Positions 1 to 56,014 of a stretch of DNA of 56,014 nt are shown piece by piece. Position 1 is the first letter of the stretch; every line of letters begins with the position of its first letter. The notes below the pieces were generated by a model. The model did not search any database. It worked only from the letters and a program-made list of their open reading frames with translations, and had not been told where the DNA came from. The stretch comes from a virus. The position numbers and the translations under genes are program-made. The stretch lies in the IMG/VR virus record IMGVR_UViG_3300024265_000059, positions 1 through 56,014 of that record; one strand, given 5' to 3'.

Positions 1-1029
1 ATTACGGGAGCGGAAGGTGTTGACGAGATCATAGCCAACATCGAAGAACCAATATTTGAATTCACAGGAGACATCATGGATCAAGGCGCAACTGTTGTGT
101 CCTTGGGTCAAATATTTGAAGAATCAATGAAGACCCTGTCCGAAACACCACAGGATATAATAGGGTTGCCCACAGGATTTCCCGCGTGGGATGAGGCTAT
201 CGGTGGTGGTTTGAGACCAGCTACGGTTAATGTAGTGGGGGCCAGGGCGAAGGTTGGAAAATCATTTTTCTGCATGAACGTAGCTCGCAACATAGCCGAG
301 AATAACATACCGGTCCTGTACTTAGACACAGAATTGACCAGTGATATGCAACTTCACAGATTGACATCTCTCGTAACGAAAGTAGAATTGAATCACATAG
401 AGACTGGCCAGTTCGTTAAGAATCATCACGAATCAGATGCTGTCTGGGGTTGCAAAGAACACATCAAAGAACTAACGATTGATCACTTCTCTGTTGCTGG
501 TATGTCTCCGCAAGCTATTATGTCAATAGCAAGACGATGGTTGTCGAAGACTGTTGGCTTCACAGACAGTGGAGCAGCGAAGCCGTGTCTTATAATATAC
601 GACTACATAAAGCTTATGAACGACGGTAGCTTCAAAAACAACCTGCAAGAATATCAACTACTAGGTTTTTTGATAACTGCACTACACAACTTCGCAGTCA
701 AATTCAAACTTCCTGTTCTGGCTACTGTTCAGTTAAACAGAGATGGTGTTGAGAAAGAGGGTTCAGAGGTAGTGTCTGGATCGGATAGAATCATTTGGCT
801 ATGTTCTAACTTCACCATATTAAAGCCCAAATCACAATCAGAACTAAACGAAGACCCACAATACAACGGCACCAAAAAACTCATCGTGACAGCTACCAGA
901 AATGGTTGTGGAATGGAGGACGGTGAATACGTCAACGTCATAGATGAATTGTCTGTGGGTAAACTTTCGGAAGGAAAATCATTTTCTGCCGTAGCGCATC
1001 AAGCATTGGAGAACCAAGCTAGTGAGTAA
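1..1029 (+). CDS. dnaB: DnaB-like replicative helicase, C-terminal part (5' partial)
   Basis: Replicative DNA helicase of the RecA-fold DnaB/SF4 family. The first ATG is at 76, but the same frame is open from base 1 and reads as a DnaB linker (DEIIANIEEPIFEF), so the gene begins before the window and 76 is probably an internal Met. Walker A is GARAKVGKS, about 63 residues after that Met. A Walker B-like strand is CLIIYDYIKL, where the family usually has a DYIQLM-type motif, and a later segment (LATVQLNRDG) fits the QLNR-type motif of DnaB. It overlaps the primase start by 8 bases, so helicase and primase are probably translated together as the phage primosome. Family call is secure; the N-terminal domain cannot be judged. 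Confidence 0.9.
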   Translation: MTGAEGVDEIIANIEEPIFEFTGDIMDQGATVVSLGQIFEESMKTLSETPQDIIGLPTGFPAWDEAIGGGLRPATVNVVGARAKVGKSFFCMNVARNIAENNIPVLYLDTELTSDMQLHRLTSLVTKVELNHIETGQFVKNHHESDAVWGCKEHIKELTIDHFSVAGMSPQAIMSIARRWLSKTVGFTDSGAAKPCLIIYDYIKLMNDGSFKNNLQEYQLLGFLITALHNFAVKFKLPVLATVQLNRDGVEKEGSEVVSGSDRIIWLCSNFTILKPKSQSELNEDPQYNGTKKLIVTATRNGCGMEDGEYVNVIDELSVGKLSEGKSFSAVAHQALENQASE

Positions 1030-2185
1030 GTTTGAGCCATTGAATGTGGACTTTATTCAGGATCGTGCCTGCGAACGCATAACGGAAGTGTTCGATGCTC
1101 TAGGCATAGAATACACAGAACGGCACGATTATATACAAAGCGCATGTCCAGTCCACGGTGGAGAAAATCAAAGGGCACTGTTTTGGGCCATTAGATCGAA
1201 CCACTGGCAATGCAAAACCAGGGGTTGTCACAGAGACCCTATTACAGGCGTATCTAACAGTGTTTTTGGATTGGTAAGAGGTGCTATGAGCCTCAAAACA
1301 GGGCATAAGTGGGATTTCAGGCAAGCAGTTAATTTTGTCACGCAAGCCTTGGGTCTAAAAGACTGTCCAGAAGATACGGCTACGGCACAGGATATTGAGA
1401 TAGCTAAGATGCTGAAGATTCACAGGAAAAATCAGGCACTACCAAAAGACCATGGCGCATTACTGTCTGAAACAATTAAACATCTCAGACCTGACCAAGT
1501 ATATTATCCCCATAGAGGCATTTCGCCCGATCTCATTGCTAAGTACCATATATCATTCTGCAACACTAGGGGTAAGCCGATGTACAAACGAGCATTTTTT
1601 CCCATCCTCGACGATAAGGGAAGATACATAGTTGGGTGGTCCGGAAGAAGTATCTATGACAAATGCCCAAGATGCAAAATGCATCACCATCCCGATCGCG
1701 AATCATGTCCTAACCCTAGCTACAAAGGATTGTATACCAAATGGAAACACTCTAACGATTTTCATGCTGAGAAATGCCTGTATAACATATGGTACGCGAA
1801 ATCATTCATAAGCAGAACAGGTGTTGTCATTCTTTGTGAAGGGCCTGGGGATGTATGGGCATACGAAGCGGCGGGTATTAAAAACAGCGTAGCACTGCTC
1901 GGTACTAGCATGTCCCGCCAACAGAGACTCATGCTTCAGAACGCTGGGGCGCTAACCATTATATGCACTTTCGACAACGATGAATCAGGACAGAAGGCAA
2001 TGGAAAGGATGGAAAAAGAGTTGACTCACTACTTCAGGGTATTCTGTGTCACGCCCACAACTGTAAACGACATAGGTGATATGTTTAGTGGGGACATATT
2101 GTCTCAAATTGGTCCCATTTTGCAACAAGCGTCTAGGGCTGAAATGCTGTCAGACGACTATACTGTGGAGAAAGTATATGACTGA
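1022..2185 (+). CDS. dnaG: DnaG-type DNA primase (CHC2 zinc finger plus TOPRIM)
   Basis: Synthesises RNA primers for the replication fork. The start is a GTG inside the end of the helicase gene. Near residues 42-70 there is a zinc-binding set CPVH...WQCKTRGCH, equivalent to the CHC2 finger of DnaG. A TOPRIM domain follows at about 270-340, with ILCEGPGDVWAY (catalytic Glu) and TFDNDESGQKA (the acidic DxD-type motif). A further Cys/His cluster (CPRCKMHHHPDRESC, about 220) may be a second zinc site. At 387 residues it is shorter than cellular DnaG and lacks an obvious C-terminal helicase-binding bundle. The downstream gene starts in its last codons (ATGACTGA). Confidence 0.88.
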   Translation: MSKFEPLNVDFIQDRACERITEVFDALGIEYTERHDYIQSACPVHGGENQRALFWAIRSNHWQCKTRGCHRDPITGVSNSVFGLVRGAMSLKTGHKWDFRQAVNFVTQALGLKDCPEDTATAQDIEIAKMLKIHRKNQALPKDHGALLSETIKHLRPDQVYYPHRGISPDLIAKYHISFCNTRGKPMYKRAFFPILDDKGRYIVGWSGRSIYDKCPRCKMHHHPDRESCPNPSYKGLYTKWKHSNDFHAEKCLYNIWYAKSFISRTGVVILCEGPGDVWAYEAAGIKNSVALLGTSMSRQQRLMLQNAGALTIICTFDNDESGQKAMERMEKELTHYFRVFCVTPTTVNDIGDMFSGDILSQIGPILQQASRAEMLSDDYTVEKVYD

Positions 2186-2804
2186 GAAATTCGGGAAAAT
2201 TGAAGACTCTGGTGAAAGACGTGGATTTGATACCGGAGCTAAGCGGGATGTAGATGGAGACAAGCCGAGATTCGATCTTATCCCTATTACCGTCCTGCAA
2301 AGAGTCGTGCGATGTTATGAGAATTTTGATCTATCAGAAATCGTGAGCAAGGATATTTCTGACAAACTGAAAGCACGAATAATGAACCTTGGTTTTTCGT
2401 GGGGGGCCTACCCTCTTGACGACACTCTTCTGGAGATAATCTGGATTTGCCTTGAAGTTATCGAACTACAAGAAAACGACAATGTTCTGTCAACTAATTC
2501 AAAGTCGTTCTGTGGATTTCACGCAATATCTGCCAAGACATATCTTAGGATAGCTAATCACTATGGTGGTGGAGCCAAGAAGTATGATCCATGGAACTGG
2601 TCCAAGGGAATGCCATTTAGTGTGTTTCATGCCAGCTTAATGCGACATATTTTCAAGATCATAGACAACGAAGTAAACGAAGATCATTGGAGTGCGATAT
2701 TCTTCAATGCAGCGGCTATCTTACATTTCAGGATGGTCGGTCGAGTGGATATGGATGATGTTACTCCAAGACTAGAAGAGTGGGGAGACTATGCGAGTAG
2801 TTAG
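2178..2804 (+). CDS. DUF5664-type (MazZ-like) dATP/dGTP diphosphohydrolase family protein
   Basis: Start chosen at the ATG in ATGACTGA with GGAG upstream, although the frame is open further 5'. The N-terminal GDKPRFDLIP and the later GGGAKKYDPWNWSKGMPF, LMRHIFKI and HWSAIFFNAAAIL are the signature blocks of the DUF5664 / dATP-dGTP diphosphohydrolase N-terminal family, which is mainly found in phages. Members of this MazG-like group are known to hydrolyse purine dNTPs. Here about 70 extra residues (roughly 45-115) separate the first block from the second, making 208 residues against a typical 110-130. It sits between primase and nuclease, so a role in nucleotide-pool editing or DNA precursor control is likely; the exact substrate is inference. 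Confidence 0.65.
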   Translation: MTEKFGKIEDSGERRGFDTGAKRDVDGDKPRFDLIPITVLQRVVRCYENFDLSEIVSKDISDKLKARIMNLGFSWGAYPLDDTLLEIIWICLEVIELQENDNVLSTNSKSFCGFHAISAKTYLRIANHYGGGAKKYDPWNWSKGMPFSVFHASLMRHIFKIIDNEVNEDHWSAIFFNAAAILHFRMVGRVDMDDVTPRLEEWGDYASS

Positions 2805-3747
2805 ATGTAGTTCATCTGCCATAAATCTGTATAATCATTGTCCATTTTCGTATTTCATGCAGTACATATTAGGCATGGAATCGCAGTCTGGGAAAGCTGC
2901 GCTTCAAGGGAGCATAGTACATCAGACTCTAGAGTGGATGATTCTCTTGAGTAAACATGGGAAAACTAATGTTGATCCCATGTGGCTACTGCATCGTGCT
3001 TGGGACGAACTCGTTGTTAAGTCTCCGACTATCAGTATTCGTAAGATAACTACAAGACTTGATAGAGAGACTGGACGCCACAAGGAAGCGGCAGATTTCA
3101 AGAAGTGTCGTGTTGCTCTGGAGCATATTCTGGCAAACGAATTTTACAATCCGTATAATTTGACAAAGATAATTTGTGTAGAACAGTGGTTCGCGTTGGA
3201 AATACCAGGAGAAGAGTGGAAGTGCCTGGACAAGGAAAACAAAGAACACCAATTTGCCATTCGTGGTTTGATAGACTTAGTACACGAGATCGACGAAGAT
3301 ACAATAGAAATCGTAGACTGGAAAACAGGTAAGAAAAAAAGCTTCTATACGCAAATAGATATCGACGAAGCAGTGTTGATGCGGGAAGTTCAGCCGAGGC
3401 TGTACCATCTCGCGGCATTCGATTTGTACCCACAATACAAAAATATATGGGTTACCTTCTATTACTGCAACGATGGTGGTCCAGTGACTATATCTCTTTC
3501 TCGTGATGATATACCTCTGACTATAGCTAGCCTTCACCGTTTTTTGACAACAGTTAGCAAGGATACGCTGATTCGTAGGAACCGTTCATGGAAATGCCGG
3601 ATGTGTAGTTTTGAGAAGAATAGTACGTGCCATAAGGTGTGGTCTGATTTGCACACCTTGGGGGGCGAATACGTTGAGCAGAAGTATGCAGACTTGACAT
3701 TTGAAGGCCAGCAACTAATTGGGAAGACAGAGGAATTAGATGTCTAA
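2791..3747 (+). CDS. PD-(D/E)XK nuclease, Cas4/RecB-like, with C-terminal Cys cluster
   Basis: Probable ssDNA exonuclease of the RecB/Cas4 superfamily. The start ATG overlaps the previous gene by 14 bases and has GGGGAG upstream. The N-terminal RCSSSAINLYNHCPFSYFMQY is a typical RecB-family Q/R helix carrying the first Cys. GSIVHQTLEWM supplies the conserved His, and IRGLIDLVHE ... IEIVDWKTGKK supplies the D...(D/E)xK catalytic core. QPRLYHLAAF follows. The C-terminus WKCRMCSFEKNSTCHKVW has the three further cysteines expected for a Cas4/AddB-type Fe-S cluster. Its place in the replication operon suggests end processing for recombination or replication. Confidence 0.85.
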   Translation: MRVVRCSSSAINLYNHCPFSYFMQYILGMESQSGKAALQGSIVHQTLEWMILLSKHGKTNVDPMWLLHRAWDELVVKSPTISIRKITTRLDRETGRHKEAADFKKCRVALEHILANEFYNPYNLTKIICVEQWFALEIPGEEWKCLDKENKEHQFAIRGLIDLVHEIDEDTIEIVDWKTGKKKSFYTQIDIDEAVLMREVQPRLYHLAAFDLYPQYKNIWVTFYYCNDGGPVTISLSRDDIPLTIASLHRFLTTVSKDTLIRRNRSWKCRMCSFEKNSTCHKVWSDLHTLGGEYVEQKYADLTFEGQQLIGKTEELDV

Positions 3748-6115
3748 CCTCAAGGAAAAAAGCAAGATGAGTAAGAAAACTTATTGTCCCCTCCACGTAC
3801 ACTCTTTCTACTCGCTACTGGATGGCTTGTCTTCTCCGAAAGCCCTCGTAAAGAGATGTGTTGAACTTGGTCTGCCGGGTTGCGCGATAACTGACCACGG
3901 TAGCATAAGTGCCATGAAATCATTTTATGATGCATGTAGAAAAGCAAAAATCAAACCCGTCATTGGGTGCGAGATGTACATCTGTTTGCAGGATGCCACG
4001 ATCAAGAATAACGACAACAATAAGCGACACCACTTAATAGTGCTGGCCAAAAACGACCAAGGCATAAAAGACCTGATGTCTTTGGTTAGCGAATCCAATA
4101 AGCCGGAACACTTCTACAGGAAACCTCGTATCAGTATGGAAGGTCTTGCTCCGTTTGCGAGCAAGGGCAACCTCATTCTTCTGTCTGCGTGTATCGGTGG
4201 AGAACTACCCTCTAGCTTGTTCACCGATTTCAAAGCGGCGTGCAGCCTAAGTGAACATGGTGGCGAAACCAATCTATTACAAGTCCGAGCGTGTCTAAAG
4301 CCAGATTGGAAAGAAGTTGGTAAAGAGATCATAAAGAGATTTGTTACCATAGCTGGCGAAGGTAACTTCTATCTTGAACTTCAGGACGAAGGCATGTCTG
4401 TCCAGACTGTGGTTACGGAATGTTTGAGAATATTGGGTGAAGAGACAGGAATTCCTACAGTAGCAACTATAGATGCTCATTACGCATCTAAGAAAGATGC
4501 AGAAGATCAAAGACTACTTCTATATGCGCAACTACACACCACAAAAGAAGATCAGGCTCGCAAACAACAGCAGGGTATAGACATAATGGACTTTTTTGTG
4601 TCGGACGAATATTTCATACCTTCCTATGAAGAAATGAGGAAAAGATTCACAGAGGAAGAACTTCAGGCGTCCGTAGACATAGTCGACACCATCAATTACT
4701 CGGAACTTGGACATGATCCTTATCTGCCGATTTTCACAAATAAAGAATCAGAGAAGTTGGGATTGAATTCCAATGATTATCTGAAGCATCTTTGTATAGA
4801 AGGTGCCAAGGTGAAGTTGTCACACCTTGATGGTGCCCAAAAGAAAGTCTATTGGGACAGGCTACAAAGAGAACTGATCGTTATTGCAGAAGCGAAACTG
4901 GCTGATTACTTCTTGATAGTATGGGATGCATGTCGATTTGTCGATAGCAAAAACGGGCCTAGAGGCAAAGGTCGAGGGTCTGGCGCTGGTTCACTAATCA
5001 ACTACCTTACAGGTATCACTGGTATTGATCCGATCGAATACGGTCTGTATTTTGAGAGATTCTACAACATGAGTCGTAACATCCCTCCACACTTTGATGT
5101 TGGTTCGGTAGACTTCATGTCGTGGATGTCAGACAATTTCGAATTATTACACACTAGGGATACAGACGAAGAGAGAAAAGCGGTATCTCTACATTTGGCA
5201 AGACGGATAAATGGGGGCAAGGTCAAGTTCACCGCCGCGATGAAGGCAGAAGTTGAATGGATCGACGCCAAGAATCAACGGATGTGGATGTATCTATATG
5301 ACATGATTCAGGGTAAACCGGCTTCAAATCCTTCTAATTCGCATCTGGCATACGGTCTTGGCATAACGATTGCTGAGCAAAATGAGCTAGATATCGATCG
5401 CAAGGTCAAAACCCATGACGGTCATATTAGTTTACCAGATATCGACACTGATATCGGCGTTGTGTTCCGTAGTGAGGTTATCGCCTATCTAAAAGAGAGA
5501 TGGGGAGAGGATTATGTAGCTCAAATGATCACGTTCGGTCGCTTACAGGGCAAGGCAGCGCTGAAAGAAGTGTTCCGTGCTCAGCCCGATCTGGTCAGGC
5601 ATCTGATGAAGGTCAAAGCACTCAAGGAAGGCAAAGATGTCACAGATATCAGTACGACACCACACGATCTGTGTAACGAAATAACACGATACATACCCGA
5701 CGAAGCTTCAATCGCAGATGAGTTGAGACAAGCCAGGAATGAGCAGGGAGATGATTATGGCATTCTGCAATGGGCTATACATCACGTAGATCAAGTTCAG
5801 GATGCTTATGAGTGGTACAAACCGTTGTTTGACCAAGCTATGAGAATTGAAGGTACCAAAAAGTCCCAGTCAAAACACGCCGCTGGCGTTGTCATAGCCG
5901 ACAGACCGATAGAAGGACTTGTTCCGTTAGCCTACGATGCTAAGAATAAGGATCGTGTCGTTGGTCTAGAGATGGCAAACGCAGAAGCCCTGGGCGCTGT
6001 CAAGTTCGACTTCTTGGGCGTTGTTGCTCTGGACAAATTGTGGGAAGCCCAAGATTTGATCAACGGTAAACTGTCGAACAAGGTATTGGACGAAGAATTT
6101 GTGGAGACCGAATGA
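3740..6115 (+). CDS. dnaE: DNA polymerase III alpha subunit, N-terminal fragment (PHP and palm)
   Basis: First half of a split C-family replicative polymerase. The start at 3740 has AGAGGA upstream; an ATG at 3767 with AAGGA is an alternative. The PHP domain opens with CPLHVHSFYSLLDG and ITDHGSI. The polymerase motif KGRGSGAGSLINYLTGIT lies near residue 410. LPDIDTD (about 565-571) carries the first catalytic aspartates and KFDFLGV (about 755) the third, so the full active-site triad is in this half. About 115 residues are inserted between FERFYN and LPDIDTD, where DnaE normally has under ten. The protein ends at 791 residues, just after KFDFLG, without fingers or C-terminal domains; these are encoded at 16739-18691. 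No intein motif is visible at the end. Confidence 0.93.
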   Translation: MSNLKEKSKMSKKTYCPLHVHSFYSLLDGLSSPKALVKRCVELGLPGCAITDHGSISAMKSFYDACRKAKIKPVIGCEMYICLQDATIKNNDNNKRHHLIVLAKNDQGIKDLMSLVSESNKPEHFYRKPRISMEGLAPFASKGNLILLSACIGGELPSSLFTDFKAACSLSEHGGETNLLQVRACLKPDWKEVGKEIIKRFVTIAGEGNFYLELQDEGMSVQTVVTECLRILGEETGIPTVATIDAHYASKKDAEDQRLLLYAQLHTTKEDQARKQQQGIDIMDFFVSDEYFIPSYEEMRKRFTEEELQASVDIVDTINYSELGHDPYLPIFTNKESEKLGLNSNDYLKHLCIEGAKVKLSHLDGAQKKVYWDRLQRELIVIAEAKLADYFLIVWDACRFVDSKNGPRGKGRGSGAGSLINYLTGITGIDPIEYGLYFERFYNMSRNIPPHFDVGSVDFMSWMSDNFELLHTRDTDEERKAVSLHLARRINGGKVKFTAAMKAEVEWIDAKNQRMWMYLYDMIQGKPASNPSNSHLAYGLGITIAEQNELDIDRKVKTHDGHISLPDIDTDIGVVFRSEVIAYLKERWGEDYVAQMITFGRLQGKAALKEVFRAQPDLVRHLMKVKALKEGKDVTDISTTPHDLCNEITRYIPDEASIADELRQARNEQGDDYGILQWAIHHVDQVQDAYEWYKPLFDQAMRIEGTKKSQSKHAAGVVIADRPIEGLVPLAYDAKNKDRVVGLEMANAEALGAVKFDFLGVVALDKLWEAQDLINGKLSNKVLDEEFVETE

Positions 6116-6852
6116 TGAGACACAAGGTTACTCTGATTGTCAAAACATTCGAAAGACCGCAATGTATCAAACGTCTCATCTACAGTGTGAAGATGAAATA
6201 CCCTAATATCCGAATAGTGGTTGCGGACGACAGCAGAGAGTTTAGTTCTCTTTCTGGTGTTGATGAACATATTAGAATGCCCTACGACAGTGGAGTTTCA
6301 GCAGGAAGGAATTTAGCCCTCAGTAAGGTTGATACCCCGTTCGTTGTGACACTCGATGACGACTTTGTCTTCAATGAAAAAACAAACCTAGAGAAATGGC
6401 TTAATATCCTAGAAACGACTAACCTAGATATGGTTGGCGGCAACGTAGCTGGACACCCGACCTACAACGCTAGTCTTCACATAGAAGACAACGCACTCGT
6501 GTTCAAACCAGAGCCAGTTGGATCAGAAGGTGATTTCCTTCTTTGGAATATAGTCCTTCAATTTTGGATGGGGAGAACAGACAAAATCAGAGAAATTGGC
6601 GGATGGGATGACGATTTCAAAACAGTAGATCACATCATCTTTTTCGCACGCTCGATTGGCAAATTGAAAATTGGTTATTGTCCATACGTCAGCGTAGGAC
6701 ACATGCAAATACAAGACCAAAAATACTATCAACACAGGAATGGACGAATGCAGCAATATTTACGACTACTCATGGAAAAGCTTGGAGTCAATCGGGTCAT
6801 AAATGTTTATGGAAGAACACTTTACACATATGATGGGCACGCGATACAGTAA
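6112..6852 (+). CDS. GT-A glycosyltransferase (GT2/GT12-like)
   Basis: Inverting GT-A fold sugar transferase, first gene of the island inside split dnaE. It starts at the ATG overlapping the dnaE-N stop (ATGATGA). The N-terminus KVTLIVKTFERPQCIKRLI is the usual nucleotide-sugar strand-helix. RIVVADDSRE and the metal-binding TLDDDFVF (about residue 84) are GT-A landmarks, and GGWDDDFKTVDHIIFF gives a possible acceptor/catalytic acidic cluster. The DDDF form and the general layout resemble beta-1,4-GalNAc transferases (GT12). Sugar and acceptor cannot be told from sequence. Confidence 0.8.
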   Translation: MMRHKVTLIVKTFERPQCIKRLIYSVKMKYPNIRIVVADDSREFSSLSGVDEHIRMPYDSGVSAGRNLALSKVDTPFVVTLDDDFVFNEKTNLEKWLNILETTNLDMVGGNVAGHPTYNASLHIEDNALVFKPEPVGSEGDFLLWNIVLQFWMGRTDKIREIGGWDDDFKTVDHIIFFARSIGKLKIGYCPYVSVGHMQIQDQKYYQHRNGRMQQYLRLLMEKLGVNRVINVYGRTLYTYDGHAIQ

Positions 6853-6867
6853 GAGGATACTATAGAT

Positions 6868-7641
6868 ATGAACGCAATGTACGCTGGGCCTTGGGTTGGT
6901 GAATTCGGATGGGAGTTGTGTTGGTGGAATCCAATGATACGACATTACTCTAAACAATATGGGTACACTACGATATCAGCACCAGAAAGTTCCCGATACC
7001 TGTATGAATTTGCCGATACTTTTATTCCACTCAAGACCAAGGGTATCACCTATTGGGAAGGGGAACTAGAAGGCGAATCTCCTGTTGTGACAGAACGATT
7101 TAGTATGACCCCAGAATATGAGTTTGCTCGACACATAAATGAACCAGATAGAGTGTCAGCAAGACGGTCGTGGAGATCGCTGGCACCAGAAAATCCTTTC
7201 AAGGTTGCGGATGTTTTGTGTGCTTTCCGTCCAGAGAAATACATTAGAAATCGTCTTATCCCTGGCAAGGAGTATCCCTTTCAAAAATGTCAGGATATAG
7301 TGAATCTGCTTATCACCAAGGGTTTGTCAGTAGCCTGTTTTGGCGGAACAGAGAATCACTGTCCGACAGGTGCTGTAGACCTGAGAGGTACGTCATTGGA
7401 AAAACAGTGCTCAGCTATCGCTGGGGCAAGATGTGTCGTTGGGCCAAGTAGTGGGCCGATCCACCTTGCCAGCTTGTGCGAGTGTCCACATGTTACATGG
7501 ATAGCGTCGATACATCATACGTTAGAACAACGGTACAAGAAACTATGGAATCCTTTTAATACCCCAGTAAGATTTGTCTGCCATAGTAGGATACCATCAT
7601 GTGAAGAGGTTGTAGAACACGCACTGGAGATTACAAGATGA
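6868..7641 (+). CDS. GT9-like (heptosyltransferase-type) glycosyltransferase
   Basis: GT-B fold protein of 257 residues. RBS AGAGGA lies upstream of the ATG. The N-terminus YAGPWVGEFGWELCWWNPMIRH resembles the G-E-F/L acceptor loop of GT9 enzymes. The C-terminal half has GLSVACFGGTENHC, then DLRGTSLEKQCSAIAGARCVVG and PSSGPIHLASLCECP. That last block matches the ADP-heptose:LPS heptosyltransferase signature (DSGPMHLAAALG-type). It is somewhat shorter than WaaC/WaaF (about 320-350). It overlaps the next methyltransferase by 4 bases (ATGA). Donor identity is inferred from the neighbouring heptose-kinase-like gene. Confidence 0.7.
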   Translation: MNAMYAGPWVGEFGWELCWWNPMIRHYSKQYGYTTISAPESSRYLYEFADTFIPLKTKGITYWEGELEGESPVVTERFSMTPEYEFARHINEPDRVSARRSWRSLAPENPFKVADVLCAFRPEKYIRNRLIPGKEYPFQKCQDIVNLLITKGLSVACFGGTENHCPTGAVDLRGTSLEKQCSAIAGARCVVGPSSGPIHLASLCECPHVTWIASIHHTLEQRYKKLWNPFNTPVRFVCHSRIPSCEEVVEHALEITR

Positions 7642-8198
7642 AAGGACCAGACATACGGGACATTTCTATCATTGACGCTATGCCGACATACGAATGTGAT
7701 AATTATGTTTTGAATGTAGGTTGTGGGGATGGAAGGATAGACTATATTCTAAGTAGCATGGGATATGTAGTTTGCGCTACAGATTACAAAAAAAATGAGT
7801 CATGGGAAGAATCGGATGGATTGGAATTCTATCGAGCAGATATTTTCGATCTTGATACATTTAATAAATCTAGTCCTATTGTTATTTGTAGCGAAGTTTT
7901 GGAGCATCTAGAAAACTACAAGGTGGCTTTAGCGAATTTGCTTGTATTAACTCAGGTAAGACTAGTTATAACAGTACCTTTCAAGAAATCTTTCGACAAT
8001 GCCGCCCCGTCGCCAGAAGGACACTGCAACCACTGGGACGATTCACAAAATGGAGAATTCAAAGATATCAATGAATTCCGATCTTTGTGTCAACCATATT
8101 CTGTATCCATATCGAGAATTAGGACCAAACCAAAAGATGTGGCGATGAATCAATGGGCGTATTTAATAGTTGTCGACAAAAGACAAAAATACGGATAG
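7638..8198 (+). CDS. Class I SAM-dependent methyltransferase
   Basis: Rossmann-fold methyltransferase of 186 residues starting in the ATGA overlap with the previous gene. Motif I is VLNVGCGDGRIDYIL; the acidic end of strand 2 is CATDYKKN; IVICSEVLEHLENY is the post-II/motif IV region, typical of Methyltransf_11/23 small-molecule or sugar methylases. No DNA-methylase catalytic motif (DPPY-like) is seen, so a glycan, lipid or small-molecule substrate is more likely. The island setting suggests sugar O-methylation. Confidence 0.75.
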   Translation: MKGPDIRDISIIDAMPTYECDNYVLNVGCGDGRIDYILSSMGYVVCATDYKKNESWEESDGLEFYRADIFDLDTFNKSSPIVICSEVLEHLENYKVALANLLVLTQVRLVITVPFKKSFDNAAPSPEGHCNHWDDSQNGEFKDINEFRSLCQPYSVSISRIRTKPKDVAMNQWAYLIVVDKRQKYG

Positions 8199-8212
8199 AT
8201 TGGAGACGAAAA

Positions 8213-8938
8213 ATGTCTGTAGCGATTAGCGAACGAACAGTAGAAGTTCCATGGCTTATGGATACGATCAGAAGTATTGATCCAAAAGAATTGTTGGATG
8301 TTGGATATGCTGGAGGATGGTATCTGAAAAACATTCTAGACATGGGTATTTCTTGTTACGGGTTAGATTCTGATGTTGAGAGAATGAGCGGCAGGACATT
8401 CAAGGTAGACAAAAAGAAGAAGGATGAATGGATAAAGATAGCCGAAAGAATGATTACTTGCATAGCAGACATAACTAAGTACCCCGAAGCTGGCCAGGAC
8501 AATCTGGCATTTCCTGTCGTCATGTGTATCTCTACGATAGAACATATCGTACCTTGCGGGTACCAAAATGATTCTGAAGTAGACATGGAATCAGACATAA
8601 TAGCTGCAACTAATATGAAAAAACTTGTTGCAGATGATGGGTCGTTGATGTTGACGTTTCCTTGTGGTGTGGAACATTTTTTCTACAACAAGAACAGAAA
8701 GACCCCACTAAATCATCCGAAATTCACGGCAGGAAATTACGACCTGATGGTCTATGGGCGAGAAAGAATTGATATGTTGGTAGGGGATTGGAAAGTAGTA
8801 GACAAACAATTCTGGACCCGACAGAGTGGCGTAGGAAGTAGCTTCGAAAAATGTGACGAAGATATAGCATTACGCAAGGTTCCCATTGTAAACATACCGG
8901 TACAATCAGTTTGCGCTATCAGGATGGTGGCACCATGA
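8213..8938 (+). CDS. Class I SAM-dependent methyltransferase-like protein
   Basis: Start chosen at the ATG at 8213 with GGAGACGAAAA upstream; the frame is open to 8153, but that region overlaps the previous gene and lacks an RBS. Motif I is ELLDVGYAGGWYLKNIL, strand 2 ends in GLDSD, and VVMCISTIEHIVPCG corresponds to the motif IV/post-IV region. SLMLTFPCG is a typical strand 5. It is 241 residues and of unknown target. It differs from the preceding methyltransferase enough to be a separate enzyme and not a recent duplicate. It overlaps the next gene by 4 bases. Confidence 0.65.
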   Translation: MSVAISERTVEVPWLMDTIRSIDPKELLDVGYAGGWYLKNILDMGISCYGLDSDVERMSGRTFKVDKKKKDEWIKIAERMITCIADITKYPEAGQDNLAFPVVMCISTIEHIVPCGYQNDSEVDMESDIIAATNMKKLVADDGSLMLTFPCGVEHFFYNKNRKTPLNHPKFTAGNYDLMVYGRERIDMLVGDWKVVDKQFWTRQSGVGSSFEKCDEDIALRKVPIVNIPVQSVCAIRMVAP

Positions 8939-9912
8939 TAGACCTAATGAATTTTGAAGATACAAAAGCACTCGTCGTCGGAGACTTGATGCTCGATATC
9001 TACAAGTACGGTACTGTATCTCGCATATCTCCAGAAGCGCCGGTTCCTGTGGTCCTAGTTACTCATGAGACTGTATCTGCGGGCGGCGCTGCTAATGTCG
9101 CAGTAAACCTTAAAGGGCTAGGCTGTCAAGTTGAACTCATAGGATATATGGGTGACGACCATGCTGGGGATATGCTGGAAGATGAACTAGACAAGAACGG
9201 CGTTTTGCACAGACATTCCGTGGCATCAAATACTTCTACCATATCAAAAACTCGTGTCATTTCAGATAAACAACACATGATACGCTACGACGACGATTCT
9301 AACATAAACACACACATGCATCGACAAGTGCATGAACGTTCATTGATCCATAAAATAACAGCGATAAGTCAAAAGAAAACGTTTGATGTTGTCGTTGTTT
9401 CGGACTACGCGAAAGGGACAATTACCAAAGAGGTAATGGACACAATTAAAGCCTCATTCGAATGTCCAATTGTATGCGACATCAAACCCGCCAATAAGCA
9501 TCTGTTCACAGGAGTGTTTTGTGTCGCACCGAATCTGGCGGAAGCTATCAAGATGTCTCCAGATAACGATTCTACCCTCAAAGGTCTAGCAAAGGCGATC
9601 AAAGACGATCTTGGTTTGCTCACGGTAATGATCACGCTGTCCCAGAATGGTCTTTTCCTTCTTGATGAGAAAGATGAACCACATTTATTCAAGCCTCATG
9701 TTGCAGTTTACAAAAATGACCCCAGTGGTGCGATAGACGTGACAGGGGCTGGAGATACAGTCCTTAGTACTTTTGCGTCTTGCATAGCAAGCGGATATAC
9801 AACAGAGGAATCAGCGCTTCTAGGCAATCTTGCTGCTGGAGTTGTCGTCAGAAAACCCGGCACTGCTGTGTGCTCAGTGGAAGAATTGAAAAATGCATAC
9901 CTACAGTTGTAG
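8935..9912 (+). CDS. hldA: PfkB-family sugar kinase, HldE/RfaE domain-I-like (heptose-7-phosphate kinase)
   Basis: Closely resembles the kinase half of HldE, which phosphorylates D-beta-D-heptose 7-phosphate at O1 in ADP-heptose synthesis. Diagnostic blocks are LVVGDLMLDIYKYGTVSRIS followed by PEAPVPVV, GGAANVAVNLKGLG, and the PfkB C-terminal signature DVTGAGDTVLSTFAS, whose Asp is the catalytic base. The start is the ATG at 8935 overlapping the previous stop. The adenylyltransferase domain of bifunctional HldE is absent, so this is a stand-alone (HldA-like) kinase of 325 residues. Later steps would need host HldE/GmhB or other phage genes. With three GT9-like genes nearby, a heptose-type sugar route is the natural reading. 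Confidence 0.82.
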   Translation: MIDLMNFEDTKALVVGDLMLDIYKYGTVSRISPEAPVPVVLVTHETVSAGGAANVAVNLKGLGCQVELIGYMGDDHAGDMLEDELDKNGVLHRHSVASNTSTISKTRVISDKQHMIRYDDDSNINTHMHRQVHERSLIHKITAISQKKTFDVVVVSDYAKGTITKEVMDTIKASFECPIVCDIKPANKHLFTGVFCVAPNLAEAIKMSPDNDSTLKGLAKAIKDDLGLLTVMITLSQNGLFLLDEKDEPHLFKPHVAVYKNDPSGAIDVTGAGDTVLSTFASCIASGYTTEESALLGNLAAGVVVRKPGTAVCSVEELKNAYLQL

Positions 9913-10576
9913 CGGCACGCTTGGCGATACATACATCAATCTATGCATCCTGTACAATATCGCTATCAAAGAGGCGGTATTGTGCAAACATTACACGGTG
10001 GTACCCCAGTGGCACTCGTTGATCGAACAGATATACTCATTGCTTCCAAATATTCGTGTTGAATTTGTATCAGAAAGATCAACGTCGCACCCTAGAATAC
10101 ATTCGGCATTCTCGCATCAAGAAAAATACGGAGATGAATTTACTCGACCAGATGAATGGTGTGTTTTGCCTGAGTTTGTTTTTCCGAAAACAGAAATCGA
10201 ACTTCCAGATAGATATACGGTTATGAATCCTCAATCTGGAAAACCTAAAGAGAATAGACACATTGAGGGAAAATCTATACACGAGATACTCAAAACATCC
10301 GTAGACCCAGTTGTCGTAATAGGAACAGAAAAAAAACACAAAGACATACTAGGGGCAAATGTAATTAACATCGTTGGCAAAACTTCTCTGTTGGAAGCCA
10401 TGTCTATTGTCAGCAAAGCTAGTCATTTTTGTGGATTTCAGGGTCTTATGTCTTTCGTGGCAATGAGCCATCGAGTCCAGAGTGACGTGTACGCAAGAAA
10501 TGAAAGTGACATCCAGGCAATATTCGCGAGAATGCCTGAGCGGTGGAAACAGTATTGTTCGATAGTGAGGGATTGA
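9893..10576 (+). CDS. GT9-like glycosyltransferase (short)
   Basis: 227-residue protein that starts inside the end of the kinase gene (RBS GGAAGA). The N-terminal CSGTLGDTYINLCIL is like the GGLGD nucleotide-sugar/acceptor loop of heptosyltransferases. YTVMNPQSGKPKENRHIEG, VVVIGTEKKH, INIVGKTSLLEAMSIVSKAS and FCGFQGLMSFVAMSHRVQ follow the order of the GT9 donor domain (strand, loss-to-rank helix, then the GxxS/GPxHxA position). The usual His of the GPMH motif is not obvious, so activity or donor may differ. It could be a divergent or partial GT-B enzyme. Confidence 0.55.
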   Translation: MHTYSCSGTLGDTYINLCILYNIAIKEAVLCKHYTVVPQWHSLIEQIYSLLPNIRVEFVSERSTSHPRIHSAFSHQEKYGDEFTRPDEWCVLPEFVFPKTEIELPDRYTVMNPQSGKPKENRHIEGKSIHEILKTSVDPVVVIGTEKKHKDILGANVINIVGKTSLLEAMSIVSKASHFCGFQGLMSFVAMSHRVQSDVYARNESDIQAIFARMPERWKQYCSIVRD

Positions 10577-10577
10577 T

Positions 10578-11339
10578 ATGAAAAAAGCTTTGATACTATA
10601 TTGGCACGGACTTGGGGATGTAATTATGCTTACCCCTATTCTTAGACATCTACACGAGACTAGACACGACGTTCATCTTATGTGTAGGCCAGAGGTTACA
10701 GGATGCAGCCTGCTAAAAGACTGCCCGTATGTTAGTCTGTTTATCAATGTTACCAATCCTTGGCAATCGCCTTTGGGATTCGATCGACAGAGAAATATCA
10801 ACATTACTACGTACAAAGAGTTGTCACTAAACTACGACTGGTTTGCTCACTGTCTGCACGAACAGATTGTTTGTGGTTGCAAAATTGAGACCAACTGGAG
10901 TGAATGCGGTCTGGTCCCAGATAACAGAAACCATCAGCTTGAGGTTTTCATACCTCCTGAGACAGAAAAGACAGCCATGAAGTACATCGAGGATAATTAT
11001 CCAGATGGATATATTTTCCGCCATACAGACATAGAATTTCATTCAACACATGATTGGGATTGCGAAGAATGGATCAAGGATAACCTACCAGACCTACCTA
11101 TTATCAACACTGGATTTGGTGGTAATTATTACTGTTCAGATGTCGATATCAACTTTTCGTTTGTGTTGGCAAGAGAAGCTGACCACAGAGTGTTGTCATC
11201 ATCTGTTTTTGTCCATGCCTGCGATGCAATGAATGTGCCAATAGATGTGATCAATTACGGTAGGCCGGATCATAAAGTGTGGCCAAAAGATAGCAATAAG
11301 GTTCTTAGAATTCGAGAGAACGGAAGGTGGATTAGATGA
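10578..11339 (+). CDS. GT9-like (heptosyltransferase-type) glycosyltransferase
   Basis: Begins with KALILYWHGLGDVIMLTPIL, the N-terminal glycine-loop signature of ADP-heptose:LPS heptosyltransferases (GxLGDxxxxTPxL). RBS AGGGATTGAT lies before the ATG. The C-terminal domain includes YIFRHTDIEFHSTHDWDCEEW, LPIINTGFGGNYYC and a region around VLSSSVFVHACDAMNVPI, where VFVHACDAM aligns with the GP(M/T)HLA-A site. It is 253 residues, shorter than WaaC. It overlaps the following methyltransferase by 4 bases. Role in adding a heptose-like sugar is inferred from family and neighbours. Confidence 0.68.
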   Translation: MKKALILYWHGLGDVIMLTPILRHLHETRHDVHLMCRPEVTGCSLLKDCPYVSLFINVTNPWQSPLGFDRQRNINITTYKELSLNYDWFAHCLHEQIVCGCKIETNWSECGLVPDNRNHQLEVFIPPETEKTAMKYIEDNYPDGYIFRHTDIEFHSTHDWDCEEWIKDNLPDLPIINTGFGGNYYCSDVDINFSFVLAREADHRVLSSSVFVHACDAMNVPIDVINYGRPDHKVWPKDSNKVLRIRENGRWIR

Positions 11340-11932
11340 GTTATCATCCTAACTTTTTTGAAGCTGGTGGAAGGGTTGTGCGACAGGATTGCCTGGGACG
11401 ACTAAAGACAATTCAGAAGCACATAGAGCCAGGCAGTTTGTTGGACGTAGGATGCAGCGAAGGATTCTACTCTTTCGGTCTGCATGAAACTTGTGGTCCA
11501 ATCTTGGCAATAGACAAAGAGCAACCATTGATAGATACTGCAAATGAAATCAGACAAAATCAACGTCAGTGCTGGCACATACATTTCCAGTGCATGAAAC
11601 TGGATGAGCTTTTTTCAGGAAACGGTCATTGGGATACGGGTCTTTATCTTAGTGTGCATCACCACATAGTTGCGCAGTTTGGATTAGATGCGGCGAAGGA
11701 TGTTCTTCGTAAACTTTCAGAAAAGTGCGACACAATGTTTTTCGACATGGGTCAGAAAAATGAACAGAATTCCGAAATGCACAAGTGGTGGCAATTGTTA
11801 CCAGAAAACGACGACCAGGAAAAGTGGTTGGCCGAATACCTGGGAGACAATACAGTTTACAACCATGCCGAGATTATTGGTTCTTCTGACATACATAAGA
11901 TGAAAAGATTGCTATGGAAATTGACCAAATAA
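11336..11932 (+). CDS. Class I SAM-dependent methyltransferase
   Basis: 198 residues, ATG overlapping the previous stop, RBS AAGGTGGATTAG. Motif I is SLLDVGCSEGFYSFGLHE, strand 2 ends AIDKEQ, and GLYLSVHHHIVAQFG occupies the motif IV position; MFFDMGQKN is strand 5-like. The layout is that of Methyltransf_23/FkbM-like small-molecule methylases. No nucleic-acid-specific motif is seen. It is probably part of the same sugar-modification pathway as its neighbours. Confidence 0.7.
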   Translation: MSYHPNFFEAGGRVVRQDCLGRLKTIQKHIEPGSLLDVGCSEGFYSFGLHETCGPILAIDKEQPLIDTANEIRQNQRQCWHIHFQCMKLDELFSGNGHWDTGLYLSVHHHIVAQFGLDAAKDVLRKLSEKCDTMFFDMGQKNEQNSEMHKWWQLLPENDDQEKWLAEYLGDNTVYNHAEIIGSSDIHKMKRLLWKLTK

Positions 11933-12474
11933 TATCGTTTGACGACAAGAACTATATCGTTTGTCATGTTTACTACCGCACAATGGGTAGTCACGATCAG
12001 CGTCTAATGCCATATGTCACAGACAGAATTGAACACAGAAGAACATTTGGTCTAGTATCTAGACACGATAAACTGTTCTGGGTCAAAGAGTATACACAGC
12101 CAGATTATGGACACAGTATTACCTACGAATTCGAAGAAACATCAAAATTGCACTATCCAACAACGGTAGACGGGAACTTAATCAGAACTGTTCGTATGAT
12201 CAGCGTTAGTGGCAACAGATTGTTGATGGAATATTGCGATGGATATGTCAAGCTAAAAGATGCAAAGCTTAATCCAGATCAGAGGAAAATGGTCACCAAG
12301 CTTATTAGCAAATGGATAGACGAACACGACGTGCATGATTATGATATGTGCGAAAATAACATAATGGTAAAAGCAGAGAGCAACTTGAGTTTGATCCTTA
12401 TCGATTTCGAATATTCGGTTGGAGTCAATGAGGAAAGATGGTTAAGATTTTTGGAAGGCTGGTTTAATGCCTAA
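11914..12474 (+). CDS. Protein-kinase-like / LPS-kinase-like protein
   Basis: 186 residues starting 19 bases inside the previous gene. The C-terminal HDVHDYDMCENNIMVK...LILIDFEYS matches the catalytic loop (H-x-D-x-x-x-x-N) and the D-F metal-binding motif of protein-kinase-like folds such as LPS core kinases (WaaP/WaaY, Kdo kinase) and aminoglycoside phosphotransferases. In the N-lobe, KLFWVKEYTQPDYGHSITYEFEET gives a plausible Lys and Glu pair. Family members phosphorylate heptose or Kdo in LPS core, which fits the heptose-type context. The call rests on the catalytic-loop pattern only. Confidence 0.5.
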   Translation: MEIDQIISFDDKNYIVCHVYYRTMGSHDQRLMPYVTDRIEHRRTFGLVSRHDKLFWVKEYTQPDYGHSITYEFEETSKLHYPTTVDGNLIRTVRMISVSGNRLLMEYCDGYVKLKDAKLNPDQRKMVTKLISKWIDEHDVHDYDMCENNIMVKAESNLSLILIDFEYSVGVNEERWLRFLEGWFNA

Positions 12475-13306
12475 AATCATTGGACTGATCAATTCGTGGT
12501 ATTCCGAAAAATGGATTGCCGCATCCATAGAGCAGGCATTACTGTACTGTGACGAAGTCATAGTGGCGATTGGTGCGCATTCTAAAGCACTTGCCAACCT
12601 GAAAGACAGGACCAGGGAGATAGCAAAAACATATTCAGATAGAGTCACGTTAATAAAAGCGTCTATGTCTAGTGTCCATGACCAGAGCAAGGCAGATACA
12701 CTAAACAGGATGTTGTCTGTAAGCAAATTACACAAGCCAGGAAACTGGATATGGATACTCGACGGGGATGAGTTCTATTTTGAATGTTCCTATCTTAAAA
12801 TAAGAGAAGCAATTGCTTCTGGTTTGTATACACACATGAAGGTTGAAGAGAAGTTCTTCCTAATCAATACCATGAGATATCTACTGGGGAGTCATGGGAG
12901 ACTATTCAGAATAGGAAGTACAAATGATCGATTTAAGCCTACACAACACTGGACAGGTGTCAAGACAAAAGAATATGTACTAAGAAGAGATGATGGCAAA
13001 ATGGGAATGTTTCACTATAGTCTTCTAACAGATACAGATTATCGCAGAATTATGTGGGAAACTGAACACTCGTATAGCCAATCCAACAAATTGCAATGGC
13101 TATCTGACATATACATACTATATGACCTAGATGACGAAGAACTGTGGATAACCAAAAACCAAAAATTATTCGGAGTAAAATCCCCGTGGTTTGCTAAAGA
13201 GATGAAGGCGAATAACGATGGTAAACTTTTTGTGTATGACGGTCCTCATCCCGAACTAGTAGAGAAAGCTGGTATTACTAGTATACCAGATTTCAGAAAG
13301 GTCTAA
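12467..13306 (+). CDS. GT-A glycosyltransferase (GT2-like)
   Basis: 279 residues. The N-terminus PKIIGLINSWYSEKWIAASI and CDEVIVAIGAHS look like the first strands of a GT2 nucleotide-sugar domain, and WIWILDGDEFYF (about residue 100) is the DxD metal site. FHYSLLTDTDYR follows. Similar to glycosyltransferases that are often annotated 'glycosyltransferase family 2 / DxD-containing'. It overlaps the previous gene by 8 bases. Sugar and acceptor unknown. Confidence 0.72.
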   Translation: MPKIIGLINSWYSEKWIAASIEQALLYCDEVIVAIGAHSKALANLKDRTREIAKTYSDRVTLIKASMSSVHDQSKADTLNRMLSVSKLHKPGNWIWILDGDEFYFECSYLKIREAIASGLYTHMKVEEKFFLINTMRYLLGSHGRLFRIGSTNDRFKPTQHWTGVKTKEYVLRRDDGKMGMFHYSLLTDTDYRRIMWETEHSYSQSNKLQWLSDIYILYDLDDEELWITKNQKLFGVKSPWFAKEMKANNDGKLFVYDGPHPELVEKAGITSIPDFRKV

Positions 13307-13310
13307 TGTC

Positions 13311-14156
13311 ATGTCCCAAATGATGATCGGAAGCATGAACGGCAATATGTATCTCTTTGATACGGATACTGGTGAATTAACTCCATATGATAAGCCAGAC
13401 GACAAAGGGATCATGGGGCTTGCTCGGCATGGAGAGTACCTCTTCGTTTCATCTAGAGAGATGGTAATGAGGCAGAAATATCCAATTGACAAATCGGAGG
13501 ATTCGTTGTGTTTGAGATTCCCAAAAGAATCACCGCAATTCCATCAAATGATGATACTTCATAGTGAGATATATTTGACATGCACTATTCTCAATGAGAT
13601 ATGGGTTTTCAACAACGAACTCAAATTACTAGGGAAAAGGAATATAAGACCCCCCAATCCAAAGCAGCCAGTAGGATTGAAGGTAAATTATAATCATGTA
13701 AACAGCATATGTTTCCACAACGATAGATATCATGTTGGACTCAACTGGTTGACATCAGAGCAGTACGGAAGAAGTGGCGTATGTGTTTTGGATACCAAGT
13801 TTAGAGAACTGCGAAGATATCAATACGGTTGGGAAATGCATGGATTTACTTTCGTAGACGGGAAGCCATGTGCATTATGCGCATCTTCGAAGCTAGCTGG
13901 AAGAATTATGGAACACCCTCTTGTCGCGGGATTAATTGTCGATGATGAGGTAGTTTTCGAACACTCTACGGACGTGTTCTGTAAGGCACTTGTTGTGTCG
14001 GACGATCGCATTTATCTACTTGGTGGAGATGTCGCACCAAGAGAAGACAGGGGAACTTCGCGTGGATTCATTTATGTTCTCGATAGGGAATTCAATCTAC
14101 TAGACACGCTGAAGTTTGACGGTACTGGACAATTTTGTGGAGGAATTCTGTTATGA
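13311..14156 (+). CDS. Predicted beta-propeller protein (DUF4915-like), function unknown
   Basis: 281 residues with repeated blade-like units ending in a short strand-turn-strand: MMIGSMNGNMYLFDTDTGEL, GIMGLARHGEYLFVSSRE, HQMMILHSEIYLTCTILNEIWVF, NSICFHNDRYHVGLNWL, GFTFVDGKPCALCASS, CKALVVSDDRIYLLGGDVAPRE and a final FIYVLDREFNLLDTL. This pattern suggests a six- or seven-bladed propeller. No catalytic motif is evident. In sugar clusters such proteins may be lyases, binding modules or scaffolds; here nothing distinguishes between them. Gene spacing is 4 bases upstream and a 4-base overlap downstream. Confidence 0.55.
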   Translation: MSQMMIGSMNGNMYLFDTDTGELTPYDKPDDKGIMGLARHGEYLFVSSREMVMRQKYPIDKSEDSLCLRFPKESPQFHQMMILHSEIYLTCTILNEIWVFNNELKLLGKRNIRPPNPKQPVGLKVNYNHVNSICFHNDRYHVGLNWLTSEQYGRSGVCVLDTKFRELRRYQYGWEMHGFTFVDGKPCALCASSKLAGRIMEHPLVAGLIVDDEVVFEHSTDVFCKALVVSDDRIYLLGGDVAPREDRGTSRGFIYVLDREFNLLDTLKFDGTGQFCGGILL

Positions 14157-15073
14157 TCAAGGTAGCATACATAGAAAAATTTGATCATTACTTTTCTAGC
14201 GCCAACTACATAGCCGCCGCTTTTAACAGAATGGGTATCGAAGTCATGTCTATCTCTTTAGATGCACCGTGGCACACGATAAGAGAAATGATAATCAGCT
14301 ATAAACCAGATTTTGTGTTATGTAGCAAGGGTGCAGACTATTTCGAAAGACTAGTCCCGTGGATAAAAGCTTGTGGTATACCTTTGGTTCACTGGAGTTT
14401 TGATAGACTGTTTTATCTTGATAGAGCCCAGACTGTTATTCGCAAGCGAAAACTTTACACGTCAGACCTAGTGTTCACGACCGATGGAGGATGTGACGAA
14501 CAGTGGCGAGAACAATTCAAAGTGCATCACCGCACATTGAGACAAGGAATACACGGTCCAGATCGCCTGTGGCTAGACCCAGTTCCGAAAGATTTTGATA
14601 TTGTATTTATAGGTAGTGTCTACAACGAATGTCGAAGAAATCTTGTTCGTTTTTTGTCATCAACATACGGAAGTAGATTCAAAGTTTTCGGAGCATCAGA
14701 AAAGCCAGAAGATCAAATTAGAGGACTTGATCTCAATGAACTATTAAGGTCTGTGAAAATCGTAGTCGGAGATTCACTGCCAGGAGACCACTATTGGAGC
14801 AACCGCTTGTACGAACAGCGTGGACGTGGTGGCTTTTTATTGCATCCATATACTGTTGGGATGGGTCTTGAATTCGAAGTTGGCAAAGAGTTAGTGTTGT
14901 ATCCAAGGGACAATATGGATGAACTGAAAAATATCATAGACTATTATGTAGATCATGACGAAGAAAGAGAACAAATTCGAAGCTGCGGATTCCACAGGTG
15001 CCCTACATACGAAGACAGAGTACGTACAATGATGCATTTTGTTAAAGCCATTATCCGAAGGAGACAGACATGA
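14153..15073 (+). CDS. CgeB-like GT-B glycosyltransferase
   Basis: Start at 14153 is set by GGAGGAATTCTGTT upstream; the open frame extends to 14135. The N-terminal half KVAYIEKFDHYFSSANYIAAAF and KPDFVLCSKGADYFERLVPW resembles the DUF3880/CgeB acceptor domain. The C-terminal half DIVFIGSVYNECRRNLVRFL, FKVFGASE, VKIVVGDSLPGDHYWSNRLYEQRGRGG and LHPYTVGMG matches the glycosyl transferases group 1 (CgeB/YkvP) donor domain. RLYEQRGRGGFLL is the usual 'E-x-x-A-x-G' position. CgeB was defined in spore-coat polysaccharide clusters. It overlaps the next gene by 4 bases. Confidence 0.75.
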   Translation: MIKVAYIEKFDHYFSSANYIAAAFNRMGIEVMSISLDAPWHTIREMIISYKPDFVLCSKGADYFERLVPWIKACGIPLVHWSFDRLFYLDRAQTVIRKRKLYTSDLVFTTDGGCDEQWREQFKVHHRTLRQGIHGPDRLWLDPVPKDFDIVFIGSVYNECRRNLVRFLSSTYGSRFKVFGASEKPEDQIRGLDLNELLRSVKIVVGDSLPGDHYWSNRLYEQRGRGGFLLHPYTVGMGLEFEVGKELVLYPRDNMDELKNIIDYYVDHDEEREQIRSCGFHRCPTYEDRVRTMMHFVKAIIRRRQT

Positions 15074-15768
15074 AACTACATAACTGCAAATTGTGCGGAG
15101 GGAATCTTCGAGGCCCGGTTGTTGGTTATTTTTTCTCGTGCGACGAATGTCAGATACATTACAATACTCAAATACCAACAAAGAAGGGTTTGAAAGACAG
15201 ACTAAGAGGAATGATGCTAACTGCTTGCTTTAGCGCGGAAGGAATGAATCGTCGGAAGAACAATGGTGGTGAACAGCTAGACATAATCGCTCCACACATA
15301 AATGTGGGAAAACTTTATGACGTAGGCGCAGCAGGCGGATTCGTAATGAAGGCAGCGGAGGATAGAGGATGGGCTGTCCATGGTAACGAAGTCAGCCAAT
15401 CAGCAGTCTCCTGGGCAAAGCAAAATTATGATCTCGATATCTTTTATGGATTTTTGGAAGACGATCCAATTTCCAAAGACTCAGATTTTGATCTGGTTAT
15501 TTTCTGGAACACATTCGAGCACATGATAGACCCGATAGCCGAATTGAAACTTGCTGTCAGGATGTTGAAACCTGGGGGACATATACACATTAGAGTGCCA
15601 ATCAAAACATCTGAAGAGGTAGTGAAATTTCACGAAGAGTGGCACACGATAGAATTTAGTCTGAAATCGATAGACATATTGCGAAGAAAAAACGGTTTAG
15701 AAACAGTCACAAAGTTTCTTCTAGATTCTCGTGTACCTTGTGTTGATTTTCTGTGGAGGAAACCATGA
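15070..15768 (+). CDS. SAM methyltransferase with N-terminal zinc ribbon
   Basis: 232 residues with RBS GGAG. An N-terminal zinc ribbon (NCKLCGGNL ... FFSCDECQ, residues 5-30) precedes a class I methyltransferase: KLYDVGAAGGFVMKAAEDRGW (motif I), VHGNEVS (strand 2 acidic end, Glu), DLVIFWNTFEHMIDPIAEL (motif IV region) and KPGGHIHIRVP. This is the common 'C-methyltransferase/Methyltransf_23 with zinc ribbon' layout found in sugar and secondary-metabolite clusters. A sugar or glycan substrate is inferred. Confidence 0.75.
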   Translation: MKLHNCKLCGGNLRGPVVGYFFSCDECQIHYNTQIPTKKGLKDRLRGMMLTACFSAEGMNRRKNNGGEQLDIIAPHINVGKLYDVGAAGGFVMKAAEDRGWAVHGNEVSQSAVSWAKQNYDLDIFYGFLEDDPISKDSDFDLVIFWNTFEHMIDPIAELKLAVRMLKPGGHIHIRVPIKTSEEVVKFHEEWHTIEFSLKSIDILRRKNGLETVTKFLLDSRVPCVDFLWRKP

Positions 15769-16697
15769 AAATACGTGTATCGATGATTCATCAAGCTACG
15801 TCGCCCAGAATGGAAGCCTTTATTAGAACTCTGATGAGAAACGGCCACAGGGTAAGCAAAACCGGAGAAGCTGATATTTGGTTCGTAGATTGTATCTGGC
15901 CACACAAGATAACACAACAAACCATAGACGAGATGATTGCTTACAAAGGCAAGATAGTCTTGTTATCATTGGGCGATCTCAACATATTCAAACTAGATGG
16001 ACTGCCAGACGAATTGGTAGACAGAGTATCGGCGTTCGCAAAGATACAGTGGGAAAATGATTTGACTTCCTATGATCTACGAGTAGTCAATAGGATGGTT
16101 ACTTTCTATCCATTCCTAATTGGGGGATTGCCTCGTCCGTCAGATTTGGAACCTATTGTAAGTTTTTTTGGCTTGCCGACAGGAGCAGGAAAAACAGAAG
16201 ATAACCTTAGAGTGCGTGCGTGTCGAATCATGAAAGATCAGCCGTGGTTTGTCGGCGGCTTGGTTGGACAAGAATGCGGTGCTTATCCTAGAGACATAAC
16301 GGGTTTAGAAACTACGGCTCTACCTAGAGGCGAATACCTTAGAATTATGAGCAAGTCACTCATGTCGTTATGTCTGCCAGGAAATAGCCCACTGACATAT
16401 CGTATGTTCGAAAGCCTCGGTGTAGGCTCTGCGGTCGTATCTTGCTGCCTGGAGGATGTCAGGTGGTTAAACCGCATGGAACCTGGAGTACACTACTTTG
16501 CTGTCGAGCCAGACCTATCGGACCTAATGGAAATATGCGAAAAGGCAGTATACGATAACACGCAAGCCAAAAAAATTGCGTTAGCTGGATACGCTCTACA
16601 CAATGACTACTATGCTATCCAACCAGATGGCGGCTTGTCTAGCAACATGTGGGAAGACATCAGGACACAATTTGACGATCTCGGCATTATAATCTAA
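15765..16697 (+). CDS. GT-B glycosyltransferase (exostosin/CgeB-like)
   Basis: Start at 15765 chosen for GGAGGAAACC directly upstream; the frame is open to 15753. The protein has 310 residues. The donor-domain motif SLCLPGNSPLTYRMFESLGV followed by GSAVVSCCLEDVRWL is the 'C-L-x-G...R-x-F-E-x-x-x-G-x-x-P/V' pattern of GT47/GT-B enzymes. VHYFAVEPDLSDLMEICEKA follows as usual. Last gene of the island before dnaE-C; 41 bases separate them, the widest gap in the operon. Acceptor and donor unknown. Confidence 0.68.
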   Translation: MKIRVSMIHQATSPRMEAFIRTLMRNGHRVSKTGEADIWFVDCIWPHKITQQTIDEMIAYKGKIVLLSLGDLNIFKLDGLPDELVDRVSAFAKIQWENDLTSYDLRVVNRMVTFYPFLIGGLPRPSDLEPIVSFFGLPTGAGKTEDNLRVRACRIMKDQPWFVGGLVGQECGAYPRDITGLETTALPRGEYLRIMSKSLMSLCLPGNSPLTYRMFESLGVGSAVVSCCLEDVRWLNRMEPGVHYFAVEPDLSDLMEICEKAVYDNTQAKKIALAGYALHNDYYAIQPDGGLSSNMWEDIRTQFDDLGIII

Positions 16698-16720
16698 AAA
16701 AAGTGGTACAAACTACCTAG

Positions 16721-16738
16721 TTGGAGGTATAATAGTAT
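16721..16738 (+). promoter_or_regulatory. GTATAATAGTAT element before dnaE-C (candidate promoter overlapping its RBS)
   Basis: TTGGAGGTATAATAGTAT lies directly before the dnaE-C start. GGAGG is the likely ribosome binding site (11 bases to the ATG). TATAAT is at 16728-16733, so a transcript from it would start at about the ATG and be near leaderless. The 12-mer GTATAATAGTAT recurs exactly upstream of ssb at 18719-18730, and a close relative (GTGTATAATA) is found on the minus strand before several units. Confidence 0.45.
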
Positions 16739-18691
16739 ATGATCACGTTCAAGAAATGTAAATGCGAAGTAGAGAGAGGTAAATTTAGTGTCAACGATAT
16801 CCCCCTGGATTGCCCAGCCGTGTGGCAGCTTATCGCTACAGGACATACTGTGGGCGTATTTCAACTTGAGAAGAATCTGGGACAAGATTGGTCGAAGAAA
16901 GTTAAGCCGGATAGCCTGGAAGAACTCGCAGCCTTGACAGCCCTCCTTCGCCCCGGTCCTCTTGAAGCCGGTATGACGCAAGATTATGTAGACATCAAAT
17001 TTAAGCGCAAAAAAAACGAGTATTTACACCCAGCGCTAGAACCTATCCTTAAACCAACATTCGGATGTCTTGTGTATCAGGAACAAGCGATTCGCATAGC
17101 TACTGATATTGCCGGATTGAGTCCGGAGAGTGCTGACGAACTACGAAAAGCCATTGGCAAAAAGAAGCCAGAACTCATGGCTAAAGTCAAGAAAAAGTTC
17201 GTAGAAGGTGCCCAGAGCTATGGCAAAATCAGTCAGGAAATAGCAGAAGAAATTTTCGGATGGATTGAGAAGTGCCAACGATATTCGTTTAACAAATCAC
17301 ATGCAATATCCTACGGAATGATTGCGTATCAAACTGCATGGGTAAAGTGTCACTTTCCACAGGAGTTTTTCACCAGCTATCTGACCTATTCGCAATACAA
17401 GGGTGATCCTAAAGAAGAAATTTACAAACTCGTGCAAGACTCTAGATTATTTGGTATCGATATTTTTCCACCAGATATACGACGAGGAAATGTTCACTTC
17501 AAAATGGTTGATAAGCCAAGCAAAGGCATAGCATTTGGCCTGGCGCACATAAGGGGTGTCGGAGCATCAGCAATCCAAAAGATCGTCGCAGCGGGCGAGG
17601 AAACGCCAGCAATGGACCCTTTAGACGAGAATGTACTGAAGCACATGGGTTCTGCGTCGGTGGCTGCAAAATCAGATGCGGTAGAAGCAATTCACAATGG
17701 TTGTCCCAAGCAAGTAAAGTACGGCCTTAAAACTTGGGCAGATTTTTTGGCAGCAGTTCCTGCTTTTCACAGGAATGTTGGAATTGCTCTGATTAAATCT
17801 GGTGCTTGCGATTGCTACCACAGACCACGTAGCGAAATGGTTAGAGAACTCGAAATCGTACTCGGAACCACTGTGAGAGATCACACCGGAAAGAAAGTTG
17901 AAGTTAGAGGGTTAACCGAAAAAGAAAAGGGATACTTTTTCGCCCATCTACAAGAAGACATCATGACCACCAAACAAATCCTGCTAGAAATGTCTCAGCC
18001 CCCAGGAGAGAAAACCAAAACAATCAGACAGATGACCAAGCGAGAACTGGTAAAAACGGCTGTTGGATACCTAGACCAAGCGGATGTGGCTTTTGATGGC
18101 ATCACGGATGGGGACAGTAAATTCGTGTACACGTCTTCTGACGAAAAAGAGACTTGGTTGGACAACGTGCATAGCCGCACCAAAACAGCAATTGAAAAAC
18201 TCATGATTGAGAATGGTTATCAAGACATTGCAGTGAAGCCACCGTGTTCGAGCGAGGCGAGACGGACAAAGATGGCACAGAAAGCGGATATGTTGGAAGA
18301 TGAATTACAAGACACAAACATGGCAAATGCTACGGCTGAAAAACACTTCTTGGGCATTGCTCTATCATGCTCTCAGGCTGATGATGCGGATAATGCATTG
18401 GCTACCCATACATGTTTAGACATCGCAAGAGCGGCCAATAGTGAGTCCATTGCGGTATGCGTGATCATAGATAGTGTCAAGCATACAAAAACCAAGCGTG
18501 GACGTAATCCTGGTCAGCCGATGTGTTTCCTAACCATGTCTGACGCAACCTACTCGATCGATCATGCGGTTGTTTTTCCAGATGCTTTCGACAGACTGAA
18601 GGCATTTTGCAAAGACGATTTAATTGGTCTTGTGTTCGGCGAAAAAAAGAACGGTAGCTTTATCGTAAAAGATATTCAGAAATTGATGTAA
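16739..18691 (+). CDS. dnaE: DNA polymerase III alpha subunit, C-terminal fragment (fingers to OB fold)
   Basis: Second half of the split polymerase, 650 residues. It opens with about 20 residues of strand and then resumes DnaE exactly where the first half stopped: NDIPLDCPAVWQL, TVGVFQLEKN (about 38-43), ALLRPGPLEAG, CLVYQEQAIRIA, LRKAIGKKKPELM and RYSFNKSHAISYGMIAYQTAW (about 180). The last of these is the site where cyanobacterial DnaE carries its split intein; here it is uninterrupted and has Ser instead of Cys. A helix-hairpin-helix region (GLAHIRGVGASAI) and an OB-fold (VCVIIDSVKHTKTKRG...MCFLTMSD) follow. No catalytic aspartate lies in this half, so it must act with dnaE-N (3740-6115). 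The C-terminal tau-binding region of long DnaE is not evident. Confidence 0.92.
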   Translation: MITFKKCKCEVERGKFSVNDIPLDCPAVWQLIATGHTVGVFQLEKNLGQDWSKKVKPDSLEELAALTALLRPGPLEAGMTQDYVDIKFKRKKNEYLHPALEPILKPTFGCLVYQEQAIRIATDIAGLSPESADELRKAIGKKKPELMAKVKKKFVEGAQSYGKISQEIAEEIFGWIEKCQRYSFNKSHAISYGMIAYQTAWVKCHFPQEFFTSYLTYSQYKGDPKEEIYKLVQDSRLFGIDIFPPDIRRGNVHFKMVDKPSKGIAFGLAHIRGVGASAIQKIVAAGEETPAMDPLDENVLKHMGSASVAAKSDAVEAIHNGCPKQVKYGLKTWADFLAAVPAFHRNVGIALIKSGACDCYHRPRSEMVRELEIVLGTTVRDHTGKKVEVRGLTEKEKGYFFAHLQEDIMTTKQILLEMSQPPGEKTKTIRQMTKRELVKTAVGYLDQADVAFDGITDGDSKFVYTSSDEKETWLDNVHSRTKTAIEKLMIENGYQDIAVKPPCSSEARRTKMAQKADMLEDELQDTNMANATAEKHFLGIALSCSQADDADNALATHTCLDIARAANSESIAVCVIIDSVKHTKTKRGRNPGQPMCFLTMSDATYSIDHAVVFPDAFDRLKAFCKDDLIGLVFGEKKNGSFIVKDIQKLM

Positions 18692-18713
18692 TTTCTGGAA
18701 CAAACATCCCTGC

Positions 18714-18730
18714 TTGACGTATAATAGTAT
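18714..18730 (+). promoter_or_regulatory. Candidate promoter upstream of ssb
   Basis: TTGACGTATAATAGTAT lies in the 73-base gap between dnaE-C and ssb, 35 bases before the ATG. TATAAT is at 18720-18725. A TTGACG box is directly attached with no 17-base spacer, so this is not a normal -35/-10 pair. It shares 12 bases exactly with the element before dnaE-C, which supports a phage-specific promoter. Confidence 0.5.
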
Positions 18731-18764
18731 GGATGGATGATCTTCTAATTTGAAAGGTGAAGAC

Positions 18765-19193
18765 ATGGCAGCGATGACAGTTTTTGGTGTTGGTGTAGCT
18801 ACGGCAGATGCCGAATTGAAGTATGTCGGGGAGAAGAAGTCTGCTGTTTGTTCGGTCAACCTTGCGTTCAACCGCAACTGGAAGGACCGCGAAGGGCAAT
18901 GGCAGAAAGAAGCATGTTTCATGAGGGCTCAGGTTTGGGGCACTCGCGCCGAACGTATGGCGGAATTGGTCAAGAAAGGCCAGCCCGTATATGTTAACGG
19001 GTATCTGAAGCAGGATAATTGGGAGAAGGAAGGACAGAAGAGGGTTGCATTCTCTATTGCCATTCAGGATTTCCAGCTAGTGGAAAAGAATGCCAAGAGC
19101 AATGGCGAGTCAAAGAATGCAGAGCCTACGGCTGCTACTGCGGCACAGGTACCAGCGAACACCGATACGTCTCCAGACGACATGCCGTTCTAA
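18765..19193 (+). CDS. ssb: Single-stranded DNA-binding protein
   Basis: Bacterial-type SSB of 142 residues with RBS AGGTG. The OB fold shows SVNLAFNRNWKDREGQWQKE, ACFMRAQVWGTRAERMAELV and GQPVYVNGYLKQDNWEKEGQ, matching SSB strands. A disordered Ala/Thr-rich linker ends in the canonical acidic tip DDMPF, the docking tail for replication and repair partners. Start at 18765 is preferred over an in-frame TTG at 18750. Overlaps the next gene as TAATG. Confidence 0.93.
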   Translation: MAAMTVFGVGVATADAELKYVGEKKSAVCSVNLAFNRNWKDREGQWQKEACFMRAQVWGTRAERMAELVKKGQPVYVNGYLKQDNWEKEGQKRVAFSIAIQDFQLVEKNAKSNGESKNAEPTAATAAQVPANTDTSPDDMPF

Positions 19194-19780
19194 TGACTAG
19201 ACGTAATTCGATTCATGAATTCATCGTCAATTTCGCTACGAAGATAGAACAGCTTTACCCCAACAGCTATTCTGATGTTGGTGACTATATTCAGGAGGGA
19301 CATCTGAAGTTGGCACAAATAAGAGGCTGCGAAGGAAACAAGAGAGATTTTTTTTCGTATGCCATAACATGCGTAGCTAGGGCGATGAGAAAATCAGCTA
19401 TCGATTCAACATGTGTTGCATCGGCTCCACATAGGATCAAGTGGATGGCACATAAGATTAATAGCCTTTTGGCGTCTGGCAGCACAGAACAAGAAGTTTG
19501 TAGGAAACTAGAAATCACTGTCGAACAACTTTTCGAGATCAAACAGCTTTATTATCACGAATCTTGGAACATGCTTTTTGAAGAACCTGCCGAAAGTGCA
19601 GAGTCGTTTTCTTTTTTCGACGACATCTTAGAATCAGAACAACTGACCGAAGAAGATGTGGTTATTCTCAAAGCACAATTCGAAAACGCTATCGACGATC
19701 TCGATTTGGATAGAAATCAAATATACAGAAAGATGGTAGAAATTCGTCTCAAGTTAATTCGGAGTGGATATGGAGACTAA
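19193..19780 (+). CDS. Sigma-70-like RNA polymerase sigma factor (small, divergent)
   Basis: 195 residues, start in TAATG with the ssb stop. SDVGDYIQEGHLKLAQIRG matches sigma region 2.1-2.2 (DLIQEGxxGL), RDFFSYAITCVARAMRKSAID matches 2.3-2.4 (FSTYAxxxIRxAI), and ASAPHRIKWMAHKINSLL with STEQEVCRKLEITVEQLFEIK matches region 3 and its helix-turn-helix. LTEEDVVILKAQF near the end is region 4-like, but a clear -35 HTH is missing. That would fit promoters recognised mainly through the -10 element, as seen for the repeated GTATAATA motifs here. An alternative is a sigma-like regulator without RNA polymerase activity. Confidence 0.55.
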   Translation: MTRRNSIHEFIVNFATKIEQLYPNSYSDVGDYIQEGHLKLAQIRGCEGNKRDFFSYAITCVARAMRKSAIDSTCVASAPHRIKWMAHKINSLLASGSTEQEVCRKLEITVEQLFEIKQLYYHESWNMLFEEPAESAESFSFFDDILESEQLTEEDVVILKAQFENAIDDLDLDRNQIYRKMVEIRLKLIRSGYGD

Positions 19781-21479
19781 AGAAAAACTTCGTATATTAT
19801 TCATAGGCGAAGCCTCGTTTCTCGCGACGGGGTTCTCAACGTATTGGAATGAAGTAATCAAGAGGCTCTACAAAACAGGCGAATTCGAAATTGCAGAAAT
19901 GGGCAGCTATGCCTACGCAGACGATCCACGTTGTCAACAAGTTCTATGGAAATTTTATCCAGTAGCTCCTGCGAAAAGTGATCGCAAAGCAATGTCTATA
20001 TATGGGCCAAACGTAGCACAACACTTCGGCGAAGGAATTTTTGACAAAGTGTGTTTGGACTTCAGACCAGATATCGTGGTTGGTATTCGAGACTGGTGGA
20101 TGGATGAGTTTGTTTTGCGATCCACTTTTCGACATAATTTTAAGTTCATATGGATGCCCACGATAGACGGAGAGCCGCAAAGAGAACTTTGGTTGGATTC
20201 GTATCTTCAATGCGATCGCATCCTTACATATTCTCATTATGGAATGGATTTGTTAAAAAAAGAAGCAAGGAAAGATACCCATCTTGTAACGATAGCATCT
20301 CCTGGTTCTGACTTGGAAGTGTTTTCCCCACCGGAAGACAAAAGAAAACACAAAGCAGACTTGGGTATTGATCCCAATTCTCTGATCGTGGGTACGGTCA
20401 TGAGAAATCAAAAACGTAAACTGTATTATGATCTAATCGAGGCATTCAGTGATTGGGTTTATGGGTCAAAATCCAAAGGACATGTCGAATTAGCGCGTAG
20501 GACTTTTCTGTATTTGCACACAAGTTATCCAGATGTTGGATACGACATAGGCAAAGCAATACGGGATTTCAAAGTAGGCAACAAGGTCATAATGACATAT
20601 CTTTGTACCAACTGCCAAACAGCCTATCCATCTTTCTTCTCTGGAGAATTGACGGTATGTCGTAAGTGCGGAAAATTAGCCGCCCACACACCGAATGCAG
20701 AACATTCTTGTCCTCGTAACGTGCTCGCCGGTATTATGAAAACGTTCGACTTGTATGCTCAGTATTCTATTTGCGAGGGTTGGGGTATGCCCTGCACAGA
20801 CTCCCTTGCTTGCGGTGTCCCTGTTGCTGCTGTCGATTATTCAGCTATGGAAGATCATCTTAGATGTCCGACAAGTATACCAATCGCCGTAGAACGTTTT
20901 TTCTGGGAATCTATTATTGAGACAGAACAAAAAAGAGCATTGCCAGACAACCGTGATTTTGTTTCCAAACTAGATCGTTTTCTCAAATTCAGTGAAGAAA
21001 AAAGAAAAGAGATATCTGCGAAAACAAGAGCATACGCAGAAGAGCTAGTTAGTACATATGGTACAGATAAAAAAATGCCCAGATATGGGTGGGAACGAAC
21101 AGCAGAAATTTGGAGAAATGTTCTCAGAGAAACATCCGTCAAAGATCAAGAAACCACTTGGCTTTGTAAAAAACCCAGGATAAAACAACCCAATTTAGTA
21201 CCTCCACATACACAAATGGACAATAGTGAGTTTGTCAATTGGGTTATTGGAAAAGTATGGGGTCGTCCAGACATGCTGCATACACATTTTGCTGGAGACT
21301 GGCTAAAGTGTTTGAATAGTGGCGCTAGGACGATGGGAGAATCAAGGGTGGCATTCAATCGAGACCATTTGGTTAATCACTTCCTGGGAATTATCAAACA
21401 ATCTAATGAAATGGAACAGAAAAGGATAAACATTTTGAGCAGTGTGGCCCAAGATGATGTAAGTGTGGTGATAATGTGA
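19770..21479 (+). CDS. GT4 glycosyltransferase with internal zinc ribbon
   Basis: 569 residues; start at 19770 set by GGAG five bases upstream. N-terminal LRILFIGEASFLATGFSTYW and C-terminal ICEGWGMPCTDSLACGVPVA (E-x7-E-type GT4 donor motif, here EGWGMPCTDS) define a retaining GT-B enzyme. Between donor strand VIMTYLCTNC and the EGWG motif is an inserted four-Cys cluster (CTNC ... CRKC, about residues 280-300) plus a later HSCP, so a zinc ribbon sits inside the donor domain. The C-terminal 100 residues are extra to the GT4 core. First gene of the second glycosylation block. Substrates unknown. Confidence 0.8.
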   Translation: METKEKLRILFIGEASFLATGFSTYWNEVIKRLYKTGEFEIAEMGSYAYADDPRCQQVLWKFYPVAPAKSDRKAMSIYGPNVAQHFGEGIFDKVCLDFRPDIVVGIRDWWMDEFVLRSTFRHNFKFIWMPTIDGEPQRELWLDSYLQCDRILTYSHYGMDLLKKEARKDTHLVTIASPGSDLEVFSPPEDKRKHKADLGIDPNSLIVGTVMRNQKRKLYYDLIEAFSDWVYGSKSKGHVELARRTFLYLHTSYPDVGYDIGKAIRDFKVGNKVIMTYLCTNCQTAYPSFFSGELTVCRKCGKLAAHTPNAEHSCPRNVLAGIMKTFDLYAQYSICEGWGMPCTDSLACGVPVAAVDYSAMEDHLRCPTSIPIAVERFFWESIIETEQKRALPDNRDFVSKLDRFLKFSEEKRKEISAKTRAYAEELVSTYGTDKKMPRYGWERTAEIWRNVLRETSVKDQETTWLCKKPRIKQPNLVPPHTQMDNSEFVNWVIGKVWGRPDMLHTHFAGDWLKCLNSGARTMGESRVAFNRDHLVNHFLGIIKQSNEMEQKRINILSSVAQDDVSVVIM

Positions 21480-22666
21480 CAAAAGTAGCATATATTTCTG
21501 TACATCGCGACGGAACAGGCTATGCCAATCAGGCTATTAACAACATGCTTGCGTTGGAAGCTGGCGGGATAGACGTAGTTGCCAGAGCAATACGATTGTC
21601 CCAATCCCAAAATCTCAAGCTAGCAGCAAGAGTAAGCCACTTGGAATCTAACAATACAGACAATGTAGACGTGGTAATACAGCATATTTTGCCGCATACG
21701 TTTGAGTACAAATCTGGTGTCAAAAATATTGGGTTGATCTGTTGGGAAACAACGAACTTCATTCGATCAAGTTGGGCTTATTCTTGCAACATGATGGATG
21801 AGATGTGGGTACCTAATATACAGACTGCGACCGCCGTAAAGAATAGTCACGTAGATGTGCCAGTGAAGATATTGCCATGTGCGTGCGACACCAAGAGATT
21901 TGACGATTTGCCTAAGCCCTTGAATCTTCCTCAACTAAAAGACAAATGCGTATTCTACACCATAGGTGAGATGAGCAGGCGTAAAAACGTAGTAGCTATT
22001 TTGAGGGCATTCTACGCAGCATTCAGCAACAGAGACGATGTTGCGCTGGTAATCAAGGCTAATATCCCAGGGAAAACGCCAGACGAAGTAGTAAGTATGA
22101 TCCAGACCACTGTCGACGATGTCAAGAAATCAGTCCACACATACGTAAGACACCCGTACTATCCTCCAGTTGTGTGTATCGCCAACTTCTTATCCGAAGA
22201 GAAGTTAGATCAGCTTCATGCGACGTGCAATATATTCGTGTCTGCAAGCCATGGAGAATCCTGGGGGATACCAGCCCACGATGCAATGGGGTTCGGTCGT
22301 CCAGTGATACTCAGCAATTGGGGCTCTTATCCAGAATTGACATACGATAGAGCAAATAGATTCTGGAAATCGGATGATAATGAATTTCGCTTTCCTGGAC
22401 AAATAGATTGCGGTTGGCTCATCAAGGGACAATTGACTCCGTGTTTCGGCCAAATTGATTCATTCCCAGATTTGTACACGGGAAACGAATCATGGTTTGA
22501 ACCCAACGTATGTCACTTGATCGAGTGTATGGTAGAAGCTTACGAAGAATGGAAAGACGGTAGTCTCCGTAAGAAAAGCGAAGCCGCAAAATATCGTGCT
22601 CGTTTATTCAGCTACGACAACGTAGGGAAAATAGCAAAGTCATTGCTTGAATGCGAGGGGGAATAA
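21476..22666 (+). CDS. GT4 glycosyltransferase
   Basis: 396 residues from a GTG inside the ATGTGAC junction with the previous gene. KVAYISVHRDGTGYANQAIN is the N-terminal loop, YTIGEMSRRKNVVAILRAF the first strand of the donor domain, and FVSASHGESWGIPAHDAMGF with GRPVILSNWGS is the GT4 E-x-W-G-x-P signature. Likely a retaining sugar transferase. Paralogous in design, not in length, to the genes on either side. Confidence 0.85.
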   Translation: MTKVAYISVHRDGTGYANQAINNMLALEAGGIDVVARAIRLSQSQNLKLAARVSHLESNNTDNVDVVIQHILPHTFEYKSGVKNIGLICWETTNFIRSSWAYSCNMMDEMWVPNIQTATAVKNSHVDVPVKILPCACDTKRFDDLPKPLNLPQLKDKCVFYTIGEMSRRKNVVAILRAFYAAFSNRDDVALVIKANIPGKTPDEVVSMIQTTVDDVKKSVHTYVRHPYYPPVVCIANFLSEEKLDQLHATCNIFVSASHGESWGIPAHDAMGFGRPVILSNWGSYPELTYDRANRFWKSDDNEFRFPGQIDCGWLIKGQLTPCFGQIDSFPDLYTGNESWFEPNVCHLIECMVEAYEEWKDGSLRKKSEAAKYRARLFSYDNVGKIAKSLLECEGE

Positions 22667-23691
22667 TGGCAGCATCGATATCCACAGTGATGAGAAGTAT
22701 CAACAGGAACGACAATCGTCCGCTAAACATACTGTTTGGTAATAATCACGAAGCCTATAGTGCCACATTAGCCAAAACAGGCCATAACTTTTACGTTTTG
22801 CAACATCCAAAATTCCATCCATGGTCGGTCAAAGAACGAGCATTACCACCAAACTTCTTCATACTAGATGGTCCAGACATACCTCATCAACTAAAAACGG
22901 ACATAGCTTTCGATCTAGTGCTAACCCAAAATCGTATAGATCATTATCCGATCATGGTACAACTTGCCACACAACTTAATTGTCCACTTTTGCAGATGGA
23001 ACACACACTACCATGGCCCGACTGGAATGAAGAAACAACGAAGCGTGTAGGACACCTAGCGTGTAATCACAACATCTTTGTTGCCAACTTTTCTGTTGGG
23101 GCATGGTTCCATGACAAGGATGATCCTGATGTTCAGGTGATAAGACATGGCATGGATACCGATTACTGGAACGGATGGGTTGGTGGCGACGGAGCTATCA
23201 TGACAGCAGTTTGGGACTATATAAACAGAGACAGAATTTGTGGTTTCTCTTTGTGGAAAGAGGTTACAAAAGACCTGAAAGTGAATCCTTGGGGAGAGAC
23301 GCCCAATCTGTCTAAGATGGCAGACAATTCAGATCATCTGAGAGATTTGTATCGAAACGCATCTGTGTTCCTCAACACCACCCTTTGGTCGTCTTGCCCC
23401 TTCTCTTTGCTGGAAGCTATGTCGGTTGGTTGTCCAATCGTAACGACGGCGACCACCTCGATACCTGAATTTATCGAAAACGGCAAAAATGGCTTCATCA
23501 CGAATGATCCAAAAGAAATGCGATCAATGCTTTGTAATTTGATCAACGATAAAGATATGGCGCGTGAAATCGGTGCAGAAGGTAGAAAAACAATTTTGGA
23601 ACATTTTGGGCAACAACAATTCCTGGACAAATGGAATAAGGCGTTTTGGAAAGTTGCTAGATGTCCAGTTGGCAGTCTAATTGGAGAATGA
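22666..23691 (+). CDS. GT4 glycosyltransferase
   Basis: Start at 22666 follows GAGGGGG and the TAATG junction. 341 residues. LNILFGNNHEAYSATLAKTG is the N-terminal strand; DVQVIRHGMDTDYW is the linker to the donor domain; FLNTTLWSSCPFSLLEAMSV and GCPIVTTATTSIPEFI match the GT4 S-x-x-E-x-x-G-x-P motif. The donor domain looks short between the linker and this motif. Substrate unknown. Confidence 0.82.
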   Translation: MAASISTVMRSINRNDNRPLNILFGNNHEAYSATLAKTGHNFYVLQHPKFHPWSVKERALPPNFFILDGPDIPHQLKTDIAFDLVLTQNRIDHYPIMVQLATQLNCPLLQMEHTLPWPDWNEETTKRVGHLACNHNIFVANFSVGAWFHDKDDPDVQVIRHGMDTDYWNGWVGGDGAIMTAVWDYINRDRICGFSLWKEVTKDLKVNPWGETPNLSKMADNSDHLRDLYRNASVFLNTTLWSSCPFSLLEAMSVGCPIVTTATTSIPEFIENGKNGFITNDPKEMRSMLCNLINDKDMAREIGAEGRKTILEHFGQQQFLDKWNKAFWKVARCPVGSLIGE

Positions 23692-23692
23692 C

Positions 23693-24157
23693 ATGAAGAG
23701 ACTCAATTTGGGTTGTGGAAATGATATCAGAAGTGGTTTTGTCAATATCGATCGCTTGCCAGGAAAGTCAGATAACTACAAGCAAGGATGTATGAAATCT
23801 CTGGATTGGCTTGTCGAAGATTCTACTGTTGATGAGATTTTGGCCCTAGACTGTTTGGAATATGTTCTAGCGAAAGATGTTCGATCGACTGTGACAAACT
23901 GGGTAAACAAACTGTCTCCTGGTGGAATCATAAAAATTCTAGTACCCGATTGTCATCTAGCTGCAAAATCGTTTGCTCAAGGTCAATTGGCTTTGCAAGA
24001 ATATCAAATGATAGTGTTCGGCACCCAAGAGAACAATGACGAAAGACTATCCCTCATTGATCCACTCATCATATTAGACATGCTGAAAGAATTGGGCTTA
24101 ACTGTGTCTCTGAAAAGATACGACGGTGTTGCTTTTTATGTAGAGGCGGTTAAGTGA
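23693..24157 (+). CDS. Small SAM methyltransferase-like protein
   Basis: 154 residues; start at 23693 follows TTGGAG. KRLNLGCGNDIRSGFVNIDR is the N-terminal motif I of the 'predicted SAM-dependent methyltransferase' group common in glycosyltransferase clusters. VDEILALDCLEYVLAKD is the motif IV region, and LSPGGIIKILVPDCH is strand 5. It is short but appears complete. Overlaps the next gene by 4 bases. Confidence 0.7.
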   Translation: MKRLNLGCGNDIRSGFVNIDRLPGKSDNYKQGCMKSLDWLVEDSTVDEILALDCLEYVLAKDVRSTVTNWVNKLSPGGIIKILVPDCHLAAKSFAQGQLALQEYQMIVFGTQENNDERLSLIDPLIILDMLKELGLTVSLKRYDGVAFYVEAVK

Positions 24158-24918
24158 TAACAACAGAATGTAATGTGTGTGTTTTTGCAAAACGCCAAAA
24201 AGACAAAGCCGGTTGCACATTGAATCAACTATGTATTCTCAAGGACGATCAAATGTGCGCACCTGGGTTCTGTAGACTGTGTAGAACTCAAAATTGGGCT
24301 CAAAAGCAGGGCACAAGAGAATTGAAGCAATTGCAAGAGGCAGTCGCTGGCGAGATGACTTTGTTGTTCGACATGCTTGTGTTTTTCGACGAGAGAAACA
24401 ACACCATAGAAGACCTAGAGAGAACTCTAGGTTCTAAATGGTATGTAGAACATGCTCGAAAGGTCATCATTGTTGATACTACAGGGTTCGGCGAAAGAAA
24501 AAATCTGGCTCTCAAATATATCCTGTCAAAGGAACATCCAGTCGAAACTGTTGTTGATAGTAGCGCTGAACACGAACCTGTTTGTGAAAGAGCAGATACC
24601 CTCAAAAGAATATCCAAAAATGTAGAAGCATCCTTTTTCTTGGCGATACCTGCCGGTGGTGTAATAGTAAATTTCGATAGATTCGCCAATATGATCAACA
24701 AACTGAGAAGTAGAGTGGTGTATTGGTCGTTCCCGTCTTTCATTGGGGATACTGCTATTGTCCCTCCTAATCCTAATCATGGTGTGTTTATTACGCAGGT
24801 ATACAAAGCACTCATTCAAAATCGAGATGGTAAATCTTTTTCCGAGCAACTAAAAAAAGAAGAAAAAACTACTGAAATGATTTTATCCTGGTTTTGTTCG
24901 GATTGTTGGTTAATATGA
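24154..24918 (+). CDS. Protein of unknown function with N-terminal Cys-rich domain
   Basis: 254 residues from a GTG that overlaps the previous stop. Residues 6-50 hold a cysteine cluster (CNVC, CTLNQLC, CAPGFCRLC), probably zinc- or Fe-S-binding. The rest has alternating strands and helices (DMLVFFDERN, KVIIVDTTGFGE, SFFLAIPAGGVIVNFDRF, RVVYWSFPSFIG), which could be a truncated GT-A-like or Rossmann domain. The C-terminus ends in WFCSDCWLI. Position within the glycosylation block suggests a partner role; no family recognised. Confidence 0.45.
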   Translation: MITTECNVCVFAKRQKDKAGCTLNQLCILKDDQMCAPGFCRLCRTQNWAQKQGTRELKQLQEAVAGEMTLLFDMLVFFDERNNTIEDLERTLGSKWYVEHARKVIIVDTTGFGERKNLALKYILSKEHPVETVVDSSAEHEPVCERADTLKRISKNVEASFFLAIPAGGVIVNFDRFANMINKLRSRVVYWSFPSFIGDTAIVPPNPNHGVFITQVYKALIQNRDGKSFSEQLKKEEKTTEMILSWFCSDCWLI

Positions 24919-25679
24919 AAGACAGTGAAAAGGTTACAATCTGTATAGCCACCCACAACAATAAGTCAACAATTGCTCGCGCTCTGAAATCTGTGGTTAT
25001 GGGAATCCGGCCAGCAGACCAAGTGATAATTGGTGATAATGATAGTAAAGATGGAACGTATGAGTTGTTGTGCGAACTTCTCGGTGCAGAAGAAGTTATA
25101 ATCGATGAACAGAAAGGATTGCCTCCCAATTTCGATGGAAAATTTTTAGGCGTACCAGTAAAAATTTTCCGCAAACGACTTAGCACCACAAGCCACACCC
25201 TGAACGTGGCAATGCAAATGAAGTGGCAAGGTGTCACAATATTTGGGTTCTTAGACCCAACAAGTTGGTACGCTGGAGACAAGATATCCCAGGCCGTTAG
25301 AATATTTCAAAGTCAACCATTCATCTCGTGTGTAATTAGTGATTGGGACAATCATCACGAAGACGGTACCGTGGAAAGAGTTTTCAAGAACTCTTTTGAT
25401 TGCAATAGACTATTGTGCAATTTCGAGTATGATCGCAATTTTTTAGTTAGGACTGGCACGTTTGGTCAAATGAAATGTGGTTTTAATGAGCAGATGACAA
25501 TAAGAGATGATTATGATTTGCTTGTAAAAATATCTGAAACAGGTCTTATCTATCACATACCAGCACCACTACACAACAACATGGTTGAGAGAAACGATAA
25601 CGAAAAAGATGCGATAGTTCTGGCAAACGATTTTGTGAGAAGATGTGCTTCTGAACGTCGAGATGAATCTAATGGCTAA
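24915..25679 (+). CDS. GT2 family glycosyltransferase
   Basis: 254 residues starting in the ATGA overlap. KVTICIATHNNKSTIARALK, DQVIIGDNDSKDGTYELL and IFGFLDPTSWYAGDKIS are the classic GT2 blocks, although the DxD position reads LDP, a possible loss of one metal-binding Asp. FNEQMTIRDDYDLLVKIS supplies the E/D-D acceptor-side motif. An alternative start at 24894 lacks support. Confidence 0.75.
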   Translation: MKDSEKVTICIATHNNKSTIARALKSVVMGIRPADQVIIGDNDSKDGTYELLCELLGAEEVIIDEQKGLPPNFDGKFLGVPVKIFRKRLSTTSHTLNVAMQMKWQGVTIFGFLDPTSWYAGDKISQAVRIFQSQPFISCVISDWDNHHEDGTVERVFKNSFDCNRLLCNFEYDRNFLVRTGTFGQMKCGFNEQMTIRDDYDLLVKISETGLIYHIPAPLHNNMVERNDNEKDAIVLANDFVRRCASERRDESNG

Positions 25680-26280
25680 GAAGAAAAAAAATACAAAACA
25701 TACCGAGGCTGTCAAGCGGAAAAAACTTGCAGAAGCAGAAATGGCCAACTTGGGCCTGACACTTTCAGATGATTTGGCATCTATCGGTTTTGTTTTTAAC
25801 CATCTTTCTGTTTCACATCTTGTGTATTGCGGATTGACTTCCATCAATCATCTGTGTAAACATTACACTGGTGTGGATATTTGCATTTTTACCCAACATA
25901 TAATAGCATCATGTATCACGCCGTTGTGTTCGGTATTTAGTATATCTGATTTGACAAGATGGAGAAGCGATCCCCTCGTGACAACCAGCATAGGAACGAC
26001 GATAGATGCACTAGCAACTAACACACCCCACATCTATCACTACGCATTTGATCCAGAATTCATAGGTAAAAATAGTTGCGATTCACAAGATTTACGAGAA
26101 GCATTTTGTAACCCAAGAGTGAAAGTGATAGTAAGACATGAATCACACGCCAAATTAATCGAAGCGGAATTTGGCATATCTGTGTGTGATATTATTGTTC
26201 CAGATTGCGATGCCCTGATGTTGACTAAATTCATACTAACGGAGATGAAAAATGAGCGAAGAAGTAACGTCCCCAACTAA
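25672..26280 (+). CDS. Hypothetical protein of the glycosylation block
   Basis: 202 residues; ATG at 25672 overlaps the previous stop. A lysine-rich start (AKKKKNTKHTEAVKRKKLAE) is followed by a mixed alpha/beta region (ICIFTQHIIASCITPLCSVF, PHIYHYAFDPEF, RVKVIVRHESHAKLIEAEF). It could be a divergent GT-B-like half domain, but no signature was recognised. Overlaps the next gene by 29 bases. Confidence 0.4.
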   Translation: MAKKKKNTKHTEAVKRKKLAEAEMANLGLTLSDDLASIGFVFNHLSVSHLVYCGLTSINHLCKHYTGVDICIFTQHIIASCITPLCSVFSISDLTRWRSDPLVTTSIGTTIDALATNTPHIYHYAFDPEFIGKNSCDSQDLREAFCNPRVKVIVRHESHAKLIEAEFGISVCDIIVPDCDALMLTKFILTEMKNERRSNVPN

Positions 26281-27175
26281 GATGAAAAAAGAAGAGATAG
26301 AGCAAGAACTGCTAAAGCTAGGATACAGCGAAGAAGACTTGACTGATTCTGGCGGCAAAAAGTTGAAGCGACCAGCTTTGGTGGAAAAACTTCAAGATCA
26401 CAGACAAGGAGAAGAAGGATTGTCTGTGCTGTCCGTCGTAGAGGACGGTGATGTTGGAGTAGAAGTTGTGCAGGACACAGAAGAAGACAAGGCTAGTGAT
26501 GCAGTTGATGATGACGCTGAAGACATAACCGAACCATGCGTTGATCCAACACCGAGTGATTCAGAATGGACTCAGTATGTTTTGGGCAAGTTTCTGCCTG
26601 ATGAAGTAGACGGGAAAAACCCACGAGTAGAAGGCTTGAGACGTGTGGCTGGAGATTTGGTTGGTGAATTACTAGAAGAAGGATGCGATCTAGTATCTGC
26701 ACCATGCGAAGACAACCGATTCCGCGCCTGTGTAAAAGCGTGGGGTGTATTTCTAACAAACGAAGGTAGAACAAAAAGGTTCGAAGCCCTTGCTGATGCC
26801 CATGGGGACAACTGCCACGAAGATTATGCTACCTATTTAGTAGCCATGGCCGACACTAGAGCGAAGGGTCGTGTATTCAGAAATGCATTGTGTTTGAGGC
26901 GGGTAGTTGCTGCGGAAGAAGTTAGCAAGACAGTAGCTCTGGCTTCAGACGTACAGCCTGGAGGATCAATCCATACTGGTCAGATTAGTATGATTCGTAT
27001 CATGGCAGATCGCCATGGATTCAATCTCGTAGAAATACTAGATGGCTTGTGTATCAAACATGAACTAGACGACAACACTGCGGATGTTAATCTGAAGAAG
27101 ATAACATACGAAGAAGCGATGTCTATCACGAAACGAATGAGAGAAATTATCGAACAGAAAGGAGAGACAGAATGA
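26252..27175 (+). CDS. Putative recombination / ssDNA-annealing protein with HeH-like N-terminus
   Basis: 307 residues with RBS GGAG. Residues 11-45 (KKEEIEQELLKLGYSEEDL...RPALVEKLQ) look like a HeH/SAP nucleic-acid-binding hairpin. An acidic linker follows (about 55-95). DTRAKGRVFRNALCLRRVVA resembles the T-x-A-x-GRALR-x-AL block of phage annealing proteins, and the C-terminal QISMIRIMADRHGF ... ITYEEAMSITKRM resembles their C-terminal Q-x-x-I...LT-x-x-EA module. These similarities are pattern-level only. It pairs with the ssDNA-binding gene 27172-27657. Confidence 0.4.
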   Translation: MSEEVTSPTKMKKEEIEQELLKLGYSEEDLTDSGGKKLKRPALVEKLQDHRQGEEGLSVLSVVEDGDVGVEVVQDTEEDKASDAVDDDAEDITEPCVDPTPSDSEWTQYVLGKFLPDEVDGKNPRVEGLRRVAGDLVGELLEEGCDLVSAPCEDNRFRACVKAWGVFLTNEGRTKRFEALADAHGDNCHEDYATYLVAMADTRAKGRVFRNALCLRRVVAAEEVSKTVALASDVQPGGSIHTGQISMIRIMADRHGFNLVEILDGLCIKHELDDNTADVNLKKITYEEAMSITKRMREIIEQKGETE

Positions 27176-27657
27176 GCGACGACAAAAAGAAGGTGTTCAC
27201 TCAAAATTTCAAACTCTACAAAGCCAGGAGCAGCGGCGACGGCGCGGCTTCTCAGTGGAATCTGGGATCGGAAAAGGATTGTGTTTTTCTGGAGATGGCT
27301 AATCAGACAGGCAAAGATGGAAATGGAAATGCCAGTTTTGATTGGGGCAACAAAATTCGCTTCAAATTGGGTTTATCTGACATTGGCGAGGTTCTTAGTG
27401 TATTGGTCGGTCTACAGAAGGGTGTTGGCCAGTATGACTCCGAAAGAGGGAAATTCAAAGGGTTATACCACGCAAACAAGAGCGGGAATGCCATTCTTTA
27501 CTTTGGAAAAGATGAGGCAGGAAGGTTTGGAATTCGCCTGAGCGTCAAGAAAGACAACAATCAGACCAAGGTTCAACACACTATGACCAAGGGAGAGGCA
27601 TGTGTCCTGAGTACCCTTTTGCGTCGTGCTATCGAGATCATACACAAATGGGATTAG
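27172..27657 (+). CDS. Whirly/PC4-like ssDNA-binding protein
   Basis: 161 residues with RBS GGAG. FKLYKARSSGDGAASQWNLG, VFLEMANQT, FDWGNKIRFKLGLSDIGEVL, SVLVG, LYHANKSGNAILYF and GIRLSVKKDN give the strand-strand-helix layout of Whirly/PC4-type ssDNA-binding folds, ending in a helix (EACVLSTLLRRAIEIIHKW). Such proteins bind single-stranded DNA or RNA in transcription and recombination. Last gene of the + strand operon; its stop overlaps the stop of the convergent gene at 27654. Confidence 0.55.
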   Translation: MSDDKKKVFTQNFKLYKARSSGDGAASQWNLGSEKDCVFLEMANQTGKDGNGNASFDWGNKIRFKLGLSDIGEVLSVLVGLQKGVGQYDSERGKFKGLYHANKSGNAILYFGKDEAGRFGIRLSVKKDNNQTKVQHTMTKGEACVLSTLLRRAIEIIHKWD

Positions 27658-28001
27658 TCTGTATTCGCTAGCTCGGTTTCCATTCGTTCCATCAGCGCTT
27701 TGAGCACTTGAACGTCAGTATGTAGCTTGGCAACATCTGCTGTTAGCTGGATAATACTGCTCTGTAATAGAGTGATGGGAAATGCAATAATCTCTGCGAA
27801 GCGGTCCAATTCTTTTTGGATCACTTCTTTGTGCGATACGTCTTCATTCTGCATAGCTATCATTGTCAAAGCATGTTGTGCTAATGTATCGTTGACACGT
27901 TGTTTATCTGCTCCTAATGCATATGCGGTACCAGCTACCCCACCTATGATTCCTATAATTAAACCGATGATTCCTCCAATAGTTTGTTGTTTCTTGGTCA
28001 T
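27654..28001 (-). CDS. Small membrane protein with coiled-coil tail
   Basis: 115 residues with a perfect GGAGG seven bases ahead of the ATG. Residues 8-30 (IGGIIGLIIGIIGGVAGTAY) form one glycine-rich transmembrane or signal-anchor helix; the rest is a heptad-like amphipathic helix ending in VAKLHTDVQVLKALMERMETE. This resembles phage membrane-anchored accessory or lysis-associated proteins (holin/spanin-like), but no family signature is present. The gene is 1 base downstream of the nuclease gene, whose last codons contain its RBS. Confidence 0.6.
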   Translation of the reverse strand: MTKKQQTIGGIIGLIIGIIGGVAGTAYALGADKQRVNDTLAQHALTMIAMQNEDVSHKEVIQKELDRFAEIIAFPITLLQSSIIQLTADVAKLHTDVQVLKALMERMETELANTD

Positions 28002-28002
28002 C

Positions 28003-28320
28003 CTATCCTCCTAATTCAATCCACTCCAGTAAGTCTCGCTCCCATCCGTCTCTCGTTATGAGAAGAAGCTTTAGTCCTTGTTTTGCGTAGTAAGCCTTTT
28101 TCTTTTCCAGCTTGTCGTTTGTACGAACTTCCATCAGTCCGTCATATTCAACCCACAAATCATAATCTGGCAAATAAAAATCACAAATACTGCGACTCGG
28201 TTTTGGAAGGTGTTTGTGGGGTTCGTATTTAATGTCATTCAGATAAAGCCAATCAGCTACATTGGCTTCAGATTGGGAGTCATAAATTACGCCATCTAGT
28301 CCTATCGTTTTTTTGTACAT
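28003..28320 (-). CDS. Small PD-(D/E)XK-type endonuclease (Vsr/T7 endonuclease-like)
   Basis: 105 residues. YDSQSEANVADWLYLNDIKY (SE-x-x-V helix), RSICDFYLPDYDLWVEYDG (D...E-x-D catalytic core with strand turn) and LKLLLITRDGW match single-domain PD-(D/E)XK nucleases related to very-short-patch and restriction-like phage endonucleases. The Lys of the E-x-K motif is replaced by the common ExD/G form, so metal ligands are D and E. Lies at the end of the virion operon, after a terminator. Role in DNA resolution or packaging is inference. Confidence 0.65.
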   Translation of the reverse strand: MYKKTIGLDGVIYDSQSEANVADWLYLNDIKYEPHKHLPKPSRSICDFYLPDYDLWVEYDGLMEVRTNDKLEKKKAYYAKQGLKLLLITRDGWERDLLEWIELGG

Positions 28321-28331
28321 GCGTTACTCGC

Positions 28332-28374
28332 AAAAAAAAGGGGCTATCCGCGTCGGGACACGGAACGCCCCCCT
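28332..28374 (-). terminator. Rho-independent terminator
   Basis: On the minus strand a GC-rich hairpin (AGGGG ... CCCCT with an inner TCCG/CGGA pairing) is followed by eight T residues. It lies 20 bases after the stop of the gene at 28395-29036 and before the nuclease start. Confidence 0.85.
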
Positions 28375-28394
28375 GTTTCGTTGACGACTACAGT

Positions 28395-29036
28395 TTAGAG
28401 ATACTCAAGCTGCACATATAAACCGAAGCTTTCCTTCGAGCCAATACTTAACGGACTAGCCGAAAGGCAAGTGTACCAGTCGTGACGTGCGTCCGTGGTA
28501 TCCGTACCGTTAGGACTCAAGCCACCACTACCTGCGCTGCTCAGTAGGGCCACTGTCAAACCAGAACCTGACGCTGCTATCCATCCAAGATGGGCTGCTG
28601 GTGCTGCCGCAACTCCACCAGTCGTGACACCTGAACCACCGTTGGCGATCTGGAGTACTTGAGTCGTTACCCCTACCGCTGCGGTGTTGATATTAGACCG
28701 GTTGAAGATACGAAGTTGAGCATTCTGCGTCTTGACCGCTGTGTCGAATGTAAACCGAATGTTGAGCGTACCAGAGTTGATTACCATCGAAGATGGAACC
28801 ACTGCCACGTCGCCATTGACGATTATACCTGAAGTCACGGTATCATATTTACAGTTCGTAGCCGTTGGACCTGCTGGGGCACTACCATCACTCGCGCTGA
28901 TGAAGGTGCTATCATTGTACTCCCCGACTTGAACCGAAGTCCCAAACGATGCACCGAAGAAACCCAAACCAGACCCGCCAAGGCCGGTAAATGTTCCACC
29001 ACCTTGTCCTGCGTAAAAAGTTATCGCTGCTGCCAT
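28395..29036 (-). CDS. Virion structural protein, paralogue of 29125-29760
   Basis: 213 residues; ATG at 29036 has GGGAGGT seven bases upstream. The sequence is Gly/Ser/Thr-rich and beta-like. It shares the blocks GLGFFGAS, VGEYNDSTFIS, NCKYDT and C-terminal ARHDWYTCLSASPLSIGSKE...LEYL with the upstream gene. The clear C-terminal W-Y and LEYL ends indicate a common fold. It has its own candidate promoter (29086-29096) and a strong terminator, as expected for an abundantly made virion or decoration protein. Exact place in the virion unknown. Confidence 0.6.
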   Translation of the reverse strand: MAAAITFYAGQGGGTFTGLGGSGLGFFGASFGTSVQVGEYNDSTFISASDGSAPAGPTATNCKYDTVTSGIIVNGDVAVVPSSMVINSGTLNIRFTFDTAVKTQNAQLRIFNRSNINTAAVGVTTQVLQIANGGSGVTTGGVAAAPAAHLGWIAASGSGLTVALLSSAGSGGLSPNGTDTTDARHDWYTCLSASPLSIGSKESFGLYVQLEYL

Positions 29037-29085
29037 GTCTTTCACCTCCCATCAATTTTTTCAAGAACAACAATCTATCCACTAT

Positions 29086-29096
29086 TATTATACACC
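29086..29096 (-). promoter_or_regulatory. Candidate phage promoter (GGTGTATAATA)
   Basis: Minus-strand GGTGTATAATA lies 50 bases before the start of the 28395-29036 gene, in a 88-base gap between the paralogues. No -35 box at normal spacing is seen. Same element as at 36101, 47028, 47742, 48337 and 53853. Confidence 0.5.
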
Positions 29097-29124
29097 GTAT
29101 CACATACAAGCTACGCTTTATTCT

Positions 29125-29760
29125 TTACAGATATTCGAGATCGACGGTAACGCCAAATTGCTTGTTTCCCAATTGGGTCGGAGTACAGGACATGGCCACA
29201 TACCAGTCATGTCGAGTGCTCAAAACCTCGAACCCGCCTTCTCTTACTCCCTTTGTACCAGGAGAATTGACTAATGTAATCCAATTCGATCCAGACGCAC
29301 TAACATTTGTCCATGAAGCATCGGTATAGGGGCTTACCGTAGCTTGTAGGTTGTCTCTATGGCGTATTTCAGCCATCTGGAACGTGATATTCTCTGCCGG
29401 AACAGTTTTGTTAGCTGCGCCTCCAATGGTTGTCCCGTCATATATGTATATCTTAACAAACTGGCAGAATATAGATGATCCATGGGTGAATCGGATATTA
29501 GCCGTAGCCAATTCGTTAGGTAATCTTGTTAAAGTGATACCGGAACCAGTTTGACCATGAGTAACCTCTGTTGAATTTTCGTATTTGTTGTTGTTGCATT
29601 CGAATCCTTGTACAGTACCACTTGCATTTGTTACGAAAGTGCGGCCATTATAGGTTCCGATTGCCAAAGAAGAATCAAAACCTATTGCCCCGAAAAAGCC
29701 CATACCAGAAGCTGTCGGAACAAGGGTGTTTTCACCAGCATACAAATTCAGCGTCGCCAT
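29125..29760 (-). CDS. Virion structural protein, paralogue of 28395-29036
   Basis: 211 residues with RBS GGGAGGT. Beta-rich, with MGFFGAIGFDSSLAIGTYNG, CNNNKYENST and STRHDWYVAMSCTPTQLGNK...LEYL aligning with the downstream paralogue, so the two arose by tandem duplication and have diverged strongly. Predicted to be a virion surface or tail-associated protein. A candidate promoter precedes it at 29774. Confidence 0.6.
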   Translation of the reverse strand: MATLNLYAGENTLVPTASGMGFFGAIGFDSSLAIGTYNGRTFVTNASGTVQGFECNNNKYENSTEVTHGQTGSGITLTRLPNELATANIRFTHGSSIFCQFVKIYIYDGTTIGGAANKTVPAENITFQMAEIRHRDNLQATVSPYTDASWTNVSASGSNWITLVNSPGTKGVREGGFEVLSTRHDWYVAMSCTPTQLGNKQFGVTVDLEYL

Positions 29761-29773
29761 AACTACCTCCCTT

Positions 29774-29784
29774 TATTTATACAC
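29774..29784 (-). promoter_or_regulatory. Candidate phage promoter (GTGTATAAATA)
   Basis: Minus-strand GTGTATAAATA followed closely by GGGAGGT and the ATG at 29760. It differs from the common element by one inserted A. It overlaps the end of the upstream gene (stop at 29787). Confidence 0.4.
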
Positions 29785-29786
29785 AT

Positions 29787-31604
29787 TTAGCTTGACATCT
29801 CGTAAGAAATCGCATCTAATCGCGTGCCATTAACGGTTAGTGACACAGAAAACGGTTCTTCTTGGATATCGTCTGCCGCTGTCATTGGATCACCAACAAA
29901 GAAGTTGTCCAAAGTATTCAAAAAGAAGTGACAATGATAGTCCAGAACAAATTGAGTATCTTCAATAATAAAATGCTCGTGGCAGAATATAGGTGGTTCT
30001 GGCATGCTGCCAATTGGGCCATTAGAATTAAGCGGGTCTACCCACAGTGTGGGCAATAGGAGATCAGAATATAAAGAATGTTCTGTAGCAGCTTTGACTC
30101 TGACGCGAACAGATGTAGCTCCTGCTCCAAGAGCTACGGTTGTATTGAAAGGAACAACTAGTGGAGCGTTAGGGAGTGGTGTTAAATCCCTACTGGCGTC
30201 TCGATGTAACTCATCACTAACGCTATCCCCATCGCCGTCAAGGACCGTTGGTTTATCTAGCCATACCTTATCCCATGATGTATCGTTACTTACCGATATT
30301 TGAACAGAACCATTTTTTCTAACTGTTTCGGCAGCACCATATGTAAAATCACTAAATGATCCATCACCCTCATTTGGTGCCCAGCCTGGGGTAAGTAGAA
30401 GGCTAACGGGATTTGGCAAAGCCTGAGATATTTGTCGCCAATCCAATGCGTGAGTATTTGTTATCAAGTTTTGGACAGTTATCTCTCCATCAATAGTTAC
30501 AGTTCCTGGCGTTGCATCGTCTGGATCAGGAGGTAAATCAGATACATTGACGACAAAATCAAAAAAAGCAAACGCAGTAATTAGAAAACCAAGCGCACCC
30601 TTAGACGAATTTTGAAACTTACCCGTGTAGTGTTTGGTATAGCTTGCTCCGAACATTTGCATTGGGACTAAGTTCATAACAGAATTCAATTCTGTAAATG
30701 TTCTATATTCGTTTTGTCCATTCTCTCCGTTGTGATAAACAGAAGAATTTGTTAAAGTTTTAAGCGCTTTAGTAGCACCCATTACTTTACATTCAGCAAC
30801 AAATGTTCCACCGTGGGTTATTTCCAGAAAAGGATCATTACCCTGGATATCGAGAAAAGATGTACCAGAATAATTATTCCAATGGTTAAGGTCGATTAGT
30901 GAAAAAGTATGTGTGGCTTTGGTTGTTAACGATTGTGCTGCTGTGGACAAAGCGTCTATCGCAGCACGAAAATATTGTGCCAGTCCCAAATATGAAAATA
31001 CACTCTTGTCGAAAAAAAGACGATTCAAAGCTTCTGCATCTACCTGATTAGTAACTGGTGTAATACCAATACCCATGGGCCTAAATGTAATACCAGGACG
31101 AGGGTCTGGCGAAGGAATACCAGCACTACTAACAGAAAAATGATCCAGATACGCAGAGGGTACTTCAGACAAAGATGGATATATGTTGCCTAAACTAATG
31201 GTGGCATCTTCGAAGTTTCTATCTATTAGAGGTAGGGCAATTTCAACAGCAGGACCAATAAGAGAACTTCCGTCTTCCCCGTTAAGTATGGCTTGCCATA
31301 CTCCAATTCCATACGACATCCTGCCGAATGTGTCAAAAATGCCCAGCAAATGTCCAGGATTTTTGTAGTCAATACCAGGGTTTCCAACACCAAGACCTAT
31401 ATATCTTTTGGCTGGGGTAAATTCGGTAGCTGTCATTTCTTGATACAGATAAGGATCGAAGTTTGGATAGGATAAGGTTGTTGGATTCGGATACAGTATT
31501 CCAGGGTAAGCACCACAGAAAATACCAACTTCTGGTTGAAATGGAGTGTATCCCTGGAGAACTAGGCTAATCAATTTGTTGTCTGGCAAAATACCCAAAT
31601 CCAT
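29787..31604 (-). CDS. Large tail/baseplate-associated structural protein, unassigned
   Basis: 605 residues; the true start is taken as the ATG at 31604 with AGGAG seven bases upstream, since the longer frame runs into the preceding gene. No family was recognised. Content is mixed with an acidic, calcium-like loop (LDGDGDSVSDEL) and many short hydrophobic strands. Position between the hub-like protein and the small structural proteins suggests a tail tip, baseplate or fibre-attachment role. Inference from order only. Confidence 0.5.
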   Translation of the reverse strand: MDLGILPDNKLISLVLQGYTPFQPEVGIFCGAYPGILYPNPTTLSYPNFDPYLYQEMTATEFTPAKRYIGLGVGNPGIDYKNPGHLLGIFDTFGRMSYGIGVWQAILNGEDGSSLIGPAVEIALPLIDRNFEDATISLGNIYPSLSEVPSAYLDHFSVSSAGIPSPDPRPGITFRPMGIGITPVTNQVDAEALNRLFFDKSVFSYLGLAQYFRAAIDALSTAAQSLTTKATHTFSLIDLNHWNNYSGTSFLDIQGNDPFLEITHGGTFVAECKVMGATKALKTLTNSSVYHNGENGQNEYRTFTELNSVMNLVPMQMFGASYTKHYTGKFQNSSKGALGFLITAFAFFDFVVNVSDLPPDPDDATPGTVTIDGEITVQNLITNTHALDWRQISQALPNPVSLLLTPGWAPNEGDGSFSDFTYGAAETVRKNGSVQISVSNDTSWDKVWLDKPTVLDGDGDSVSDELHRDASRDLTPLPNAPLVVPFNTTVALGAGATSVRVRVKAATEHSLYSDLLLPTLWVDPLNSNGPIGSMPEPPIFCHEHFIIEDTQFVLDYHCHFFLNTLDNFFVGDPMTAADDIQEEPFSVSLTVNGTRLDAISYEMSS

Positions 31605-31614
31605 AAAATTACTC

Positions 31615-34326
31615 CTATTGCACTGGCGGTGGCGAGAAAACTTGTGGTGTCTGTTCCATGTACGGCAAGTAGGGGCCATCCAGACCCTCTTGCGAAAAGA
31701 TGCTTATAGTCACTCTTGTTCCTACGATGAGAAGACCAGGACTATTGTCAGGTTCTGCCAAATTGCGAACACCTGTCCACTCTGACAAGAAGTATGATCC
31801 GGTAGTGTCAAGTCCACCAGCATATGATGTTGGATCAATATCTCGGTAATCCAATCGTCTCACAGCATAGAAAGGACCACCTTCCTTGACACTGATAACT
31901 CCTAATCCTCCATCTGGCTTGTCATAAATGAACTCAAGCGATCCGTCACTCGGCCCAGTCGGTGGGTCTACTGGATCGGTTTGGGCATCACTAAGTTCCT
32001 CTTCAATATCTGTATCACTAGTCAGAAGTTCATCTGCTAGTGGTACCAAATCATCTAGAAGTTCTGGAAATTCATCTTCATCATCTAAATTTTGGGTTAT
32101 CTCTTTCTCTTCTTGAATTTGTTGTAGTTCATTAGCTGGTTGAGCACTGCTTGTTCGATCTCTGGAGTTGATAGCCATCGTATATCTGGTCGTTATTCCA
32201 TTATTGTCGGCTCGAATATAGATTTCAGTAATATTGGTAAGACTTCCAGTTCCAAAGGTTGAAGCTATTGATTGTGATAAATCCAAAACAGGCAAACCGG
32301 CAACTTCTAGTTGTCCAGTAAGAAATACTCTTTCTTGTGATTTGAAGTCAGCTTTTTTAACACCTTCAGCTTCCATAGCGGCGTCTGCAATTTCATTTGT
32401 AACACCTCGACCACCAAAAGCCCACGGCACCAAATCTCTATCTACGTGGGACAATACTCTACCATTTATAAACCTAGCCTTTTCTTGAAGCGAACTTATC
32501 TCGGCAATTTGGGATGCTGTGTAACCATCTATTGGTCTCTCATTCGCTATTTGCTCAAGTCTTCTGGTTTCTACGTTTCCGCCATCAGTCCATGGTCCAT
32601 AATGCGCACTTCTATCCATAGAAGTTAACCACAAATGATCCAATTTGTTGTGACGAGTAATTCTATCATAATCTATTTCACCAGTATCCGCATCGACCAC
32701 ATATCTACTCATCGGGACCGGAAGAGTTATGATTACATATCTATCAAATTGAGTTAGAGAACATCTCATATATTTTCTAGGATCACCAAACACATCAAAG
32801 TCGTATATTAGATGGTGAGACCTAGAAACGATAGGTGTCCATTGGATAAAATGATTTTTGAATTCTCTATATGCAGCACCATTATTTTTGTACTCTACGA
32901 TCCCAGATGAAACAGAAAATTCATTTATTTGAACAAACGGCACATAACGGCCATCTTCTGTCGATACCTTAAGCATATTGCTATTGGAAAATGGCCTAGC
33001 TCCATTGGGATAAGGTGCAAGTATCTCTCCATTAGCGTATTCAATTGGAAAATCTTCCTTCTTACTGAATGGAACATCAAGTCCGACAGTTGACCACCAA
33101 GCATTCGGTATAACTTCTATTCTTTCATTCATGCGATACCAAAATTGTCTTCCCCAATGGGTGTTCATATATCTCTTTAATGATCTCAATTTCTCTAAGT
33201 CTCTCTCGTCATTGAGACCGCCATTGAGAGCTTCTTCCATTTCGTCAAAATTGGTTGGTATAAGAACATCTGGATTACTTGGCTTCGTATAGGCAGGATT
33301 CAACAGAGGAACTCCGTCTTTATCAAAACCCCAAAATTGTCCAGCCGACCGTTGTAAAATAGGTTTAACCTTGTAATTACCCTGACCATTATTAACTAAT
33401 TCTTCTTCCATGTCGTTTATGAGCCCGAGTGACCTTCTAACTCCACCAAAAACGTATTTACGCCTCAAACTATGGTTTCTTTCGAACCCATCTTTCCGAC
33501 TTATTATCTCTCCATCATGAAGTGCTGCTAAAGTATCGAGTGTCACATCTGTTATGTCTCTAGCACGATTCGCATCTCTATCAGTCGTCTTGACGCTAAT
33601 AATCCACAAATCATCAGAGACACCTTTTTTTCTAGTATCAACCCACCATGATACACCTACCTTGCTAGTATATTCATTGAGGATAGAAACAAGAGACCTA
33701 GTTTTCCCTTGTACCAAATGTTCAGATGGTCCGTCTCCAGATGAATCAACCAAACTAGAAAACTCACTAAGGTCTAATTCAAATTGGCGATCTCCGTAAT
33801 AAAGAACATTTCCTTCTAGGCTTGCTATAACATCGCCAAGAGTTAAACCGGTTGATTCTTCTCTGTTAACTCCACTAGCACGAGTACCAGAAGGAATTCC
33901 ACTGACACTAATAATATTGTGTCGAACCACTAGTCTGGTATTATTTGGCGCTCCAATACGGCTGGTAGGTAGCGGTGTACCGAGATTAGCAATCATTGCA
34001 GTTTGCATCACAACTCTTGCGTCTTTTATTTGAACGGTGTAAAGACCAGACCCCTGTTTGTTTATACTAGTCCGCTCATAAGATTCAACAAATCCAGTCA
34101 TACGAAATTCACCTATTTTGATAACTTGCATATCGTCGATCGAGTATCTATTGAGAGTAAAATCGCCAGGATTTCTTTCTAGAACAATAATATCCATGGT
34201 GCTTGGAGCACCATTGAAACCCGTCTCAGCACTCATGGATTTGAAAGCGCAGCCGAATATATCAGATGCAATTATACCTGATTCTGATACATAAAGAACT
34301 TCTTGTTCAGCTACTGTCGTTGCCAT
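31615..34326 (-). CDS. Putative tail/baseplate hub protein
   Basis: 903 residues. The N-terminal half (MDIIVLERNPGDFTL, IGEFRMTGFVESYERTSI, GLYTVQIKDAR) resembles the strand pattern of phage tail hub/tip proteins (gpD/gp27-like), in which a 'G-x-V-x-x-x' barrel precedes a helical domain. The C-terminal third carries a long acidic Ser/Glu-rich linker (about residues 745-800). The position downstream of the tape measure and large fibre genes fits. The assignment to a hub is inferred; a different baseplate protein cannot be excluded. Six bases separate it from the upstream gene. Confidence 0.45.
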   Translation of the reverse strand: MATTVAEQEVLYVSESGIIASDIFGCAFKSMSAETGFNGAPSTMDIIVLERNPGDFTLNRYSIDDMQVIKIGEFRMTGFVESYERTSINKQGSGLYTVQIKDARVVMQTAMIANLGTPLPTSRIGAPNNTRLVVRHNIISVSGIPSGTRASGVNREESTGLTLGDVIASLEGNVLYYGDRQFELDLSEFSSLVDSSGDGPSEHLVQGKTRSLVSILNEYTSKVGVSWWVDTRKKGVSDDLWIISVKTTDRDANRARDITDVTLDTLAALHDGEIISRKDGFERNHSLRRKYVFGGVRRSLGLINDMEEELVNNGQGNYKVKPILQRSAGQFWGFDKDGVPLLNPAYTKPSNPDVLIPTNFDEMEEALNGGLNDERDLEKLRSLKRYMNTHWGRQFWYRMNERIEVIPNAWWSTVGLDVPFSKKEDFPIEYANGEILAPYPNGARPFSNSNMLKVSTEDGRYVPFVQINEFSVSSGIVEYKNNGAAYREFKNHFIQWTPIVSRSHHLIYDFDVFGDPRKYMRCSLTQFDRYVIITLPVPMSRYVVDADTGEIDYDRITRHNKLDHLWLTSMDRSAHYGPWTDGGNVETRRLEQIANERPIDGYTASQIAEISSLQEKARFINGRVLSHVDRDLVPWAFGGRGVTNEIADAAMEAEGVKKADFKSQERVFLTGQLEVAGLPVLDLSQSIASTFGTGSLTNITEIYIRADNNGITTRYTMAINSRDRTSSAQPANELQQIQEEKEITQNLDDEDEFPELLDDLVPLADELLTSDTDIEEELSDAQTDPVDPPTGPSDGSLEFIYDKPDGGLGVISVKEGGPFYAVRRLDYRDIDPTSYAGGLDTTGSYFLSEWTGVRNLAEPDNSPGLLIVGTRVTISIFSQEGLDGPYLPYMEQTPQVFSPPPVQ

Positions 34327-34331
34327 AACGA

Positions 34332-36059
34332 TTAACCTTCCGTAACGGTGTGAACTCTAGTTCTGTTGTATTTACCAGTACCTGGATTCCACTTTACGCG
34401 ATCGCTGTCTAAGATGTATGAACCAACAGCAAATTGCGGTATCAAAGGAATACCACCCGCCGTATCCATTGTATCTGCTACAGTATCCTTATCAGGTTCC
34501 GAACTGTGACCATCAGAAGTATATGCAACAGTAATCCTTTGTGCGGTAGTTGTGTTGATGTTTTGGATCACAGGGCCAGCAAGACGACCAGGAATAGTAA
34601 TCTCAGCCGATATAGTTTTTGGGTAATCAGTATCGACTGAAATATCAACATTATTCGGGTCTCTATCTGTCCAGGTCCATGATGTATTAGACGAACCGTT
34701 TGTTTCATTCATGGCGTTCGACTTAGATATATGAGTGCCAAGAAACACAACGCCAGTAGGAATTTGAGAACCTATTAGACTAACAGCCAAAACACGAGCA
34801 TCTAAATCTGCGGGTATATTGCTTCTTGCATTATCGATCCGTATGGCTTTTGTATCTCCCACTCCCTTTATATTAACAACCAAACCAAGGTTGTAAACTC
34901 CATTGGTAGTATCATAAGAAAGGGTAGCTTCGTTAGATTGCGTAAATGTAGAAGCTTCACCGGCAGACCAATTAAAGGCGAAATTCACAACACCATCTTT
35001 GTTGTTTACTGTGATATCTCTTTGATTCGGAGTGTCGGTGAGTGTAACACCAGACAGCAACACGCCTAATGCTGCTTCAGTAGAAGCCTTTGCGGCAGCG
35101 TTAGTTGGTATTGCAGCTTTTGCGTTAGCTGTTGCAGTCGGACCACCAACCCTCTCATTAGCCTGAAGACCAAATATAGTACCATTGTAACCAACTTCGA
35201 ACGCATCATCGCTGACAGTACTAACAACGGTAAATGATTCTTCGATGTAAGTAGCAGCCGTCTCGGATGGACCAGCTTCTCGTATTGTCCAAGTTTCGGT
35301 AACAGAATATGTTCCATTTTTTTCCGAAACCCTAGTTGACTTTGAATACCCACCATTGACCCAGTTAACAAAACCAGTTGCGAAGCCCACAAAATCACTA
35401 TCTGGTGTACCACCAATTTTTGCGTTAACCCAACTCTTGGCATTCAACCAAGCCTGAATTGTGGCACCAGTTGATACATCAAAAGTAAGCTCTCCCTGAG
35501 ACTCAACAACATGACTAATCTCGTATACCTTGCCGTTGTGTCCAGGAACCTCACTAAAATCCCAATTTTCAGCTACACTGATAAGGCCAGATGCATCAAA
35601 AGAATCTTCGTCAGTTATCCCAACTAGATATTCGGCATTGAGTTCGACAACATACTGAGAACGATCAGACCATTGTCCTTCTGGGAATGTGATCGACAAA
35701 ACCTTTGGGCGACACTTTACAGGAGAAGCAGCGCCTCCATACCATTCAAGTTCTTTTCCATCTTCTCTGAAAAGCCATCTAATAGCTTCTTGTTTTCGCT
35801 GCAAACGAACAAATGGTGTATCGCCACCGACGAAGGTATCATCAGGAGGAAGACCAGCAGCCGTCCAAAAAGCAGTGGATGGATTTCCTATAACATAATT
35901 CCCACTCGGAGAACCACGGAACGGCAGAAGTGTCCCTGCCAAGGTGATGTTATATTCAACACCATGCTTGCTTCCGTCAGGAGCGGCACTATACACCTTG
36001 TTGATAGTGATCAACGGTGCAGGTACAATCGAATTTCCATCATACAAAACAGTAGCCAT
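34332..36059 (-). CDS. Virion structural protein, unassigned
   Basis: 575 residues with AGGAGG upstream (in TTAGGAGGAAAAA ATG). Beta-rich, with two Ig-like or jelly-roll stretches suggested by ITINKVYSAAPDGSKHGVEY, GQWSDRSQYVVELNAEYL and later paired strands around TFTQSNEATLSYDTTNGVYN. No family recognised. Preceded by a candidate promoter at 36101 that lies in the end of the fibre gene. Confidence 0.5.
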   Translation of the reverse strand: MATVLYDGNSIVPAPLITINKVYSAAPDGSKHGVEYNITLAGTLLPFRGSPSGNYVIGNPSTAFWTAAGLPPDDTFVGGDTPFVRLQRKQEAIRWLFREDGKELEWYGGAASPVKCRPKVLSITFPEGQWSDRSQYVVELNAEYLVGITDEDSFDASGLISVAENWDFSEVPGHNGKVYEISHVVESQGELTFDVSTGATIQAWLNAKSWVNAKIGGTPDSDFVGFATGFVNWVNGGYSKSTRVSEKNGTYSVTETWTIREAGPSETAATYIEESFTVVSTVSDDAFEVGYNGTIFGLQANERVGGPTATANAKAAIPTNAAAKASTEAALGVLLSGVTLTDTPNQRDITVNNKDGVVNFAFNWSAGEASTFTQSNEATLSYDTTNGVYNLGLVVNIKGVGDTKAIRIDNARSNIPADLDARVLAVSLIGSQIPTGVVFLGTHISKSNAMNETNGSSNTSWTWTDRDPNNVDISVDTDYPKTISAEITIPGRLAGPVIQNINTTTAQRITVAYTSDGHSSEPDKDTVADTMDTAGGIPLIPQFAVGSYILDSDRVKWNPGTGKYNRTRVHTVTEG

Positions 36060-36068
36060 TTTTTCCTC

Positions 36069-39000
36069 CTAATACCCGTGTATATACATGTTTCCACTGG
36101 TATTATACACCCCAACGACAGCATTCAAGAACAAGCTAAGTCCACTAGGACCGTTGTTCACGATACCAGAAACGCCCATTAGATAAAGAGGTACTGTACC
36201 AGTAGGTTGTCCAAAGAGTCCTTCGATAAACAGATCGCCAGACGCAAAAATAGTGATTGGGGCTGCACCCGATATATACAGAGTGGTGGTATTGAACAGT
36301 CCCTGATCTACCCTTAGAAATAGTGTCCACGGGTTTTGTGCTTCGTGTGGTATATACCCGATTCTTCCAGGATCAGATGGATCGATACTACAACGGAGAC
36401 TGAGGGTACCACTCAATTCGTTCCCGTGTGGAGATGATCCAGATGCATGTCCATAAGTAACAAGACTGAACGACCCACTCGTCGTAGTATCCGCCTTCAG
36501 GAACATAGACCAATTTTGGTCTTGGTTTAGATTCCCCGAACCCACTCGCATGAACATAGACCAATTTTGCGTCCCGCCTGCTGTGTATGGGAAATTAGCG
36601 TCTGTAGCTTCAAGATACAAAGGCATATTGTTAAATGTTTGATTGACTCCAGATTGTCCAGACGCAGGAATAAATCCATGTGTGAAAAGATTGACTGAGT
36701 TGTTGGAGGTACTAGATTCTGTTTTTATGTACATAGTCAATGACAGCCGTGCGGGTAGCGGTCCAATATATAGCGTCATTGTTCCAGTTATTGGTAAGTG
36801 AGCTTCCATAAATAAATCGGCATCGGATGTAAATGGTAGCGGTCCCCTAGTGACCAAGTTTAGACTTGGGCCACCAGACGGAGTAGTGAACAGACTCGCA
36901 TCTAATGGATAGGCAAAATCTCCACTCGTCGTAATGAATTCTGGTCCTTTGATGTACAAATCTCTAATGCGGTCTCTAACAAAAACGCCGTGCATAAACA
37001 AATCAATAGAATCGAATGAACCCGCTTGTGTGTATAAAGACAATTGACCACTGGATGGTAGTGGACCGATTATGACCATATCCATAGAGCCAGTGGCTAA
37101 TTCATGGCCGGTGGTAACCATTTCTAATCCAGATGGATAAGCCCCACTTGTGTCAATAACTACTCTATTTTCAATGAACAGCGGGAATTGTCCACTCACA
37201 GCTTCTGGTGCGCTCATAAAGAGATCAAAATCTAAAATTATTTGAGCGCCTAATGACCCACCCATGTAAAGATCGTGATTCCCACTTGAAAGTGGTGGAG
37301 CACCACCAACATAAAGATTAACGTTACCAGTTGAAGCTATGGGGTCTCCTGGGATAAATTTCAGTGCATCCCAATAACCTAAAGTCAGAAATTCATGTTG
37401 ATCTGCGGTGCTGTTGGTCTTTAATTCTATTTCACTTCCTATTACGTTTACGGAAATTCGTAATGTATCGGCACACGTATCTGTTGGTGCTATATTCGTT
37501 TGACGAATAGTAAAGAATCTATTATTGTTAGAACCAACCTCTCTGCAACCAAAGTTGCGTTCGTTATTGTTGTCACGGTTTTCGATAACCACTTCGGCTA
37601 TACTGCCATCTGGTACGGTTACACTTTTTGCTTGCCAAATATGATCGGTAGTCGTATCTGCCAAAACCTCAAAAGCTTCATTGTAGGTTCCGGGAGCCAA
37701 AGACCATCTACCAATAGCCGTAAGAGTTATGTCTGCATCTGTCGTTGCGTATCCTTGTATTGTGCCGTTAACGCCACTTGTATTTACATGGAGACTAGTA
37801 TGATCTGGATAATTCGTAAGGCCAGGGGATATTGAATGATAACGATTAAGGGACGAACCAACCTGTCGAATTCCACCACTTTGTTGTATGCTGGTGTTCG
37901 CATTAGAAATCACTATATCGACTATTTGAGAAACGTAATCTGTTCCTAGATTAACATTAGTCCAGGCACTATCTGCGCCAACACTAAACTCTTCCATCGT
38001 TTCTACATATGTTGCACCTACCCAGTACCCCAATAACCAAAAATTAACCCAAGATGCACTATCGGCATATATTTCGATTTTTCCGCCAGAGCTAACCGGA
38101 ACAAGCATACTAACAAGATCATATCCATTGCCGGTTGGTATGCGTAAACCGAATTTGCGTTCTAGTGAACTGTCTACAGACCTAACACCACCACTGTAAG
38201 ATATTGATGTAAATTGATTTCCCAGAAGTATTTCTGCGACAACTGGGTCTCTTTCGGTTGACTTTGGTACATTTCTATTTGTGAATATGTCATACTCTTC
38301 CCACGTACCTACTCCGGTGGTAGTGAACACTGTGGGATCGCCTTCTACGTAATGTACAATTGGGTCACGACCTATTATGATCATATCGATTCCAGCGGCA
38401 TGTGGAAGTATTTGACCAGAAACAAAATTATCCCAATAGCTTACGACTACAAATTGTGGGTCATCGGGACTAATATCCCCGGCTAAATGTTGAACATTAC
38501 CGCCAGAGTCAACATTAACATTCATTTGAATCCAACTGAGACCATCTTCACTTAACGATTCTTGTAAGTTGACGTATCGATCATCAGAAGATGATGTATT
38601 TCTTACACCAATGAGTTGATTGTCAGTAAGATTTTGACCCAACAAGAATGAAGCAACAGAATTATTGGGAATACCAGAGGCACTAACATCAAGTGTTTCC
38701 CAGGTAGAATCAATGCTAGGTTTCGGAAAAGAAACATCTGCTTCTGTATAGTCTCCGGGTGCAACATTGAGATATCCTAGAATATAGACATTGCAGTCAG
38801 TATTATCTTCGGCATATATGTCAATTGCAGCGGTGACACCACTTGCTTGAACCCATTGACTCAAGCAAGTTTCGCCGCCATTAATAGATTGGGTTAGGTC
38901 GAACAAGTGTTCGCGAGTAGAACCGCTAGCCCTGACACCTACTTCTCTTGCAAGAGCGGTATCTACGTTTGTCATGGTGACATCTACTATTTGGCCACCA

Positions 39001-39413
39001 GTAATTCCGTATGTATCAAGAGCCTTGCTTTCCCAACCAGAACTAGCAATAGGACTGAAGCTGTCAAATCTTTCAAAATATTCGCAACCAACCCAATATC
39101 CTACCATATTAAATTGGACATTGGTGAGATGTTCTGCGTAATACTCAATTTTTCTATCAGCATCGACCTGTACGTGCATAGTCACAAAAGAATCGCCGTC
39201 CGAACTTCTTACTATGTCAATACGACGGTCAAGTGTCCCGGATGTTGCCCTAACACCACCATACACTGGAGCATCAGGTCTCAAAACATTAATAGCAACT
39301 TCTAGAACTGCACTGGGCGGGATTTGATGAGATGTAAGATCGTACTCCGTCCACGTACCGATGACGGTTGGAGTGATGATCTCAATAAGTTCTGCATAAT
39401 GTCTAAATGCCAT
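36069..39413 (-). CDS. Large repeat-built tail fibre / receptor-binding-type protein
   Basis: 1114 residues with RBS AGAGGT. Residues 1-690 contain six diverged copies of a roughly 105-residue beta module. Each copy has a G-(V/I/C)-R-x-x-x-S...R core (GGVRATSGTLDRR, VGVRASGSTREH, IGVRNTSSSDDRY, GGVRSVDSSLERK, GGIRQVGSSLNRY, FGCREVGSNNNRF) and ends in a G-Y-W-like strand. Residues 690-1114 consist of many 15-25-residue units of the form S-G-x-L-x-L-(Y/F)-(M/I/T)-x-G (for example SSGNHDLYMGG, SGQLSLYTQAG, GTMTLYIGP). Both designs are typical of phage fibres and adhesins. Receptor unknown. Confidence 0.65.
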   Translation of the reverse strand: MAFRHYAELIEIITPTVIGTWTEYDLTSHQIPPSAVLEVAINVLRPDAPVYGGVRATSGTLDRRIDIVRSSDGDSFVTMHVQVDADRKIEYYAEHLTNVQFNMVGYWVGCEYFERFDSFSPIASSGWESKALDTYGITGGQIVDVTMTNVDTALAREVGVRASGSTREHLFDLTQSINGGETCLSQWVQASGVTAAIDIYAEDNTDCNVYILGYLNVAPGDYTEADVSFPKPSIDSTWETLDVSASGIPNNSVASFLLGQNLTDNQLIGVRNTSSSDDRYVNLQESLSEDGLSWIQMNVNVDSGGNVQHLAGDISPDDPQFVVVSYWDNFVSGQILPHAAGIDMIIIGRDPIVHYVEGDPTVFTTTGVGTWEEYDIFTNRNVPKSTERDPVVAEILLGNQFTSISYSGGVRSVDSSLERKFGLRIPTGNGYDLVSMLVPVSSGGKIEIYADSASWVNFWLLGYWVGATYVETMEEFSVGADSAWTNVNLGTDYVSQIVDIVISNANTSIQQSGGIRQVGSSLNRYHSISPGLTNYPDHTSLHVNTSGVNGTIQGYATTDADITLTAIGRWSLAPGTYNEAFEVLADTTTDHIWQAKSVTVPDGSIAEVVIENRDNNNERNFGCREVGSNNNRFFTIRQTNIAPTDTCADTLRISVNVIGSEIELKTNSTADQHEFLTLGYWDALKFIPGDPIASTGNVNLYVGGAPPLSSGNHDLYMGGSLGAQIILDFDLFMSAPEAVSGQFPLFIENRVVIDTSGAYPSGLEMVTTGHELATGSMDMVIIGPLPSSGQLSLYTQAGSFDSIDLFMHGVFVRDRIRDLYIKGPEFITTSGDFAYPLDASLFTTPSGGPSLNLVTRGPLPFTSDADLFMEAHLPITGTMTLYIGPLPARLSLTMYIKTESSTSNNSVNLFTHGFIPASGQSGVNQTFNNMPLYLEATDANFPYTAGGTQNWSMFMRVGSGNLNQDQNWSMFLKADTTTSGSFSLVTYGHASGSSPHGNELSGTLSLRCSIDPSDPGRIGYIPHEAQNPWTLFLRVDQGLFNTTTLYISGAAPITIFASGDLFIEGLFGQPTGTVPLYLMGVSGIVNNGPSGLSLFLNAVVGVYNTSGNMYIHGY
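36101..36112 (-). promoter_or_regulatory. Candidate phage promoter inside the fibre gene end
   Basis: Minus-strand GGGGTGTATAATA within the last codons of the fibre gene, about 40 bases before the start of the gene at 34332-36059. Same GTGTATAATA core as other sites. Because it overlaps coding sequence, part of the match could reflect protein constraint. Confidence 0.4.
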
Positions 39414-39439
39414 CAGCTACCTCTGTTTGCGTACTACGA

Positions 39440-42400
39440 CTAACCCCTAGCTGATTCGAAAGTCGAAGCCAATTCAGCATTGCTGGACGCAGCAGCTAAT
39501 GAGGCAAGTGCCGCGTTAATTTCTGCTCTAGCAACTCTAATAGCAACAGCTTCAAACTCGTCGGTGAATTCTTTTGCAGCTTCGCTGATACTCGACACGT
39601 CAACAGTAACTTCACTCATGGTTTCAACGTTAACACCAACGCCATCAGCCATAGCAGTTGCCATTCGATCCATATCTTCACCGAGACCACGCATGTCTTC
39701 ACCCGTCTTTTCAAACTCAGCACTGTTTTTCGTAACTGCATCTGTATTGTCTTGTATTCCTTCTATCTCAACAGGTTCTTCTTTTTGCTCCTTAGCTATC
39801 TCAGCTTCTTGTTCTGTTCCTTCTCGGATAGCCTCTTTAACCCCTAGCATTTCATCTCTAACTTCTCCTATGGCCTGAGTATTCGCATCCATCGCTTCTT
39901 TAACACCTTCATCCAAAGTATTGGCATCTGGCGCTGGTGGTCCCATTAGTACATCTCTTATCGGATCGATGATTGTTTGCAAGATACCGACACCTTCATT
40001 AAACGCAACACTAGCTTCGGATATTGATGATGCACCTGTAAGTATATCGACTGTAGCGGTACTAAATGATGTTGCAGCTTCGTTCGTACTAATAGCAGCA
40101 CTCTCATTGACCCTAGCAGCTTCAAGCACGTTAGTGCTCATGTCTTCAAAAACTCTGGGAGTATCTGTAGGTTGTTGAGTAACAATGTCTCGCATAGCTT
40201 CTAACAGAGCAAGGAAGTTAGGACTTATTTCTTCTTGGAGCCTCTCTGGTTCACGAAGAATAGATGGATTTTCTATGACTTGCTGAACAAGCGCCAATTG
40301 CGCAGTAGCACCATTCATCGCCGCAGCAGCCTTTTGCAACTCACCCGCACCAGGGTCTTCTGCCTGAATTCGACCCAATTCAACAGTTCTTTGAGCCAAT
40401 AGTGTTGAATCCAAATTGCCAAGAACATTGATCAAACCAGGGACATCGTTCAAATTATTAACATTCTTTAGCTCGTCCACCAATCTTCTGAGTTCTTGGG
40501 ACTCGGCTGCACCCCCTCCTAGTTCTCCAACATCTATTCGATTAGCAGTTTCTTGAGCAAGACCAATAGCTGATACACGTAAGTTGTCAAGGAAATCGCT
40601 AATTTGAGCACCAAGAACACCTATCTGCAATCCTCTTGTTTGAACCGCTTGTTGTTCTACGGCGAATTGTGATGTATCAGAAACTTGTCGTGTTGCTCCG
40701 ACACTTCCCGATACTAACTTTGCATCGGTTAAGACTTCCGCACCACGCTGTATGTCAATGTCTGTCAACTTACTGACCCAGAGTGTAAGAGCCTTGGTGC
40801 TATCCGCCAGAGCAGCAACGAAGTGATCAGAAGGTTTTTTGAATATGTCAGAAGTTTCAACAATAGTTTGGAGCTTAAATCCTTCTACCGCTATCCGCAT
40901 GTCTTGGAGAGCCTTTGTATTCGCCTTTAGAAATGCTTCTTGTTGTTTTTCTGTTTGTCTTCCTATCTGTGGTTTCCCGCCAAGAACAGCAGTAAAGGAA
41001 CCACCTTTCGCTCTTTCGGCTTGTATTTTGGCAAGACTTTCTGGTAGTGTCCCCATAATTTTTTCTAATTGTTGCATAAAACCGCTCAATGCCAGAACTT
41101 TTTCTCCAGCCTTAACGGCTGATTCACCCAATTCTAAATTCGCATTTTCACCAGTCGCCTGTTGATCTTCCACTGCTTTGAATGCTGTAGCGAATTCTTG
41201 GAATGATTGGCCAAATAGTTCAGCAATCGCAGCGAACTCATCTCCACCAGCGGCCAATTGAACTATAAATTGTTCTATACTTGTTTGGCCCGCGTCCAAA
41301 GCAGTTGTATCAATATCAAAACCGCTTAATTGCGCAAGGTCTTTCAAAACTTTTATGTCTTGTTCTGGAGTAACAGAAGTCTGAAGTTTGCTTTCTAGTT
41401 CAAGCTTTTTGAATTCTAATTGTCTCGCCGCCTGTTGTGCAGAAGCATTCAACAAATCACCCACTACTTTAACTATGGCATCTGTAATCGCAATATTGCC
41501 ACCGAGAGTGTCTTGTACTGATTTTATTATTGCATTTGGATCATCTACCAAAGCTACGGCACTGACCACCCCTGTTCTGACAGCCTCGCTAAGTTTGAGA
41601 GCAGCTACTTTCAGCAAATCGAGGGCTTCGGGTGAAAGGCCCGCCCCAGAGTCTTCAGCAAACTTCTCTACAAGTTCATTAATCATATCAAAGGGACTAA
41701 TAAGTGAACCCTTTCCCTCTACCAAACCTGCCACATCATCAGCCTTTGCCAAACTAGCAGCAAGTGACAGGAAAAACCCGTTCAAAAGGTCATTTATCTG
41801 AAGTGATTGTCGTGTAAACGAGTCTAGTTGGGCGAATTGTTCTGTACCAAGCAACTCTGCTAGCTTACCTTGTGATAAGATATTCCTAACAGCTTCGTCT
41901 TCAAATTCTGTTCCCAACTGCGGCAAACTAAGTCCTTTACCGAGAGTTTGACTCAAATCGTCAAACAAATTGACATTCTGAAGAATTGCCTTAGCAGCTT
42001 TGCCAACAGATGTACTTAGTAACGAAAGCTGCCCACTTAAAACAGTTGGTATATGCAAAGATGCAAAAGCTTGGTTGGCTTTGTCTATAGCATTAGCTAA
42101 TTTGCTAGCTTTGGCATCAATTTGTATCTGACCTATTCTGCTAACAACCTTCTCTATTCCTCCAAGTGCCTGGACCAAAGCACCACGGAGACGAGCAGCA
42201 CTTTCTGGATTGATATTGGGAGATTGTGCTAACAGCTTGTCGATACCACCCAAGAAACCACTTTTGCCAAATTGTTCGACTGCTGACCGGAAAATCTCAT
42301 TGAGTAATTCGGGGTTTGAACCAACAATATCATCTATGATTTTTTGTGCTTGTGAATCGCTAATCGTAATTAGACCTTCGCCACCAAATAGATTCCCAAG

Positions 42401-44554
42401 ACGCGCTAATCTTTCGGCAAAAAATCCACTTACTCCTTCACCATATCTCTTAACGGACTCTTGGATACCAGCTATAGCTTCTTCCCCAAGTGTTCCCACT
42501 GCTAATGTTAGACCTTTAAGATCGCCAGCTTCAATAGGCACTACTTTTATTGAGGCAACTCTTTTTTGGGCAGCATCCACAATCTTACCAAGGTCTAAAT
42601 CTACAGCCTGTTTTGCAGCAAAGGCAAAAGCTGCCATGGCAGTAACACCGATACCTAGAGCGCTGCCGAATTTACCAAGCGCACCTCCCATCCCCTTCAG
42701 AGCTTCGAAGATACTTTTGCCAGAAATCAAAGAGATGGCAACAAGCATAACTCCGACAGCTTGGGTAAATGTTGTAGCCAATACTCCAGCAGAATCTCCA
42801 GCTTCTACAAAAGACTCTTTCATAGTACTGGCAACCAGAACTATTCCGGCTACGGCAGCAAGTTGTCCAATTTTAGAAACTGCTGCTGATTTGGCGGCTG
42901 AAGCAGCTTGAGCACCAGCACCCGCTGCCACTGCCGTACCGGCTCCAGCACCAACCTCAAGACCAGCCTGACCGCCTAATCTGCGCATAATTCGTTCTCT
43001 AGCAAGACCGCCAGCGACGCCGCCTTGAATATTCCCGGCTCCACCTCTCAAAGCCCCGAAGCTGGCAGCAAGACCGCCACCTATACCTGCTGTAGACAAG
43101 AATGACAGAGCCTTCGCGGCAGCACCTATCGAAATAGCCAGCAATTTGAATCCACCAGCGAAACCAATCATTTGTGCCAAGAAAGGAATAACGGGTTTGA
43201 TAACTTCAACCATGGTAATGAATGCTTTACCTGCCGTAACTGCACCCCTAATAAGGGGAATGAAAAGTGGTTCAGCCAAAGTCTGGACAAGCTTGTTGAA
43301 TTCTTGTACCAGAATATTCAGTTGAGCCTGAAGACCAGCCAAACCAACTTCTGCCACCTCACCAAAAGCACCGGCAGATCGATTTGCTGCTCCAAGCGTC
43401 TCATTCAAAACATCAATATTACTAACCAAAGCCAACAAACGACTGATTTGTCGTCTTCCGCCAAGCTTGGTTCCAATTTCGATTTTGTCTTGTATGCTTT
43501 GCGTATCTTTAAGAGCAGCAGCGATGCGTTTGATTGCTTCGACCGGATTGCCAGCTTCGATCGCTTCGGAGATTCTAATACCCTTGCCCTCAAGGAAATC
43601 AACGATCTTTGGGTCAGCAAGACGAGAAGAGATAGTTTTCATGAAAGTACCAATAGTTTCTGCACTCTCTCTTGTAGCTTGCCTAATTGTGGTAAACACA
43701 GCAGCGAATTCTCTAAATGTTCCTCCGATAGCTTCGAACGCAGCACCACCGCGAGAGATACCCTTCGCAATATCTTCCGAAGATGCAGCAAAGTTGTTTG
43801 ACAATTCTGTCATCACATCTAGAACTTCTGTGGTAGTTAATCCTTCTTGGTTGAACTGATTAAGAGCAGCGATAGAACCTTCGATAGCAGCATCCATTGT
43901 TTCGAACGACGGAGTGAGTGGCACCTTAGCAAGTGCGCTCAGTGATTCTTCCAACTCGTCGCCTCGCTGACCTGCCTGTGCAAGAACTTTAGCTACGCGA
44001 GCAATCTCGCTGGCAGAGGTACCAGTGGCAACTGCTAAGTCTAGAATTGTATCTCGCATACCGCTTATCTCGGAATTGCTTTGGTTTGTGATCTGTCGGA
44101 GTTTAAGTATTGCACCATCAAATTCTATAACAGCAGCGGTAGCTTTTCCAAATGCGGCGATTATGGCAAGTGGAGCAGCAGTCGCTGCAACAAACGCAGC
44201 ATACCTTACTCCAGCTAGTTTCATTTTTTGTCCAAAAGTCTCTGCTGCTTTACCAGCCGCTTTGGCACCTGCGGCAGTTTTCTGTAAACCTGGACCAGCT
44301 TTCTTACTGGAAACATTGAGTCTGTTTTGTGCCAAAGTAGCTTTGTTCATAGCCGCCGAGGTTGCAATGAGAGCAGAAGTCTGTGCTTTAGTTGCAGAAG
44401 TAAAGGCTGTTGTACCACCAACGCCTTTGCCGCCAACACCACCAGCAGCACCTCCAACTTGCGCAGCACCCTGTGACTTGGACAAAGCAGCCTTAACCTT
44501 CTCCAAGCCAATGATGTCTTGAATTCTGAGATTAACGTCAAGAACAAATGCCAA
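39440..44554 (-). CDS. Tail tape measure protein
   Basis: 1704 residues, determining tail length and DNA passage. The N-terminal 130 residues are Ala/Gly-rich; KLAGVRYAAFVAATAAPLAI is hydrophobic. Residues 150-420 match the TP901/PhageMin_Tail core: ATGTSASEIARVAKVLAQAG, AFEAIGGTFREFAAVFTTIR, ESAETIGTFMKTISSRL, then the FLEGKGIRISEAIEAGNPVE repeat. Further hydrophobic segments occur around 440-480 and 560-640, followed by a long helical region to the C-terminus. The start is a TTG (GGGGGATGATTTAA before it), as no ATG in frame fits. Leftward order (assembly proteins first) is typical. Confidence 0.9.
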   Translation of the reverse strand: MAFVLDVNLRIQDIIGLEKVKAALSKSQGAAQVGGAAGGVGGKGVGGTTAFTSATKAQTSALIATSAAMNKATLAQNRLNVSSKKAGPGLQKTAAGAKAAGKAAETFGQKMKLAGVRYAAFVAATAAPLAIIAAFGKATAAVIEFDGAILKLRQITNQSNSEISGMRDTILDLAVATGTSASEIARVAKVLAQAGQRGDELEESLSALAKVPLTPSFETMDAAIEGSIAALNQFNQEGLTTTEVLDVMTELSNNFAASSEDIAKGISRGGAAFEAIGGTFREFAAVFTTIRQATRESAETIGTFMKTISSRLADPKIVDFLEGKGIRISEAIEAGNPVEAIKRIAAALKDTQSIQDKIEIGTKLGGRRQISRLLALVSNIDVLNETLGAANRSAGAFGEVAEVGLAGLQAQLNILVQEFNKLVQTLAEPLFIPLIRGAVTAGKAFITMVEVIKPVIPFLAQMIGFAGGFKLLAISIGAAAKALSFLSTAGIGGGLAASFGALRGGAGNIQGGVAGGLARERIMRRLGGQAGLEVGAGAGTAVAAGAGAQAASAAKSAAVSKIGQLAAVAGIVLVASTMKESFVEAGDSAGVLATTFTQAVGVMLVAISLISGKSIFEALKGMGGALGKFGSALGIGVTAMAAFAFAAKQAVDLDLGKIVDAAQKRVASIKVVPIEAGDLKGLTLAVGTLGEEAIAGIQESVKRYGEGVSGFFAERLARLGNLFGGEGLITISDSQAQKIIDDIVGSNPELLNEIFRSAVEQFGKSGFLGGIDKLLAQSPNINPESAARLRGALVQALGGIEKVVSRIGQIQIDAKASKLANAIDKANQAFASLHIPTVLSGQLSLLSTSVGKAAKAILQNVNLFDDLSQTLGKGLSLPQLGTEFEDEAVRNILSQGKLAELLGTEQFAQLDSFTRQSLQINDLLNGFFLSLAASLAKADDVAGLVEGKGSLISPFDMINELVEKFAEDSGAGLSPEALDLLKVAALKLSEAVRTGVVSAVALVDDPNAIIKSVQDTLGGNIAITDAIVKVVGDLLNASAQQAARQLEFKKLELESKLQTSVTPEQDIKVLKDLAQLSGFDIDTTALDAGQTSIEQFIVQLAAGGDEFAAIAELFGQSFQEFATAFKAVEDQQATGENANLELGESAVKAGEKVLALSGFMQQLEKIMGTLPESLAKIQAERAKGGSFTAVLGGKPQIGRQTEKQQEAFLKANTKALQDMRIAVEGFKLQTIVETSDIFKKPSDHFVAALADSTKALTLWVSKLTDIDIQRGAEVLTDAKLVSGSVGATRQVSDTSQFAVEQQAVQTRGLQIGVLGAQISDFLDNLRVSAIGLAQETANRIDVGELGGGAAESQELRRLVDELKNVNNLNDVPGLINVLGNLDSTLLAQRTVELGRIQAEDPGAGELQKAAAAMNGATAQLALVQQVIENPSILREPERLQEEISPNFLALLEAMRDIVTQQPTDTPRVFEDMSTNVLEAARVNESAAISTNEAATSFSTATVDILTGASSISEASVAFNEGVGILQTIIDPIRDVLMGPPAPDANTLDEGVKEAMDANTQAIGEVRDEMLGVKEAIREGTEQEAEIAKEQKEEPVEIEGIQDNTDAVTKNSAEFEKTGEDMRGLGEDMDRMATAMADGVGVNVETMSEVTVDVSSISEAAKEFTDEFEAVAIRVARAEINAALASLAAASSNAELASTFESARG

Positions 44555-44569
44555 TTAAATCATCCCCCT

Positions 44570-45508
44570 CTAGTCACTGTTTTCCGCAGCTACTTTGCGT
44601 TTCTTAGACTTTTTCCTTTGTGTAGTAGACTTGGATTTCTTCTTTTTCTTTTCTGCTTTTGGCTTAACGCCTATACCACAGATAAACATATCTTCACCCG
44701 TTTCTGAATCGGTGAATGGTTTTGAAACCTCGACCAACAGATTGCCATGCTCGTCCACTAATCTCCCAAACGTATCAACCATTTCTCCAGCTTCGTTGAT
44801 ATAACGACCATCTCTATTTACTCGACGACCACCCTGATCAGTCATATCGCCATCCTTGGTAATGTATCGACCATCATCGTCGACGAACTTAGCTTCTTTG
44901 AGCCATTTCATCTCGAACATATGATCATGTATATTTGCATCCAGGCCATAGATCATATTGGCCAACGTCTTAGCACCATCGACCACTGCTGCTTCGTCTT
45001 GCCTCTCTACGTACTCATCGTGATTTTTCAGGAACTTAGCTCCGCTCTCTTCAAAAACAAGACAATTGACCAGCAAAAATTCAAAACGGAAATTCTCAGC
45101 TTGAGATTCGACCGTAGTAGAATCAAATTGCTGACGCTTAGCGTGTTTCTCCATAATTAACTGACGCTTCGAAGCCATTTGAATAGCTAGGTCGCGTCCT
45201 TCTAGATTGGTCATTCCACCTTTCTTCAACATCAATTCGTGGGCACGTATTTCTAGAGCTAATTTTTCCACGTCAAGAGCATCTTTCAATGTCCATACTC
45301 CCGTTTTCTCAAGATACTCTTCCAATTCAGCCCTGAGCAATAATCTATTACCACTGTTTTGTGATCCTTTTCTGATCAAACTGGCCATTCGTAAATTGTA
45401 AGCCATATTGGCTTCTTGTCCAATCCTGTTGCCTGGACGAATAATTGCCAACTTTAGTGGCTTGCCATCAACGTCAACTGTTTCAACAACAACTTTTCTA
45501 GTGTCCAT
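44570..45508 (-). CDS. Tail assembly chaperone-like protein with GR-repeat segment
   Basis: 312 residues; ATG at 45508 has GGAGG ten bases upstream, so the TTG-extended form is not used. The N-terminal half is helical. Residues about 210-270 contain five to six short beta-hairpin repeats (VDDDGRYITKDG, GGRRVNRDGRY, INEAGEMVDTFGR, LVDEHGNLL). The C-terminal 40 residues form a strongly basic Lys/Arg tail (KKKKKSKSTTQ, KKSKKRKV). It lies directly upstream of the tape measure gene, the usual place for the tail assembly chaperone, and overlaps the preceding small gene by 11 bases. No slippery frameshift site was recognised. Confidence 0.45.
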   Translation of the reverse strand: MDTRKVVVETVDVDGKPLKLAIIRPGNRIGQEANMAYNLRMASLIRKGSQNSGNRLLLRAELEEYLEKTGVWTLKDALDVEKLALEIRAHELMLKKGGMTNLEGRDLAIQMASKRQLIMEKHAKRQQFDSTTVESQAENFRFEFLLVNCLVFEESGAKFLKNHDEYVERQDEAAVVDGAKTLANMIYGLDANIHDHMFEMKWLKEAKFVDDDGRYITKDGDMTDQGGRRVNRDGRYINEAGEMVDTFGRLVDEHGNLLVEVSKPFTDSETGEDMFICGIGVKPKAEKKKKKSKSTTQRKKSKKRKVAAENSD

Positions 45509-45902
45509 CTGGTTTTCCTCCAAAATGCATGTGATATCCTTGGAATTCTATATGATGTAAATCTATTTCCATGCCCAATGCACGCGATTGAGCGTTTCCT
45601 TTGTCGAGGATATTCTTCCGAACCTGTTCCCAAATCACCCTATTGGCAATTTGTTCGGGAGTCATTTCCTCTTTTGACAAACTGTGTCCCCAAAGCAAAA
45701 CTCCAAACTGACTTTCGAACTCAGAAAGGGCAGAAATAAAACAAGTCCTGAACTTTTTCTGCGCTATTTTTTTAAGTCGCTCTCTAGAGTCGTGAGCTAT
45801 TCGTCCATTGCGAACATCTTTTTGGATGCGTCGCAATGCTGCTAGTTCTTTTTCTTTCTCAAGCATTCCAGTTTCCTTATCTACGATTGATGCTTTTAAC
45901 AT
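45498..45902 (-). CDS. Hypothetical tail-module protein
   Basis: 134 residues, rich in charged helices (LEKEKELAALRRIQKDVRNG, RERLKKIAQKKFRTCFISAL). The ATG lies 26 bases inside the preceding gene with a GGAG-containing leader. Its stop overlaps the start region of the next gene, so the three small genes before the tape measure are translated as a coupled set. Function unknown; a gpG/gpGT-like tail assembly role is possible from location. Confidence 0.55.
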   Translation of the reverse strand: MLKASIVDKETGMLEKEKELAALRRIQKDVRNGRIAHDSRERLKKIAQKKFRTCFISALSEFESQFGVLLWGHSLSKEEMTPEQIANRVIWEQVRKNILDKGNAQSRALGMEIDLHHIEFQGYHMHFGGKPDGH

Positions 45903-46953
45903 GATTTTTTTGCATCTCCGATAATTGTTGTCTCATTTCTCGTTGACTATCGGGCATATTTTGTTCTGTTATAGAACCTTCCTGTTGTAATATTTTTTGA
46001 CGAGCCCTTATTTGAGCACGAGATTTTGGATCGTTCATATTGTAAACACGTTTCGAACCATCCTGATCAGACATTATGAAAACTTCATTCTTTCCTGGTT
46101 TATTAGGCGTTTTAACACTAGATTCAGCCGATTTACTATCAATCTTTTCTCCCTGATGAATAAACCAAGAATCCAACAAGTCATCGTCTTCGATAATTTG
46201 TTTCGAAGGACGCTCATACGCCGCATAAACCGAATCGTAGATAGTAGACCAGTAAACAAGTTCTCTCTGATTCAATGACCACGATGTAACTGGGTTATCA
46301 AATAAATCATTGGTACATTTTGATATTTCCCAATATGATCTCCATTGTGGCGATCTAGCTAAGCGACGAATATCAGATGGTAACATACGAGACTTACGAT
46401 AGTAATATTCACAAAGTTGAGATATTAATGCTGAATCTGAAAAATTGTCGAAATCATCCGTTGTTGGCCAGAATTTATTACCATCATCATCTTCTGTAAT
46501 CTGGCTCATCAAATATCTTTGTTGACAAAGCTCAGCATGAGATTCGATACTGTTCTGCAATAGCTTATGTTTCGTTTTTAGATGCTCCATCAGAACTTTT
46601 TCGGCACGACGCAAAAGGGATCGTGAGTGTTCAAGTTTTGTCGTATTGAATACAAGACTAAGCAATCCTCGTCTGATCGTGTGAATATCTTTTTGTAGTC
46701 CTTCGATTGTGTCTTCTTGTTCTATGCTCCACTGTTTAAGGTCTATCAAATACGAAAGCAATTCCTGTTCAGAAAACAACTTCAAAATACTACCGCGTCT
46801 TATCTCTAGATTATAAACTGAAACAGACTTGGCTTGCTCTTTGGGTGTGGGGGGTCGGAGTATGAGTGAAATGATTTCTCCCTTGTCGGTGCTGACAACA
46901 GCCGGAATGCATCCCCAGCTTATCGTGGCTATAAGTCGCTCATTGTCGACCAT
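45877..46953 (-). CDS. Hypothetical protein of the tail module
   Basis: 358 residues with AAGG upstream of the ATG. The middle is coiled-coil-like (TIEGLQKDIHTIRRGLLSLV, LEHSRSLLRRAEKVLMEHL), and the C-terminal 60 residues are charged and Gln-rich. No family recognised. It is the first gene after a terminator and a candidate promoter (47028), so it heads the tail-assembly transcript. Confidence 0.55.
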   Translation of the reverse strand: MVDNERLIATISWGCIPAVVSTDKGEIISLILRPPTPKEQAKSVSVYNLEIRRGSILKLFSEQELLSYLIDLKQWSIEQEDTIEGLQKDIHTIRRGLLSLVFNTTKLEHSRSLLRRAEKVLMEHLKTKHKLLQNSIESHAELCQQRYLMSQITEDDDGNKFWPTTDDFDNFSDSALISQLCEYYYRKSRMLPSDIRRLARSPQWRSYWEISKCTNDLFDNPVTSWSLNQRELVYWSTIYDSVYAAYERPSKQIIEDDDLLDSWFIHQGEKIDSKSAESSVKTPNKPGKNEVFIMSDQDGSKRVYNMNDPKSRAQIRARQKILQQEGSITEQNMPDSQREMRQQLSEMQKNHVKSINRR

Positions 46954-47027
46954 TTAATTAGCACCTTCCCAGTCCCAAAGTTACAGTGGCACTGTCTATC
47001 CCAGACCTAAGTCTATCCTATCCAATG

Positions 47028-47040
47028 TATTATACACCAA
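47028..47040 (-). promoter_or_regulatory. Candidate phage promoter (TTGGTGTATAATA)
   Basis: Minus-strand TTGGTGTATAATA located just after a rho-independent terminator and 75 bases before the gene at 45877-46953, with no coding overlap. The location between terminator and start is strong context for a promoter. The same 9-base core occurs upstream of other units. Confidence 0.6.
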
Positions 47041-47049
47041 TATGGCCAA

Positions 47050-47082
47050 TAAAAAAAGGCCGAAAGCTTTCGCTCCCGGCCT
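47050..47082 (-). terminator. Rho-independent terminator
   Basis: Minus-strand stem AGGCCG/CGGCCT with a 14-base loop, followed by seven T residues. It ends the transcript of the gene at 47111-47659. Confidence 0.88.
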
Positions 47083-47110
47083 TGGATATGTCGTATTTGA
47101 CTAGTCTACC

Positions 47111-47659
47111 TTAGAATCGCCTTTGGTCTTTCGTCTCTGTAGGAACGCACGTAACGATCGCCAAAAGTTCTACACCAGTGGAGAATCCCACACCAACTGC
47201 ATTGTTGGCTTGAGCGGACAAGGTTGTTCTCAAAGAACCGCCCTTCGGAACAGCAGTCCATGTCTGATCCAAACTCACATCGACCCGGTCGCCAGCATTG
47301 GATGGAGCCTTGAACAGGCTCTTGTCTGTATCTGACGATACACCTGAGCAATCAACCGATATTGCTGTATCCCAGACTACCGATGTTGGTGCTGTTGGGG
47401 ATGCATCAACTTCGTTGGAAGTCTGCAATGCCACAGTCAGATTAGACCCTGCGCCTGCAAAACCACTAGCGACAAGCGATACTGCTTGGACTTCAAATGC
47501 AACTACCTTTACGGCGAAAGGACAGTCCTTCGTGAAAATTGCTTCCGTATCGGTTACTGCCGATCCAGACACAGCCGTAGCGGATAGTGTCTTGTACATC
47601 TTGAATGGTTTTGGAGCCGGATTCAGATTCGCTCCCCATGTATCAGTTACTAATGGCAT
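47111..47659 (-). CDS. Probable abundant virion structural protein
   Basis: 182 residues with GGGAGGT upstream of the ATG. Ala/Ser/Thr/Val-rich and beta-like (YKTLSATAVSGSAVTDTEAI, GSNLTVALQTSNEVDASPTA, GGSLRTTLSAQANN). No cysteine-rich or catalytic motif. It is the only gene between its own candidate promoter (47742) and a strong terminator (47050), a layout usual for a highly expressed virion protein such as a tail tube, decoration or minor head protein. Exact identity is unknown. Confidence 0.55.
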   Translation of the reverse strand: MPLVTDTWGANLNPAPKPFKMYKTLSATAVSGSAVTDTEAIFTKDCPFAVKVVAFEVQAVSLVASGFAGAGSNLTVALQTSNEVDASPTAPTSVVWDTAISVDCSGVSSDTDKSLFKAPSNAGDRVDVSLDQTWTAVPKGGSLRTTLSAQANNAVGVGFSTGVELLAIVTCVPTETKDQRRF

Positions 47660-47741
47660 AACTCTCTACCTCCCTAAAAAAGATAAGGCTACTGAGATTC
47701 CGCCCAACGTAGGAACGAAGGCTTAGTAGATTCACCAATGG

Positions 47742-47751
47742 TTTATACACC
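47742..47751 (-). promoter_or_regulatory. Candidate phage promoter (GGTGTATAAA)
   Basis: Minus-strand GGTGTATAAACCATTGG, 83 bases before the start of the gene at 47111-47659 and after the tRNA array. It shares GGTGTATAA plus a downstream CATTGG with the 47028 element. Confidence 0.5.
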
Positions 47752-47815
47752 ACGGGTATTTTTATGGGGGCAGATGCCGTTATTCCTGTGTTTCCCACAT
47801 TGCAAGAGATAATAA

Positions 47816-47889
47816 CAGGCCGAGCAAGGTTCGAACTTGCAACCTCCAGGTTCAAAGCCTGGCGCTCTGTCCAGTTGAGCTATCGGCCC
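47816..47889 (-). tRNA. trnQ: tRNA-Gln (anticodon TTG)
   Basis: Full cloverleaf on the minus strand: acceptor GGGCCGA/TCGGCCT, D arm GCTC...GAGC, anticodon stem CCAGG/CCTGG with loop CTTTGAA, T arm GCAAG/CTTGC with TTCGAAC. Reads CAA. CCA is not encoded. Confidence 0.93.
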
Positions 47890-47892
47890 ATA

Positions 47893-47977
47893 CGGATGGC
47901 GGTGGACTCGAACCACAGACGTTTGACCGCCCCAACCGGTTAGCAACCGGCGGCAGGGCCTTTCTGCTTCACCATCC
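47893..47977 (-). tRNA. trnS: tRNA-Ser (anticodon GCT)
   Basis: Class II tRNA: acceptor GGATGGT/GCCATCC, anticodon loop TTGCTAA on a GCCGG/CCGGT stem, long variable arm, T arm GTGG/CCAC with TTCGAGT. Reads AGC/AGU. Three bases separate it from tRNA-Gln. Confidence 0.92.
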
Positions 47978-47993
47978 AAAGACCCCATTCTAT

Positions 47994-48009
47994 GGAGTAT
48001 ATATACTCC
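47994..48009. repeat. Perfect 16-base palindrome between two tRNA-Ser genes
   Basis: GGAGTATATATACTCC reads identically on both strands. It lies 17 bases outside the 5' end of tRNA-Ser(GCT), in the spacer to tRNA-Ser(TGA). It may form a short processing hairpin in the tRNA precursor or bind a dimeric protein. Confidence 0.6.
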
Positions 48010-48031
48010 TTAGAACAAGGTAAATCCAAAA

Positions 48032-48117
48032 CGGAAGATAGAGGAATCGAACCCCCGACGCTCATCACGCCGCCCTCGGGTTCAAACCGAGTTTCCGACC
48101 ATTCAGAGGTATCTTCC
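48032..48117 (-). tRNA. trnS: tRNA-Ser (anticodon TGA)
   Basis: Class II: acceptor GGAAGAT/ATCTTCC, anticodon stem CTCGG/CCGAG with loop TTTGAAC, long variable arm (GGCGGCGTGATGAGCGTC), T loop TTCGATT. Reads UCA/UCN. Confidence 0.92.
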
Positions 48118-48126
48118 AGTGCGCAC

Positions 48127-48161
48127 AAAAAAACCGGACAATCCCAAGGGACCATCCGGTT
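48127..48161 (-). terminator. Rho-independent terminator
   Basis: Minus-strand stem AACCGGA/TCCGGTT with inner TCCC/GGGA pairing, then seven T residues. It follows the 23-residue ORF at 48190-48261. Confidence 0.85.
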
Positions 48162-48189
48162 CTGATTCTGTGTTTTAGTGTACTCGAAT

Positions 48190-48261
48190 CTACACAGCAT
48201 CCCCCAGACGGCCAAGAGACCGTTGACTACTCGATTGGGATGACTGCTGTCGATTTTTCAT
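48190..48261 (-). CDS. 23-residue ORF in its own promoter-terminator unit
   Basis: ATG at 48261 with GGAG six bases upstream, encoding a basic, Ser/Gln-rich peptide (MKNRQQSSQSSSQRSLGR then LGDAV). It lies between a candidate promoter (48337) and a terminator (48127), with another terminator-like hairpin in its leader (48272-48325). It overlaps a region that superficially looks like a degenerate tRNA. It may encode a small protein or be a leader peptide of a regulatory RNA. No homologue recognised. Confidence 0.45.
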   Translation of the reverse strand: MKNRQQSSQSSSQRSLGRLGDAV

Positions 48262-48271
48262 CTTGTTCTCC

Positions 48272-48325
48272 AAAAAAAACCAGCCCTTGATGCACGTAAC
48301 CCAATTGAGAAAGAGGTGCGGCTGG
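48272..48325 (-). terminator. Terminator/attenuator-like hairpin in a leader
   Basis: Minus-strand GTGC...CCAGCC pairs with GGGCTGG (6-10 bp with an A-rich loop), followed by eight T residues and then GGAG of the 23-residue ORF. A terminator between promoter and RBS would act as an attenuator; that reading is inference. Confidence 0.5.
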
Positions 48326-48336
48326 TGTGTTACTAT

Positions 48337-48348
48337 GTTATACACCAA
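48337..48348 (-). promoter_or_regulatory. Candidate phage promoter (TTGGTGTATAAC)
   Basis: Minus-strand TTGGTGTATAAC directly after the 3' end of tRNA-Ile, so transcription of the downstream small unit could start just behind the tRNA array. Shares TTGGTGTATAA with the 47028 element. Confidence 0.5.
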
Positions 48349-48424
48349 TGCGCCTAGATGGATTTGAACCACCGACATCACGCTTATCAGGCGTGCGCTC
48401 TGAGCCAGACTGAGCTACAGGCAC
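48349..48424 (-). tRNA. trnI: tRNA-Ile (anticodon GAT)
   Basis: Acceptor GTGCCTG/TAGGCGC, anticodon stem CACGC/GCGTG with loop CTGATAA, T arm GGTGG/CCATC with TTCAAAT. Reads AUC/AUU. Confidence 0.92.
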
Positions 48425-48429
48425 TTCAA

Positions 48430-48502
48430 CGGGCCGGGAAGGAGTCGAACCCTCAACCAACGGCTTTGGAAACCGACGCTCTGCCAATTAAGCTACCGAC
48501 CC
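48430..48502 (-). tRNA. trnW: tRNA-Trp (anticodon CCA)
   Basis: Acceptor GGGTCGG/CCGGCCC, D arm GCTT...GAGC, anticodon loop TTCCAAA on TCGGT/GCCGT (outer U-U mismatch), T arm GAGGG/CCTTC with TTCGACT. Reads UGG. Confidence 0.9.
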
Positions 48503-48530
48503 ACTATCTTGTTCGTTCAAAAAAACACAA

Positions 48531-48604
48531 CGGGCCGGGTGGGACTCGAACCCACGATAGCCGGGTTAGAAACCCAGTCCTTTGTCCATCTAAGGTACCA
48601 GCCC
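48531..48604 (-). tRNA. trnR: tRNA-Arg (anticodon TCT)
   Basis: Acceptor GGGCTGG/CCGGCCC, anticodon stem CTGGG/CCCGG with loop TTTCTAA, T arm GTGGG/CCCAC with TTCGAGT. Reads AGA/AGG, codons favoured by the AT-rich phage. Confidence 0.93.
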
Positions 48605-48608
48605 AACA

Positions 48609-49697
48609 TTATTCGACATTATCCCGTTCTAATTTGTTATTGTGAGGACGAATCCTCTTCATCACATAGCTGTCGACCTTGTGATAGTGACTATCGAGTA
48701 AAGCAAACATGGCAGGCGTATGCTTGACTTTTTGTGCCTTGGCTGCAAAATCGCATCTTGGAACTCGATCCATAATTCCGCCGAATTCTTCGAAATAGAT
48801 GTCATCAAACTCCTTATGAATTTCACTATGTAATGTCTGATACTGCTTCTCTAGTACTTCAACAATACTGTTAAGAAGATCGTGGTACTCTATATCCACT
48901 TGACTCCAAACGTCTTTTGTCACTTCTCCATCTACCATGTTGTTCCACATGACTAGCGGAGTAAGGTTGCTCAACAGATGATGCCGCCTGAAATAATCTT
49001 CCGACTTGATTTTGACACGAAAGCCATTGGTAAATCTGATAACAAAACCTTCTTGCTCATTACCCGGAATGGTCTTCAATGATCCACGACACGCGCCTAA
49101 CCAATTTTGATCATAGGACTTTACGAGTGTAAAGCCGTAATCGCTGGCAAAACTTGCTACTTCGCACCAACGATATTCTTTGCCGGTGTGTCTATTATAC
49201 GCAGAAAGCAAAACCAAATCCTCACGATCTCCGTAGTCAACAACAATTTTCGTGATTGGGCATATCAATTCGAAAACTAGAGTAACCTCATCTGGGAATC
49301 CATCAAGATCGTAATTATCATCTAGAAATTTCGAAGCCCATATCGCTCCAGGACTAGTGAATGAACCGCGAGAAGCAACCTTGTGCTGACCAGCATGACG
49401 ATAAAGAGAGCCAAACCATCCATCCTCTTTTTTGAATATTCTGAACCCATCGTGCCATGGTAGATTACGCTCCTGAGTGTCTGTTCTCTCGTTCATGTTG
49501 AAGAACTTGGGGAAGGTCTGTGCCACAACCTCTCCTGTCTGGCGATTGAAGATTATACCTCTGCTGTTTATCGTAGTTTCATCCCACTGTTTGCAGTGAT
49601 TGGTGTAGTTGTAGATACGAAGATCATCAAGATCAGCACATCTCAGCACGCCTTCTGCAACCAGACGATCTCGTATTTCTATTTGTGGGTGTTTCAT
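48609..49697 (-). CDS. rnlA: T4 Rnl1-like RNA ligase
   Basis: 362 residues with RBS AGGA. ATP-dependent ligase that seals RNA ends, typically cleaved tRNA. Nucleotidyltransferase motifs are in order: SRGIIFNRQTGEVVA, motif I FKKEDGWFGSLY (the Lys of KEDG is adenylated), motif IIIa-like TLVFELICP, motif IV EGFVIRF and motif V FRVKIKSEDYFRRHH. Architecture and the C-terminal helical region match T4 RNA ligase 1. Placed between tRNA-Arg and the ribosome recycling factor, within the tRNA array, it is best explained as tRNA repair against host anticodon nucleases, as known for T4 Rnl1. A polynucleotide kinase is not visible here; a HAD phosphatase is (52726-53031). Confidence 0.9.
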   Translation of the reverse strand: MKHPQIEIRDRLVAEGVLRCADLDDLRIYNYTNHCKQWDETTINSRGIIFNRQTGEVVAQTFPKFFNMNERTDTQERNLPWHDGFRIFKKEDGWFGSLYRHAGQHKVASRGSFTSPGAIWASKFLDDNYDLDGFPDEVTLVFELICPITKIVVDYGDREDLVLLSAYNRHTGKEYRWCEVASFASDYGFTLVKSYDQNWLGACRGSLKTIPGNEQEGFVIRFTNGFRVKIKSEDYFRRHHLLSNLTPLVMWNNMVDGEVTKDVWSQVDIEYHDLLNSIVEVLEKQYQTLHSEIHKEFDDIYFEEFGGIMDRVPRCDFAAKAQKVKHTPAMFALLDSHYHKVDSYVMKRIRPHNNKLERDNVE

Positions 49698-49707
49698 GTC
49701 TTTTTTC

Positions 49708-50184
49708 CTAGACTTTCCCTGAAATCAATTGGTCTATTTCTTCAATTGCGATATTCGTCATTTTCTGCAATTCTTTGTCATCGCAATCTTTGTTTTTTTT
49801 TCTGAAGTTTCTTCTGATATTTCGGACAGATACCTTGGCGTCTTCTCCAAGTTTGTTCATCTTTGAAGCAACTTCTCGTCTGGTATCTCCAGAAATAAGC
49901 GGTATGTTTACCACCACGGTTGTCTTAGAAAATTTGTACGCATCAAAACCTTGCTTCTTCAATTCTTCCTCTACCTTCGCCATTATCGATGGATCATATG
50001 GTGTTATAGATATTCTTCTGTCTTTTTGGTTGATCAAGCACAGATGTTCAAGCGGTGTCTGTTGACCACTGTAATCTATTGTCACAGTAGAAATTAGATC
50101 GTCATTGATATTGCCGCCCATTCCTTTAAGTTGATCTCTAAGAAAATCAACAGTTTTCTTCATGAGCGATCTGGTTTTTTCCAT
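49708..50184 (-). CDS. frr: Ribosome recycling factor (phage-encoded)
   Basis: 158 residues; ATG at 50184 has GGAGG five bases upstream, right after the 3' end of tRNA-Lys. Domain order follows RRF: first helix MEKTRSLMKKTVDFLRDQLK, then domain II strands STVTIDYSGQQTPLEHL, RRISITPYDPSIMAKVEEEL and TVVVNIPLISGDTRREVA, then the domain I helix KLGEDAKVSVRNIRRNFRKK. The last block keeps the VRNxRR arginines that RRF needs to split ribosomes with EF-G. A final helix is ELQKMTNIAIEEIDQLI. Against about 185 residues in bacteria it lacks part of helix 1 and the acidic C-terminal stretch. It may keep ribosomes turning over on phage mRNA, or replace a host factor that is lost. Confidence 0.88.
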   Translation of the reverse strand: MEKTRSLMKKTVDFLRDQLKGMGGNINDDLISTVTIDYSGQQTPLEHLCLINQKDRRISITPYDPSIMAKVEEELKKQGFDAYKFSKTTVVVNIPLISGDTRREVASKMNKLGEDAKVSVRNIRRNFRKKNKDCDDKELQKMTNIAIEEIDQLISGKV

Positions 50185-50197
50185 CACAAACCTCCAA

Positions 50198-50270
50198 TGG
50201 GTCGGGTGGGATTCGAACCCACGGCCCCCCGCTTAAAAGGCGGAAGCTCTGTCCACTGAGCTACCAACCC
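50198..50270 (-). tRNA. trnK: tRNA-Lys (anticodon TTT)
   Basis: Acceptor GGGTTGG/CCGACCC, anticodon stem TCCGC/GCGGG with loop CTTTTAA, T arm GTGGG/CCCAC. Reads AAA/AAG. Confidence 0.93.
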
Positions 50271-50273
50271 ATA

Positions 50274-50347
50274 TGGGAATGGTGAGATTCGAACTCACGA
50301 CCCGCTGGTTAAGAGCCAGCCGCTCTGATCCGCTGAGCTACATTCCC
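50274..50347 (-). tRNA. trnK: tRNA-Lys (anticodon CTT)
   Basis: Acceptor GGGAATG/CATTCCC, anticodon stem GCTGG/CCAGC with loop CTCTTAA, T arm GTGAG/CTCAC. Reads AAG. Three bases from tRNA-Lys(TTT). Confidence 0.93.
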
Positions 50348-50350
50348 GAA

Positions 50351-50421
50351 TACCAGTGACAGGAGTCGAACCTGCGCCTCCTGATCCACAGTCAGGCGTT
50401 CTGCCGTTAAACCACACCGGC
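50351..50421 (-). tRNA. trnH: tRNA-His (anticodon GTG) without G-1
   Basis: Acceptor GCCGGTG/CACTGGT, anticodon stem CCTGA/TCAGG with loop CTGTGGA, T arm GCAGG/CCTGT. Reads CAC/CAU. The base before position 1 is A and the discriminator is A73, with G1-U72. Ordinary bacterial tRNA-His has G-1 and C73; the A73/U72 form without G-1 is known from a Caulobacter-type alphaproteobacterial group. Confidence 0.92.
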
Positions 50422-50429
50422 TACGACAA

Positions 50430-50514
50430 TGGGCAGGATAGGACTCGAACCTACACGCCCTGTTAAGGGACCGGGTTTACAGCCCGGCGAGCCAGCCAAT
50501 TGCTCAACCTACCC
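50430..50514 (-). tRNA. trnY: tRNA-Tyr (anticodon GTA)
   Basis: Class II: acceptor GGGTAGG/CCTGCCC, anticodon stem CCGGG/CCCGG with loop CTGTAAA, variable arm TCCCTTAACAGGGCG, T loop TTCGAGT. Reads UAC/UAU. Confidence 0.92.
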
Positions 50515-50739
50515 TTATGACTCAACCACCAATTGTTCTGGCATGGCCAGAAAAACACTCCCACCAGTAGAGACTATATAAACAATTTTGTTTCCGTTAC
50601 AACCTCTTGTGGAGTAATTGATCCATCCTTCGAGTATAACCGTTTTGTAACCAGGAGAATAATGTCCTGGCGCATGTTTTTGATACACGAATGATTCGCC
50701 AACAATTAATTCATCACGTTTCGCTTGTCTGTATTCCAT
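50515..50739 (-). CDS. Hypothetical small protein between tRNA genes
   Basis: 74 residues, predicted beta-rich (ELIVGESFVYQK, YKTVILEGWINYS, NKIVYIVSTGGSVFLAMP), with a weak AGAGAG RBS. Its stop ends exactly one base before tRNA-Tyr begins, so it must be cut free from the tRNA by 5' processing. No homologue recognised. Confidence 0.6.
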   Translation of the reverse strand: MEYRQAKRDELIVGESFVYQKHAPGHYSPGYKTVILEGWINYSTRGCNGNKIVYIVSTGGSVFLAMPEQLVVES

Positions 50740-50810
50740 GTCAACTCTCTACTGCAAAACAACTTTCGAAATCAAACCAGTTTAGTGTATGTAAGAATTC
50801 CCATGATTTT

Positions 50811-51182
50811 TTAACCTCTCTTGAGTTTATTCTGCTCGCGAATTTTTATTGATTGACGTTTCACAGCCTTCCAAACCCAATCTGGTAACCACGGATAATC
50901 GACCTGAAATTCCTCAATAAAAAACAAATATTCCGCTATCCCCTCTGCCCACATTTTAATATGAAGATTCAAATACCCCTTAGCGAGAAGTACATTCCTA
51001 AGTAAATCAGATTCTCTACAAGGAACATTCTTGCCATCTGAGTCCTTGAAAGCAAAAGCTTCTATTGCAGAGTACCCATCTTTGTGTTCATAAACAAATG
51101 GCAGTTCGCCCATCACCCGCATACGAGAGTTAACCAAAACATATAGATTAAAGTTGCGACGTACCTTGTGACCAATTTTCAT
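50811..51182 (-). CDS. Hypothetical protein
   Basis: 123 residues; the open frame extends into tRNA-Leu, but the ATG at 51182 with AAGGAAG upstream starts it 20 bases after the tRNA. Contains VRRNFNLYVLVNSRMRVMGE, then a helical C-terminus (LHIKMWAEGIAEYLFFIEEF, WKAVKRQSIKIREQNKLKR). No family recognised. The 71 bases that follow hold no supported feature. Confidence 0.6.
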   Translation of the reverse strand: MKIGHKVRRNFNLYVLVNSRMRVMGELPFVYEHKDGYSAIEAFAFKDSDGKNVPCRESDLLRNVLLAKGYLNLHIKMWAEGIAEYLFFIEEFQVDYPWLPDWVWKAVKRQSIKIREQNKLKRG

Positions 51183-51202
51183 ACTTATACCGACTTCCTT
51201 AA

Positions 51203-51286
51203 TGCCTAAGACTGGATTCGAACCAGTACGCCCTTTCGGACACGGGTTTTTGAAACCCGCGCGTCTGCCAGTTCCGCCACATAGGC
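51203..51286 (-). tRNA. trnL: tRNA-Leu (anticodon CAA)
   Basis: Class II: acceptor GCCTATG/CTTAGGC, anticodon stem CGGGT/ACCCG with loop TTCAAAA, variable arm TGTCCGAAAGGGCG, T arm ACTGG/CCAGT. Reads UUG. Confidence 0.92.
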
Positions 51287-51290
51287 TCAA

Positions 51291-51363
51291 TGCCCCGAAT
51301 AGGATTCGAACCTATACTGACATGGTTCTAAACCATGTTCCTCTGCCGTTGGGATACCGGGGC
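51291..51363 (-). tRNA. Class I tRNA with anticodon TAG (nominally Leu)
   Basis: Acceptor GCCCCGG/TCGGGGC, D arm TCC/GGA, anticodon stem CATGG/CCATG with loop TTTAGAA, variable loop of only five bases (TCAGT), T arm ATAGG/CCTAT. The anticodon UAG reads CUA, a leucine codon, but every canonical bacterial tRNA-Leu has a long variable arm, and the neighbouring Leu tRNAs here do. Its charging is therefore uncertain; it is not an amber suppressor (that would need anticodon CUA). Confidence 0.85.
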
Positions 51364-51444
51364 TCATCTCCGATCCTTACTGTTTTTCCTAACAAAATTT
51401 CGGACAGCTAAGACAAATTCGTGTTCAGTATATCTTTTGGTCAC
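51364..51444 (-). CDS. Possible 26-residue ORF filling a tRNA-tRNA gap
   Basis: GTG start at 51444, stop at 51364-51366 directly next to the 5' base of the TAG-anticodon tRNA. Encodes a basic, helix-forming peptide (MTKRYTEHEFVLAVRNFV then RKNSKDRR). No clear RBS is visible, so this is weak. Listed because it ends exactly at a tRNA, as do the ORFs at 50515 and 51844. Confidence 0.3.
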   Translation of the reverse strand: MTKRYTEHEFVLAVRNFVRKNSKDRR

Positions 51445-51465
51445 ATCACACACTCACGAATAAAA

Positions 51466-51549
51466 TGCCTGCGCTGGGAGTCGAACCCAGAAACCCTTGC
51501 GGGCACGAGGGTTTAAGCCCCGCTCCTTTGCCTGTTTGGACACACAGGC
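51466..51549 (-). tRNA. trnL: tRNA-Leu (anticodon TAA)
   Basis: Class II: acceptor GCCTGTG/CGCAGGC, anticodon stem CGGGG/CCTCG with loop CTTAAAC, variable arm TGCCCGCAAGGGTTT, T arm CTGGG/CCCAG. Reads UUA/UUG. Confidence 0.92.
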
Positions 51550-51557
51550 TACAACGA

Positions 51558-51758
51558 CTAAAACCAAGTTCTTTTTGTTTTCCCAGAAATCAAATCAAAA
51601 CCTTCACCACATTCATGACATTTCGTGCAATGCCAATACGTTGGATTGACCACCCAAACTGTTGGATAACAACGATGATTTCTGTGATACCACGAACATC
51701 GAAGCCATTTGTGCAAAAATCTTGTAATACGTTTCAAACAATTATCACCATATTTCAC
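51558..51758 (-). CDS. Small Cys/His-rich (zinc-ribbon-like) protein
   Basis: 66 residues from a GTG at 51758 with perfect GGAGG (51765-51769) just behind tRNA-Ala. A basic start is followed by W/H/C-rich sequence (FLHKWLRCSWYHRNHRCY) and an end with HCTKCHECGEGF. It shares the W-x-C-x-x-C / C-terminal design of the 53-residue ORF at 52412-52573. Such small Cys/Trp proteins occur widely in phages and prophages; function unknown. Confidence 0.65.
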   Translation of the reverse strand: MKYGDNCLKRITRFLHKWLRCSWYHRNHRCYPTVWVVNPTYWHCTKCHECGEGFDLISGKTKRTWF

Positions 51759-51771
51759 AATTCACCTCCAA

Positions 51772-51844
51772 TGGAAGGGAAGGGACTCGAACCCTCGACA
51801 TCTGGCTTGCAAAGCCAGCGCTCTCCCAACTGAGCTACCCCCCC
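51772..51844 (-). tRNA. trnA: tRNA-Ala (anticodon TGC)
   Basis: Acceptor GGGGGGG/CCCTTCC, which includes the G3-U70 identity pair; anticodon stem CTGGC/GCCAG with loop TTTGCAA; T arm GAGGG/CCCTT. Reads GCA/GCN. The last base of the upstream stop codon is its first base. Confidence 0.93.
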
Positions 51845-52410
51845 TATTTATCCAATTCGATCCTTCTTTTCTTGCTGTGCCTCTTTTTCTTCTGTGACAC
51901 ATAGCCTTTTGGTATAGGCTCGTCAATTACTTTGTTTACTGCTTCGATTGCCTTTTCCATATTCTCTTTGATATCTACTGTGGTGATATCATCGACATCT
52001 ATCGTAGTTGTAACCGGAAGCATGGTGTCTTCGATTTGCTCTTTCGAAAGCCCCCGATTAGGTATCACACCACTACCAGATATTGGAATGGCATGGATAC
52101 CTGGAGAGAAAAATGGTTGTTGATGATCATTTTTGAACACCTTGAAAATCATACCATCTGGTATGTATTGACTTTCAATTATCTTGACTCCATACATTCT
52201 CATTTGTCCATCTGGATCGGCACCGCCGTTACTTCTGTGGAACATCTTCTGCACTTCATACAAATCATTGGAGCTAATCAAAAAAGCTTCTACGTTATCA
52301 AGCTGTTGACCTTGTTGCTCAATCTCTCTTATGGTATCATGAAATTGCTTACGTATTCGATGCGTAGCCGCCTCAATTTCCGGATCGGAACTATGGTACA
52401 TATCAGCCAT
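51844..52410 (-). CDS. Hypothetical protein upstream of tRNA-Ala
   Basis: 188 residues from ATG at 52410, chosen because it directly follows the stop of the 53-residue ORF (TAAAATG); the frame is open to a GTG at 52467. Helical N-terminus (EIEAATHRIRKQFHDTIREIE), a middle with VEAFLISSNDLYEVQKMFH, and a basic C-terminal tail (SQKKKRHSKKRRIELDK). The stop TAG shares its last base with tRNA-Ala. No family recognised. Confidence 0.55.
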   Translation of the reverse strand: MADMYHSSDPEIEAATHRIRKQFHDTIREIEQQGQQLDNVEAFLISSNDLYEVQKMFHRSNGGADPDGQMRMYGVKIIESQYIPDGMIFKVFKNDHQQPFFSPGIHAIPISGSGVIPNRGLSKEQIEDTMLPVTTTIDVDDITTVDIKENMEKAIEAVNKVIDEPIPKGYVSQKKKRHSKKRRIELDK

Positions 52411-52411
52411 T

Positions 52412-52573
52412 TTACCCATCCCACTGTTCGTGTAGTCTGTCATCGCAGCGAGCACATTGCCATCCACTCATGGTAGAAGATCGATTGAAATCGGTTTCCC
52501 AATTATGCATATGAAGACAGATATAATTGCATCCAGCAAACCAACAAATCATCCTACGAATCATTCTCTTCAT
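52412..52573 (-). CDS. 53-residue Cys/Trp-rich microprotein (zinc-ribbon-like)
   Basis: ATG at 52573 with GGAGAAGAGAC upstream, starting 14 bases after tRNA-Asn. Basic start (MKRMIRRMICWFAGCNYIC), H-rich middle, and a C-terminal WQCARCDDRLHEQW zinc-knuckle-like pair. It overlaps, in another frame, the 5' extension of the 51844-52410 frame, which is a reason to prefer the shorter start there. Similar in plan to 51558-51758. Confidence 0.6.
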   Translation of the reverse strand: MKRMIRRMICWFAGCNYICLHMHNWETDFNRSSTMSGWQCARCDDRLHEQWDG

Positions 52574-52586
52574 GTCTCTTCTCCAA

Positions 52587-52659
52587 CTTACCCGAAGGGA
52601 TTCGAACCCTTGACCTAGCGGTTAACAGCCGCTCGCTCTATCCCCTGAGCTACGGGCAA
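52587..52659 (-). tRNA. trnN: tRNA-Asn (anticodon GTT)
   Basis: Acceptor TTGCCCG/CGGGTAA, anticodon stem AGCGG/CCGCT with loop CTGTTAA, T arm AAGGG/CCCTT. Reads AAC/AAU. Confidence 0.93.
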
Positions 52660-52662
52660 GAC

Positions 52663-52735
52663 TCGGGGTGAAAGGACTCGAACCTTCAACTTCGCGGCCC
52701 CAAACCGCGCACTCTTCCAATTGAGCTACACCCCG
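52663..52735 (-). tRNA. trnP: tRNA-Pro (anticodon TGG)
   Basis: Acceptor CGGGGTG/CACCCCG, anticodon stem CGCGG/CCGCG with loop TTTGGGG, T arm GAAGG/CCTTT. Reads CCA/CCN. The upstream HAD gene ends inside the first ten bases of this tRNA. Confidence 0.93.
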
Positions 52736-53031
52736 TTTTTCACTAACTTCAAAAAACCATCAAGCGTTGAACATGTTGAATTGACAGTACACAATTTCTC
52801 AAACTCCTGGCAATGATCATCTATCAAAACGTCAGCGATTGGTTTTACGTGAGATTCTTTATCTCTATAGTCAAATCCCATCAACTGAGCGATAACTTGG
52901 CCATCATCGTGACAAGACCAAACAATAACATGATGACCACCTTTCTTAGCCCAATCCTGAAATCTGGCAAATTGAGGATGCAAATTGCCTCTTATTATAA
53001 CTGTGTCATCAAGGTCCAGAAGGATTCGCAT
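52726..53031 (-). CDS. Small HAD-superfamily phosphatase
   Basis: 101 residues; ATG at 53031 in TGATG overlap with the upstream gene and GGAG ahead. RILLDLDDTVIIRG is HAD motif I (DxDxT form, both Asp present), HHVIVWSCHDD is motif II, and the end IADVLIDDHCQEF is motif IV. No large cap, so a C0-type enzyme acting on nucleic acid or large substrates. In this RNA-repair setting a 3'-phosphatase comparable to the phosphatase half of T4 Pnkp is possible but unproven. Its stop TAG lies within tRNA-Pro. Confidence 0.7.
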   Translation of the reverse strand: MRILLDLDDTVIIRGNLHPQFARFQDWAKKGGHHVIVWSCHDDGQVIAQLMGFDYRDKESHVKPIADVLIDDHCQEFEKLCTVNSTCSTLDGFLKLVKNGV

Positions 53032-53669
53032 CAATCTACTCCGATTACTTCAGTTTCGATTCCACGTTTCCTAGCTTCCGTCACAATATGCTTAGTCCCT
53101 TTAGACTTACTCAGATCGTCGTGGAAGGCAATCACAAGACTCGGTTTTGTATCCAGCATCTTGATGTTCCTTCTCGGTCCTGCTGACAACCCATACTTCT
53201 TCCAAGCTGCCCAGAACGTAACAACTTCAAAACCCATATTCAAAGCAAGGTTACGAGCCATGGTATCAACACCATCGCAACCGCCCTCAACTATAATAGT
53301 ATCAGACGGAAGATCGAAAAGTCGCTTTCTTATCACCTCAACTCCATCGTGTGACCAATCTCTACTGCCGCAAATAACTACCTTCATGGTTTTCTCCAAA
53401 TATTCAGCGATCACATCTCCGTGACAAGCTTCCGGCTTACAAAAACAACCAAGCCGCTTTCCCTTCAACTCTTTTGTTCTACGTGTAAATTCAGGATCAA
53501 TTTTCAATCGATTCAGAAAATACTTGCGATAGAGTTCTATGACCTTCTTTCTACCACCATCTTGGGCAACGCTGAAAGGATTGCCGAAATATCCATCATG
53601 GCCGTTCCCCGCCCTGCCAATGTATTCATCGTATTCTTGTCGACGAATATTAACGACGGTTGTCTTCAT
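53031..53669 (-). CDS. DUF4326-SLOG (DUF2493) fusion protein
   Basis: 212 residues. The N-terminal half (VVNIRRQEYDEYIGRAGNGH, YFGNPF, ELKGKRLGCFCKPEACHGDV) is DUF4326, with its C-x-C/C-x2-CHGD motif. The C-terminal half (MKVVICGSRDW, TIIVEGGCDGVDTMARNLAL, SAGPRRNIKML) is a DUF2493 SLOG Rossmann domain with the GSRxW and GGCxGxDxxAR nucleotide-binding loops and the GPxRN signature. SLOG domains bind or process nucleotide-derived ligands and are frequent in phage and defence loci. The fusion and its role are not something I can assign further; AGGA lies ten bases before the ATG. Confidence 0.78.
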   Translation of the reverse strand: MKTTVVNIRRQEYDEYIGRAGNGHDGYFGNPFSVAQDGGRKKVIELYRKYFLNRLKIDPEFTRRTKELKGKRLGCFCKPEACHGDVIAEYLEKTMKVVICGSRDWSHDGVEVIRKRLFDLPSDTIIVEGGCDGVDTMARNLALNMGFEVVTFWAAWKKYGLSAGPRRNIKMLDTKPSLVIAFHDDLSKSKGTKHIVTEARKRGIETEVIGVD

Positions 53670-53685
53670 GGTCCGATATTCCTAC

Positions 53686-53710
53686 AAAAAAACTCGCGAT
53701 TTCTCGCGAG
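53686..53710 (-). terminator. Rho-independent terminator
   Basis: Minus-strand perfect 7-bp stem CTCGCGA/TCGCGAG with GAAA loop, followed by seven T residues. It ends the 29-residue ORF unit. Confidence 0.9.
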
Positions 53711-53743
53711 CAAAAGTCTTATCTGAAATCGTTCACAGAGAGA

Positions 53744-53833
53744 CTAGCCCGCATCACCACCAGGCGCGCGCAGATTGAGTACGGCTGGGGCTAATGGATA
53801 ATTCCGTCCGGGTTTTCTATACAAGCTTCTCAC
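53744..53833 (-). CDS. 29-residue ORF in its own promoter-terminator unit
   Basis: GTG at 53833 with GGAGG eight bases upstream; stop TAG at 53744-53746. The peptide MRSLYRKPGRNYPLAPAVL then NLRAPGGDAG is basic at the start and Gly/Ala/Pro-rich at the end. A GGGGTATAATGA promoter-like site is 20 bases before the RBS, and a strong terminator is 34 bases after the stop. It is more GC-rich than its neighbours. Could be a small protein, a leader peptide or a processed peptide; no homologue recognised. Confidence 0.5.
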   Translation of the reverse strand: MRSLYRKPGRNYPLAPAVLNLRAPGGDAG

Positions 53834-53852
53834 GATTCATTCCTCCTACATA

Positions 53853-53864
53853 TCATTATACCCC
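53853..53864 (-). promoter_or_regulatory. Candidate phage promoter (GGGGTATAATGA)
   Basis: Minus-strand GGTTTGGGGTATAATGA, just before GGAGG of the 29-residue ORF. Shares TTGGxGTATAAT with 47028 and 48337. Confidence 0.5.
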
Positions 53865-53908
53865 AAACCAACAGGTTTGTGCCAAGAAAAATGAAAAAAA
53901 ACTGAAAA

Positions 53909-53983
53909 TAGCGGGAGAGGGATTCGAACCCTCGACCTCCGGGTTATGAGCCCGATGGGCTAACCAAACTGCCCTACCCCGCA
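53909..53983 (-). tRNA. trnfM: Initiator-type tRNA-Met (anticodon CAT)
   Basis: Acceptor TGCGGGG/TCCCGCT with a U1-U72 mismatch, D arm GGGC...GCCC, anticodon stem TCGGG/CCCGG with loop CTCATAA, T arm GAGGG/CCCTC. An unpaired 1-72 position and the three consecutive G-C pairs next to the anticodon loop are the hallmarks of bacterial initiator tRNA. Confidence 0.88.
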
Positions 53984-53990
53984 TCAAGTT

Positions 53991-54012
53991 GCCGCTGATA
54001 CGGCTCAGCGGC
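53991..54012 (-). other. Perfect 8-bp hairpin beside initiator tRNA
   Basis: GCCGCTGA/TCAGCGGC around a six-base loop, seven bases outside the 5' end of the tRNA-Met. There is no T run, so it is not a normal terminator. It may direct tRNA 5' processing or protect the mRNA 3' end of the gene at 54048-54170. Confidence 0.5.
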
Positions 54013-54047
54013 CAAGCCTTTATGGTTCCCCTGCCTCTGGCAGACGA

Positions 54048-54170
54048 TTACAGAAAAAACCAACAACCGGTTCCGATAACCAAAAGAGCGGCTACGATCC
54101 ATTTCCAATACATCAAAAAATAGATCGGCCACCTGATGGGCCACGGCAAATCATCAATTGACCAACTCAT
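54048..54170 (-). CDS. 40-residue single-span membrane microprotein
   Basis: ATG at 54170 with perfect GGAGGTAAAGG upstream. A polar, Trp/Pro-rich start (MSWSIDDLPWPIRWPIYF) leads into one transmembrane helix (WIVAALLVIGTGCWFF). It overlaps the 29-residue ORF before it (ATGA). Small phage membrane peptides of this type include superinfection-exclusion and lysis-control proteins, but no family can be named. Confidence 0.65.
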   Translation of the reverse strand: MSWSIDDLPWPIRWPIYFLMYWKWIVAALLVIGTGCWFFL

Positions 54171-54256
54171 CCTTTACCTCCTAATCGTTCTTCCATCCGC
54201 CCTCTGGGGCGTGTGATCGTCCTTATCAGACCTTCACAGTGGCATTTGTCACTCAT
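54167..54256 (-). CDS. 29-residue Cys-containing microprotein
   Basis: ATG at 54256 inside the ATGA overlap with the preceding gene, stop inside the ATGA overlap with the next. Encodes MSDKCHCEGLIRTITRPRGR then MEERLGGKG. The double stop-start coupling supports translation. Its last codons carry the GGAGG of the membrane microprotein. Function unknown. Confidence 0.5.
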   Translation of the reverse strand: MSDKCHCEGLIRTITRPRGRMEERLGGKG

Positions 54257-54573
54257 TTCGATTCGTCCCCTTTCATGTGCTTGAACATCTCGATCTCGGC
54301 CAATCTCTTATCGGCTCCCTTGCGAGTCTCAAAACAGCCAAGCTTTTTGCCCTTCTTGCTGTATATGCAGTACGGCTTACTTTTCGTGCCATCCTTACGG
54401 ATCACAGCTTTTGCTGATTCCAATGCATCTTCCGTCGCCTTCTCAAGTTCTTCATTCCAGTCAGTCACAGGACCACCTGCCTTTTGTCGTCTTGCCAGAA
54501 TCTCTTTTATCGATAGATAATACTTGTACGGCCTCTTGCCTCTTCTCTCTGCGTGCGTATGCCTTGTGCTCAT
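54253..54573 (-). CDS. Hypothetical basic protein
   Basis: 106 residues starting in the ATGA overlap with the upstream gene. Lys/Arg/Glu-rich: WNEELEKATEDALESAKAVI, then KPYCIYSKKGKKLGCFETRK followed by GADKRLAEIEMF. The second block resembles a short module found in phage head and protease genes ('GKxLGxFxTxxxAxxxLxxI'). Function unknown. No strong RBS, so coupled translation is likely. Confidence 0.55.
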   Translation of the reverse strand: MSTRHTHAERRGKRPYKYYLSIKEILARRQKAGGPVTDWNEELEKATEDALESAKAVIRKDGTKSKPYCIYSKKGKKLGCFETRKGADKRLAEIEMFKHMKGDESK

Positions 54574-55007
54574 ATGACATAGTCTACGACATAGTCGTCT
54601 TGTATGCTCTTGAAAATATCGATTACGATACGATCGGGCATAAACAACACCTTGTCTCTCATTTGGACTTCTTTGACAAGAAACGGGGCGTCGAAAACCA
54701 AACCACCAAGCATGTATCCCGATTGGACGGCTTGTTCGTATGTGTCGAAGAAGCCATGCGAAGCCCTTCCCTTAACTAGGACGAATTTCCCAGCATGTTT
54801 TTCAAACCACCACATTCGATTTTCTTCAAAAAACTTCAGTTCTGTCCCAAGAACAGACAGAGCACATCTTTTCTTGTGCTCGCTAATTGAGGAAACTGGT
54901 ATCTTCAGGAAACAAAAGTGACACTTTATACAGCATGGCCCCATGTGTCTAGTCTCCATCCCATCTTGGTTTCTGTGGCAATCGCATCGGCATTCTTCGC
55001 TTCCCAT
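54570..55007 (-). CDS. Zinc-binding protein of unknown function
   Basis: 145 residues with GAGAGGT upstream of the ATG. The N-terminus has a dense Cys/His set (CRCDCH, CCIKCHFCF, HKKRC), likely two zinc sites. The second half (FFEENRMWWFEKHAGKFVLV, GFFDTYEQAVQSGYMLGGLV) matches the short 'WFxxHxGKxVxVKG...E-A...G' beta-alpha module known as DUF5678-like. Coupled to the next gene by ATGA. Confidence 0.6.
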   Translation of the reverse strand: MGSEECRCDCHRNQDGMETRHMGPCCIKCHFCFLKIPVSSISEHKKRCALSVLGTELKFFEENRMWWFEKHAGKFVLVKGRASHGFFDTYEQAVQSGYMLGGLVFDAPFLVKEVQMRDKVLFMPDRIVIDIFKSIQDDYVVDYVI

Positions 55008-55086
55008 ATCATATACCTCTCAGACTACAAGCAGGACGACAAAAGTCAGCAGCGGCCACTACAAGAGGAATTAGGCCCATTACAGA

Positions 55087-55368
55087 TCATCTTACGCAAT
55101 TGCACAATTGCTGTCCTTCTGATGGTGATGGTTTTCCGCAAAGCCTACAATATTCTGGTTCGTCTAAGCCTTCTTCTGAGTATCTAAGACAGAAACTACA
55201 AGGTGGAGATATATGACACGAACAACAATCATCGTTCCATCTTAAATCCACGCAGGCTATGGCGTCAGCATAATCGTTACTTGATGAGCCAACTGCACTA
55301 CGACAATCGCATTGAACAACGGAAGTAAATAACTGTATTTTTCCAGTGTCTCTGCAATCTTTACACAT
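55087..55368 (-). CDS. Cys-rich small protein
   Basis: 93 residues starting in TAATG overlap with the HNH gene. Contains eleven or more Cys arranged as CKDC, CDC, CCSC, CSFC, CRLC, CNC, typical of multiple zinc knuckles (DnaJ-Zn-like C-x2-C pairs). Probably a metal-binding nucleic-acid or protein-interaction protein. No family recognised. Confidence 0.6.
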   Translation of the reverse strand: MCKDCRDTGKIQLFTSVVQCDCRSAVGSSSNDYADAIACVDLRWNDDCCSCHISPPCSFCLRYSEEGLDEPEYCRLCGKPSPSEGQQLCNCVR

Positions 55369-55838
55369 TAAAGTCCATCCATAGCGTCTACGAAACCACC
55401 TGCTGTATAATATCCACGCTCTTTGGCAGTTTTCTTAGCATGACAATTGGCGCATCGGACCACACATTTTTCTATTTCTTTCAGTATTGTTGGCCAAATA
55501 CGTGTTGTCAGCATTGTTGTAATATTAGCCGTTTTTGTTCCTGTCACATGATCGAATTCAAGTGTCGCTGGATGAGTTTCTCCACAGTCGATACATGGAT
55601 GGTTTTTCAAATAGTCGAGCATCAAAGGCCAATTAATACCACAAAGTTTTTTATGATTTACTTTGGAAAGATTTATTCTTTTGTTGCGAAAATCTTCTGA
55701 TTGATCGTATCTCTCTTTATTATGTATGCTATGACACGCTTTGCACCAAGAACAATACCCATCCTTGCGAGCCCGACGTATGGCGAATTCGGAAACCGGC
55801 TTTTCTTTACCGCATTTTGAACATCTCTTGATTCTCAT
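55368..55838 (-). CDS. HNH endonuclease
   Basis: 156 residues. An N-terminal zinc ribbon (KRCSKCGKEKPVSEF ... YCSWCKACH) precedes the HNH core: HPCIDCGETHPATLEFDHVTG supplies the first Cys pair and the catalytic DH, and CVVRCANCHAKKTAKERGYY supplies the last Cys pair and the final His. Free-standing phage HNH enzymes are usually homing endonucleases or packaging nicking enzymes. No intron or inserted gene structure is visible next to it. It follows the partial gene at 55844 by five bases. Confidence 0.85.
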   Translation of the reverse strand: MRIKRCSKCGKEKPVSEFAIRRARKDGYCSWCKACHSIHNKERYDQSEDFRNKRINLSKVNHKKLCGINWPLMLDYLKNHPCIDCGETHPATLEFDHVTGTKTANITTMLTTRIWPTILKEIEKCVVRCANCHAKKTAKERGYYTAGGFVDAMDGL

Positions 55839-55843
55839 TCTGT

Positions 55844-56014
55844 TTACTTGAATGTTACAGAATCTAATGCTGAGACAAAACCGGGTTCGAATTTTTCTGC
55901 ATTATCGGTAAATAATTCCCAACAAACATCAAAACCGGACACACACGCAGAGACATCCCATCCGACCACATTGCTCGTCACGCCTTCAAGGAGCGTACAA
56001 CCACCACCCAAGAG
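55844..56014 (-). CDS. 3' end of a gene, possible DNA methyltransferase (5' partial)
   Basis: An open frame enters from the right edge and ends with TAA at 55844-55846, encoding 56 visible residues. LLGGGCTLLEGVTSNVVGWD resembles the FxGxGTT-x-x-A...VGxD motif I block of permuted beta-class DNA amino-methyltransferases, which sits near the C-terminus in that class. The remaining 35 residues are FDVCWELFTDNAEKF and a short tail. Only a suggestion until the 5' part is seen. Confidence 0.35.
   Translation of the reverse strand, partial: LLGGGCTLLEGVTSNVVGWDVSACVSGFDVCWELFTDNAEKFEPGFVSALDSVTFK

What the first reader, a model, noticed from the sequence alone, without database searches (positions are those of the whole stretch)
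29086..53864. Recurrent GGTGTATAATA element before transcription units
Minus-strand copies at 29086, 29774 (one inserted A), 36101, 47028, 47742, 48337 and 53853 all point toward a start, and the + strand has GTATAATAGTAT at 16726 and 18719. Several lie between a terminator and a gene. The consensus is roughly TTGG-N-GTATAA(T)A, an unusual promoter with an extended upstream G-rich part and no -35 at 17 bases.
Basis: seen in the sequence. Interest (0 to 1): 0.7.

Follow-up and report, generated by a model that had tools for sequence, protein, structure and literature searches.

The report
Phage late promoters lacking -35 element
The repeated GGTGTATAATA sequence is a real 'start here' signal in front of the late (particle-building) genes of an uncultivated family of large phages; it has only one of the usual two promoter halves, it is conserved at the same genes across the family, and it is probably read by one of up to three sigma-like factors that these phages encode to redirect the host's RNA polymerase.

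Summary
The window is a fragment of a roughly 160-180 kb tailed-phage genome of an uncultivated family. Class A, TTGGTGTATAAT, has no -35 element. It accounts for six of the seven minus-strand sites. TGGTGTATAA occurs 69 times between genes and 3 times inside genes (reversed control 1 and 10). Sites recur before the same genes in up to 11 of 11 genomes and lie mostly on the portal/structural strand. Class B is bipartite, TGGAACAAA-N-ACGTATAATA, i.e. ECF-like GGAAC-N16-CGTA. It covers 16700, 18692 and 53849 and precedes dnaE, ssb and, in relatives, integrase, HNH and methylase genes. The phages carry three sigma-like families: sigII (in the window, 19193-19780), sigI, and ECF-like sigIII. No RpoB-type polymerase was found. 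Best reading: sigI, a sigma lacking a recognisable -35-reading helix and itself behind a class A promoter, directs host RNA polymerase to class A. SigIII, or less likely sigII, reads class B. Sigma assignments are inferred; no transcription data exist. Closest precedents are phiEco32 gp36 (single element tAATGTAtA) and T4 gp55. This is a new variant of a known kind.

The parts
29086..29096 (-). class A promoter core (GGTGTATAATA) before gene 28395-29036/29045
   Evidence: exact match; leave-one-out PWM score 16.9, 46 bases from the matrix end to the start
29772..29788 (-). class A promoter (AAATGTGTATAAATAAA) before gene 29125-29760
   Evidence: score 15.7; class A site at orthologues of this gene in 11 of 11 genomes, cluster 4
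36101..36111 (-). class A promoter core (GGTGTATAATA) inside the end of gene 36069-39413, before gene 34332-36059
   Evidence: score 14.6; site at 8 of 11 genomes, cluster 27
47028..47038 (-). class A promoter core (GGTGTATAATA) just after a terminator, before gene 45877-46953
   Evidence: score 20.0; 11 of 11 genomes, cluster 31; terminator
47056..47083 (-). intrinsic terminator-like hairpin ending the preceding unit
   Evidence: 12 pairs plus T run
47741..47751 (-). class A promoter core (GGTGTATAAAC) before gene 47111-47659
   Evidence: score 17.3; 10 of 11 genomes, cluster 0
48336..48346 (-). class A promoter core (GGTGTATAACA) within the tRNA cluster, just downstream of tRNA-Ile
   Evidence: score 18.6; tRNAs
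53849..53888 (-). class B promoter (TGGCACAAA ...
   Evidence: class B score 28.0; same promoter in G003, G004, G009 before the same microprotein
53744..53833 (-). 29-aa microprotein VRSLYRKPGRNYPLAPAVLNLRAPGGDAG behind the 53849 promoter
   Evidence: C-terminal GGDAG conserved in relatives (read sequences)
16700..16739 (+). class B promoter (GGTACAAA ... GGAGGTATAATAGTATA) abutting the ATG of dnaE-C
   Evidence: score 27.2; conserved in the relatives
18692..18731 (+). class B promoter (TGGAACAAA ... GACGTATAATAGTATG) before ssb-sigII
   Evidence: score 37.8; 9 of 12 genomes, cluster 8
18750..19193 (+). ssb, first gene of the class B operon
   Evidence: Pfam SSB E=3.5e-23
19193..19780 (+). sigII: phage sigma factor (sigma2, sigma3, linker, small C-terminal helical domain), 195 aa
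   Evidence: phrog_351 sigma E=6.3e-6; profile matches primary SigA over 13-170; Foldseek top 50 all sigma factors or RNAP complexes; in 13 of 14 relative records plus the near-identical G001
16739..18691 (+). dnaE-C, C-terminal part of a split Pol III alpha; class B target
   Evidence: PHROG DNA polymerase
39440..44554 (-). tape measure protein, marks the late strand
   Evidence: PHROG tape measure E=2e-25

Best explanation
GGTGTATAATA is the late promoter (class A) of this phage family: a single extended -10 element, T(G/T)GTGTATAA, with no -35 element. It is read by host core RNA polymerase carrying a phage sigma factor that cannot read a -35 sequence. The most likely reader is sigI, a ~182-aa sigma2-type protein without a recognisable region-4 recognition helix; its gene lies outside this fragment, behind a class A promoter of its own, so it would amplify itself. 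The plus-strand sites and 53849 are a second, earlier class (class B), a bipartite ECF-like promoter (GGAAC-N16-CGTATAAT) driving dnaE, ssb-sigII and, in relatives, integrase, HNH and methylase genes. It is most likely read by the ECF-like sigIII, which has sigma2 plus a complete sigma4. Shown here: the motifs, their position, strand and orthologous conservation, the sigma genes, and the absence of RpoB-type polymerase in the relatives. Inferred: that they are promoters in vivo, which sigma reads which class, and the timing.
For: De novo: GTGTATAA 129 observed against 9.0 expected in 902 upstream regions, reverse complement 18. TGGTGTATAA 69 intergenic and 3 coding, reversed control 1 and 10. 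Leave-one-genome-out matrices: class A 172 intergenic upstream hits against 18 for the reversed matrix; class B 115 intergenic and 1 coding. No column from -45 to -15 before class A exceeds 0.25 bit, while class B has a strong TGGAACAAA block. Orthologous sites at 10-11 genomes for seven gene families, including the portal gene. Class A strand bias 130:37 on the portal strand against 892:1394 for all genes, p=1e-22 (test). Held-out contigs agree. Class A sits about 460 bases before a fixed point in sigI in 23 of 25 loci, 13 of 14 of those not used in training. SigI in 11 of 11 relatives, sigII in 11 of 12 records, sigIII in 10 of 11 relatives. Domain matches. No RpoB, with working controls. 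G013 lacks sigII at the syntenic spot yet keeps class A and class B-like -10 elements. Precedent: phiEco32 gp36 without region 4 reads single-element tAATGTAtA, and the related 7-11 sigma with region 4 reads a bipartite GTAAtg-16-aCTA (PMC8948821).
Against: No transcription data. SigI's sigma identity rests on weak matches: PHROG sigma E=3e-6 for one copy but nothing significant for others, best PDB hit E=0.026, model pLDDT 66, Foldseek E 0.05 although its top hits are sigma or polymerase complexes. No detectable homology of sigI with T4 gp55 or phiEco32 gp36. Sigma-promoter pairing rests mainly on one genome without sigII (G013, possibly incomplete). Not every class A site is on the late strand (37 of 167). 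Class B shows no bias relative to the portal strand (38:58, p=0.9). Genes are my own calls, made with a simple hexamer-based caller.
Confidence: 0.62

Rival explanations
1. Class A is read by sigII, the sigma factor encoded in this window (sigma2 plus sigma3, only a vestigial sigma4), with sigma3 reading the TTGGTG extension.
For: SigII is the clearest primary-sigma relative of the two candidates lacking a normal sigma4; its profile matches SigA through sigma3 and 3.2 and stops before sigma4. It is made from a class B operon together with ssb, as expected of a late sigma made in the middle phase.
Against: G013 lacks sigII at the conserved ssb-glycosyltransferase spot but keeps class A at the same genes. 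Its C-terminal helix carries invariant basic residues like a region 4.2 recognition helix.
Confidence: 0.2
2. Class A sites are extended -10 promoters for the host primary sigma, possibly with a phage activator; the phage sigma-like proteins do something else.
For: TATAAT-like core and a TG upstream; host primary sigmas can use extended -10 promoters without a -35 (established knowledge).
Against: TG is directly adjacent to TATAA instead of one base away, and the last T of the hexamer, normally among the most conserved, is only 49% T. The motif is conserved in its own GG/TG extension and concentrated on late genes.
Confidence: 0.12
3. The motif is not a promoter but another strand-specific signal, such as a processing site, pause site or replication element.
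For: No expression data are available; a few sites lie just after a tRNA or a terminator.
Against: Oriented placement upstream of start codons with a short-leader mode (54 of 172 sites have the matrix end 10-19 bases before the start), the -10-like core, a fixed place before the sigI operon and three sigma-like genes in the same genomes.
Confidence: 0.05
4. Chance: AT-rich TATAAT-like matches expected in any 44% GC genome.
For: The loose 2-mismatch count in the window alone is near chance (18 against 13).
Against: All comparative tests.
Confidence: 0.01

Closest known systems
phiEco32 gp36-dependent middle/late promoters (Kuravirus)
   Same: Single-element promoter tAATGTAtA, no -35, read by host core plus a phage sigma that lacks region 4 (PMC8948821); the class A core (GG)TGTATAA shares TGTATA with it; early/middle and structural genes on opposite strands.
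   Different: Class A has GG or TG where phiEco32 has AA; sigI shows no detectable sequence homology to gp36 (1.8 bits); the present family has a second promoter class and up to three sigma-like genes.
T4 late promoters (TATAAATA) read by gp55 with gp33 and the gp45 clamp
   Same: No -35 element; small divergent phage sigma; late and structural genes; the window site at 29772 contains TATAAATA.
   Different: G-rich upstream extension TTGGTG; no significant match of sigI to gp55 or its PHROG 234; no bacterial-type beta clamp found, gp33 and gp45 not searched.
ECF sigma promoters (GGAAC/TGAAAC -35, CGTA -10), compared with class B
   Same: Bipartite GGAAC-N16-CGTA arrangement; phage sigIII has sigma2 plus sigma4 and matches ECF and FliA chains.
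   Different: Class B carries a full TATAAT after CG, an A/T tract upstream and a conserved GTTnGA before the -10.
SPO1-type sigma cascades (gp28, then gp33/gp34)
   Same: More than one phage sigma in one genome, probably acting in sequence (SPO1 from general knowledge, not checked here).
   Different: Promoter sequences and proteins unrelated as far as known; SPO1 promoters keep two elements (general knowledge).

Membership tests
T4 gp55 late-promoter system | late promoter is a single -10 element without a -35 | tested here: met
   flat information content upstream of class A
T4 gp55 late-promoter system | sigma homologous to gp55 | tested here: not met
   hhalign probability 0.1%; no hit to PHROG 234, the gp55 family; both alignments are shallow
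T4 gp55 late-promoter system | gp33 coactivator and gp45 sliding clamp | tested here: inconclusive
   no bacterial-type beta clamp in 11 relatives; gp45 and gp33 families not searched
phiEco32 gp36-type single-element promoters | core AATGTATA | tested here: inconclusive
   TGTATA shared, AA replaced by GG or TG
phiEco32 gp36-type single-element promoters | sigma homologous to gp36 and lacking region 4 | tested here: inconclusive
   sigI HMM against gp36 1.8 bits; sigI profile matches only sigma2 in the PDB; model C-terminus is helical but shows no clear HTH
sigma-70 family (sigII, in the window) | sequence and fold of sigma regions 2-3 | tested here: met
ECF-type promoter (class B) | GGAAC-like -35, 16-base spacer, CGTA-like -10, sigma with region 4 | tested here: met
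   that sigIII reads it is inferred
functional promoter (class A) | transcription starts 6-9 bases downstream | not testable with these tools
   no RNA data held

The most novel reading that the evidence does not exclude
A phage family runs a two-step programme with its own sigma factors on host polymerase: an ECF-type phage sigma for a bipartite middle class, and a -35-blind sigma for single-element late promoters that also feeds its own gene, with a third sigma (sigII, in this window) of still unassigned specificity. Three sigma factors and two distinct phage promoter codes in one phage genome would be a new regulatory architecture, and the pairing offers a natural test of how losing the sigma4 helix goes with losing the -35 element.
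Probability: 0.45. Interest if true: 0.7.

Novelty: new variant of a known kind. Interest (0 to 1): 0.57.

Why it matters
It gives a predicted late and middle promoter code for an uncultivated family of large phages whose sigma and late proteins had no relatives in a 50,697-record collection of isolate phages. It makes the temporal class of hundreds of unknown genes predictable from sequence, and it puts in one genome a bipartite promoter class and a -35-less class next to sigma proteins with and without a complete sigma4. That is a clean system for the question of how sigma domains and promoter elements co-evolve.

Tried and rejected
Counting the 11-mer with two mismatches in the window alone: no signal. 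Single-mismatch 11-mer counts in relatives against a reversed control gave only mild enrichment, so I moved to de novo k-mers and matrices. Megablast and tblastn of late genes and sigII against isolate phages: nothing. First idea that sigII reads class A: weakened by G013. Profile-profile comparison of the three sigmas and with T4 gp55: not informative, alignments too shallow. A possible small RNA behind the 53849 promoter: rejected, no stable fold beyond shuffles (z -0.17) and the conserved part reads as a microprotein. Third-motif search found no further promoter class, only GTCCGATAA arrays. T7-type RNA polymerase search is uninterpretable because its controls stayed silent. Literature searches for the motif itself found no prior description; the library lacks most subscription papers.
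Full report
WHAT THE WINDOW IS. The window is an IMG/VR virus record of 56,014 bases. The plus-strand half (76-27657) carries DnaB, primase, a Pol III alpha split into two reading frames, SSB, a sigma-like protein and many glycosyl- and methyltransferases. The minus-strand half carries the tape measure protein, other late genes and 17 tRNAs. DnaE-C relatives at 49-100% identity lie on contigs of up to 181 kb, so the window is a fragment of a genome of about 160-180 kb. In the isolate-phage collection, DnaE finds only distant polymerases (30-34% identity), and the sigma and a late protein find nothing.

THE OBSERVATION. The listed copies exist. A loose search of the window alone is at chance, but GTATAATA is enriched (7 against 1.7), and matrices trained only on other genomes find the same sites far above a Markov null (7 against 0.6 for class A, 3 against 0 for class B).

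COMPARATIVE TEST. I read eleven relatives nearly complete, called genes with a simple hexamer model and looked for enriched words in 902 upstream regions. The strongest non-tRNA words are GTGTATAA (129 against 9.0 expected, reverse complement 18), TGGTGTATAA (60 against 1.0) and ACGTATAATA (41 against 0.5). Aligning them separates two classes. Class A is TTGGTGTATAAT with flat composition upstream, so no -35. Class B has an A/T tract, TGGAACAAA, a spacer, then GTTnGACGTATAATAAgATA; TATAAT lies 17 bases after GGAACA, or GGAAC-16-CGTA in ECF terms. With each genome left out of training in turn, class A gives 172 intergenic upstream hits against 18 for the reversed matrix, and class B gives 115 intergenic hits and one coding hit. 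TGGTGTATAA is 69 intergenic to 3 coding, its reversed control 1 to 10. Five further contigs never used in training agree.

REGULONS. Class A sites recur before orthologous genes: clusters 31 (window 45877-46953), 4 (29125-29760), 40 (portal) and 41 in 11 of 11 genomes, clusters 0 (47111-47659), 52 and 66 in ten, and 27 (34332-36059) in eight of eleven. They favour the portal strand 130:37 when genes overall run 892:1394. Class B precedes dnaE-C, ssb-sigII, an integrase, HNH proteins and a DNA methylase. At dnaE-C the -10 ends about five bases before the ATG in most relatives, so that message is probably leaderless (inference).

READERS. No RpoB-type polymerase was found in eleven relatives, with controls ringing, so the host enzyme is presumably used. 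Three sigma-like families are present. SigII (window 19193-19780) matches primary SigA over sigma2, sigma3 and the linker, is in PHROG sigma families, and has only sigma or polymerase complexes among its top 50 fold hits. SigI (~182 aa) lies in an operon whose class A promoter is about 460 bases before a fixed point in 23 of 25 loci, including 13 of 14 not used in training. SigIII (~168 aa) has sigma2 plus a full sigma4 resembling ECF and FliA. They occur in 11 of 11, 11 of 12 and 10 of 11 records respectively, the window counted only for sigII. G013 lacks sigII exactly between ssb and the glycosyltransferase, yet keeps class A, and its class B-like sites keep GTATAAT with a different -35. In other divergent contigs the class B -35 drifts to AAACAAA or GAAACAA while ACGTATAA stays. 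This favours sigI for class A and sigIII for class B. It does not prove either, and sigII is left without an assigned class.

KNOWN SYSTEMS. T4 late promoters also lack a -35, and gp55 plus gp33 act as a split sigma (PMC2988020). The nearest precedent is phiEco32, whose gp36 lacks region 4 and reads a single tAATGTAtA element, while the region-4-bearing sigma of its relative 7-11 reads a bipartite GTAAtg-16-aCTA (PMC8948821). The present family shows both kinds of promoter in one genome. SigI has no detectable sequence similarity to gp55 or gp36, so it would work like them without being shown to belong to them.

STATUS OF EACH STEP. Shown: the motifs, their positions, strand, conservation and class split; the sigma genes. 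Supported: that they are promoters. Inferred: sigma pairing, temporal order, autoregulation. Not testable here: transcription starts.

Noticed in passing
L036:211-380 (G003), L045:1642-4124 (G004), L063:3659-6072 (G006), L108:5-713 (G013) and similar places in most relatives; not in the window: A largely non-coding stretch of up to about 2-3 kb is packed with copies of GTCCGATAA (7-26 per genome in most; 23-base tandem repeats in G013). One further copy sits in the conserved intergenic region between the divergent class B and class A promoters of the sigI operon. Function unknown; could be an origin, operator array or partition site.
   Followed up: partly
window 3740-6115 and 16739-18691: Pol III alpha (dnaE) is split into two ORFs about 10.6 kb apart, with glycosyltransferase and methyltransferase genes between them; the C-part has its own class B promoter, conserved in the relatives. 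Several relatives have longer dnaE-C matches that may be intein insertions.
   Followed up: no
window 53744-53833 (-): A conserved microprotein of about 25-29 aa ending GGDAG or GSGAG lies behind the 53849 class B promoter and before a terminator; also in G003, G004 and G009.
   Followed up: partly
L215:11-6538 (CP070695.1 71692-78231): A 4.9 Mb Candidatus Heimdallarchaeota MAG chromosome holds a stretch syntenic with these phages (sigI operon with its class A promoter, 30% GC); likely contamination or misassembly. A Nitrosospira MAG contig (L214) holds another.
   Followed up: partly
L111:11952-14708 (G013 71952-74708): The glycosyltransferase next to ssb carries an intein-like insertion (CLHPETPIMTSNGWETI...HNC) in G013.
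   Followed up: no
window 27172-27657: Protein with a sub-threshold Pfam Whirly match (E=1.7e-4), possibly a ssDNA-binding or transcription-linked protein.
   Followed up: no
window 47815-53983 and 48609-49697: Seventeen tRNA genes interleaved with class A promoters and an RNA ligase of the T4 Rnl1/tail-fibre-attachment type (PHROG 562, E=2e-53), suggesting tRNA repair against host anticodon nucleases.
   Followed up: no

Follow-up and report, generated by a model that had tools for sequence, protein, structure and literature searches.

A miniature ribosome recycling factor of two members in the tRNA and RNA ligase arrays of phages

A phage-encoded ribosome recycling factor (RRF) of 158 amino acids lies within a tRNA array, directly upstream of an RNA ligase gene, and has a similarly shortened relative in a matching place in a second phage. 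The two proteins constitute a phage-specific subfamily with a conserved core, conserved deletions, and remodelled hinges and tip. Phage RRFs as such are already known, and what is new here is this conserved miniature subfamily, for which the search gave two members. The reading that we favor, and hold with about even confidence, is that the miniature RRF recycles ribosomes productively together with the EF-G of the host.

The analysed stretch of DNA, termed the window herein, is a complete IMG/VR virus record (IMGVR_UViG_3300024265_000059) of 56,014 bases, which is linear and probably a fragment. The RRF open reading frame (ORF) begins with an ATG at position 50184, six nucleotides (nt) downstream from a GGAGG Shine-Dalgarno (SD) sequence, and ends with a stop codon at 49708 to 49710. 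The locus, with tRNAs as predicted by ARAGORN, is organized as follows.

47815 to 48605, minus strand: downstream tRNA block (Gln, Ser, Ser, Ile, Trp, and Arg)
48609 to 49697, minus strand: T4 Rnl1/RnlA-type RNA ligase, 362 amino acids (PF09511, E = 2e-21; phrog_562, E = 2e-53)
49708 to 50184, minus strand: miniature RRF, 158 amino acids (Pfam PF01765, RRFs in the PDB, AlphaFold2/Foldseek, syntenic relative)
50197 to 50271, minus strand: tRNA-Lys (TTT)
50274 to 50514, minus strand: tRNA-Lys (CTT), tRNA-His (GTG), and tRNA-Tyr (GTA), upstream of the RRF in the same array
51203 to 53983, minus strand: remaining upstream array (three tRNA-Leu, Ala, Asn, Pro, and Met) with small ORFs interspersed

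Altogether, 17 tRNAs are found between 47815 and 53983, all on the minus strand. The neighbors named in a preliminary description of the sequence, tRNA-Lys and an RNA ligase, are therefore both in place, and the ligase clearly exceeds the PF09511 cut-off (77.3 versus 28.3 bits). Only 12 nt separate the end of tRNA-Lys (TTT) from the RRF start codon and 10 nt the RRF stop codon from the ligase start, with an SD-like AGGA of the ligase overlapping the RRF stop codon. This spacing suggests that the RRF might be transcribed together with tRNA-Lys and the ligase. A pattern scan, which is weak evidence, gave no terminator-like site in the two gaps on the minus strand and two weak ones inside the RRF gene; a promoter scan returned as many sites as shuffled sequences, so that no usable promoter or terminator signal was obtained. 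The array also contains a gene (53031 to 53669, minus strand) for a fusion of DUF4326 with a YspA/SLOG-like domain, which is conserved at 65 to 75% identity in related phages.

The assignment to the RRF family is near certain, since Pfam, PDB, and structure searches all return RRFs. PF01765 (RRF) is the sole Pfam family matched (E = 7.3e-25; 88.1 bits versus a cut-off of 29.7), all 17 distinct sequences found with phmmer in the PDB are RRFs (best E = 4e-20), and the AlphaFold2 model (pLDDT 86.4, with a low of about 59 at hinge 1) retrieves with Foldseek only RRFs down to E = 3e-6 (best, 6e-13), the next match of another kind being at 0.02. These values lie far beyond chance similarity. Contamination by host DNA was likewise discarded as an explanation: the contig is filed as a virus in IMG/VR and encodes a PHROG DNA polymerase and a phage RNA ligase beside the tRNA array, and the RRF gene lies outside any pyrH-frr operon. 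The profile search thus bears out the identity proposed from the sequence, and the predicted two-domain fold, a three-helix bundle with domain II inserted after helix 1, agrees with the fold order claimed there. That such proteins are rarely annotated, as also claimed, fits with the absence of any PHROG match and of any BFVD structural match at E ≤ 0.001 for the window RRF, and with the scores of the two miniature proteins against TIGR00496 (frr): 69.7 bits (E = 2.3e-19) for the window RRF and 65.6 bits for its relative, both under the equivalog cut-off of 149.1, which a Bacillus control (275.2 bits) and the RRF of Sinorhizobium phage Phosso (173.5 bits) exceed.

In comparison to Escherichia coli RRF, the window protein is 27 residues shorter. 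The preliminary description had noticed trimming of helix 1 and the C terminus, which is correct (5 N-terminal residues and 6 near the C terminus are missing) but incomplete, as it missed the deletion of R28 in hinge 1 and the largest loss, 13 residues at the tip of the helix 2/helix 3 hairpin, including K144, E150, and D151. Further single residues are lost near R63 and at R99, and R31 is replaced by N. R28, R31, and the missing tip sites are 94 to 100% conserved in 81 bacterial RRFs; R28, R31, R99, and R109, all lost or changed here, are 94 to 99% conserved in bacteria. In the RRF topology, the bundle has the N terminus of helix 1 and the helix 2/3 loop together at one end and the hinge at the other, so that domain I is shortened at its tip, and the hairpin tip is the side of domain I that faces the P-loop. 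The core of helix 2 is kept: the residues invariant in the 81 bacterial RRFs (E122, A124, V126, V128, R129, and R132) are all present, and the VRNIRR motif corresponds to R129, R132, and R133 (E. coli numbering), so the essential arginines are indeed retained as first described. Both hinges are altered: the bacterial hinge 1 motif I-R-T-G-R-A reads M-(gap)-G-G-N-I, and the hinge 2 motif P-x-L-T-E-E-R-R reads P-L-I-S-G-D-T-R-R. In human mitochondria, both RRF hinges contact domain III of EF-G2 (PMC8203779), a correspondence that we mapped by motif and not by superposition.

The second miniature RRF is encoded in IMG/VR record 3300007775_000157 (L119:4836-5318; 160 amino acids). It is 48% identical to the window RRF over 149 amino acids (E = 3e-49), passes PF01765 (72.8 versus 29.7 bits), and has the same hinge 1 gap, short tip, and C-terminal loss; R129, R132, and R133 are kept in an IRNIRR motif, and a QGFDAYxFS stretch is common to both proteins. 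Its model is of higher confidence (pLDDT 91.1), has the same two-domain fold, and retrieves RRFs with Foldseek (best, 4e-11). The gene begins 18 nt past a tRNA-Leu; about 0.65 kb downstream of it follows an orthologous ligase that is 56% identical to the one in the window, and the two loci have at least six other neighbors in common. This syntenic relative strengthens the earlier proposal of a reduced phage RRF in a tRNA/RNA-ligase array. In the tree, the two proteins group together with support of 100/99, separately from every bacterial RRF sampled. The branch is long both for the window RRF alone (3.9) and for the pair, and no donor lineage could be placed. The identity of 48% falls inside the 39 to 65% range of the other shared genes, so that both common descent with losses and transfer within the group are possible histories of the RRF gene. 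The first, second, and third codon positions of the two genes are 60, 73, and 42% identical, a pattern as expected for purifying selection. Since a distant second phage has the same short RRF in a matching place, the protein looks like a maintained phage tool and not an accident. Decay of a horizontally acquired frr without function, or an assembly artefact, is very improbable and largely refuted: the long branch and the lack of an RRF in the closest relatives would fit it, but a second phage carries the same deletions amid syntenic neighbors, with an intact SD sequence and ORF in both genes and the codon pattern just described.

In 17 more closely related virus records, linked through DNA polymerase or ligase and several of them short fragments, the Pfam profile detected no RRF, and neither did a profile built from the two phage RRFs, an absence that is firm only where the locus is covered; 6 of the 17 contigs have an orthologous ligase. 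Another 76 records that have a related ligase gave an RRF in two cases (G018 and G019), which represent one virus because their 13-kb stretches are identical. Weak matches below the cut-off in three others (G060, G064, and G077) were dropped, and the one inspected (L198) falls within an unrelated ORF of 237 amino acids. The relative L089, with a ligase closer to that of the window (64% identical) than the one of the second phage, has no RRF at the junction (tRNA-Lys [TTT] extends to 6877, and the ligase starts at 6897), and in L088 a 355-codon ORF occupies the slot, possibly encoding a radical-SAM protein, as its motif CNLRCPYCRG reads like one. With the slot empty in one relative and filled by a different gene in another, the site upstream of the ligase takes varying cargo. 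Pattern scans of IMG/VR with RRF queries found no relative, and the second phage RRF surfaced only through relatives of the ligase, indicating that such scans miss the miniature lineage; further members may exist.

The miniature proteins share with bacterial RRF (PF01765 and TIGR00496) the two-domain fold, the domain order, and the helix 2 core with R129, R132, and R133. They differ in length (158 to 160 amino acids versus 173 to 188, nearly all 181 to 188, in 80 chromosomal bacterial copies), in lacking R28, R31, at least 13 tip residues, and 6 to 7 C-terminal residues, in their identity of at most 37%, in scoring under the equivalog cut-off, and in lying outside a pyrH-frr operon. That phages may carry their own ribosome turnover factor, as the preliminary description suggested, is correct and has precedent: RRF is among the release, elongation, and initiation factors encoded by huge phages (Al-Shayeb et al. 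2020; PMC7162821), and one is annotated in Phosso. The huge-phage RRFs are likewise found among translation genes; a shortened form does not appear in the part of that description drawn on here, and those phages are of the 200-kb class, whereas the longest contigs of the present phage group are 140 to 181 kb. Phosso (PV764938.1; RRF, XYS97720.1) has a complete genome of 469 kb, and its RRF, unlike the miniature pair, is full length (190 amino acids), keeps R28, the tip, and the C terminus, is encoded near a threonyl-tRNA synthetase and outside a tRNA array, and groups apart in the tree. Among the phage-collection records inspected, a set that leaves out those of Enterococcus and of Pseudomonas phage Y1, it was the only convincing phage RRF. 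The other matches inspected (a Listeria record, two fecal "Bacteriophage sp." records, Acinetobacter MD-2021a, and a Salmonella record) were rejected as bacterial pyrH-frr segments; OR848957, MT835590, MT836050, CAKLQH020000012, and AFYI01000001 are filed as phage and carry a chromosomal pyrH-frr, their RRF being host sequence. The mitochondrial RRFmt is also a diverged lineage with the RRF fold, working with a specialized EF-G2, but its tip carries an added N-terminal extension (PMC9067457), whereas that of the miniature lineage has lost residues. The open-access papers searched contained no account of a shortened phage RRF.

RRF acts with EF-G by a described mechanism (PMC9067457). In our favored reading, the miniature RRF would be cargo in the tRNA/RNA-ligase module of this phage group; it would use helix 2 (VRNIRR) to bind at the normal RRF site of the large subunit, split post-termination (or stalled) ribosomes with host EF-G, and be expressed with the tRNAs, and the freed subunits would keep cycling onto phage mRNA, to the benefit of the phage. 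The shorter P-loop-facing tip of domain I and the rebuilt hinges may tune the handling of P-site tRNA and the coupling to EF-G. Binding at the RRF site is probably retained, as the 50S-binding helix and the complete two-domain fold are kept. The partner is probably supplied by the host, since 14 related contigs, which include fragments, gave no match to the EF-G domain IV or RF-1 families. A published study reports that noncognate RRF/EF-G pairs do not function (PMC7196661), and activity with host EF-G is therefore not to be assumed; the loss or change of R28, R31, R99, and R109, the alteration of both motifs that contact EF-G2 in the mitochondrial complex, and the failure of both proteins at the equivalog cut-off also argue against recycling. 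The RRF and EF-G of Staphylococcus aureus also split hibernating 100S ribosomes (PMC7196661), by analogy a possible further use of the miniature RRF. As for the other roles suggested beforehand, an altered EF-G interaction is plausible given the changes at both hinges; dominance over host RRF or use in anti-defence is speculation.

The main rival, which we regard as possible though doubtful, is that the protein is a mimic that occupies the RRF site without productive coupling to EF-G and holds, protects, or blocks ribosomes or displaces host RRF, slowing host translation or peptidyl-tRNA drop-off as a host-takeover factor. The dominant lethality of Aquifex RRF in E. coli speaks for this possibility, as does the retention of the 50S-facing helix 2 arginines alongside changes, alike in two phages, in the EF-G-facing hinges and the P-loop-facing tip. 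The tip moves the CCA end of P-site tRNA, extra RRF causes drop-off (PMC10192219), and the nonfunctional noncognate pairs (PMC7196661) point in the same direction. On the other hand, the protein retains both domains and the two-hinge layout, there is no direct sign of inhibition, and the tRNA and ligase neighbors support translation rather than shutting it down. In a bolder version that we consider unlikely, the miniature lineage has uncoupled 50S binding at the RRF site from the normal reaction dependent on EF-G and P-site tRNA, yielding a phage-specific ribosome controller; such a protein would tolerate P-site tRNA, spare or arrest chosen ribosomes, or override host RRF.

An improbable alternative is a response to tRNA damage, in which the phage tRNAs and the ligase make up for cleavage by host anticodon nucleases, the former by replacing the cut tRNAs and the latter by repairing them, and the RRF clears the ribosomes that have stalled at starved codons. 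T4 Rnl1 repairs PrrC-cut tRNA-Lys, and the RRF gene is flanked by tRNA-Lys (TTT) and a T4 Rnl1-type ligase in the window and lies upstream of the same ligase in the second phage; moreover, RRF acts on early stalled complexes (PMC10192219). Most ligase-bearing relatives have no RRF, however, the trimmed tip argues against a stronger drop-off activity, and neighborhood alone is a weak sign of a common job.

Bacteria cannot do without RRF, and its length hardly varies among them, which makes the miniature form, a natural RRF without much of the P-loop-facing tip and with both hinges rebuilt, a ready test of what these parts do. The final step of the translation cycle would be open to intervention by phages below the huge class, too, and phage tRNA/ligase modules would extend to ribosome turnover.

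Two further features of the window were observed. The minus strand between 29787 and 46953 contains large ORFs, of which those scanned (903, 575, 630, 358, and others) belong to no Pfam or PHROG family, and the one of 1,114 amino acids among them has no Pfam match; the phage group may be poorly sampled and these ORFs may encode its virion proteins. DNA polymerase III alpha is divided between two ORFs, a PHP/N-terminal part (3740 to 6115, plus strand) and a finger/HHH part (16739 to 18691, plus strand), about 10.6 kb apart, with glycosyltransferase, methyltransferase, and PfkB-type genes between them, and both halves are likewise separated, by about 5 to 10 kb, in several related phages. In three relatives, the N-terminal half is interrupted by about 0.8 to 1.1 kb (L099, 10210 to 11339; L103, 8288 to 9291; L105, 11386 to 12144), near residues 77 to 114 in L099 and L103 and at about 467 to 509 in L105, and the C-terminal half is interrupted by other insertions in some relatives; these insertions may be inteins or introns.
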